Shown here: positions 1 through 29,763 of the stretch, in pieces
How the letters are laid out: the number at the start of each line of letters is the position of its first letter
Position numbering within the stretch: position 1 is the first letter of the stretch
From: a virus
IMG/VR virus record: IMGVR_UViG_3300010885_044930
Location: 1-29,763 of that record
Reading direction: 5' to 3' (one strand)
DNA: 29,763 nt
Made by a program: the position numbers and the translations under genes
Notes under the pieces: generated by a model
Told to the model about the DNA's origin: nothing
Seen by the model: the letters and a program-made list of their open reading frames with translations, nothing else
Database searches by the model: none

Positions 1-1
1 A

Positions 2-217
2 CAAGGTGTGCAAGGCACACAGGGTGTGCAAGGTACTCAAGGCGTGCAAGGCACGCAAGGTCTACAAGGTTTACAAGGCACACAAGGTGTGCAAGGCACA
101 CAGGGTGTGCAAGGTACTCAAGGATTACAAGGTAACGATGGTACACAAGGCACACAAGGTGTACAAGGATTACAAGGTATACAAGGCACACAAGGTGTGC
201 AGGGATTACAGGGACCG
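2..217 (+). repeat. Gly-X-Gln collagen-like coding repeat
   Basis: These are tandem 9-bp units (caaggNNNN with CAAGG or CAGGG cores) encoding Gly-X-Gln. The unit varies mostly at X (Thr, Val, Leu, Ile) and at synonymous sites. The repeat is purely coding and continues off the left edge of the window. Confidence 0.9.
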
Positions 218-331
218 TTAGCGGGTATTGCTACATATATACAACCAACTCAACCTTCCGTAGCTGCAGGAGTTCAATATTTATGGTGGCAAAATACAGG
301 ATCAAATTATACGTTATGGATTAACACATAG
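2..331 (+). CDS. Collagen-like phage fibre protein, C-terminal part (5' truncated)
   Basis: The reading frame is open from the window edge and ends at TAG 329-331, so the true start lies upstream. About the first 70 visible residues are Gly-X-Gln triplets ([12 protein letters not shown]), the pattern of phage collagen-like fibres that form trimeric coiled rods. The last 35 or so residues leave the repeat and form a short aromatic-rich end ([15 protein letters not shown]), plausibly the trimer cap or tip. The repeat closely resembles those of the large fibre gene at 5962, including near-identical DNA, so the two genes are probably related copies. Its role as a virion fibre or tail appendage is inferred from the repeat type and the structural neighbourhood. 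The full length and attachment domain cannot be seen. Confidence 0.85.
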
Positions 332-333
332 TT

Positions 334-362
334 TTGGAAAAATATAAAAATGATGTTATTAT
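334..362 (+). promoter_or_regulatory. Possible promoter upstream of the 396 gene
   Basis: TTGGAA (334-339) lies 17 nt before TATTAT (357-362) in the gap after the collagen-like gene. The spacing is canonical for a housekeeping sigma factor, with 4/6 and 5/6 consensus matches. In AT-rich DNA such matches occur by chance, so support is moderate to low. A good ribosome-binding site (GGGGAG at 381-386) stands 9 nt before the ATG at 396, so any transcript from here would carry a normal leader. Confidence 0.35.
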
Positions 363-395
363 TAGTTATAAAATATAAGCGGGGAGTGTGAATAA

Positions 396-794
396 ATGCC
401 ATTACAAAATGCCTTTGGTAATCTAACATTAGATGCCACTACACAGCAAACTAATACACAACTTTCTCTATTCCAGCAAATCTTGCAACCACTACAAAGA
501 ATTGCTCAGCTTTTAAAACCACTTGGTTTAGTTACAAATGCTACTGGTCGTCTTAACGTTGATATTAATAATATTACTGGTGGTACTATTGGTACTGTTA
601 CAAACATTACAAACTTGCCAACTTTGGCTAACGTAACAACAGTAGGTACAGTATCATCAATTACTGCTGGAACGATTACTACAGTTGGAACACTAACCAA
701 CCAAACATTAATTGGTGGAACAAACGCATTTGCACAAATACACGATATTAGTCGTCAAGGATACAATACAGCAATTAGGGGAAGAGTAAGTTAA
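396..794 (+). CDS. Small predicted virion protein, beta-rich, unknown function
   Basis: This 132-residue protein starts at ATG 396 behind GGGGAG at a 9-nt spacing. The first ~45 residues are Gln/Leu-rich and probably helical (QLSLFQQILQPLQRIAQLL). The middle is a Thr/Val/Ile/Gly-rich series of short strands (GTIGTVTNITN, VTTVGTVSSI, GTITTVGTL) typical of beta-stacked fibre proteins. The end (HDISRQGYNTAIRGR) resembles a short motif often seen at the C-terminus of small phage structural proteins. The stop is followed immediately by the next ATG at 795, so the two are probably co-translated. I do not recognise a named family; a tail or fibre accessory role is inferred from composition and context. 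Confidence 0.7.
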   Translation: MPLQNAFGNLTLDATTQQTNTQLSLFQQILQPLQRIAQLLKPLGLVTNATGRLNVDINNITGGTIGTVTNITNLPTLANVTTVGTVSSITAGTITTVGTLTNQTLIGGTNAFAQIHDISRQGYNTAIRGRVS

Positions 795-3656
795 ATGGCA
801 AACACATTAGTTAATACATTAGATCTACCATTTTGGGAACTATTAAACCAGGCTCCAGCAGCATCATCTGCTTTGTCTGCTATGTCTACAATTGAAGATG
901 GTACTGATCGTTTTATTTATTATCATACTACTCAGACCCTATACCGATATGATACTTATAAAGATACATGGCAACAGCTTGCCCTTTCCCCCGCAGCAGG
1001 ATCAACTGTTCTTAACATTAAACATACAAAACGTCGTGGCTTTCATGGTCGTGTTCTTTCAGCAACATCTTCAACAGTAACTATTGGTGGTCTTCGTCTT
1101 CAGAATTTATCTGGTGAAACTATGAGCATTGAATACGGAACTGGGCAGGGACAAGAAAGAACTCTTACATGGGTAAGCGATAACATTGCTGATTCTGGAC
1201 TTATTACTTCAACAACTACTTCAACTCTTGGAGATTCTACTAAAAAGTGGCGTTTTAATCAGTGGGCTGGGTACACAGTGGGTATTACTTTTGGTACAGA
1301 TGCTACACAATATAAAAGAGTTATATATAATGATGCAACTACTCTTTATCTTTCAGATTATAACTTACAACCACACGACCCTTGGGGTCAACAAGTATTT
1401 GTAGCAACATCACCATATGCACTGCCAGTAGTAACTGCAGGTGCACAAGCTAACTATACAATTTCATCTCAAACATTTAACGTTAACAACAACTGGACAA
1501 CAACACCAGATGATACATCGTTCTTTACTACAAGAACTGGTGGTATTTATATGGTTACATCAGCAGCTGCTACACCATTCTTTAACCTTTATTATTATGA
1601 TATTGCAAATGATATGTGGACACAAAAAACAACTCCACAAAACTTTTTATCTGCAGCACTTGCCACTGATGTTGCGTTTGAACGCACTGGAAGAATTGGT
1701 ACTCCATATGTAACAAAAGTTGGAACAGTATCAGCAACTTCTAGAACTTTAGCAGATTCAGGACTTGCATTAACAGCAGATCGTTATGCTAACCATGTAA
1801 TAAATATTACAGGCGGAACGGGAATTGGTCAAAAACGTCGTATTGTCGGACATACTGCAACTACATTTTCTGTAACCCCAATTTGGGATACAACACCAGA
1901 TTCAACTTCAACATATGAAGTAATCCCAAACTTAGATAAGCTTTGGATGATTGCAGGTGGTAACGCATCTATGTTTCAATATGACGTTGTTACCGATAAT
2001 TGGTCTAATGCTGAAATTTTTGATCAAGGTATAGCAGTTAATCAGACTGCCAAGCTTAGCAATTGGCAACCTATCGGTGTTACATCTATTACAAGAATTG
2101 CTTCTGGAGTTGTTACTGTTGCTTCTACTCCAATAGCAGCTGGAACAGGTTATTCTATTGGTGATATATTAACACTTTCAACTGGTGGTGCAGGTGCTCA
2201 AGTAATTGTCAACAGCGTTGCATCTAATGGTGCTATTTTGTCAGTTTCTTTAATTAACTCAGGATCAACCACTGGTTATACAGTTTCTACATCAGCAACA
2301 ACTGGTGGAACTGGAACTGCTGCAACTATTAGCATTACTGCTGTAGGACCTACAGCTAACGTAGTAACTGCATCCAACCATTTTTTCAAGCCTGGCGAAT
2401 CTGTAACGCTTGCAGGTAATGCAACTGATACTACTTTCAATGCAACTTTTGTTATTATTGGACCTTATGCAATTAATGGTTTTAGTGTTTCTGCACCTTC
2501 AAGTACAACAAACCCTACTGCAGCAGCAACTCAAGGAACAACAACTCTTGTAGATTGTGATGCATCATGGACAACAAATGAACATATTGGTCGTATTGTT
2601 ACAATTGCAGTTTCTGGTATTAATCCAACAACTCAGACTTCTTGGATTACTGCAAATACAGCAACTACTCTAACTTTATCAACAACAATTACCGCAGCTG
2701 TAAATGGTACTTCTAAATATTGGATTTCTGATGCAAAATTATTTGGTACTGATGATCAATATAAGCATGCAGGTAAAAGCTACAATGGTTGGGCAACAAG
2801 CGGTTCAACCACAACTTTGGTTGATACTACAAAATCTTGGATTCCAGGACAATGGGTAGGTTACTATTTTAAGATAGAAGCGGGAACTGGTTATGGTAGT
2901 ACTGGTCGTATTGCTATTACTGCAAATGATGCAACTACCTTAACATTTGCTACCCAGTCATTTACTCCAGATACAACAACAAAATATGAAATTGCCGATT
3001 CTTGGGGACTTGTTACTACAGGTACATCTACAACCGTATTTTCTGACACAGCACACATTTGGCCAGTTAACTTTTATGCTGGTAAACGCCTTCGTTTCAC
3101 AGCAGGTTTAAACCTTGGATTTGAATCAGCAATTACATCTAATACATCAAATCAGATAACTCTTACATCTGCTGCAACTTCTACACCAACAACACAAACA
3201 GCATATTGCATTGTTGCACCAGCAACTCGTGGTGCAGCTTCTTCATTACTGTGGAACTGGGGATCAACTGATACCGCAAAAACAGGACGTTATTTTTATT
3301 CTGTTCGTGGCGGTAATACAACAGGTCAAATTGATATTTATGATATTGCTGCTGGCAAATGGATACTTACTCCACATATTCGTGGTCTTTCTGAAATTTG
3401 GCAGACAGGATCTGTATATGCCTATGATGGTTCAGATACAATTTATTTAACTCGTACTTCAAGCGGTGGTGTTTCTCGTGTTCTTGCTTATAACTTGAAT
3501 ACACAACAAATTCAGGGTATTGGAACCACAACGATGCTTACTCAGACTGTTACTACTGGAAACATTATGGAAATAATTAAAGATGTTTCAGGTAATAAGT
3601 TTCTTTATTTACTACAAGGTTCAGGAAACCAATTAACAAGAGCCCTAGTCTGGTAA
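795..3656 (+). CDS. Large beta-repeat virion protein with Kelch-like motifs
   Basis: A 953-residue protein whose ATG directly follows the previous stop; GGGAAGAG inside the preceding gene can serve as its RBS. Kelch-like pieces with Tyr-Asp ... Trp signatures occur near residues 40-60 (LYRYDTYKDTW), 264-276 (LYYYDIANDMW), 393-403 (FQYDVVTDNW) and 843-856 (IDIYDIAAGKW). Between them a ~60-residue unit recurs about five times (roughly 137-189, 310-375, 580-645, 672-735, 739-806): TTLVD..SW, then a short strand, then GR, then a DATTLTF-like strand. Residues ~447-516 are a GTGYSIGD-type Gly/Thr repeat common in phage fibres. Residues 527-567 carry an HxFxxGxxVxxxG module shared with the 16165 gene. 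No enzyme motif is evident. A tail-surface or receptor-contact role is inferred. Confidence 0.75.
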   Translation: MANTLVNTLDLPFWELLNQAPAASSALSAMSTIEDGTDRFIYYHTTQTLYRYDTYKDTWQQLALSPAAGSTVLNIKHTKRRGFHGRVLSATSSTVTIGGLRLQNLSGETMSIEYGTGQGQERTLTWVSDNIADSGLITSTTTSTLGDSTKKWRFNQWAGYTVGITFGTDATQYKRVIYNDATTLYLSDYNLQPHDPWGQQVFVATSPYALPVVTAGAQANYTISSQTFNVNNNWTTTPDDTSFFTTRTGGIYMVTSAAATPFFNLYYYDIANDMWTQKTTPQNFLSAALATDVAFERTGRIGTPYVTKVGTVSATSRTLADSGLALTADRYANHVINITGGTGIGQKRRIVGHTATTFSVTPIWDTTPDSTSTYEVIPNLDKLWMIAGGNASMFQYDVVTDNWSNAEIFDQGIAVNQTAKLSNWQPIGVTSITRIASGVVTVASTPIAAGTGYSIGDILTLSTGGAGAQVIVNSVASNGAILSVSLINSGSTTGYTVSTSATTGGTGTAATISITAVGPTANVVTASNHFFKPGESVTLAGNATDTTFNATFVIIGPYAINGFSVSAPSSTTNPTAAATQGTTTLVDCDASWTTNEHIGRIVTIAVSGINPTTQTSWITANTATTLTLSTTITAAVNGTSKYWISDAKLFGTDDQYKHAGKSYNGWATSGSTTTLVDTTKSWIPGQWVGYYFKIEAGTGYGSTGRIAITANDATTLTFATQSFTPDTTTKYEIADSWGLVTTGTSTTVFSDTAHIWPVNFYAGKRLRFTAGLNLGFESAITSNTSNQITLTSAATSTPTTQTAYCIVAPATRGAASSLLWNWGSTDTAKTGRYFYSVRGGNTTGQIDIYDIAAGKWILTPHIRGLSEIWQTGSVYAYDGSDTIYLTRTSSGGVSRVLAYNLNTQQIQGIGTTTMLTQTVTTGNIMEIIKDVSGNKFLYLLQGSGNQLTRALVW

Positions 3657-3660
3657 TAAC

Positions 3661-3696
3661 TAGACAAAAACATATATAGTAAGGTATACTTAAACT
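3661..3696 (+). promoter_or_regulatory. Putative promoter giving a near-leaderless transcript for the 3697 gene
   Basis: TAGACA (3661-3666, 5/6 match to TTGACA) lies 18 nt before TATACT (3685-3690), which is preceded by GG. Only 6 nt (TAAACT) separate the -10 box from the ATG at 3697, so initiation at the usual distance would place the transcript start at or next to the start codon. No convincing Shine-Dalgarno is present. The same GGTATNNT-N6-ATG layout occurs before 24333 and 26361. Confidence 0.5.
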
Positions 3697-4707
3697 ATGA
3701 ATTTAGTTCAAAAAGCCGTTGAAAACGGTGGTAAATTAGCTCCTTTGGTTATAAAAGAAGGTTTAAGTAAAGGTACGGGATTAATGAATCCCTCAATATT
3801 TATAGATGACAATGGAGATATATTAGTCAATCTACGCCATGTTAATTACACACTTTATCATTCAGAGAATACTCAGAAGTTCCCGTCAAGATGGGGACCA
3901 TTGTCATATCTTCATCCAGAAAAAGATATTAACCTTAGAACAACTAACTATTTGATGAAGCTTGACAAAGACCTTATGGTTACTAATCACACACTTATTG
4001 ATACCTCAGAACTAGATGTTGAACCTTTGTGGGAATTTGTTGGTTTAGAAGATGCTCGTTTAATTAAATGGGATAATAAATATTATGTTTGCGGTGTTCG
4101 CAGAGATACCACTACAAATGGTGTAGGGCGTATGGAACTATCTGAGTTAAATATTGATATGGATAATTTTACTGCTAAGGAAGTGTCACGTCTTAGAATT
4201 CCCGCTCCAGGTAATGATAATTCATATTGCGAAAAGAATTGGTATCCAGTATTAGATAAGCCTTATCATTTTATTAAATGGACAGCACCTACAGAGCTTG
4301 TAAGAACTTATCCAGATGAACCAGCAAGATGCGAACAGGTATTTCATAGAGATAGTCTTAAAGTTCCTGCAGATCAAAGAGGTGGTTCTCAGTTAATTAA
4401 GTTTGGCAACCTATATCTTTCTGTGACACATGAAGTAAATCTGTTTCATAATTATTTAAGTCAAAAAGATGGCATTTATCGTCATCGCCTATGTGTTTGG
4501 GATGATGACCTAAACCTTGTTGGAATTTCACCAGAACCTTTTTCTTTCTTAGATGCAAGAATTGAATTTGCGGCAGGTGCAGCAATTTTAAACGGGGACC
4601 TACTAATCTCATTTGGATTTCAAGATAATGCAGCATTTATATTAAAGGTTCCAAATGTAATATTAAATGAAATGGTGCAGGAGGCATTGTCATATGAATT
4701 CAATTGA
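3697..4707 (+). CDS. GH130/GT108-like beta-propeller protein (glycosidase, phosphorylase or glycosyltransferase)
   Basis: A 336-residue protein with the look of five-bladed GH43/GH130-type propellers. The signatures are an early NPSI strand (31-34), GLEDARL (116-122) resembling the EDPR motif of GH130 mannoside phosphorylases, CEKNWYPV (178-185) resembling the EKNW motif, GGSQLIKF...THE (229-246), and a late AAGAAI...GFQDN segment (292-311). GH130-like propellers act on mannosides; the related GT108 enzymes transfer mannose. Which activity applies here, and on what acceptor, is not decidable from sequence. It leads a three-gene cassette with a TPR protein and an FkbM methyltransferase, each overlapping the previous gene by 14 nt. 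This suggests coordinated modification of a glycan or a virion glycoprotein. The start lacks a Shine-Dalgarno and sits 6 nt after a -10-like box. Confidence 0.7.
   Translation: MNLVQKAVENGGKLAPLVIKEGLSKGTGLMNPSIFIDDNGDILVNLRHVNYTLYHSENTQKFPSRWGPLSYLHPEKDINLRTTNYLMKLDKDLMVTNHTLIDTSELDVEPLWEFVGLEDARLIKWDNKYYVCGVRRDTTTNGVGRMELSELNIDMDNFTAKEVSRLRIPAPGNDNSYCEKNWYPVLDKPYHFIKWTAPTELVRTYPDEPARCEQVFHRDSLKVPADQRGGSQLIKFGNLYLSVTHEVNLFHNYLSQKDGIYRHRLCVWDDDLNLVGISPEPFSFLDARIEFAAGAAILNGDLLISFGFQDNAAFILKVPNVILNEMVQEALSYEFN
4678..4684 (+). promoter_or_regulatory. Ribosome-binding site deciding the TPR gene start
   Basis: CAGGAGG inside the end of the propeller gene stands 9 nt before ATG 4694. It favours that codon over the upstream in-frame ATG at 4667, which has no such signal and would add nine unconserved-looking residues (MKWCRRHCH). 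Confidence 0.7.
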
Positions 4708-5266
4708 GAGTTTAATTGAAGCAGCATCTCACGATATGTTTAATCCAGTATTAAACTTTGAGATTGCTAAAAAATACGAGGAGCTAGAGCAAACAGCTTC
4801 TGCCGTATCATTTTATTTAAGAGCAGCAGAATATGGATATGAAAGTAATCCAGTAATTGTTTATACATCTTTAATTAAAATGGCCCATTGTTTTGAAGAT
4901 CAATCAGGAAGAGAGCATAGTGTAAGTAATGCTCTGCTTCAAGCTATTCAATATATGCCTGCAAGACCAGAAGCTTACTTTTTACTTTCCCGTTTTTATG
5001 AAAGATCTCAAAAATGGCAAGAGTGTTACACATTTGCAGAAATGGGAATGATGTATACAACCAGACTTGATAAACTTCCTGCTGATGTTGAATATCCAGG
5101 AGCATTTGTATTATTATTTGAAAAAGGCGTAAGTGCTTGGTGGCTGGGAAGAAAAGAAGAATCTTTAGAGATATTTAAAAATTTGCTAGAACAAGATATT
5201 CCAGATTATTATCGTTCTACAATTCAATATAACATAGATAAGATATCTCCAAATGCTACTGTTTGA
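4694..5266 (+). CDS. TPR-like helical repeat protein
   Basis: This is 190 residues from ATG 4694, chosen because of the CAGGAGG at 4678-4684; a longer form from 4667 is possible but less likely. The protein is helical and contains tetratricopeptide-like pairs: EIAKKYEELEQTASAVSFYLRA near residue 25, RPEAYFLLSRFYERSQKWQE near residue 90, and FEKGVSAWWLGRKEESLEIF near residue 145. Such TPR segments are often fused to or encoded beside glycosyltransferases in bacterial and viral glycan loci, where they bind partner proteins or peptide substrates. No catalytic motif is visible. It overlaps the propeller gene by 14 nt and the methyltransferase gene by 14 nt, so translation is probably coupled. An accessory or scaffold role for the neighbouring enzymes is inferred. 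Confidence 0.7.
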   Translation: MNSIESLIEAASHDMFNPVLNFEIAKKYEELEQTASAVSFYLRAAEYGYESNPVIVYTSLIKMAHCFEDQSGREHSVSNALLQAIQYMPARPEAYFLLSRFYERSQKWQECYTFAEMGMMYTTRLDKLPADVEYPGAFVLLFEKGVSAWWLGRKEESLEIFKNLLEQDIPDYYRSTIQYNIDKISPNATV

Positions 5267-5924
5267 TATAGGTGCTAATCGTGGAGATGCAGTAGTTGCA
5301 GGACTTCAAAGAGGTTTTGATAAGATTATTGCACTAGAACCCGCTCCAAAAATGTTTTTTATGTTACATAATAATTTTAGAGATGATGAACGTGTAATTC
5401 CATTAAAATTTGCTGTATCAGACTCTAATAATGAAAAGATTGAATTTTATGAATGTGTTGAAGATGGCTTATCTACAATTGAAAAGTCTTGGCTAACTGG
5501 TGATGGTGCTTTATACCAAGGTAAAGAATTTAGAACAATTAAAGCTGTAACCTGCACAATAGATAGACTTGTAGAAAAGTATGGTTTACCAGATCTAGTT
5601 AAAGTAGATGTAGAGGGTGCAGAAACTCAAGTTTTTAATGGTATGACATGTAAGCCAAAACAATTATGTTTTGAGTGGAGCCTATTTACCCTAGATCAAC
5701 ATTTAGAACAGCTTAAGCGTTTAAGAGATGTTAATGGATATACAGAATTTGCTTTGCAATATATTACAGATCATTTGGTAGAGCCTTTACTCTACCGCTC
5801 AATGTCTATGATAGATAGTTTGCCTCAATGGATTGAAGATACAAAGCCTGCTTGGGAAAATGGCGGGTGGTTAGAGTATGGTAATAGACAAACTGCAGAC
5901 GTTGGAATGATATGGGTCAAATAA
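5253..5924 (+). CDS. FkbM-family SAM-dependent methyltransferase
   Basis: A 223-residue class I methyltransferase. Motif I is DIGANRGD at residues 5-12, the acidic residue after strand 2 is E29 (ALEPAP), and the FkbM-typical KVDVEGAE is at 117-124. FkbM enzymes mostly O-methylate hydroxyls of sugars or polyketides using S-adenosylmethionine. The SAM loop begins only five residues from the start, so the N-terminus is very short for the family. Translation probably depends on coupling, since it overlaps the TPR gene by 14 nt and no good RBS is visible. Together with the propeller enzyme it suggests decoration and capping of a sugar, on virion fibres or on a host surface glycan. The substrate cannot be told from sequence. 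Confidence 0.85.
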   Translation: MLLFDIGANRGDAVVAGLQRGFDKIIALEPAPKMFFMLHNNFRDDERVIPLKFAVSDSNNEKIEFYECVEDGLSTIEKSWLTGDGALYQGKEFRTIKAVTCTIDRLVEKYGLPDLVKVDVEGAETQVFNGMTCKPKQLCFEWSLFTLDQHLEQLKRLRDVNGYTEFALQYITDHLVEPLLYRSMSMIDSLPQWIEDTKPAWENGGWLEYGNRQTADVGMIWVK

Positions 5925-5944
5925 TCGCTTTTTATGATTGATTT

Positions 5945-5961
5945 GGTATACTTAGAGCAAC
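5945..5961 (+). promoter_or_regulatory. Putative extended -10 promoter before the large fibre gene
   Basis: TGG-TATACT (-10 box at 5947-5952) ends 9 nt before ATG 5962. It has the extended -10 TGN form and the same GGTATACT octamer seen before 3697. No -35 box is convincing, and no ribosome-binding site is present apart from a weak AGAG. A transcript from here would have at most a few leader bases. Confidence 0.45.
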
Positions 5962-8586
5962 ATGTCCACAACGCCCAAAGGATTTAGATACCCCGTATTA
6001 ACTGATACCCCAGATGTTCCAAGAGACCTGGGTTATTTAGCAACGAGTATTGATGATTACCTTACTACAAATAAGGGCCCAGGATATTTAGTTTTTTCAA
6101 CAACATCTCAAACTGTAGCTACAGGATCAAAATCTTTTTCTGTTACAAAAACAGTAGGAAACCCAAATGGCAGTGGTGCGTATACCGCAGGCGATAGAGT
6201 AAGAGTAATCAGCTCTGGAACAATAACAAGCTGGGTAGAAGGAACAATAACTTCTGTAACATTAGATACAACTATAGTTGTTAATGTAGATACAATAAAT
6301 GGATCAGGAACTTTTGTTGATTGGAAATTTAGTTTAACTGGTATTCAAGGTTTGCAAGGTCCGCAAGGGCCACAAGGTACACAGGGCGTACAGGGCGTAC
6401 AAGGACCCCAAGGTACACAAGGCATTCAAGGAGTACAAGGACCGCAAGGCACACAAGGTGTGCAAGGTGTACAGGGGCCACAAGGCACACAAGGAATTCA
6501 AGGTGTGCAAGGTACACAAGGAACGCAGGGAGTGCAAGGTGTTCAAGGAACACAAGGTATTCAAGGTTCTGGTTATAGTGTAACAACTTCAACAACATCA
6601 AACACAATTGGAACGGGATCAAAAACTTTTGCCGTAACTAATTCTGGTGCATATATTAATGGTGATCGTGTTAGAGTAATCAGTCAAGGTTCACCAACTA
6701 ATTTTATTGAAGGAACAATTACTGCATTAACAGTTAATTCAAGCATTACAGTTCTTGCAGATATGCAATATGGTACAGGAGCATTTACTGACTGGAAATT
6801 TAGCATTGCTGGTGTTCAAGGTGTACAAGGCACACAGGGTGTGCAAGGTCCTCAAGGCACCCAGGGTATTCAAGGAGTACAAGGACCCCAAGGCACACAG
6901 GGTGTGCAAGGCGTACAGGGCCCTCAAGGTACTCAAGGTATTCAGGGGGTACAAGGAACACAGGGTACACAAGGTGTTCAAGGAACACAAGGAACGCAGG
7001 GTACGCAGGGTATTCAAGGTATTCAAGGAATTTCTATTCAAGGAACTGCAGGTATAGCAGGTCAAACAAATGCTCACCCAGCAATTAATGCTGTTTCTAC
7101 AAATAATGGAGCGGGATCAAGTACTTATTTTGCGGGAAGTGCAGATGTTGAAAGCGGAACTGGTATTGGTGCTTACATTGAAGCAAATGCAAATGGAGTT
7201 ATACCAACAATTGATGGAGTAACACTTGCTGTTGGAAATCGTGTTTTATTTACAGGTAGAGCAAACTCAATTGAAAATGGTATTTATTCAGTAACTAATT
7301 TAGGATCAGGTTCTACCAAATATCGTTTTACTCGTGCAACAGATTCGGATAACCATGTTGCTGCACAAGTAGAACCAGGAGATTATGTTTTTGCACTTAC
7401 TGGAACTTTATATGCAAATAGTACATGGGTTTTATATAGCACTGGTTCTAATCCAGATGGCTCAATTAAAATTGGTACAGATCCAATTCAATTTACACAA
7501 GCAGGTGGAATTGGTGCTCAAGGAACTGTTGGTCCACAAGGTACTCAAGGTGTACAGGGCAATCAAGGTGTGCAAGGTATTCAAGGTCTTGGATATGCAC
7601 AGCTTCAAGGTACACAAGGTATACAAGGCTTGCAAGGAAATCAAGGCACACAAGGAGTTCAAGGTCCACAAGGAACTCAAGGTATACAAGGTGTTCAGGG
7701 AACGCAGGGCATACAAGGTACACAAGGTATACAAGGCTTGCAAGGAAATCAAGGCACACAAGGAGTTCAAGGTCCACAAGGAACACAAGGCACACAAGGG
7801 TTGCAAGGTTTGCAGGGAAATCAAGGAACTCAAGGTTTGCAGGGTATTCAAGGAACAACTTATAACACTCCAACAATTGGTCAAACACAGATTACATCTG
7901 GAGCAACAATATCTGGCTTGCAAGGATTAACTCTTCAAAATACAATTCTTCAAGGAACATTGACAGCCAATGGAACAACAGGTACATCTGGCTATCTACT
8001 CACATCTACAGGAACTGGTGTTCAATGGGCAGCAGCACCAATCTCATTACCTGCTCAAACTGGTAATAACAATAAGATTCTTACAACAGATGGAACATCT
8101 GCCTCATGGACAGGAGCTCCAACATTACAGTCAATTATTACAACTGGCGATGTAACAGTTGGCGGTAATCTAAGTGTTCAAGGAACAGTAACTACAGTAA
8201 GCTCAAGCACATTAACAGTTGCTGACAAGAATATTGAATTAGCTAAATCAGCTACACCTACAGATACATTGGCAGATGGTGGTGGATTAACACTTCATGG
8301 AACTACAGATAAGACATTTAACTGGTATAACACCACACAAGCCTGGACAACATCAGAAAACTTTGATATAGTATCTGGTAAGACAATTTTAATTGGCGGG
8401 ATTCAAGGAACATCTGGTCAATATTTGAAATCAACAGGATCTGGATTACAATGGGCTACAGTAGATGCTTTACCATCCCAAACAGGAGCTGCAGGTAAAT
8501 TCCTTACCACTAATGGTTCTGTAGCAAGTTGGGGTATAATTGACGTATCTAGCACAGAAATCAATACTATTATGGGAGTATTTTAA
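5962..8586 (+). CDS. Large collagen-like tail fibre with alternating beta domains
   Basis: This fibre is 874 residues. Residues 1-40 form a start segment ([14 protein letters not shown]) likely to attach to the tail. A beta domain (41-127, with GDRVRVIS and FVDWKFS) precedes collagen stretch 1 (~128-202). A diverged copy of the same domain (~203-283) precedes stretch 2 (~284-359). A third beta domain (~372-515; [27 protein letters not shown]) is a module known from many phage fibres. Stretch 3 (~519-632) is followed by a C-terminal region whose segment [20 protein letters not shown] matches a motif frequent in aquatic phage fibres. Collagen triplets are almost all Gly-X-Gln. Such proteins form long trimeric fibres. 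Its stop overlaps the next start (TAATG). Stretch 3 has a 71-bp exact internal duplication. Confidence 0.85.
6340..6567 (+). repeat. Collagen-like coding repeat, stretch 1
   Basis: Roughly 75 residues of Gly-X-Gln triplets ([12 protein letters not shown]) encoded by 9-bp CAAGG-containing units. Stretches of more than 20 bp are identical to the repeat at 2-217. Confidence 0.9.
6811..7038 (+). repeat. Collagen-like coding repeat, stretch 2
   Basis: A second run of about 75 residues of Gly-X-Gln triplets follows the duplicated beta domain. It has nearly the same length as stretch 1, suggesting that domain and repeat were duplicated together. Confidence 0.9.
7516..7851 (+). repeat. Collagen-like coding repeat, stretch 3
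   Basis: The longest run, about 110 residues. It is richer in GNQ and GLQ triplets than the other two and is briefly interrupted near 7588 by a GLGYAQLQG segment. It contains the 71-bp exact duplication. Confidence 0.9.
7606..7784 (+). repeat. 71-bp exact direct repeat inside collagen stretch 3
   Basis: Bases 7606-7676 and 7714-7784 are identical over 71 bp, offset by 108 bp (36 codons, 12 collagen triplets). Identity at synonymous positions points to a recent in-frame duplication or gene conversion. Confidence 0.85.
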
Positions 8587-8891
8587 TGGCAACTAACACA
8601 CCAGTTTTGTTTTATAGAGGAGCAGCAGCTACTACTTCTACAACCATTTATACAGTCCCATCTTCAACAGTATCTATTTTGACAGACATTGTTGTTGCAA
8701 GTTCTGATTCTAATCAACAGACAGTTACAATTTATGTAGACGATGTAGTGCTTATTCCTACCGTCCCAATTCCATCAAATGGAGTAGTTAATTTTCAATT
8801 TAGAACCGTGCTAGCTGCAGGTAAAACAATTAAAGCTTTGGCGGGATCTACAAATGTCACATTACACGTTAGTGGGGTTCAATCAGCATAA
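8586..8891 (+). CDS. Small beta-sandwich virion protein (copy 1)
   Basis: The 101-residue product starts at an ATG overlapping the fibre stop as TAATG. The sequence is nearly all short strands: IYTVPSSTVSILTDIVV, then TVTIYVDD, then a late LAAGKTIKAL and a final THVSG-like strand. The 9222 gene has the same strand order (IYTVGAGKNAIISTIAI, LTFRIAV, LGAGDVVTVYV), so the two look like paralogues. Many tailed phages carry such ~100-residue proteins beside fibre genes as virion or fibre-associated components. The exact function is unknown. Coupled translation with the fibre is likely. Confidence 0.7.
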   Translation: MATNTPVLFYRGAAATTSTTIYTVPSSTVSILTDIVVASSDSNQQTVTIYVDDVVLIPTVPIPSNGVVNFQFRTVLAAGKTIKALAGSTNVTLHVSGVQSA

Positions 8892-9220
8892 TGGCTATTA
8901 ATCAATATCCTTCGTATGACAATATCGCAACCACACTAACTTGGAAAAAAACTGCAACTTCAGGGCAAACAACTTTGTCTGGACTAGATGATTTTGGACA
9001 GACATTATCATACACTGCTGGAATAGAACAATTTTATTTAAATGGAGTTATGTTGGTTAGAGCAGTTGATTATACTGCTACAGATGGAAAGACTATTACA
9101 ATTCCCGCTTTATATGCAGGAGACTATGTTCAGGTTATTTGTTTAGCCCCATATTCTGCAGCAACAACTTCAACAGGAAATTCAGAATCGTTTCATCCGT
9201 TTCTGCTAATGGGGGCATAA
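8891..9220 (+). CDS. Small virion protein, stand-alone form of the adhesin N-terminal module
   Basis: A 109-residue protein. Residues ~20-90 (TTLSGLDDFGQTLSY, EQFYLNGVMLVRAVDYTATD) match the N-terminus of the 645-residue adhesin at 11066 almost residue for residue, but no C-terminal domains follow. It is therefore either a free attachment or cap module, or the stump left after loss of an adhesin domain. The lone SxxFHPFLLMGA tail does not resemble the larger paralogue. The start overlaps the previous stop (TAATG). GGGG upstream (in AGTGGGGTTC) may act as RBS. Confidence 0.75.
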   Translation: MAINQYPSYDNIATTLTWKKTATSGQTTLSGLDDFGQTLSYTAGIEQFYLNGVMLVRAVDYTATDGKTITIPALYAGDYVQVICLAPYSAATTSTGNSESFHPFLLMGA

Positions 9221-9221
9221 T

Positions 9222-9551
9222 ATGGCAAATGTATATAAGGTTCTTGCACAAAGTTATCCAAATGCAATTACAAATACTGATATATATACAGTAGGTGCAG
9301 GTAAGAATGCTATTATTTCAACAATTGCTATTACAAATTTAACAGGATCACAACTTACTTTTAGAATTGCCGTTCGTCCAGCAGGAGAAACTTTAGCAAA
9401 CAAACACTATATTGCCTATGATTCCAAGGTCGCAGGTAACGATACTAACTTTGTTACTATTGGTGCTACTTTGGGAGCGGGGGATGTAGTAACAGTTTAT
9501 GTAGCCACACAAGGCATTTCATTCAATTTGTATGGAACGGAGATCTCATAA
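9222..9551 (+). CDS. Small beta-sandwich virion protein (copy 2)
   Basis: A 109-residue paralogue of the 8586 product, sharing the IYTV ... I.TI.I ... LGAGD.V strand pattern at low identity. It starts one base after the preceding stop. No signal peptide, membrane segment or catalytic motif is visible. Its placement between two adhesin-type genes suggests a fibre-associated or adaptor role. Confidence 0.7.
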   Translation: MANVYKVLAQSYPNAITNTDIYTVGAGKNAIISTIAITNLTGSQLTFRIAVRPAGETLANKHYIAYDSKVAGNDTNFVTIGATLGAGDVVTVYVATQGISFNLYGTEIS

Positions 9552-11062
9552 TGGCTGTATCCAAATTTACTTCTACATCTGCAGCAAATGATTTTAACGT
9601 CAATGTTGGTTCTGCTTATAGCGTTGTTAATTTTACACAAGAATATCCAAGTGGTGCATATTCTTTTACGTCAGCTCAATTAGATACAACAATGGATGTT
9701 TATATTTACAATGCTCTAGGAACATTGGTAGGATATACAAATGGTAAAGGCTTAATTGCATCTGGTGGATTTAACAAAATGATTATTATTGGAGGAACTG
9801 TAAGCGACGTTCTTTCATTTTCATATAAAACTACTTTTACATCTGTTGCAGAAACATCAGAAATTACAACAGGCCCAGTTATACTTAGTACTACTCCGCT
9901 TTCACTTCCAAATGTTAATTCCTCTACAACTGTAACTGGACTTAATTTTGCTACAGATATTACTGCAACATTTACTGGAACTGATAATCTTGTAAGAAAT
10001 GCAAAATCTGTTGTAAGAGGATCAGCTAATTCATTAGTAGTTACTCGCCCAGATGTTATGCCAGTAACTTACAGCCCATACACACTTACTGTAACAAATC
10101 CAAGTGTGTCTTATCAACCAACAGGTTCTAATGCCCATACAATTTCTGTAACTGCAGGTGTTAATCCAATTTGGGTTACAGCAGCGGGTCCATTATCAAC
10201 AGCAATAACTACTTCTGCTTATTCAACCACAGTTTCTGCAACAGATGCAGATGGTGGATCTTCTTTAACATATGCAGTTACTTCAGGTGCATTACCAACA
10301 GGAATAACTTTAAATTCAACAACTGGTGTAATTTCGGGTACAGCACCAATAGGATCAAATGGTTCATATTCATTTGCAATAACAGCAACAGATTCTGGTG
10401 GAAATACAACGTCTAGATCTTTTTCAATTCCAGTTATTGGTTATATTAATTTAACCTTTACTGTTGGAGGAACAGGTAATACCTCAAATGCAACAATTAC
10501 TGGAAATGGAACAACATCTATTTCGGCATATAAAACTAGCGGGTCAACATCACCTTGGAATTTAACTGCGTACAATACATCTACAGTAACAGCACCATTT
10601 AGTATAGAGTTTAGAAAATATGGTCCATCAACAGATGACAGTACAGCGTACACAATGTCTGGAATAACTCCATCAAGTGCACTTTCAAATCAATTAGCAA
10701 ATGCTAGTTCCGAATATCAATTTATGGCGAGTTGGTACCCAGTAGCAACCAATGGCGGACTGTCAGTCTATGAATACAGCAACTACACTGGAAATGCTAA
10801 TAGCTATACTCCATCAGATGTTTCAGGAAATAATTATACAAGCGGAGATACTTTTAGAATATCTGTTGCCGCAGACGGAACAATAACATATTGGCATGGA
10901 TCAAATACAACACCAGCTAGAACATCATCTAAATCAGATTTAACGTTTTATCCAAGCGTAGCACTCTATTCAGTAAATGGTACTAATGGTGGAGTTTTTG
11001 CATATAAAGTTAATCAAGGTGCTGTTTGGAATGCTGCAACTCAAACATATGTGGCGGGGTAA
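9551..11062 (+). CDS. Modular adhesin: IPT-like + putative-Ig + lectin-like end
   Basis: A 503-residue protein overlapping the previous stop (TAATG), with CGGAGAT as RBS. Residues 1-105 are an N-terminal module. Residues ~108-200 resemble an IPT/TIG Ig-like fold (STTPLSLPNVNSSTTVTGLN). Residues ~205-297 match the He_PIG putative-Ig type (AYSTTVSATDADGG ... LPTGITLNSTTGVISGT ... ITATDSGGNT). Residues 298-503 form a Tyr/Trp/Thr-rich domain (SIEFRKYGP, FRISVAADGTITYWHGSN) that looks ConA/SPRY-like. The first 297 residues are paralogous to the 13351 product, which ends instead in a glycine-rich tip. The C-terminal half is therefore the exchangeable, probably receptor-contacting, part. Confidence 0.75.
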   Translation: MAVSKFTSTSAANDFNVNVGSAYSVVNFTQEYPSGAYSFTSAQLDTTMDVYIYNALGTLVGYTNGKGLIASGGFNKMIIIGGTVSDVLSFSYKTTFTSVAETSEITTGPVILSTTPLSLPNVNSSTTVTGLNFATDITATFTGTDNLVRNAKSVVRGSANSLVVTRPDVMPVTYSPYTLTVTNPSVSYQPTGSNAHTISVTAGVNPIWVTAAGPLSTAITTSAYSTTVSATDADGGSSLTYAVTSGALPTGITLNSTTGVISGTAPIGSNGSYSFAITATDSGGNTTSRSFSIPVIGYINLTFTVGGTGNTSNATITGNGTTSISAYKTSGSTSPWNLTAYNTSTVTAPFSIEFRKYGPSTDDSTAYTMSGITPSSALSNQLANASSEYQFMASWYPVATNGGLSVYEYSNYTGNANSYTPSDVSGNNYTSGDTFRISVAADGTITYWHGSNTTPARTSSKSDLTFYPSVALYSVNGTNGGVFAYKVNQGAVWNAATQTYVAG

Positions 11063-11065
11063 AAT

Positions 11066-13003
11066 ATGGCAATTAATTCATATCCCGCAGATAAAAAAGG
11101 TATTTCAAATTCCCAATGGACATATACGGCGGTAGGTGGAGAAACTACTCTTTCTGGATATGATTCTAAAGGACAGCCTCTTTCATATTTAGTAAATCAA
11201 GAACAATTTTTTCTTAACGGAGTTATGCTTGTAAGAAATGTAGATTATACAGCAACAACAGGAACAACAATTACTGGACTTACCGCTTTATCAGCATCAG
11301 ATTTTGTTGAAATTCTTACTTATTCTAATTTTAATGTTTCTACACTTCCTGCTACACAAATTACAGGAACAGTTCAAAATAATCAACTTCAAAATAATTC
11401 AATAGTTTTAGGATCAACAACTTTATCTTTAGGCGGAACCTCAACAAGCATTTCTGGTCTTACAATAGATGGAACAAATAATACAATTAGAACAAATAGA
11501 GGTGCTACAAATCCTACAACAAATCAGGTTGCAGGAGATTTGTTTTGGAATACAACGTCTAATTCTCTTCAATTATGGAATGGAACAACATGGATTTCAT
11601 TTGCTGCACCAAATGCACCTACAATAGGTACAGCTACAGATGTTGGAACATCTCGTGCATATAATAATGCTGCAGCTGCGGTATCTTTTACGCCTTCAAA
11701 TACTGGAGGAAATGCAACACAATATTTTGTTACATCAACACCAGGATCACTAACTTCATACGGCACATCATCTCCAATAACTATTACTGGTCTTTCTTCT
11801 TCAACACAATACACTTTTACAATATCAGCAGTAGGTTCTTTTGGAAATAGTCCTGCTTCAAATCCAACTGGAAATTTAACTGTCACTTCGGTACCACAAG
11901 CACCTACAATAGGAACAGCTACTGGAGGAAATCAACAAGCTTCCGTAGCATTTACACCTGGTGCAACGGGTGGTGCAACAGCAACATATACAGCAACATC
12001 AACGCCTGGAAGCTTTACAGCAACAGGTTCATCAAGTCCTTTAATAGTAACTGGTCTTACAAATGGAACATCTTATACTTTTTCTGTTACAGCAAATAAT
12101 ACAAATGGTTCATCTATTGCAAGTGGTTCTAGTAATCAAATTACTGCAAATCCTGTAGTTGGAGCAAGCTGGATTACACAAAATACTGGTGGAAATTTAC
12201 CAAGACTTATTGTTTCGGGTGGTGGTTCTGTTATAACACCTTCATATGACGATACCAATTGGGAATATTCTACCAATTTAACAACATGGAATACTGTAGC
12301 ACGTCCTCATCAAACATTAAGTGCTTGTTGGGATGGAACAAAATTTGCAACAATTTCATATAGCGGATCTACATGGGCACAGTCAACAAATGGTTCAACT
12401 TGGACCAGCGGAAGCACAACAGGAAATGTTCCATCTACAAATTCTGCAATTGCATATGGAAATTCAGTTTATGTTTGTTCGGGAAGAACAGCTGGAACAT
12501 CATATTCATCTGATGGAAAAGCTTGGACACAAGCTGCATCAAATCCATCAATGTCTGATCCTAGACTTGCTTTTGGAAATGGAATATTTTTAATGGTAAC
12601 ATCTGCAAATTCCACAATCTATTATACTTCAACTAACGGAAGCAACTGGACAAGCAGAACAGCACCAGCTGGCGTTGGTATTGTTTCATTTGCAAATGGA
12701 TATTTCTTTATAAATGATGCCATAGGTGCATCAACAACATGTTATACATCAACCGACGGTATCAACTGGACCTCAAGAACTCTTCCAACATCTACTGTAT
12801 GGGCAGGTTTCACATATGTTAATGGAGTATATGTTGGGGTTGGAACTGGTGGATCAGCTTACTCTACTGATTTAACAACATGGACAGCTAAAACATTTAG
12901 TATATCAGCGTCATCTGGATGGCCTCCAATAACATTTGGAAGCTATGCAGTAGCAGTTGATCAAAATGCTACTGCTTCAATAAGATATTTGAGTGTAACT
13001 TAA
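11066..13003 (+). CDS. Modular adhesin: attachment module + two FN3 domains + six-blade Asp-box propeller
   Basis: A 645-residue protein. Residues 1-92 match the 8891 product (TTLSGYDSKGQPLSY, EQFFLNGVMLVRNVDYTAT). Residues ~145-175 carry the common fibre motif GDLFWNTTSNSLQLWNG. FN3-like domains span ~181-275 and ~277-363 (STPGSLTSYGTSSPITITGL type). The C-terminus has six SxDGxxW-like Asp-box motifs starting at residues 401, 439, 480, 520, 560 and 599, one per ~40 residues, as in sialidase/BNR propellers. The Arg triad of true sialidases is not evident, so binding rather than cleavage is more likely. A receptor-binding role is inferred. Confidence 0.8.
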   Translation: MAINSYPADKKGISNSQWTYTAVGGETTLSGYDSKGQPLSYLVNQEQFFLNGVMLVRNVDYTATTGTTITGLTALSASDFVEILTYSNFNVSTLPATQITGTVQNNQLQNNSIVLGSTTLSLGGTSTSISGLTIDGTNNTIRTNRGATNPTTNQVAGDLFWNTTSNSLQLWNGTTWISFAAPNAPTIGTATDVGTSRAYNNAAAAVSFTPSNTGGNATQYFVTSTPGSLTSYGTSSPITITGLSSSTQYTFTISAVGSFGNSPASNPTGNLTVTSVPQAPTIGTATGGNQQASVAFTPGATGGATATYTATSTPGSFTATGSSSPLIVTGLTNGTSYTFSVTANNTNGSSIASGSSNQITANPVVGASWITQNTGGNLPRLIVSGGGSVITPSYDDTNWEYSTNLTTWNTVARPHQTLSACWDGTKFATISYSGSTWAQSTNGSTWTSGSTTGNVPSTNSAIAYGNSVYVCSGRTAGTSYSSDGKAWTQAASNPSMSDPRLAFGNGIFLMVTSANSTIYYTSTNGSNWTSRTAPAGVGIVSFANGYFFINDAIGASTTCYTSTDGINWTSRTLPTSTVWAGFTYVNGVYVGVGTGGSAYSTDLTTWTAKTFSISASSGWPPITFGSYAVAVDQNATASIRYLSVT

Positions 13004-13021
13004 TAGGGGGCAAAAAAATAA

Positions 13022-13351
13022 ATGTCTAAAGCAAGAGTTATATCAGGATATGGAGAAACGGGATCTTTTAAACAAGTCACCGTTACCTCTAATATTACTA
13101 TGACAGCATATACAAATTATTATGTAGATACTACTTCTGTTGCTTATACTCTTACGCTTCCCGCCACAGCAACAAATGGTGATGAAATTCACGTATTTGA
13201 TATTGGAAATAATTCTTCAACTAAAAATATTACAATTGCATCAAACAGTGGTAAAATTAATGGTACTGTACAAGATCTTATAGTTGATGTTAATGGAGCA
13301 GCAGTAGTCTTAATTTATACAGGTTCACTTTATGGCTGGAGGGCTGGATAA
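13022..13351 (+). CDS. Small fibre-type beta protein
   Basis: A 109-residue protein whose body (YTLTLPATATNGDEIHVFD, then NITIASNSGKINGT, then LYGWR near the end) matches a beta module often found at the C-termini of tail fibres in aquatic phages. Here it is an independent gene. A G-run (GGGGG, 12 nt upstream) is the only RBS candidate. Its stop overlaps the next start. It may be a fibre tip or cap supplied in trans. Confidence 0.7.
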   Translation: MSKARVISGYGETGSFKQVTVTSNITMTAYTNYYVDTTSVAYTLTLPATATNGDEIHVFDIGNNSSTKNITIASNSGKINGTVQDLIVDVNGAAVVLIYTGSLYGWRAG

Positions 13352-15105
13352 TGGCACTTAAATATTCATCAGTAGGTGGTGGAACTGGAACTGGCTTTAA
13401 CGTTCAAATTACATCTAAATATTCATATGCTACTTTTTTGCAAGCTCAACCTGCAGGTTCTTATACAATTAAATCAGCGGGACTTTATACAAACTGGGAT
13501 GTGTATCTTTTAGATGCAAGCAATAATTTGGTTGCCTATACTGGGGGAGCTGCAGTAAATCCAAGTTCCTCTTTTAGTGCTATTGTAATTCTTAATGGAA
13601 CGTATAACGATATTCTTCAATTTTCATTTCAATCAACAGTTATTGCATCAGCAGAAACTACTCAAATTGCGGCGGGTCCATTTATTACAGCCGCTACACC
13701 AACATCTTTACCTAATCAAAATAGTACAATTACTGTAACAGGTGGAAATTTTGCAACAGGTGTAACAGCAACATTTACAGGTTCAGATCTTGTTCCAAGA
13801 ACAGCAAAGGGTATTGTAAGAAATTCTGCATCATCAATAGTTATTACTCGTCCAGACTCTATGCCCGCAACGTATAGCCCCTACACATTAACATTAGGAA
13901 ATCCAGGTATTAATAATCCTACAAATTCTAGTGTACATATATTTTCAGGTATTACTGTTGGCGTTGCTCCAGTATGGCAAACTTCTGCGGTTTTGCCAGT
14001 AGCTGATTTAAGTGCATATTCAACTACAGTAGTTGCAACTGATGCAGATGCAGGAAGCTCTATTTCTTATTCTTATGTTTCTGGATCTTTACCTTCAGGT
14101 ATTTCATTTAATTCTTCAACAGGAGTAATAAGCGGCACTTATAATGGTTCTACAACAGGAGCAGCAACTTATACAATTCGTGCTACAGATGCGGGAGGAA
14201 ATACCGCAGATAGAACATTTACATTGCCATACACAGTGATAACAGGTGGAACATTGGTATCAGATTCTACATATTATTATAGAGTATTTAAGAGTAACGG
14301 AACGCTTGCAGGCGTTTCATCACTTTCAGCTGATCTTTTTGTTATTGGAGGAGGCGGTGGCGGAGCAAGTACAATTGGAGGAGGTGGAGGAGCAGGCGGA
14401 GTTGCTTACTCATCTTCACAATCATTGACTGGCTCTTACACAGTAACAATTGGAGCAGGTTCAATTGGTTCTGGTTATGGTGGAGGTTCATACCCAGCTG
14501 GATATGCTGGAACAGCAACCACATTTGGATCTCTAGTAACTGCTTATGCAGGCGGTGGCGGCGGTGGTTACAACACAAGTGCAGCCGATAGCCCTTCAAC
14601 TACTGGATCGGGTGGAGGAGGAACTCCAACAAGTGCAGCACACCAAGGTGGATACCCTACCTCTACTGGTCAAGGTAATAATGGTGGTTCTGGTGACGGC
14701 AATGGAAACAACGGCGGTGGCGGTGGCGGAGCGGGTGGAGTTGGTGGATCCGCTTCAAGCTCAAATTCTGGTGCTGGAGGTTCTGGCACAAATACTTACT
14801 CTTCCTGGTTAACAGCAATTTCATCAGCAATGTCTGGAGTTTCAGGTTGGTCATCTGCAGTAACTGGTGGCTATATTGCTGGTGGAGGTTCTGGTGGTTC
14901 TCGTCAAGGAAGCGGAACAAATAGTACAACTGTTAACGGCGGAGGCGGAATTGGAACAACAGATCAAACCCAAGGTGGAGCAGGAACACCAAATACTGGC
15001 GGAGGCGGCGGAGGCGGCGGTTATGTAAGTAACCCTACTGCTGGAGGACTAGGTGGTTCAGGACTTGTAATTGTTCGTTACACTCGTGCATCAATAGGCG
15101 GATAA
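13351..15105 (+). CDS. Modular adhesin: IPT-like + putative-Ig + glycine-rich tip
   Basis: A 584-residue protein starting at a TAATG overlap with GGAGG upstream. Residues 1-297 are paralogous to the 9551 product: an N-terminal module, an IPT-like domain (~109-200), and He_PIG-like putative-Ig (~205-295; ATDADAGSSISY, LPSGISFNSSTGVISGT). From ~307, a YYYRVFKSNG strand leads into VIGGGGGG and a ~250-residue Gly/Ser/Thr-rich domain, ending with TPNTGGGGGGGG and GLVIVRYTRASIGG. Similar glycine-rich ends occur in the 19989 and 21609 products. Glycine-rich tips are known as receptor-binding surfaces in some phage adhesins; that use here is inferred. Confidence 0.78.
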   Translation: MALKYSSVGGGTGTGFNVQITSKYSYATFLQAQPAGSYTIKSAGLYTNWDVYLLDASNNLVAYTGGAAVNPSSSFSAIVILNGTYNDILQFSFQSTVIASAETTQIAAGPFITAATPTSLPNQNSTITVTGGNFATGVTATFTGSDLVPRTAKGIVRNSASSIVITRPDSMPATYSPYTLTLGNPGINNPTNSSVHIFSGITVGVAPVWQTSAVLPVADLSAYSTTVVATDADAGSSISYSYVSGSLPSGISFNSSTGVISGTYNGSTTGAATYTIRATDAGGNTADRTFTLPYTVITGGTLVSDSTYYYRVFKSNGTLAGVSSLSADLFVIGGGGGGASTIGGGGGAGGVAYSSSQSLTGSYTVTIGAGSIGSGYGGGSYPAGYAGTATTFGSLVTAYAGGGGGGYNTSAADSPSTTGSGGGGTPTSAAHQGGYPTSTGQGNNGGSGDGNGNNGGGGGGAGGVGGSASSSNSGAGGSGTNTYSSWLTAISSAMSGVSGWSSAVTGGYIAGGGSGGSRQGSGTNSTTVNGGGGIGTTDQTQGGAGTPNTGGGGGGGGYVSNPTAGGLGGSGLVIVRYTRASIGG

Positions 15106-15117
15106 ATTTAAAATGCA

Positions 15118-15152
15118 GTATAATAAGAATATAATAAAAGGAGGTAAGTAAT
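15118..15152 (+). promoter_or_regulatory. Putative promoter and leader with strong RBS
   Basis: CAGTATAATA (-10 box TATAAT, 15119-15124) is followed by an A/T-rich leader and AAAAGGAGG, then ATG 15153. No -35 box is clear. The same CAGTATAATA-leader-GAGG layout precedes ATG 21609, so the two probably descend from one duplicated control region. Confidence 0.5.
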
Positions 15153-15524
15153 ATGGCACATTGGGCCGAATTAGATGAAAACAATATTGTAACTCGTGTA
15201 CTTGTTGGAGATAATAATGATCCAGCAGGAGATGAAGGATATCAATGGTTAATTGACAATCTAGGAGGTAAATGGGTAAAAACTTCCTATAATACAATTG
15301 CAGGACAACATACTTTAGGCGGGACCCCGCTAAGAGGTAACTATGCAGGAATAGGCTATTCATATAATGAAGAGTTAGATGCTTTTATCCCGCCAAAACC
15401 TTTTGAGTCTTGGACATTAAATACAGAAAAATTTAACTGGGATTCACCAAAAGCATATCCAACAGATGGCAAATTCTATACATGGGATGAAGCAGATCAA
15501 AATTGGATTGAGGTAGCAGAATAA
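15153..15524 (+). CDS. Small conserved phage protein, MAH..LDENN family (copy 1)
   Basis: A 123-residue protein with a strong AAGGAGG RBS. It belongs to a family of small acidic, Trp-rich proteins common in aquatic phages: MAHWAELDENNIVTRVLVGD, then a WVKTSYNT / NYAGIGYSY core, then IPPKPFESW, then a closing YTWDEADQNW. The function is not established. These genes typically sit next to fibre genes. The 23207 product is a full-length paralogue and the 15524 product resembles only its C-terminal third. The stop overlaps the next start (TAATG). Confidence 0.8.
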   Translation: MAHWAELDENNIVTRVLVGDNNDPAGDEGYQWLIDNLGGKWVKTSYNTIAGQHTLGGTPLRGNYAGIGYSYNEELDAFIPPKPFESWTLNTEKFNWDSPKAYPTDGKFYTWDEADQNWIEVAE

Positions 15525-15694
15525 TGGCAAAGAAAAAAGTAGATACTGATTTAGAGCAACCATTCAAGTCTTGGTCATTTGACGAAGAGCTTGGATATTG
15601 GGTAGCACCTATAGCAATTCCAGATGTAAGCAAGCCTTATACATGGAATGAAGATAAGGGAGAATGGGATCTCATGGAGTTCCCGTCAAATTGA
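15524..15694 (+). CDS. 56-residue protein resembling the C-terminal part of the MAH..LDENN family
   Basis: A short ORF starting at the TAATG overlap and ending with TGA 15692-15694. It reads MAKKKVDTDLEQPF followed by KSWSFDEELGYWVAPIAIP and YTWNEDKGEWDLMEF. This aligns with PFESWTLNTEKFNWDSPKAY ... YTWDEADQNWIEVAE of the gene just upstream. It keeps its own start and a lysine-rich N-terminus, so it is more likely a functional mini-paralogue than debris. Function is unknown. Confidence 0.7.
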   Translation: MAKKKVDTDLEQPFKSWSFDEELGYWVAPIAIPDVSKPYTWNEDKGEWDLMEFPSN

Positions 15695-15698
15695 TTAA

Positions 15699-16160
15699 AT
15701 GACAAGAGCTAGGGACGTAGCAAACTTTTTAAGCGGTTCAGCAACATTTACAGGTACTGTTACTGTCCCTACTCCTGTAAATGGAACAGATGCTGCAAAT
15801 AAAGCATATGTAGATACAGCAGCAGGATCAGACATTGGTTTAATTGATAAAATTTATTTTGATGGAACTGAAAGTAGATTTGTTCCATATAGTAATGGGA
15901 GCAAGATCACAATAACTAATCCAAATAGGCTTTTAATAACTGTTAATGGTATAATTCAAACAGTAGATTTTCCTGAATACGTTTGGCAAAGTCCACTACC
16001 AAGACCAGGATTTCAAGTAGATAACGACGGCTATTTGAATTTCTCAGAAGTACCCCCAGCAGGTTCAACCTTTGACGGGAAGATAATGCTAGGACCAACT
16101 ACAAATACATCAGGAAAAAATTATCCGTTTTCAGCAGCGGACATATTACTAGGAGCGTAA
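15699..16160 (+). CDS. Small fibre-related protein with RARDVANFL start motif
   Basis: A 153-residue protein. MTRARDVANFL and GTDAANKAYVDTA are two short motifs recurrent at the N-termini and joints of tail fibres in T4-like and other aquatic phages. The remainder (IYFDGTESRFVPY, LLITVNGIIQTVDFPEYVW) is a beta domain that probably folds as an adaptor or decoration unit. No strong RBS is visible in the 4-nt gap, so translation may be coupled to the preceding mini-gene. Confidence 0.7.
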   Translation: MTRARDVANFLSGSATFTGTVTVPTPVNGTDAANKAYVDTAAGSDIGLIDKIYFDGTESRFVPYSNGSKITITNPNRLLITVNGIIQTVDFPEYVWQSPLPRPGFQVDNDGYLNFSEVPPAGSTFDGKIMLGPTTNTSGKNYPFSAADILLGA

Positions 16161-16164
16161 AACT

Positions 16165-19100
16165 ATGGCAAGAAAAGTAATTCTGGATACAAATTATACA
16201 TTTGTACCATCTACAAAGACAGTAACAGTTAATAACCGTTACATTCAACAGGAACGTTTGTTACTCATAACAAACGTCACAAAGAACAAGGTCATTTACA
16301 ACTTCTCCGACGCTTCACTCCGAGCAACAACATACACAACAGGTATGACAGGTGCTTCAGGTAATACTACAATTGTGCTGAATTATGATACAACAACAAT
16401 GTCTTCAACTGATAAACTTCAAATTACAGTTGATGAATATTCAGAAGCAACACGCCCAAATGAAGAACAATTAGATCCAGTAGGAAAAACTAGAACATCT
16501 TCACCACAAGCACTTATTGATACAGACTTTGAATATGGAACACAGGTTTCAAAGTGGGAAAACTTGACAATGATCAACAACCGCCCATTTGGATATCAGA
16601 CAATTCCAAACATTTCTAACCTTTCTTCAATTATTCTTGGAACAAACTCAAGAACTGTAACTGTTAATACATCAAGCCCTCACTATATGACAGCTGGAAT
16701 GCCTGTAGCAGTACAAGATACATACCTTTCAATTGCAAATGGTAACTTTATAGTAGATACAGTACCAACTTCAACATCATTTTCTTACACAGCACGTTCA
16801 GCTAATACATCTACAATTACATCAATTCTTGATGCTAATAAGACAGCTATTTACGCTGGCGCAAACTATTCATCAGCACAAGTTGGCGGAACACCAACAG
16901 TTACATATTCAGGACAAGCGGTTACAGTAACAACTACAATTGTTCATGGCCTTGCTATTGGTAATGAAATTGCTGTAATTGGTATTACAGCAGCAAACTC
17001 TGCAACAGCAACAGTTACTGCAGTTGCTGCTTCAACTCCAGCAACAAACTTTGCACAATACACAACATCAGCAGCACACGGGTTCTCAGTTGGACAAAAC
17101 GTTACAATTGCAGGAGCATCAGTTGCGGGATACAATGGAACTTTTACAATTACATCAGTTCCATCTACAACAACTTTTGCTGTAGAAAACCTTACAACAG
17201 GTGCAGCAACATTTTCATCAGGTACAGCAATTGCAAACTATGCTCCAGTGGGATCATTTGCTGTTGCAACAATTACAAGCCCAACACAATTTATTTATTA
17301 CACACAAGCTCCAATTACAGGAACTTTGACTACTACAAACGCAGCATTGTATGTTCGCCCACAAGGTCAATTCCAACATAGATCATTTGACGGAGGAGTT
17401 ATTTTTTCATCAAATGCAAATTCAAATTATGAACAATCAATTCGTCAAACTCGTCGTTATTTCCGTTATCAATCAGGTAAAGGCGTACAGGGATCTTCTG
17501 GAACAATTATTAAGCCTTCACTTCAAATTGATTCACTAACATCTTCTGGAACAACTGTAACTGTTCAAACAAAAGAACAACATAATTTGCAACCAGGATC
17601 TCAGGTAACAATTTCTGGTGCTAATGAATCAGCATATAATGGTACATTTACAGTAGCTAATATTAATGGATACAATACATTTACATATACAGCTTTATCT
17701 GCACCTTCAGCTTCACCAGCTTCAGGTCAATATTATTGCAATATTACTTCATGGTATGGTGCTGTAAATCGCCTAGGACTTTTTGATCAACAAAATGGTA
17801 TATTTTGGGAATTTGACGGTACTACTTTAAATGCAGTACGTCGCAGTGCAACATTCCAAGTATCTGGAAAAGTTTCTGTAACAAATGGTTCAAATACCAT
17901 TACTCAAACAAATGCTTTTTTTCCTACTAACTTTTCAAAACAACTTGCAATTGGAGATTGGGTAGTACTTCGTGGTTTTGCTTATCGCATAACAGATATT
18001 GCATCTGATACATCTATGACAATTTCTCCACAATATCGTGGTACAACAGATAACTACGTAATTGCATCTAAAGTAGTTGACACAAAGATTCCACAATCTT
18101 CATTCAACATTGATAAGCTTGATGGAACAGGTCCTTCAGGATACAACATTGATCTTTCAAAGATGCAAATGTGGTACATTGATTATTCTTGGTATGGTGC
18201 AGGATTTATTCGTTGGGGTATTCGTGCAACTGATGGAAATATTGTATATGCACATAAACTTCCTAATAATAACGTAAATAATGAAGCCTATATGCGTTCA
18301 GGTAACATTCCTGCTCGTTATGAATCTTCAACAGTTCCTATGTTTACATCTATTACAGCATCTATTACAGGTTCTGATACTACAATTAACGTAGCAGATA
18401 CTTCTAAATTCCCGTCAGCAGGAACAGTAGTTATTAGAAATAATACTGTAGGTTACGAATATATAAACTATACAGGAAAAACTTCTACAGCATTTACAGG
18501 TGTAACTCGTGGACAAGCAGGAAATTCTTCACTTGCAGTAACAATTGCTGCGGGATCTAACCAAGGATCTGTTTCATCTGCAGCAGGTCTACAAATTGGT
18601 CAAAGAATAATTCCTACATCAGCATTTAACGGTGCTTTTCCAGAAGGAACATTTATTTCAAATATTGTAGGAACAGTTATTACATTTAGCAATGCAGCAA
18701 TTCTTGCTAACCCAACTGTTATTGCAGCACCTATGGGTGCAACTTCTGGTCAATCATTTACATATGGAGCATCGTCTCCAACAGCAGTAGAATTTGCATA
18801 TCCTACATATGCTCCAACTATCTCACACTGGGGAACATCTGTTATTATGGATGGTCGTTTTGATGATGATAAGTCTCTTGTCTTTACTTATGGACAACAG
18901 AATCCAGTTACAATCCCACCATCAAATGTTGTATATGCAGCGGGTGGAATCAGTGGATCTGCAGCAGGTAACACTTTAACACTTTCAGGTTCAAATACAA
19001 CAGCATCAATTACACCAGGTATGTTGGTAACTGGAGGAAGCATTGCTGCAAACTCATATGTAACTTCTATTGTTAACTCAACCAACTTTACATTAAACGT

Positions 19101-19971
19101 AAACCCTACGGGAGCTGTTTCTGGTCCAATAACATTAACAGGCAATCCAACAAAAGCATTGCTATCAATTCGCCTAGCACCATCAGTAGATAACGGAATT
19201 GGTGCGGGATTTGGGCAAAGAGAACTTATTAATCGTATGCAATTGATTCTTAAGAACCTTGATATCTCAATCATTGGTGCAACATCAAGCAACCTTCTTG
19301 TAAGAGCTTATTTGAACTCTAATACATTTGCTGGACAGCAAACAATCCTTGGAGTAGCAAACGGTACATCAATTTTGTTATCAACAGCAGCTGGATCAGG
19401 TTCTGCTGTAACCTATACAACAACTTATCCACATGGATTAAATATTGGAGATCAAGTAGTAGTTTCAGGTGTAACATCTTCAACAGGATATAGCGGAACA
19501 TATATTGTTACAGCAGTTCCAGCATCTACACAGTTCCAAGTTGCAAGTACATATACAACAACTTATTCAACAACAGGTTCACCTACAGTAATAGGATTTA
19601 AGAAGTGGACAAATGCTGCAGGAGATATTTATGGTGTTCTAACATCATCACTTGCTCAAATTGCAGATTATGCTCCAAATGCAACAAATGGTGGATTATC
19701 AGGAGCATTTTCAACAGTGGGTGGTGAAGTGACTGGTGGTTATTTTGCTAACTCAACTGGTTCACTTGATATTTCAAACGTTCGTGACTTAGGTAACGCA
19801 GTTCTTGGTGGCGGAGGAATTGGAACCCCTTCATATTCAGGCGGAACAGGAAACAACCCAGGCGGAATTTATCCAGATGGTCCAGACGTTCTTACACTTG
19901 TTGTAACAAATCTTTCATCTGTGCCACTACAGGTACTTGGAAGAATTGGTTGGACTGAAGCTCAAGCTTAA
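16165..19971 (+). CDS. 1268-residue virion structural protein with repeated beta modules
   Basis: The largest protein in the window. Its core has features known in large structural proteins of T4-like aquatic phages: TRRYFRYQSGKGVQ near residue 430, WYGAVNRLGLFDQQNGIFWEF-type segments near 530, and IDYSWYGAGFIRWGIR near 675. Inserted are about five copies of an HGxxxGxxVxIxG ... YNGTFxI module (near residues 172, 260, 304, 471 and 1088). One copy (~742-795) is of the INVADTSKFPSAGTVVI ... GVTRGQAG type common in fibre proteins. The protein is Thr/Ser-rich, without signal peptide or membrane segment. A baseplate-peripheral or tail-appendage role is inferred. The modules look like independent insertions in a conserved framework. 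Confidence 0.75.
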   Translation: MARKVILDTNYTFVPSTKTVTVNNRYIQQERLLLITNVTKNKVIYNFSDASLRATTYTTGMTGASGNTTIVLNYDTTTMSSTDKLQITVDEYSEATRPNEEQLDPVGKTRTSSPQALIDTDFEYGTQVSKWENLTMINNRPFGYQTIPNISNLSSIILGTNSRTVTVNTSSPHYMTAGMPVAVQDTYLSIANGNFIVDTVPTSTSFSYTARSANTSTITSILDANKTAIYAGANYSSAQVGGTPTVTYSGQAVTVTTTIVHGLAIGNEIAVIGITAANSATATVTAVAASTPATNFAQYTTSAAHGFSVGQNVTIAGASVAGYNGTFTITSVPSTTTFAVENLTTGAATFSSGTAIANYAPVGSFAVATITSPTQFIYYTQAPITGTLTTTNAALYVRPQGQFQHRSFDGGVIFSSNANSNYEQSIRQTRRYFRYQSGKGVQGSSGTIIKPSLQIDSLTSSGTTVTVQTKEQHNLQPGSQVTISGANESAYNGTFTVANINGYNTFTYTALSAPSASPASGQYYCNITSWYGAVNRLGLFDQQNGIFWEFDGTTLNAVRRSATFQVSGKVSVTNGSNTITQTNAFFPTNFSKQLAIGDWVVLRGFAYRITDIASDTSMTISPQYRGTTDNYVIASKVVDTKIPQSSFNIDKLDGTGPSGYNIDLSKMQMWYIDYSWYGAGFIRWGIRATDGNIVYAHKLPNNNVNNEAYMRSGNIPARYESSTVPMFTSITASITGSDTTINVADTSKFPSAGTVVIRNNTVGYEYINYTGKTSTAFTGVTRGQAGNSSLAVTIAAGSNQGSVSSAAGLQIGQRIIPTSAFNGAFPEGTFISNIVGTVITFSNAAILANPTVIAAPMGATSGQSFTYGASSPTAVEFAYPTYAPTISHWGTSVIMDGRFDDDKSLVFTYGQQNPVTIPPSNVVYAAGGISGSAAGNTLTLSGSNTTASITPGMLVTGGSIAANSYVTSIVNSTNFTLNVNPTGAVSGPITLTGNPTKALLSIRLAPSVDNGIGAGFGQRELINRMQLILKNLDISIIGATSSNLLVRAYLNSNTFAGQQTILGVANGTSILLSTAAGSGSAVTYTTTYPHGLNIGDQVVVSGVTSSTGYSGTYIVTAVPASTQFQVASTYTTTYSTTGSPTVIGFKKWTNAAGDIYGVLTSSLAQIADYAPNATNGGLSGAFSTVGGEVTGGYFANSTGSLDISNVRDLGNAVLGGGGIGTPSYSGGTGNNPGGIYPDGPDVLTLVVTNLSSVPLQVLGRIGWTEAQA

Positions 19972-19988
19972 AAAAAGGGGAGGGCAAA

Positions 19989-21548
19989 GTGCCTTTAGAC
20001 AAAGCAAATAAACTCTCCAATGATTCTTTAAAAACTCCATATATAAATATTGGTAATAAAGTTGGAGAATTAGGGCAATCTGTTGCTACTATTTATTTTG
20101 GTTTAAATAGTAATAGACCAACTAATCCATTAATTGGAGATCAGTTTTTTCAAACACAAAGTCAAGAATTACAAATTTATACAACAAATGGCTGGGTTCC
20201 AGTAATGACAAAACCATCTGCTCCAATAGGTGTGGTTGCTTCAAATAATCCTGTAATATATGGTGGGATTCCATCAGCATCTATAAGCTTTATACCATCA
20301 AGCTCTGATTCTCCAGCAAATTTATATACAGTAACATCAACACCAGGCTCCTTAACTGCAACGGGAACATCTTCTCCAATTACAGTAAACGGACTCACTG
20401 CTGGAACATCATATACGTATACTGTAACAGCTTCAAATAGTTATGGTTCTTCTACATCTTCTCCAAGTTCTGCGGTAATTGCAGGAACAATTTCACAACC
20501 GCCAACTAATGTATCTGCTTCTGGGAACAATACTTCAGCTACAATATCATTTACAGCACCTTCAAATGTTGGAGCTTCCCCAATAACATCTTATACTGTT
20601 TATTCATCTCCAGGAAATTTTTTTAATACGGCAGCATCTTCGCCAATAACAGTTCAATTTTTAACTAATGGTACACCTTACACTTTTACTGTAGTTGCAA
20701 ACAATAATGCTGGATCTTCTGTTTTATCACAAGCAACATCTCCAGTTACTCCAAATGGAATATCAACCGCAACGGGAGGAGCACCATCTCAAGATGCAAC
20801 TTATTACTATAGAACTTTTACTGGAAATGGAAATTTTGTTGTAGGTTTAACTGCACTAACAGTAGACATTTTAACAATTGCAGGAGGGGGATCTGGTGGT
20901 TCTAACATGTCTGGTGGCGGTGGTGCAGGTGGAGTTTTATATTCTTCAACACAAGTTTTACCAGTTGGTTTAACAGCTGTAACAATTGGAGGAGGTGGAG
21001 CCGCACCAGCAAATGATTCATGGGCCGATGGAAGGCCAGGCACAGATTCATCAGTAGGATCTTTTATAGCAAAAGGCGGAGGCTATGGTGGGGGTTATGG
21101 TGGAAATGGTGGAAATGGTGGTTCAGGAGGCGGATTAGGCTGGGTAGGTACAGTGCAAGGTCTTGGAACCACTGGTCAAGGAAATAATGGTGGAGCTGTA
21201 ACTGCTAATGGAGGATCAACTGGTGGCGGCGGAGCAGGAGGACCAGGTGGTGGAGGTTCTGGAGGTTACTATGGAACTGGCGGTCCTGGAGGTTCAGCAA
21301 CATATGCTTATTCATCATGGGCTTCAATAACGGGCACTGGAGTTGGCGGAGGTTACGCAGGCGGCGGCGCAGGAGATTCATATTCTTATGGCTCTGGTGG
21401 CGGAGGTGGTGCAGGTGCAAACGGTAGCAATGCTACTCCAAATACGGGTTCTGGCGGCGGTGGCGGTGGATATGGCTACACACAAATTAGTGGTGGTGCT
21501 TCAGGAATTGTAATGATAAGATTTACAAGAGCACAACTTGGTGGATAA
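19989..21548 (+). CDS. Modular adhesin: fibre module + two FN3 domains + glycine-rich tip (copy 1)
   Basis: A 519-residue protein starting at GTG 19989, supported by AGGGGAGGG four bases upstream and by alignment of its N-terminus with the 21609 product (LSNDSLKTPYINI versus VSNDSLVNPYINI). Residues ~42-75 carry the NRPTNPLIGDQFF ... NGWV fibre motif. FN3-like domains lie at ~77-168 and ~172-262. The remainder is a Gly-rich tip (VDILTIAGGGSGG ... TPNTGSGGGGGGYG ... SGIVMIRFTRAQLGG). The first FN3 unit is strikingly close to those of the 11066 product. It is a receptor-binding candidate. Confidence 0.78.
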   Translation: MPLDKANKLSNDSLKTPYINIGNKVGELGQSVATIYFGLNSNRPTNPLIGDQFFQTQSQELQIYTTNGWVPVMTKPSAPIGVVASNNPVIYGGIPSASISFIPSSSDSPANLYTVTSTPGSLTATGTSSPITVNGLTAGTSYTYTVTASNSYGSSTSSPSSAVIAGTISQPPTNVSASGNNTSATISFTAPSNVGASPITSYTVYSSPGNFFNTAASSPITVQFLTNGTPYTFTVVANNNAGSSVLSQATSPVTPNGISTATGGAPSQDATYYYRTFTGNGNFVVGLTALTVDILTIAGGGSGGSNMSGGGGAGGVLYSSTQVLPVGLTAVTIGGGGAAPANDSWADGRPGTDSSVGSFIAKGGGYGGGYGGNGGNGGSGGGLGWVGTVQGLGTTGQGNNGGAVTANGGSTGGGGAGGPGGGGSGGYYGTGGPGGSATYAYSSWASITGTGVGGGYAGGGAGDSYSYGSGGGGGAGANGSNATPNTGSGGGGGGYGYTQISGGASGIVMIRFTRAQLGG

Positions 21549-21567
21549 TAAATACAAAATGTATTTA
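21549..21567 (+). repeat. AT-rich inverted repeat between two adhesin genes
   Basis: TAAATACA-AAA-TGTATTTA is a perfect 8-bp inverted repeat with a 3-base loop just after the 19989 gene stop and before the putative promoter at 21576. The stem has only one G-C pair and no T-tract, so it is not a typical intrinsic terminator. It could be a weak hairpin or a protein-binding palindrome. Confidence 0.3.
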
Positions 21568-21574
21568 AATTACA

Positions 21575-21608
21575 GTATAATAGATTTATATAAAGTGAGG
21601 AGTAATTA
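21575..21608 (+). promoter_or_regulatory. Putative promoter and leader, duplicate of the 15118 region
   Basis: CAGTATAATA (TATAAT at 21576-21581) is followed by an A/T-rich leader and GTGAGGAG, 6 nt before ATG 21609. The box, leader length and RBS placement parallel the 15118-15152 region. Confidence 0.45.
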
Positions 21609-23207
21609 ATGGCTATAGATAAACCACAAAATGTATCAAATGATTCTTTAGTAAACCCTTATATAAATATTAATAGTGTTCCAAGTCAGCTTGGAGGATC
21701 AGTATCAACATATTTATCTGGAGCAACTGCAAATCGCCCAGCAACATCACTAATTGGAAATTTATACTATAATACTACATTAAATGAATTGCAACAATAC
21801 ACAATAAATGGATGGGTTTCATTGGGTTTAATTCCATCTGCACCAACATCAATAACTGTATCAAATGATTCAATTGCATATGGTGGTACTCCAGCCGCAA
21901 TAGTTTCTTTTATTCCAGCAAATACTGGTACGCCAGCAGGCTATTATAGAGTTACAACAACTCCAACAACATCAACTGTTACAACTACAAATACAACAAT
22001 TAGTTTTTCAGGTTTGACTGCTGGAACAGCATATACTTTTAATGTGGTTGCAGGAAATACATATGGAATTTCTTCAAGTATTACAAGTTCATCATTAACT
22101 GCAGGAACCTTATCGCAACCACCAACTGGGCTTACAGCTACAACAAGTAATAGAAATGCAACAATATCTTTTACCGCACCTTCAAATACTGGTGCAGCTC
22201 CAGTTACATCTTATACAGTTTATTCAAATCCAGGAAATATTTCAGCTTCTGCTGCATCTTCCCCAATAACAATTTCAGGCTTAACGTTTGGAACACCATA
22301 TACTTTTACAGCAGTTGCAAACAATAGTGCAGGATCTTCAGTTTTGTCAACACCTTCAAATCAAGTAACACCTTCGGCTATTACCGCACCAGCGACAGTA
22401 GAAGTTTTAGTTGTTGCTGGTGGCGGCGGTGGTGCAGGAGGAACAGGTTTTGAAACTGGTTCAGGAGGAGGTGCTGGAGGATATCGTTATTTTGCAGCTT
22501 ATTCGCCACCTTCTAATTCCTTAACGGTAACTGTTGGAGCAGGCGGTGCTGCGGTAGTTACTGGAAATCAAGGAAATAGAGGAAATAACTCAGTATTTGG
22601 AACAATAACAGCAACATACGGCGGAGGCGGTAAATATTATTCAACAGCTGGAGAAGCTGGCGGTTCAGGTGGTGGTGGAGCACCTTCAGGAGGTGCAGGA
22701 AATCTTGGTAATTACACACCATCAGAAGGTAATGCAGGATCAGGATATTCTCCAGGTGCGGGGCCAAACACTCTAGGCGGCGGTGGTGGCGGAGCAACCC
22801 AAGGAAATCCAGGTCACAGCGGCGGAGCTGGAGCAACTTCAACAATTACTGGCCCATCAGTTAGTTATGCAGGCGGAGGCGGAGGCGGATCTGGTTGGGA
22901 CACTGGAAATAATCCTGGTGCTGGCGGTTCAGGCGGCGGTGGCACTGGAACTTTTGTTTCCACTGCAGGCTCTGGAACTCCAAACACAGGCGGCGGCGGA
23001 GGAGCAGTAGGACAAACTTTTTCAAATACTGGAACATTTTCTGCGGGAGCTGGTGGCTCTGGTGTAGTAATTATTGCATATCAATCTGCAGGAACATCCC
23101 CATTAGCAACAATTGATGCTGGTTTGACATATACTTTAGACACTACAACAAGATCTGGATATAGAATTTATAAATTTACAGCTGGAACAGGGGCGGTAAG
23201 CTGGTAA
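21609..23207 (+). CDS. Modular adhesin: fibre module + two FN3 domains + glycine-rich tip (copy 2)
   Basis: A 532-residue paralogue of the 19989 product with the same order: an N-terminal VSNDSLVNPYINI segment, NRPATSLIGNLYYNTT ... NGWV (~42-75), two FN3-like domains (~77-165 and ~170-262), then a glycine-rich domain from VEVLVVAGGGGGAGG (~268-475) with SGTPNTGGGGGAVG. Unlike copy 1 it adds a ~55-residue C-terminal extension (LTYTLDTTTRSGYRIYKFT). The glycine-rich halves are far more different than the FN3 halves. This fits divergence of the receptor-contact part after tandem duplication. The stop overlaps the next start (TAATG). Confidence 0.78.
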   Translation: MAIDKPQNVSNDSLVNPYININSVPSQLGGSVSTYLSGATANRPATSLIGNLYYNTTLNELQQYTINGWVSLGLIPSAPTSITVSNDSIAYGGTPAAIVSFIPANTGTPAGYYRVTTTPTTSTVTTTNTTISFSGLTAGTAYTFNVVAGNTYGISSSITSSSLTAGTLSQPPTGLTATTSNRNATISFTAPSNTGAAPVTSYTVYSNPGNISASAASSPITISGLTFGTPYTFTAVANNSAGSSVLSTPSNQVTPSAITAPATVEVLVVAGGGGGAGGTGFETGSGGGAGGYRYFAAYSPPSNSLTVTVGAGGAAVVTGNQGNRGNNSVFGTITATYGGGGKYYSTAGEAGGSGGGGAPSGGAGNLGNYTPSEGNAGSGYSPGAGPNTLGGGGGGATQGNPGHSGGAGATSTITGPSVSYAGGGGGGSGWDTGNNPGAGGSGGGGTGTFVSTAGSGTPNTGGGGGAVGQTFSNTGTFSAGAGGSGVVIIAYQSAGTSPLATIDAGLTYTLDTTTRSGYRIYKFTAGTGAVSW

Positions 23208-23575
23208 TGGCACATTATGCATTTTTAGATGAAAATAATATTGTTACAGAAGTAATTACAGGACGCAATGAATATGAAGTTATTGATGGAATATCAGATT
23301 GGGAAGAATATTACGGTAATATTAGAAATCAAACCTGTAAGCGTACTTCGTATAATGGAAATATAAGAAAAAATTTTGCAGCGGTAGGTGGATCATATGA
23401 TCCAAGTCTTGATGCATTTATACCAATTAAACCATATCAATCGTGGATACTTGATGAAGAAAAATGTCAATGGATTGCTCCAAAAGCAAATCCATCAGGT
23501 AATGGTGTATACTACAAGTGGTCAGAAGACGATATTGATTGGGTTGTTGACCACGTAATTTCTAAAAAAGGATAA
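23207..23575 (+). CDS. Small conserved phage protein, MAH..LDENN family (copy 2)
   Basis: A 122-residue paralogue of the 15153 product: MAHYAFLDENNIVTEVITG, CKRTSYNGNIRKNFAAVGGSY, DAFIPIKPYQSWILDEEKC and a closing YYKWSEDDIDW. Like copy 1, it lies directly downstream of (copy 2) or close to (copy 1) a glycine-rich adhesin gene. The two families may therefore function together, for example as a fibre chaperone or a decorating subunit. That function is inference from position only. Confidence 0.8.
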   Translation: MAHYAFLDENNIVTEVITGRNEYEVIDGISDWEEYYGNIRNQTCKRTSYNGNIRKNFAAVGGSYDPSLDAFIPIKPYQSWILDEEKCQWIAPKANPSGNGVYYKWSEDDIDWVVDHVISKKG

Positions 23576-23578
23576 TTA

Positions 23579-24316
23579 ATGGATCAAGACGTTATAAATG
23601 TTTATTGGGCTCCAGAATCAACTTGGGAAACCCCAGGGCTAGGAGAATGGAATCTTTTGTATCCAGAACCAAAAACTTTATTTTCTGAGTTACAAGAACA
23701 AAGATCAAAATATGCTGGGCCAGACACTTACTTTTCATGTCCAGCAACAAGTGATAAATATAGAAAAACATATGTTTTTAGAAATACTTTGCCATCTTCC
23801 TACGCATTTGATTTTACAGATAATCAACAAATTATAAACCCAACAAGCGAAGGCTATATTAGCTATGAAGTATTAAGGCCACCAACTATTGCAGCGGGTC
23901 CAATGATAAACTTTAACCTATTCTATTCTTTTTTTGCTGATCAACCCTTAGAGGCAATATTTACTCCACCAATGATGCATAAACCAGGCTATACAAAATA
24001 TGGAACAACTATACCTGGTCAGTTTGATATTGGTCAATGGTATAGGCCATTCCCACTTGAAATGCAGATGTGGGATATAAAAGGAGATTTTCATATGGGT
24101 GAAGAACCAATTTTTTATGTTGAATTTAAAACTGATAAAAAGATTAAAATGCATAGATATCAAATGAATGGAACACTGTCATCATATTTAAAAATGTGTT
24201 CTACATCCAGAACAACTTGGGGAGCTGGACAAAGCTTGCTAAAAAGATATGAAAGATTCAATAATTCAAGAACAAACGAGTTGATTCTTAAAGAAATTAA
24301 GAAACAAGTCTTATAA
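23579..24316 (+). CDS. Conserved phage protein of unknown function
   Basis: A 245-residue soluble protein, aromatic- and Pro-rich: INVYWAPE, WNLLYPEPKTLFSEL, YFSCPATSDKYRKTYVF, then a central IAAGPMINFNLFYSFFADQPLEAIF, and a basic helical C-terminus. I recall similar proteins (a WxPE start, SCPA..D..K.T, then FFA/PPxMH) among unnamed proteins of marine and freshwater myoviruses; none has an assigned role to my knowledge. Composition differs clearly from the Thr/Gly/Ser-rich adhesins around it, so it may be an enzyme or assembly factor rather than a fibre. It starts 3 nt after the previous stop. Confidence 0.7.
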   Translation: MDQDVINVYWAPESTWETPGLGEWNLLYPEPKTLFSELQEQRSKYAGPDTYFSCPATSDKYRKTYVFRNTLPSSYAFDFTDNQQIINPTSEGYISYEVLRPPTIAAGPMINFNLFYSFFADQPLEAIFTPPMMHKPGYTKYGTTIPGQFDIGQWYRPFPLEMQMWDIKGDFHMGEEPIFYVEFKTDKKIKMHRYQMNGTLSSYLKMCSTSRTTWGAGQSLLKRYERFNNSRTNELILKEIKKQVL

Positions 24317-24332
24317 AAGGTATAATGGTATT
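24297..24332 (+). promoter_or_regulatory. Putative promoter giving a leaderless transcript for the 24333 gene
   Basis: GGTATAAT (24319-24326; perfect TATAAT) ends 6 nt before ATG 24333, with TTAAGA (24297-24302) 18 nt upstream as a weak -35. The only purine-rich stretch, AAAAGG, is 12 nt from the ATG, too far for a good RBS. This is the same arrangement as before 3697 and 26361. Confidence 0.55.
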
Positions 24333-26300
24333 ATGTCATATCAACAAACGGTACTAAGAGACGATCCAGTAGCATATTGGCCTTTAACAGGCACATCTAC
24401 TATACGTACCTATGCTTCGATTTTGGAACAATATAACTCATATCAAGAATGGTTAAACTCTGAAGCTAACTACGCTTATGAATCTGGATCTATTACTTTT
24501 GAAGATGTATCTGTAAATAAAAATCACGCTGCGGTATCTTTTGGTACCCAGCTTCCTACATTTTTGGATATTTTAACTCTTAACTCCCGCCTATTTAGCG
24601 ATACAGCAAATAACGGATGCAAACTTAATGATAACTCTGTTATTAGCATTTTTGATATTTACAGTTTCTTTGACAAAAATTATGAAGGCGGGATTTTTGG
24701 AGCAGAGTTTTGGATACTATTAGAAGAAGCTCCTAATGACAAGGTAAACCTATTTAGCGTAGTAAATGGATCAACCGTAGTAGTTGAATCATATGCAGAA
24801 GATGATTGTATCTATTTTAAAATAAATACAGATTTAGGTTCATATACAACCAAGAAACGTATATTCTCATGGGACAAAAAAGTTCACATATACCTATCCT
24901 ATGGTGAAAGAAAAATGGAGGTATATGTAAATGGAATCTGTGATGAGTCTGTTACTATTCCTACAAATGATAAATTTATTATGGTTACAAATTTGTATGT
25001 AAAGTATAAATTAGGTCCCGCTCCAGCAGGTAAATTTTTTGTTATCAATGACGTGGCCCTTTATACACACAAACTTTCAGTTCAAGAAATTAGAAACCAC
25101 ATGCTTTGGGCAGATAAAGATTCTGGACCAGATCAATTTGCACAACAAGGTAGTGCATACCATTTTGATATTAAACCTAAAAATGACATGATTCATTTGC
25201 AAAAGCAGTTTACATCGCCAGAAGATTACAATCAAGGTACCTTCTCTGGACTTATTTCTGATAGATCTGGAATTACAGTAAAGCAAACAGGAACATCAGG
25301 AACTGCTCTAGGAACTTGGTTTTACAACTTCCCAATAGTTCAGCATATAGATTTTGCGGGAATTAGTATTTATTGGGATACGGCAACTTCATATACATCT
25401 TTGGCGGGAAGTAAGCATGTCAAAGTATATTCATCTTATGATAACGGAACTACATGGTATTCAGTATATAGCAATGAGCTTGTTCCCTTCTTTCTTGCAA
25501 ATGCCATAAATAACCCATCAGCAAGTCTTTTGATCAAGGTTGAAATGTATTCTCCAGACACTTCTGCAGATAATCAGCCGAGACTAGATAACCTTTCAAT
25601 AAAGTTGTTTAAGAGTTTAAATGTGTCTGCTGATTCTGGCGGATTTGTTCTTGCTCCAGTTGCTAGTCAAACCTATATGGTCAGAGAACATGATATTAAA
25701 TTAATTGAACGTGAAAAGAATTTGGGTATTAACTTTGTTAATCAAACACCAGGAACTGGATATCCAGGTGCTGCAGTTATTACTTCCCCTAATAACACTG
25801 CATATAAAACTATAGAATTTTGGTTTAAGTATTCTGGCACTACAGCCTCTACAGCAGCTGTTTTAGACACTGCAACAATTGCGGGTGTAGACTTATCAAT
25901 TGCTAACGGAACTAACCTCCTAACCAACAACCTGGGCTCAGGAGGCACCTTGTATATCAATGGTGTGCCTCAGATAACAGGAACTTACTCAATCGTTCCT
26001 GGAGCATCATATTTCATTACAGTTGTTTATAATCAATCAACAATTAATCCAATATACATTAATGGAAGCACAGATGGGTCTATACCTTCTCCACAAGCAA
26101 TGTATGGCTTCTTTACAATGTTCCCAAATGCTTTAACTGCTACCGAAGTGCAGACAAGATACCTTTCATATTTGGCAACTAAGACTTCCATAGTGTACGA
26201 TAGTACAACTACGCTTGGAAGCGTTCTTGAGTACATTGGAGCAACTCCAACAAGTTTAAATGGCGGTCTTGCTGTCATTTCACACGATCATACATATTAA
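24333..26300 (+). CDS. Minor tail protein with two LamG/ConA-like lectin domains
   Basis: A 655-residue protein. The N-terminal ~260 residues have the LamG-like start DDPVAYWPLTGTS, followed by DVSVNKNHAAVSFG, GAEFWILL, KVHIYLSYGERKMEVYVNG and FVINDVALYTHKLSVQEI. These are the successive strands of a Laminin_G_3 jelly roll. A middle region (~280-430) resembles a discoidin-like segment (IDFAGISIYWDTATSY, HVKVYSSYDNGTTWYSVY). A second ConA-like domain (~470-620) has TIEFWFKYSG, TLYINGVPQ and PIYINGSTDG. Such tail proteins bind glycans or form the tail tip. It is likely a minor tail protein or receptor-binding protein near the baseplate. The start has no Shine-Dalgarno and a -10-like box 6 nt upstream. 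Confidence 0.78.
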   Translation: MSYQQTVLRDDPVAYWPLTGTSTIRTYASILEQYNSYQEWLNSEANYAYESGSITFEDVSVNKNHAAVSFGTQLPTFLDILTLNSRLFSDTANNGCKLNDNSVISIFDIYSFFDKNYEGGIFGAEFWILLEEAPNDKVNLFSVVNGSTVVVESYAEDDCIYFKINTDLGSYTTKKRIFSWDKKVHIYLSYGERKMEVYVNGICDESVTIPTNDKFIMVTNLYVKYKLGPAPAGKFFVINDVALYTHKLSVQEIRNHMLWADKDSGPDQFAQQGSAYHFDIKPKNDMIHLQKQFTSPEDYNQGTFSGLISDRSGITVKQTGTSGTALGTWFYNFPIVQHIDFAGISIYWDTATSYTSLAGSKHVKVYSSYDNGTTWYSVYSNELVPFFLANAINNPSASLLIKVEMYSPDTSADNQPRLDNLSIKLFKSLNVSADSGGFVLAPVASQTYMVREHDIKLIEREKNLGINFVNQTPGTGYPGAAVITSPNNTAYKTIEFWFKYSGTTASTAAVLDTATIAGVDLSIANGTNLLTNNLGSGGTLYINGVPQITGTYSIVPGASYFITVVYNQSTINPIYINGSTDGSIPSPQAMYGFFTMFPNALTATEVQTRYLSYLATKTSIVYDSTTTLGSVLEYIGATPTSLNGGLAVISHDHTY

Positions 26301-26345
26301 AAATGGTAGTCAACAGTACACTTATTACGCTTTAGCTAAACAGAA

Positions 26346-26360
26346 TGGTATTATAACGAT
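26346..26360 (+). promoter_or_regulatory. Putative extended -10 promoter giving a leaderless transcript for the head operon
   Basis: TGG-TATTAT (26349-26354) with AACGAT as the 6 nt before ATG 26361. No RBS and no convincing -35 are present, but the TGN extension can replace a -35. The 60-bp gap 26301-26360 otherwise holds no gene or clear terminator. Confidence 0.5.
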
Positions 26361-26699
26361 ATGGGAAAAATGAAGATTACCCCCGTAGATGAAGTCAACT
26401 GGGGATTATATATGTGGCAGATGCCAGACGAATCACTAGTAATGGACGATGAAGGCGGATATCTTTGTGTCCCGTCACTTAAAGGTGACATTAAACAAAT
26501 TAAAAAAATTAAAGAAGTTGCAAAGCATCATGGACTTTCAGAAGGAAAGCCTATTTTTTTTGCAGGGCACAGAACAGTAACTGGAGATGAGCTTGAAGAA
26601 CAGAAGACAAGATCAAATATGGGATTAATTCCAGACACACAGGACATGCCTGCAATGATGGAATACGTTAAAGAAATGCGGGAGATGAAACTAGGATAA
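26361..26699 (+). CDS. Conserved small phage protein upstream of portal
   Basis: A 112-residue charged protein (MKITPVDEVNWGLYMWQMPD, DDEGGYLCVPSLKGD, a lysine-rich helix IKQIKKIKEVAKHHG, GKPIFFAGHRTVTGDELEEQ, and an acidic Met-rich helix at the end). I recall similar small proteins placed just before portal genes in some actinobacteriophages, but I cannot name a family. Its stop overlaps the portal start (TAATG), so it is probably co-translated with it. A head-assembly or portal-accessory role is inferred from that position. Confidence 0.7.
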   Translation: MGKMKITPVDEVNWGLYMWQMPDESLVMDDEGGYLCVPSLKGDIKQIKKIKEVAKHHGLSEGKPIFFAGHRTVTGDELEEQKTRSNMGLIPDTQDMPAMMEYVKEMREMKLG

Positions 26700-28276
26700 T
26701 GGAACATACTGTAACAATCATGGACGATAACGAAGATAACGAAGTACAAGTTAGATCAAACGTAGACTTTGGATTTGGTGGCTCTACATCAGAGGCATTT
26801 GAAGATCCATTTGCTAAATCTTGGGATGATATCAAGAAGATGGATGGTCTTAATCCAAACATCCGTCGTAATGCTAACAGACTTGAAAAGTCTTTTTCTG
26901 GCATAGATGACGCTAAGTCTAAGAAGCTTGACCCACTTGACCTTACAGGATACTCATTATTTCAGATTGTTCAACCACCATTTAATATGCTTTATTTATC
27001 ACAGCTTTACGATGTGTCCCCATATCATCACTCAGCAGTTAATGCCAAGGTAGCAAACGTAATTGGTTTAGGTTATAAGTTTGAAGAAACATACAAAGTA
27101 ACTCAAAAAGTACAAGACGTAATTGATGATCCAAAGAAGTTGGATAGACTACGTACAAAGATTGAAGCAGCAAAAGTTGAACTTCGTGATTACCTAGAGT
27201 CATTAAATTCAGATGATTCTTTTACAGAAAACATGAAAAAGGTATACACAGACTTAGAGTCAACAGGAAACGCTTATCTTGAAGTTGGTCGTACAGCTAC
27301 AGGAAAGATTGGTTATTTAGGCCATATTCCTACAACAACTATGCGTATTCGTCGTCACCGTGACGGCTTTGTGCAGGTTGTTTATAATCGCTATACATTC
27401 TTTAGAAACTTTGGAGATACAGAAACTCCAGATCAAATTGGAACAGACCCACAGCCAAACGAAGTTATTCATTTTAAAAAGTTTACCCCATCAAATACAT
27501 ATTATGGAGTTCCAGATATTCTTTCAGCAAAAAATGCAGTTGCTGGAGATGAGTTTGCACAGCGATTTAACTTAGACTATTTTGAAAACAAAGCTGTTCC
27601 AAGATACATCATTACTGTTAAAGGTGCTAAGCTGAGTGCAGATTCAGAGCGTAAACTTCTTGAGTTTTTCCAAACAGGGCTCAAGGGTCGCAATCACAGA
27701 ACTCTTTATATTCCTCTTCCATCAGATGGAGAAAATGGTCGTGTTGATTTTAAAATGGAGCCTGTTGAAGCGGGAATTCAAGATTCTTCATTTAATAATT
27801 ATTCTGTAGAAAACAGAGATCGTATTCTTATTGCTCACCGTGTTCCAATTTCAAAGATCGGAATGCCACAAGGAGTTTCACTAGCAAATGCTAAAGATGC
27901 AGATAAAACATTCAAAGAGCAAGTATGTCGTCCAATGCAAGAGGAACTTGAGTATAAACTTAACAAAATTATGTCTGAGTTCACAGACGCATTTCAGCTC
28001 AGATTTGAAGAGCTTTCTCTTACAGATGAAGAGACTATGGCAAGAATTGATGATACTTATCTTAAGGGTAAGGTTATCCTTCCAAATGAAGTTCGTTCAA
28101 GAAAGGGCCTAGCCCCTATTGAAGGCGGAGACGAACCTCTAGAACTAAAGCCCCAACAAGCAGCAGATGCAAGAATGGATGGCAATAGAGAACGTGATAC
28201 ACAACGAAACCTAAACGCACCAGATAAATCTGGAGGTGGGAGAAATCCAAAAGGTGAAGGTAAAAAAGTAGAATAA
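26699..28276 (+). CDS. Phage portal protein (PBSX/HK97-like type)
   Basis: A 525-residue protein, the usual portal length. Supporting segments are PPFNMLYLSQLYDVSPYHH and AVNAKVANVIGLGY near residue 100-125, LESTGNAYLEVGR near 185, HIPTTTMRIRRH, and EVIHFKKFTPSNTYYGVPDI (~250-270). These are followed by the long helix AVAGDEFAQRFNLDYF and NKAVPRYIITVKG, then ENRDRILIAHRVPISKIGMP and a C-terminal helix with LPNEVRSRKGL. These match the PBSX/HK97-type portal layout. The protein forms the dodecameric DNA entry ring at one capsid vertex and binds terminase during packaging. Acidic N-terminal and Gly/Lys-rich C-terminal tails are probably flexible. GGGAGATG lies upstream of the overlapping start. 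Confidence 0.9.
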   Translation: MEHTVTIMDDNEDNEVQVRSNVDFGFGGSTSEAFEDPFAKSWDDIKKMDGLNPNIRRNANRLEKSFSGIDDAKSKKLDPLDLTGYSLFQIVQPPFNMLYLSQLYDVSPYHHSAVNAKVANVIGLGYKFEETYKVTQKVQDVIDDPKKLDRLRTKIEAAKVELRDYLESLNSDDSFTENMKKVYTDLESTGNAYLEVGRTATGKIGYLGHIPTTTMRIRRHRDGFVQVVYNRYTFFRNFGDTETPDQIGTDPQPNEVIHFKKFTPSNTYYGVPDILSAKNAVAGDEFAQRFNLDYFENKAVPRYIITVKGAKLSADSERKLLEFFQTGLKGRNHRTLYIPLPSDGENGRVDFKMEPVEAGIQDSSFNNYSVENRDRILIAHRVPISKIGMPQGVSLANAKDADKTFKEQVCRPMQEELEYKLNKIMSEFTDAFQLRFEELSLTDEETMARIDDTYLKGKVILPNEVRSRKGLAPIEGGDEPLELKPQQAADARMDGNRERDTQRNLNAPDKSGGGRNPKGEGKKVE

Positions 28277-28310
28277 TAAGCACTGTAAATTATGAGTTAA
28301 TTATAAACAC

Positions 28311-28330
28311 TGCTATTATTTAGATTACAT
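28311..28330 (+). promoter_or_regulatory. Putative extended -10 promoter before the protease gene
   Basis: TGC-TATTAT (28314-28319) stands 11 nt before ATG 28331 in a 54-bp gap, with no Shine-Dalgarno between them. A transcript from here would have a leader of only a few bases. No clear -35 or terminator is visible in the gap. Confidence 0.4.
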
Positions 28331-29707
28331 ATGGAACTACAAAAAACGTACTGGCAAAACAGCGAATCATCAATGGCCTTGTCCTTTCCTATTGCAAAGG
28401 TTAACAAGGAAAAAAGAACCGTATCTGGATTTGCTTCACTAGATAACGTAGATCGTCATGGAGATATTGTAACTGCTGACGCAAGCAAAAAAGCTTTTGA
28501 AAATTTTAGAGGAAACATTCGTGAAATGCACGGTCCATCTGCTGTAGGCAAGATGATTGATTTTAAGGAAGATGCTTTCTTTGATAAAGCTTCTGGTAAA
28601 AAGTATAGTGGCGTTTATGTCACAGCATATATTTCAAAGGGTGCACAAGATGCTTGGGAAAAAGTTCTTGATGGCACATATTCAGGTTTCTCAATTGGCG
28701 GAAACATTGTAGATGCAAAAATGGAAAAAGCAGACGGCGGGGATGAAGAACGTAGAGTTATTCATAACTATGATCTACATGAATTATCATTAGTAGACTC
28801 ACCAGCAAACCCACTTGCTAATTTCTTTTCTATTCAAAAGATGGCAAAAGCCATGACACTAGAAAATGTTTACTGGTGTAAAGAAGATGAAGTTGCATCA
28901 ACATCTATTGAAATTCAAAAGAATTGCTCCGTATGCGGAGATCAAATGACAAACGTAGGTTGGGTAGAACAAGCAGACTCAGAAAAGTTTGAAGCAATTG
29001 AAAAAGTAATTGATTCTTATTTTAAGAAAGATGATGCCCCAGCTTCAGATCACGCTGCATTAGAAACAGCAGCTCCAGGAAATGTAATTGATAGCAAGTC
29101 AGCAATCAATCTTTATCCAGATCAAAATAAAACAAAAAAGGTTTCGCCTATCACAGTTGATGCGGCGACTATAAAGAAAAATGAAGGAGGAAATGAAATG
29201 ACAGAAGAAACAAACGCAGAAGTAGCTCCAGAAGTTACTGAAGTTGAAACTCCAGCTGTTGAAGAAGTAGCGGAAGTTACAGAAGCACCAGCAGTTGATG
29301 CAGGAGAGGCAATCGAAAAAGCTGTTGCTATTTCAGAGGTTGAGGATACACTTGATTTCACAAAGATGGTAACTGACCTTAAGACCTTCTTTAATGATTC
29401 TATCGAAAAGAATTATGCAACCCATGCAGCAACAGTTCAAGATGTTTATCGCATTGTAGAGGAAACAAGGGCAGAAATGTCAAAGGCGATTGACGAAATC
29501 AAAGCTAAGCATGAAGAAATCAATAAATCAATCACGGATATGTACGGAAAGATTGACTATGTTGATAATAAGCTGAACGGATTTGAATCCGCAACAGCAG
29601 TTAAAAAGTCCAGTGATCTTAATGGATCATTGGAGCAAGAAAAAATCCAAAAAAGTATATGGCAAGGACACTTCCTCGGTGTTAATAGCTTAACTAAAAA
29701 TCTATAA
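28331..29707 (+). CDS. XkdF-like prohead protease with C-terminal scaffold domain
   Basis: A 458-residue protein. Residues ~15-170 form a prohead serine protease of the XkdF/HK97 group: VSGFASLDNVDRHGDIV (31-47), catalytic-type His67 in MHGPSAVGKM, a serine in TYSGFSIGG (S118 or S121), and the ELSLVDSPANPLA strand (151-163). A linker (~175-290) carries an isolated CSVC at 199-202. Residues ~290-345 are extremely acidic (Glu/Val/Ala/Pro), and ~345-425 form a heptad-rich coiled coil (LKTFFNDSIEKNY ... VDNKLNGFE). This layout fits a protease fused to a scaffold: it shapes the procapsid, then cleaves capsid and scaffold proteins. A strong internal RBS precedes Met290, so the scaffold may also be made alone. 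The capsid gene follows. Confidence 0.85.
   Translation: MELQKTYWQNSESSMALSFPIAKVNKEKRTVSGFASLDNVDRHGDIVTADASKKAFENFRGNIREMHGPSAVGKMIDFKEDAFFDKASGKKYSGVYVTAYISKGAQDAWEKVLDGTYSGFSIGGNIVDAKMEKADGGDEERRVIHNYDLHELSLVDSPANPLANFFSIQKMAKAMTLENVYWCKEDEVASTSIEIQKNCSVCGDQMTNVGWVEQADSEKFEAIEKVIDSYFKKDDAPASDHAALETAAPGNVIDSKSAINLYPDQNKTKKVSPITVDAATIKKNEGGNEMTEETNAEVAPEVTEVETPAVEEVAEVTEAPAVDAGEAIEKAVAISEVEDTLDFTKMVTDLKTFFNDSIEKNYATHAATVQDVYRIVEETRAEMSKAIDEIKAKHEEINKSITDMYGKIDYVDNKLNGFESATAVKKSSDLNGSLEQEKIQKSIWQGHFLGVNSLTKNL
29183..29190 (+). promoter_or_regulatory. Strong internal ribosome-binding site inside the protease gene
   Basis: GAAGGAGG, a near-perfect Shine-Dalgarno, stands 7 nt before in-frame ATG 29198 (Met290). 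It is far stronger than anything preceding the full-length start at 28331. An earlier out-of-frame ATG at 29193 stops after two codons. Confidence 0.7.
29198..29707 (+). CDS. Predicted nested scaffolding protein, in-frame within the protease gene
   Basis: A putative 169-residue product from Met290 of the protease frame to the shared stop. It starts MTEETNAEVAPEVTEVE, an acidic low-complexity stretch of ~55 residues, then the coiled-coil region and a short basic tail (VKKSSDLN ... EQEKIQKSIW). The length, strong acidity, coiled coil and basic C-terminal segment fit scaffolding proteins, which bind capsid subunits through the C-terminus. Genes that encode a protease and, from an internal start, its scaffold are known (lambda C/Nu3). 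Evidence here is the GAAGGAGG at 29183-29190 and the domain boundary falling exactly at this codon. Expression has not been shown. Confidence 0.6.
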   Translation: MTEETNAEVAPEVTEVETPAVEEVAEVTEAPAVDAGEAIEKAVAISEVEDTLDFTKMVTDLKTFFNDSIEKNYATHAATVQDVYRIVEETRAEMSKAIDEIKAKHEEINKSITDMYGKIDYVDNKLNGFESATAVKKSSDLNGSLEQEKIQKSIWQGHFLGVNSLTKNL

Positions 29708-29731
29708 AAAAATAAGGTGGTGAAATAAAAA

Positions 29732-29763
29732 ATGAGTAATGAACTATTACAAAAAGTAATTGA
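29732..29763 (+). CDS. Start of probable major capsid protein gene (3' truncated)
   Basis: ATG 29732 follows AAGGTGGTGA (29714-29723), a good RBS at normal spacing, 24 nt after the protease stop. Only ten codons are visible (MSNELLQKVI). The identity is inferred from position: in most tailed phages the major capsid gene follows portal and protease/scaffold. The residues themselves do not prove it. Confidence 0.55.
   Translation, partial: MSNELLQKVI

Follow-up and report, generated by a model that had tools for sequence, protein, structure and literature searches.

Conserved -10 boxes a few nucleotides before structural genes predict leaderless or near-leaderless transcription units in a virus related to Streptomyces phages

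In the freshwater phage analyzed here, which is related to large phages of Streptomyces, several structural genes carry a promoter-like box almost touching the start codon, which raises the question of whether transcription begins on, or close to, the AUG at these genes. The stretch examined, referred to as the window, is a full IMG/VR virus record of 29,763 bases with 62% A+T, in which every clear gene lies on the same strand with short gaps. A preliminary description had pointed to an octamer, GGTATNNT, placed 6 nt before three ATG codons and 9 nt before a fourth, and both layout and coordinates proved exact at all four. At the first site (3683..3699, + strand), GGTATACT occupies 3683-3690, includes the -10 hexamer TATACT (3685-3690) and stands 6 nt before the predicted leaderless start of gene 3697-4707; a -35-like TAGACA lies 18 nt upstream. 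The second (24319..24335, +), with GGTATAAT at 24319-24326, combines a -10 with the predicted leaderless start of a LamG-domain gene (24333-26300). The third (26347..26363, +) is an extended -10, TGGTATTAT-6-ATG, in which GGTATTAT (26347-26354) ends 6 nt before ATG 26361, the predicted leaderless start of the pre-portal gene (26361..26699, +; phrog_9394). This gene is the first of the head operon and shares 46% identity with Jay2Jay gp51 and Wakanda gp19; the portal protein gene (26699..28276, +; phrog_12) follows in the same operon with an SD-type, overlapping start. The 9-nt site (5945..5964, +) is an extended -10, TGGTATACT-9-ATG with GGTATACT at 5945-5952, before a collagen-like tail fibre gene (5962-8586), for which a 3-nt leader is predicted. 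A fifth site of the same type had been missed: an extended -10 (TGCTATTAT; TATTAT-11-ATG, 28320..28333, +) 11 nt before the head maturation protease gene (28331-29707; phrog_9427, families here being assigned with PHROGs and Pfam), which is conserved in relatives and predicts a leader of 4-5 nt. As side observations on the window, genes 3697-5924 form a cassette within the structural region (an unknown protein, a TPR/glycosyltransferase-like protein and an FkbM methyltransferase), possibly for virion glycan modification, and a collagen-like repeat coding sequence (1-220) continues past the left end.

The automatic Shine-Dalgarno (SD) flag at 3697 and 24333 is an AAGG touching the -10 box itself. 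Genes with a genuine SD had been described as having the box farther away or not at all, and this contrast holds: TATAAT precedes 15153 by 17 and 28 nt and 21609 by 27 nt, and none occurs in the 60 nt before 29732. Genes 15153 and 21609 also share a similar leadered promoter (TTTAAA-N-T-N-CAGTATAATA) with an SD, and this part of the window holds paralogues, namely three phrog_2295 proteins (13351-15105, 19989-21548, 21609-23207) and two phrog_7759 proteins (15153-15524, 23207-23575).

The octamer occurs 18 times in the whole window against an expectation of 16.6 ± 3.8; it was therefore rejected as an enriched word, and by itself carries no meaning. Its excess is position-specific, as the proposed comparison of starts with a control bears out even though the window total is at chance. 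Exact 6-nt spacing (GGTATNNT-N6-ATG, at 3683, 24319 and 26347) is found at 3 of 25 starts, where composition-matched upstream regions predict 0.013, and an octamer 5-12 nt before the start at 4 of 25 (0.115 expected); neither count was reached in 20,000 simulations, and the reversed-pattern control gave no occurrence in the window. One more octamer, at 24327-24334, runs into the start codon of 24333 and seems incidental. Because pattern and spacing were picked after viewing the sequence, the simulation probabilities are optimistic, and conservation in relatives was therefore used as an independent test, which proved strong. We drew on 80 relatives from IMG/VR, 15 of them taken as long contigs, together with annotated phages; genes were called by a simple longest-ORF scheme, so that some called starts are wrong.

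All four sites originally described recur upstream of orthologues, and they recur as a -10 core with its spacing, while the two preceding bases vary. The idea of the octamer as one recurring phage element thus does not stand; what sequence comparison shows to be conserved is a -10 box of sigma-A type (TATNNT, often extended TGN). The idea of one late promoter used phage-wide was also rejected, GCTTTA-N9-15-TGGTANNAT occurring at most once per contig. What was observed with regard to the late role first suggested is the location of the boxes at structural genes.

Conservation is clearest at the pre-portal gene. Among 50 non-redundant upstream regions of 26361 orthologues, 45 have the -10 at 6 nt (39) or 7 nt (6), and across long contigs and genomes the figure is 21 of 21 (16 freshwater, 5 Streptomyces phages). 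The TGGTATTAT-6-ATG block is preserved while most neighbouring intergenic sequence varies. The script scored four regions as boxless. Of these, L010 and L080 carry SD-like leaders, GGTATTTA adjoins the ATG in L044, and L026 does carry the box, a downstream ATG having been picked. A -10 at 6-7 nt is also present in the Streptomyces phages BillNye, StarPlatinum, Yaboi, Karimac, Patelgo, Sham and Mildred21 (weak hexamer), and it lies at exactly 6 nt in the Rhodococcus phages Grayson (TATAAT) and Francesca (TACAAT), at a protein identity of 34-38%. In four relatives (L083, L054, L030, L078) the N-terminus is 3-5 codons longer and the -10 is still 6 nt from the upstream ATG; the spacing therefore follows the start codon. 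The annotated starts of Tomas gp50 (L139:662) and StarPlatinum gp48 (L178:316) lie 15 nt downstream of an ATG with a -10 at 6 nt; they are probably misannotated, given that the upstream, predicted leaderless ATG matches the orthologues.

Conservation at the other genes is more variable. Orthologues of 3697 show TATAAT-6-ATG in G015, G012 and L084 and not in others (G004, L083). Those of 24333 mostly have either a close -10 or an SD: TATAAT-6/7-ATG is seen in L019, L008, L006, L013, L072, L074 and L084, the box is also at 6 nt in relatives in W04 and W05, and other orthologues are SD-led. As 24333 and 3697 orthologues without the box are mostly SD-led, the two start modes appear interchangeable. 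At the fibre gene, TTTGGTATACT is conserved at 8-9 nt in the 5962 orthologues of G004, G012, G013, G015 and L083. Of 38 non-redundant upstream regions of the protease gene, 35 keep TGCTATTAT at 10 nt (30) or 11 nt (5), and the stretch ahead of the -10 is almost invariant; the protease orthologue in Streptomyces relatives has the -10 at 6 nt. A -10 ending about 6-7 nt before the start, the layout of TA-led genes, is thus found at 3697, at 24333 and in the 26361 family, while 5962 (9 nt) and 28331 (11 nt) are predicted to be near-leaderless only. The proposal that these mRNAs start at or near the AUG is accordingly supported as regards -10 placement and needs correcting at 5962, where the distance is 9 nt (8-9 nt in most relatives) and a leader of 2-3 nt is predicted instead of strict leaderlessness.

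The same layout stands out in genome-wide counts. In Streptomyces relatives there are 42 cases of TANNNT 6 nt before ATG, other spacings giving about 10; when a TTG at a 16-18-nt spacer is also required, the counts are 22 against 0-8, and counting gene families gives 14 compared with a mean of 1.9. Counted by distinct gene family, freshwater contigs show a weak excess (11 at 6 nt against 5.7, p = 0.03), which means that a single family supplies much of the freshwater signal. An SD is seldom found where the -10 lies 5-7 nt from the start, both in freshwater contigs (5 of 37 against 221 of 443 at other starts, p = 1e-5) and in Streptomyces relatives (2 of 37 against 269 of 537, p = 2e-8), whereas SD sequences are enriched where that distance is 20-36 nt. 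Such a pattern would be expected if leaderless and leadered promoters coexist, as described in actinobacteria (PMC3160421, PMC4633059). Many structural genes are SD-led; in the Streptomyces relatives these include the major capsid gene. Separately, terminator-like hairpins lie inside leaderless promoters of Streptomyces relatives at 9 of 127 sites, compared with 1.3 in shuffled sequence; eight of the nine belong to starts whose -10 is 5-7 nt away. The hairpins often hold the -35 in the loop with the -10 directly after the stem (L142:14172, i.e. W01 34172; L149/L150, W02 32413 and 47362; L153, W02 109759; L171, W06 48251). None occurs at the window's sites, and the hairpins are therefore kept outside the main finding.

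WhiB proteins are not known outside actinobacteria and their phages. A WhiB is absent from the window itself and was found in the three longest, near-complete freshwater contigs (G001-G003) and in all six Streptomyces relatives searched. Among annotated phages, the nearest are Stanwilliamsviridae infecting Streptomyces, with 54-56% portal identity; megablast of the window against annotated phages gave no match. The pre-portal gene matches Streptomyces phages (127) and Rhodococcus phages (8) only. Owing to this kinship and the WhiB of relatives, we infer that the host of the phage group, and of the window contig, is likely actinobacterial, in agreement with the actinobacterial link first suggested; WhiB has been used in the literature for assigning freshwater phages to actinobacteria (PMC6802176). 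A cyanobacterial host, indicated by a single genome contig match (L084, CAINGU010000031.1, from a MAG labelled cyanobacterium), was set aside because this contig belongs to a phage closely related to the others, and both kinship and WhiB indicate actinobacteria; L084 is likely mis-binned.

Position, conservation, fixed spacing and anticorrelation with SD are the observed basis of our preferred reading, to which we assign a probability of roughly 0.86: the boxes head leaderless or near-leaderless (2-5-nt-leader) transcription units, very probably read by the host sigma-A RNA polymerase. We found no RNA data for the window phage or its relatives, and from the sequence we infer mRNA 5' ends, polymerase use and translation mode as follows. 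The host primary (sigma-A-type) polymerase would start on the A of the AUG where the box is 6 nt away, and 2-5 nt before the AUG where it is 8-11 nt away, so that the mRNAs would be leaderless or nearly so. These messages would be translated without an SD interaction, as is common in actinobacteria. The boxes would start separate transcription units inside the one-directional structural region, most other genes being SD-led, which agrees with the earlier view of them as transcription-unit heads.

A second conserved element may bear on how these promoters are selected. Alignment of 26361 and 28331 on the -10 reveals a shared box, TTANGNNTTA, at a predicted position of about -36 to -27, its end 14 nt from the -10. 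It reads TTACGCTTTA at 26323..26332 (+), where it is conserved in the 26361 family in the register of the 28331 family, and TTATGAGTTA at 28296..28305 (+), where it is near-invariant over 35 non-redundant upstream regions. Extended -10 sites reach a box score of 6/7 or more in 33 of 165 cases upstream of genes, compared with 2 of 662 elsewhere; removing the two families leaves 6 of 138, again compared with 2 of 662 (p = 5e-4), sites outside them including a phrog_1084 gene and one fibre gene. A similar box in the same register is also seen at leadered promoters (28-36 nt) of phrog_1084-type genes (G001 48948, G002 82473, G004 15370, G010 24309, G012 33232). Other genes in the same freshwater contigs have TTGACA-18-TATAAT instead, which suggests that TTANGNNTTA plus -10 is a candidate promoter class particular to the freshwater branch and distinct from TTGACA promoters; the box is a better candidate than the octamer for a phage-specific class. 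One could go further and suppose that TTANGNNTTA is bound by a phage-encoded activator, most naturally the phage WhiB-like protein docked to region 4 of host sigma-A; the activator would steer host polymerase towards structural genes, and leaderlessness would be a by-product. The recurrence of one box in one register at two unrelated gene families, its enrichment upstream of genes and the TTGACA-18 promoters of neighbouring genes all speak for this. The group also encodes WhiB, and no sigma-70-type match was found (no PF04542 match in freshwater contigs, no PF04545 match over cut-off in 21 records, contigs possibly being incomplete), so a phage-encoded sigma factor was dropped as a candidate. 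Because WhiB7 of mycobacteria works through contacts with SigA and with an AT-rich motif adjoining the -35 (PMC3905903), phage WhiB may be considered a reasonable candidate by analogy. Against this, nothing ties phage WhiB to TTANGNNTTA, the box is absent at 3697 and 24333, and at the corresponding position of the same genes Streptomyces relatives carry a TTG-type -35 (TTGCC, TTGCT or TTGGCT, then TTTT), so host recognition alone may suffice. We regard a dedicated activator as possible but doubtful; it would be compatible with the preferred reading at 26361 and 28331.

Two further explanations were weighed. The boxes could be active promoters while most protein comes from longer read-through mRNAs or other starts, leaderless translation having little weight. 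Such messages are conceivable given that the window's genes all point the same way with short gaps between them, and some fibre orthologues have an AGGAG between -10 and ATG that is usable on a longer transcript only. Yet 26361, 28331 and 3697 have no SD that a longer transcript might use, and terminator-like hairpins stand directly upstream of or within several Streptomyces promoters, which makes this account unlikely. Far less probable still is that an AT-rich genome has produced these TA-rich words by chance, or that the boxes are functionless remnants of recent common descent. The octamer is indeed not enriched overall at 62% A+T, but the 6-7 nt spacing is kept at identities down to 34-46%, at G+C contents of 33-53% and amid diverging intergenic surroundings; it is preserved when N-termini change, and it anticorrelates with SD.

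The leaderless start is a known kind. A survey of leaderless ('TA-led') genes puts their average share in Actinobacteria at 19% (PMC3160421), and the phage sites resemble TA-led actinobacterial genes (PMC3160421; mycobacterial mapping in PMC4633059) in having TANNNT with its first T about 12 bp before the start and no SD. They differ in that the layout is conserved at named orthologous structural genes, with a common upstream box at two, and in that the 5' ends here are predicted. Host primary-sigma promoters (TTGACN-17/18-TATAAT) are matched by the TTG at a 16-18-nt spacer in Streptomyces relatives and by TTGACA-18-TATAAT at several freshwater genes, whereas the freshwater 26361 and 28331 families have TTANGNNTTA in place of TTGACA. 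T4 middle promoters (MotA/AsiA) likewise lack TTGACA and pair a -10 box with a GCTTTA-like box near -30, and a MotA-type middle promoter was considered for this resemblance. It was set aside on a weak test: PF09114 gave no MotA match in 17 records, but the control genomes gave none either. The phage group also differs from T4 in having an HK97-type portal and protease. WhiB7-SigA promoters of mycobacteria (PMC3905903) share an AT-rich stretch directly upstream of the -35 position, and the phage group encodes a WhiB-like protein; here, in contrast, the -35 is off consensus and a role for phage WhiB is a candidate by analogy. In the literature we found no phage group described as sharing a conserved leaderless start at an orthologous structural operon; as far as we searched, this conservation and the common upstream box appear undescribed.

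In its boldest form, which we hold improbable as a whole, the picture would be of a large actinophage group that keeps a spacing-locked leaderless head-operon start across host genera, with a freshwater branch whose TTANGNNTTA-N14-TATTAT class is selected by a phage WhiB-like protein on host sigma-A, and with some Streptomyces leaderless promoters fused to a terminator-like hairpin that holds the -35 in its loop. If so, the promoter-fused hairpin would insulate the leaderless message against read-through. More generally, the conserved starts may improve start-codon annotation, as for Tomas gp50 and StarPlatinum gp48, and offer a candidate promoter class for WhiB proteins, which many actinophages encode and for which no target is known. 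They may also provide a system for asking why phages keep leaderless messages, for example for selective translation late in infection when ribosomes are altered.

Follow-up and report, generated by a model that had tools for sequence, protein, structure and literature searches.

In a 29,763-nt stretch of viral DNA (IMG/VR record IMGVR_UViG_3300010885_044930, positions 1 to 29,763; hereafter the window), one open reading frame appears to encode two proteins with a shared C-terminus: a protease-scaffold fusion and, nested within it, a shorter protein that would be the bulk scaffold. We hold this explanation as a whole with good confidence. In the proposed scheme, an upstream promoter would start an almost leaderless mRNA, and ribosomes would begin at an ATG at 28331 that has no Shine-Dalgarno sequence (SD), giving the 458-aa fusion. 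A strong and unstructured SD at 29184–29190 of this mRNA would load ribosomes at the ATG at 29198, giving a 169-aa acidic scaffold. The short form, as bulk scaffold, would assemble the major capsid protein encoded next, while the long form, co-assembling via the scaffold part common to both, would bring the protease into the prohead for later removal of the scaffold. The features are listed in Table 1. The full-length ORF matched PHROG 9427, a head maturation protease family, with E=5.8e-116.

Table 1. Features of the protease-scaffold region, in window coordinates
Feature	Positions	Strand	Properties or evidence
Promoter-like block, AAATTATGAGTTA-N11-TGCTATTATTTA	28287..28322	+	Conserved motif in relatives' upstream sequences
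Full-length prohead protease-scaffold ORF	28331..29707	+	458 aa, 50.5 kDa; ATG without SD
Protease domain, residues 26–172	28406..28846	+	Pfam, fold match, invariant H67 and S121
Linker, residues 233–341, holding the internal start	29027..29353	+	pLDDT below 50; low conservation
Internal Shine-Dalgarno sequence, AAGGAGG	29184..29190	+	Conserved; surroundings predicted unstructured
Nested scaffold gene (putative), ATG at Met290	29198..29707	+	169 aa, 18.7 kDa, pI 4.5
Long helix, residues 343–427, likely coiled coil	29357..29611	+	AlphaFold2; profile matches
C-terminal tail ESxTAxKKSGD...W-x-G-x-F-L, residues 419–449	29585..29677	+	Conservation
Start of major capsid gene, own SD-like AAGGTGGTG	29732..29763	+	Cut at window end

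The internal start signal and its conservation

A preliminary description of this DNA had placed a near-consensus SD 7 nt before an in-frame Met290, and this is what the window contains: GAAGGAGG at 29183–29190 is followed, after 7 nt, by an ATG at 29198–29200, which is codon 290 counted from 28331. The plus strand of the window contains the heptamer AAGGAGG only twice; the other copy, at 15138, is the SD of the gene that starts at 15153. The ORFs of the window contain 214 internal NTG codons in frame; three of them are preceded by GGRGG at the spacing of an SD, and one of the three probably marks the real beginning of its gene. Elsewhere in the window, the gene listed at 4667–5266 begins with an ATG lacking an SD, and its in-frame ATG at 4694, with AGGAGG ~9 nt upstream, is probably the true start. 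Folding predicted that the 60 nt around the internal SD are unstructured. We also considered a switch in which the SD would be hidden; since folding gave no structure in these 60 nt, no such switch is supported.

The 320 sequences fetched yielded 222 distinct proteins whose C-terminus is complete. One pattern in the first search for relatives was KNEGGNEM, the peptide lying over the SD. For this reason, we searched again, using queries from four lineages that covered the protease alone; most of the 222 relatives came from these, and the conservation result was unchanged. A site was defined as GG[A/G]GG located 4–13 nt before an in-frame ATG, GTG or TTG. An SD and in-frame start so defined were found in the same post-protease linker in 216 of the 222 relatives, with ATG in 155, GTG in 60 and TTG in one, and with a spacing that is mostly 7, 8 or 10 nt. 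As background, the same genes contain 2,799 further NTG codons in frame, and only 5 of them have such an SD. The preliminary description had expected the internal SD and Met290 to be conserved, and had named homologues that keep the scaffold region and lose the signal as evidence against it; the signal is retained at the frequency just given, with a start codon that varies among the three.

The relatives outside the 216 differ in kind. One (L283) has a slightly shorter SD, AAGGAG, 9 nt before an ATG, and another (L078) is a 5'-truncated sequence whose site is present and went uncounted as an artefact of the analysis. Three (L094–L096) are from distant Brevundimonas and Vibrio phages of other families; this C-terminal part is absent or different in them, and they were not used as tests. 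The last (L105) reads AAT GAA GTA GGT AAT TAA ATG, with the SD core altered. In this relative (3799–3880 of its contig, IMGVR_UViG_3300032218_003413), an in-frame stop TAA abuts the internal ATG (TAAATG), and the contig ends soon afterwards. Barring a sequencing error, the arrangement is suggestive of a natural fission, in which a separate scaffold gene would be translated through termination-reinitiation.

The same internal site is present in Stanwilliamsviridae of Streptomyces and in Rhodococcus phages, at 32–43% identity. In Loccivirinae, AAGGAGG stands 7 nt before the start, whereas in Boydwoodruffvirinae and in Weaselvirus (Rhodococcus) GGAGG stands 10 nt before it; the start in these phages is GTG or ATG. 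The signals and their conservation are thus directly visible, and from them we take it as nearly certain that the internal start at Met290 is real, although initiation there is itself predicted from sequence.

Selection at the internal start

The EGGNEM peptide is common to most close relatives, as would be expected if only the full-length protein were made and the SD-like sequence were a by-product of a conserved Glu-Gly-Gly linker peptide. However, while the SD is read as E/K/Q-G-G (EGG type) in 159 relatives, in 57 a different frame runs through it and yields K/E-E-x (KEV, KED or KEE), which largely refutes this explanation. Val also substitutes for Met solely as GTG (60 of 60 cases, although only 404 of the 8,577 codons for Val in these genes are GTG), the linker around the SD is poorly conserved, and synonymous reshuffling of codons is expected to preserve only about a quarter of the sites (~56 of 216, versus 216 observed). 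The two SD frames, the GTG-only Val and the reshuffling argue that selection acts on the start signal rather than on the peptide, and a peptide by-product is very improbable. Synonymous entropy across 14 conserved Gly columns is lowest at Gly286 and Gly287, with Gly286 encoded by GGA or GGG only. A tree built from 143 protease domains shows the site persisting through at least 17 changes of its class, as set by frame, start codon and spacing. The position of the SD in an inter-domain linker would also fit a programmed ribosome pause that separates the folding of the two domains, without initiation. A pause needs no start codon, yet ATG, GTG or TTG is kept within the narrow range of distances described above, and we regard a pause as the least probable reading of the site.

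The protease domain

The N-terminal part is an XkdF/S78 protease with the herpesvirus-assemblin/T4 gp21 fold. It matched Pfam families PF14550 (XkdF; 31.4 bits, cut-off 24) and PF04586 (22.6 bits, cut-off 21), both above their cut-offs, bearing out the earlier assignment to an XkdF-like protease. When the full AlphaFold2 model was searched against the PDB with Foldseek, no significant match was returned, while matches in BFVD were to XkdF and prohead proteases. A second structural aligner matched model residues 22–172 to T4 gp21 (5jbl; Z 10.7 over 120 residues) and to herpesvirus proteases (assemblins; Z 8–10). Residues H67 and S121 are invariant in 95 sequences and, by analogy with the family, are presumably catalytic. 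Just after the protease domain, a cysteine knuckle (C183, C199 and C202; 28877–28942) is found in most relatives and is lost in L283; it is a possible metal site.

The short product and its place in the head module

AlphaFold2 gave a confident model for residues ~30–220, disorder over residues 233–341, and a single helix from 343 to 427. The acidic segment begins just after Met290, and the long helix only at about residue 343. Met290 lies within the disordered stretch and therefore starts an acidic disordered segment, not a coiled coil. The preliminary description had put Met290 at the turn from linker to an acidic coiled-coil region; the acidic segment is indeed there, but the coiled coil is not. 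Profile searches against solved structures gave coiled-coil matches mainly in the helix region. Residues A423, K426, S427, G446 and F448 are invariant in the tail, making it a candidate for coat binding, for cleavage, or for both. This make-up, an acidic and disordered segment followed by a long helix and a conserved tail, is as expected of a scaffold.

The next gene in the relatives encodes the major capsid protein. In one complete relative (L012:4409-5542), Phage_capsid matches the 377-residue product from residue 37 onward, so that a long HK97-type delta scaffold domain of ~100 residues on the capsid protein is unlikely, judging from the sequence match; a predicted structure of this protein (pLDDT 42) was too poor to judge a delta domain. 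In the records examined for Streptomyces and Rhodococcus relatives, the head module has no separate gene annotated as a scaffold. Those records annotate a single 'capsid maturation protease' or 'head maturation protease', and the nested product is unannotated. Also in the window, neighbouring paralogues at 19989–21548 and 21609–23207 contain fibronectin type III and glycine-rich domains and are likely tail fibre components; the former has a GTG start after a strong SD.

The internal start could be used to make a protein that is not mainly a scaffold, for example one that regulates the protease or serves as its decoy substrate, a tag for encapsidation or a minor component of the head. In keeping with this, searches with the short product matched no known scaffold family significantly, phrog_73 being found only at E=0.0084. 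Against it, the gene for the short product lies directly before the major capsid gene, in a head module with no other annotated scaffold gene, the product is acidic, disordered and helical with a conserved tail, and the protease-scaffold ORFs of lambda and Mu share the layout (PMC8508860, PMC4378225). We consider such a different role improbable; the short product is very likely the scaffold, with its scaffold activity predicted from this context and make-up.

The full-length start and a promoter-like block

No SD is visible at the full-length start at 28331, as had been noted earlier, and the same holds among the relatives: an SD of 5 nt was found at this start in 2 of 175 and was lacking in 173. 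A strongly conserved motif, AAATTWTGnnTTA-N11-TGnTATTATTTA, ends just before the start in the upstream sequences of 68 distinct relatives. In the window, the corresponding block at 28287–28322 scored 46.2 bits, versus 4.3 bits for the next best site, and it comprises a -35-like element (TTATGAGTT, 28290–28298) and an extended -10 element (TGCTATTAT, 28311–28319). Under a strict pattern, the block occurs zero to two times per record of 49–132 kb. A -10 hexamer matching in at least five of six positions and lying 6–11 nt before the start was found in 141 of 176 relatives, from all lineages, versus 10% in shuffled sequences. The block was found only from the relatives' upstream sequences; a generic sigma-70 scan showed no promoter excess and missed it.

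We infer from its sequence that the block is a promoter, probably a dedicated head-gene promoter that gives a near-leaderless mRNA, because it is highly conserved, is essentially unique in the window and has its -10 hexamer only 6–11 nt before the start. By standard promoter geometry, the leader would be ~0–5 nt, and a near-leaderless mRNA would explain the missing SD at the full-length start. The closest isolated relatives infect Actinobacteria, and in mycobacteria leaderless initiation is both frequent and efficient (PMC4633059). The full-length start may be of this leaderless type and perform well in an actinobacterial host. The asymmetry in SD between the two starts is real and conserved, but because a leaderless start need not be weak, we only infer the large excess of scaffold over protease that the preliminary description had predicted. 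That this actinophage group sets its protease:scaffold ratio on one mRNA, by pairing a near-leaderless protease start with an SD-led internal scaffold start, seems to us about an even chance. If true, the scaffold:protease ratio could shift with the state of the host ribosomes.

Discussion

Nested scaffolds that share a C-terminus with a protease are known from several systems. In herpesviruses, UL26/UL26.5 combine an assemblin-fold protease with a nested scaffold that has the same C-terminus and is made from its own mRNA. The gene described here has the same combination of assemblin fold and nested, C-terminus-sharing putative scaffold, but it has an internal SD and presumably uses one mRNA. 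The lambda protease differs in family: C is ClpP/SppA-like, whereas the protease here is S78/XkdF-type with the assemblin fold. Otherwise the likeness to lambda C/Nu3 is close, since in lambda a scaffold is made in frame from an internal start in the protease gene, beside the capsid genes and with shared C-termini (Shaw and Murialdo, 1980, as cited in PMC8508860). The preliminary description had proposed the lambda solution with an XkdF-like protease, which the layout, the conserved start and the Pfam matches support. Mu I/Z and gene 27 of the Pseudomonas Mu-like phage PaMx73, where the internal start is Val177 with a 9-nt spacer (PMC4378225), likewise have an SD-led in-frame start inside the protease gene. 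They belong to another phage lineage, and here the SD of the full-length start is replaced by a promoter-like block; the present comparison also examines conservation across 222 relatives.

The nested layout is therefore known from lambda C/Nu3 and Mu I/Z, and it is found here in a new and widespread family. What is novel, as far as sequence can indicate, is its pairing with a predicted near-leaderless protease start. The 'capsid maturation protease' of Stanwilliamsviridae and Weaselvirus is homologous over its whole length or most of it and has the same internal SD and start, yet the records examined annotate a single protein, without the nested product. We found no description of an internal scaffold start in Stanwilliamsviridae in the openly accessible literature. 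The homologous gene occurs in >100 GenBank genomes of Streptomyces phages and in many hundreds of environmental contigs. The putative nested gene would supply the missing scaffold for a large actinophage family and correct its annotation. The nested-scaffold solution is strongly kept while the surrounding protein sequence drifts, and the predicted combination of a leaderless and an SD-led start on a single mRNA can be put to the test in this family.
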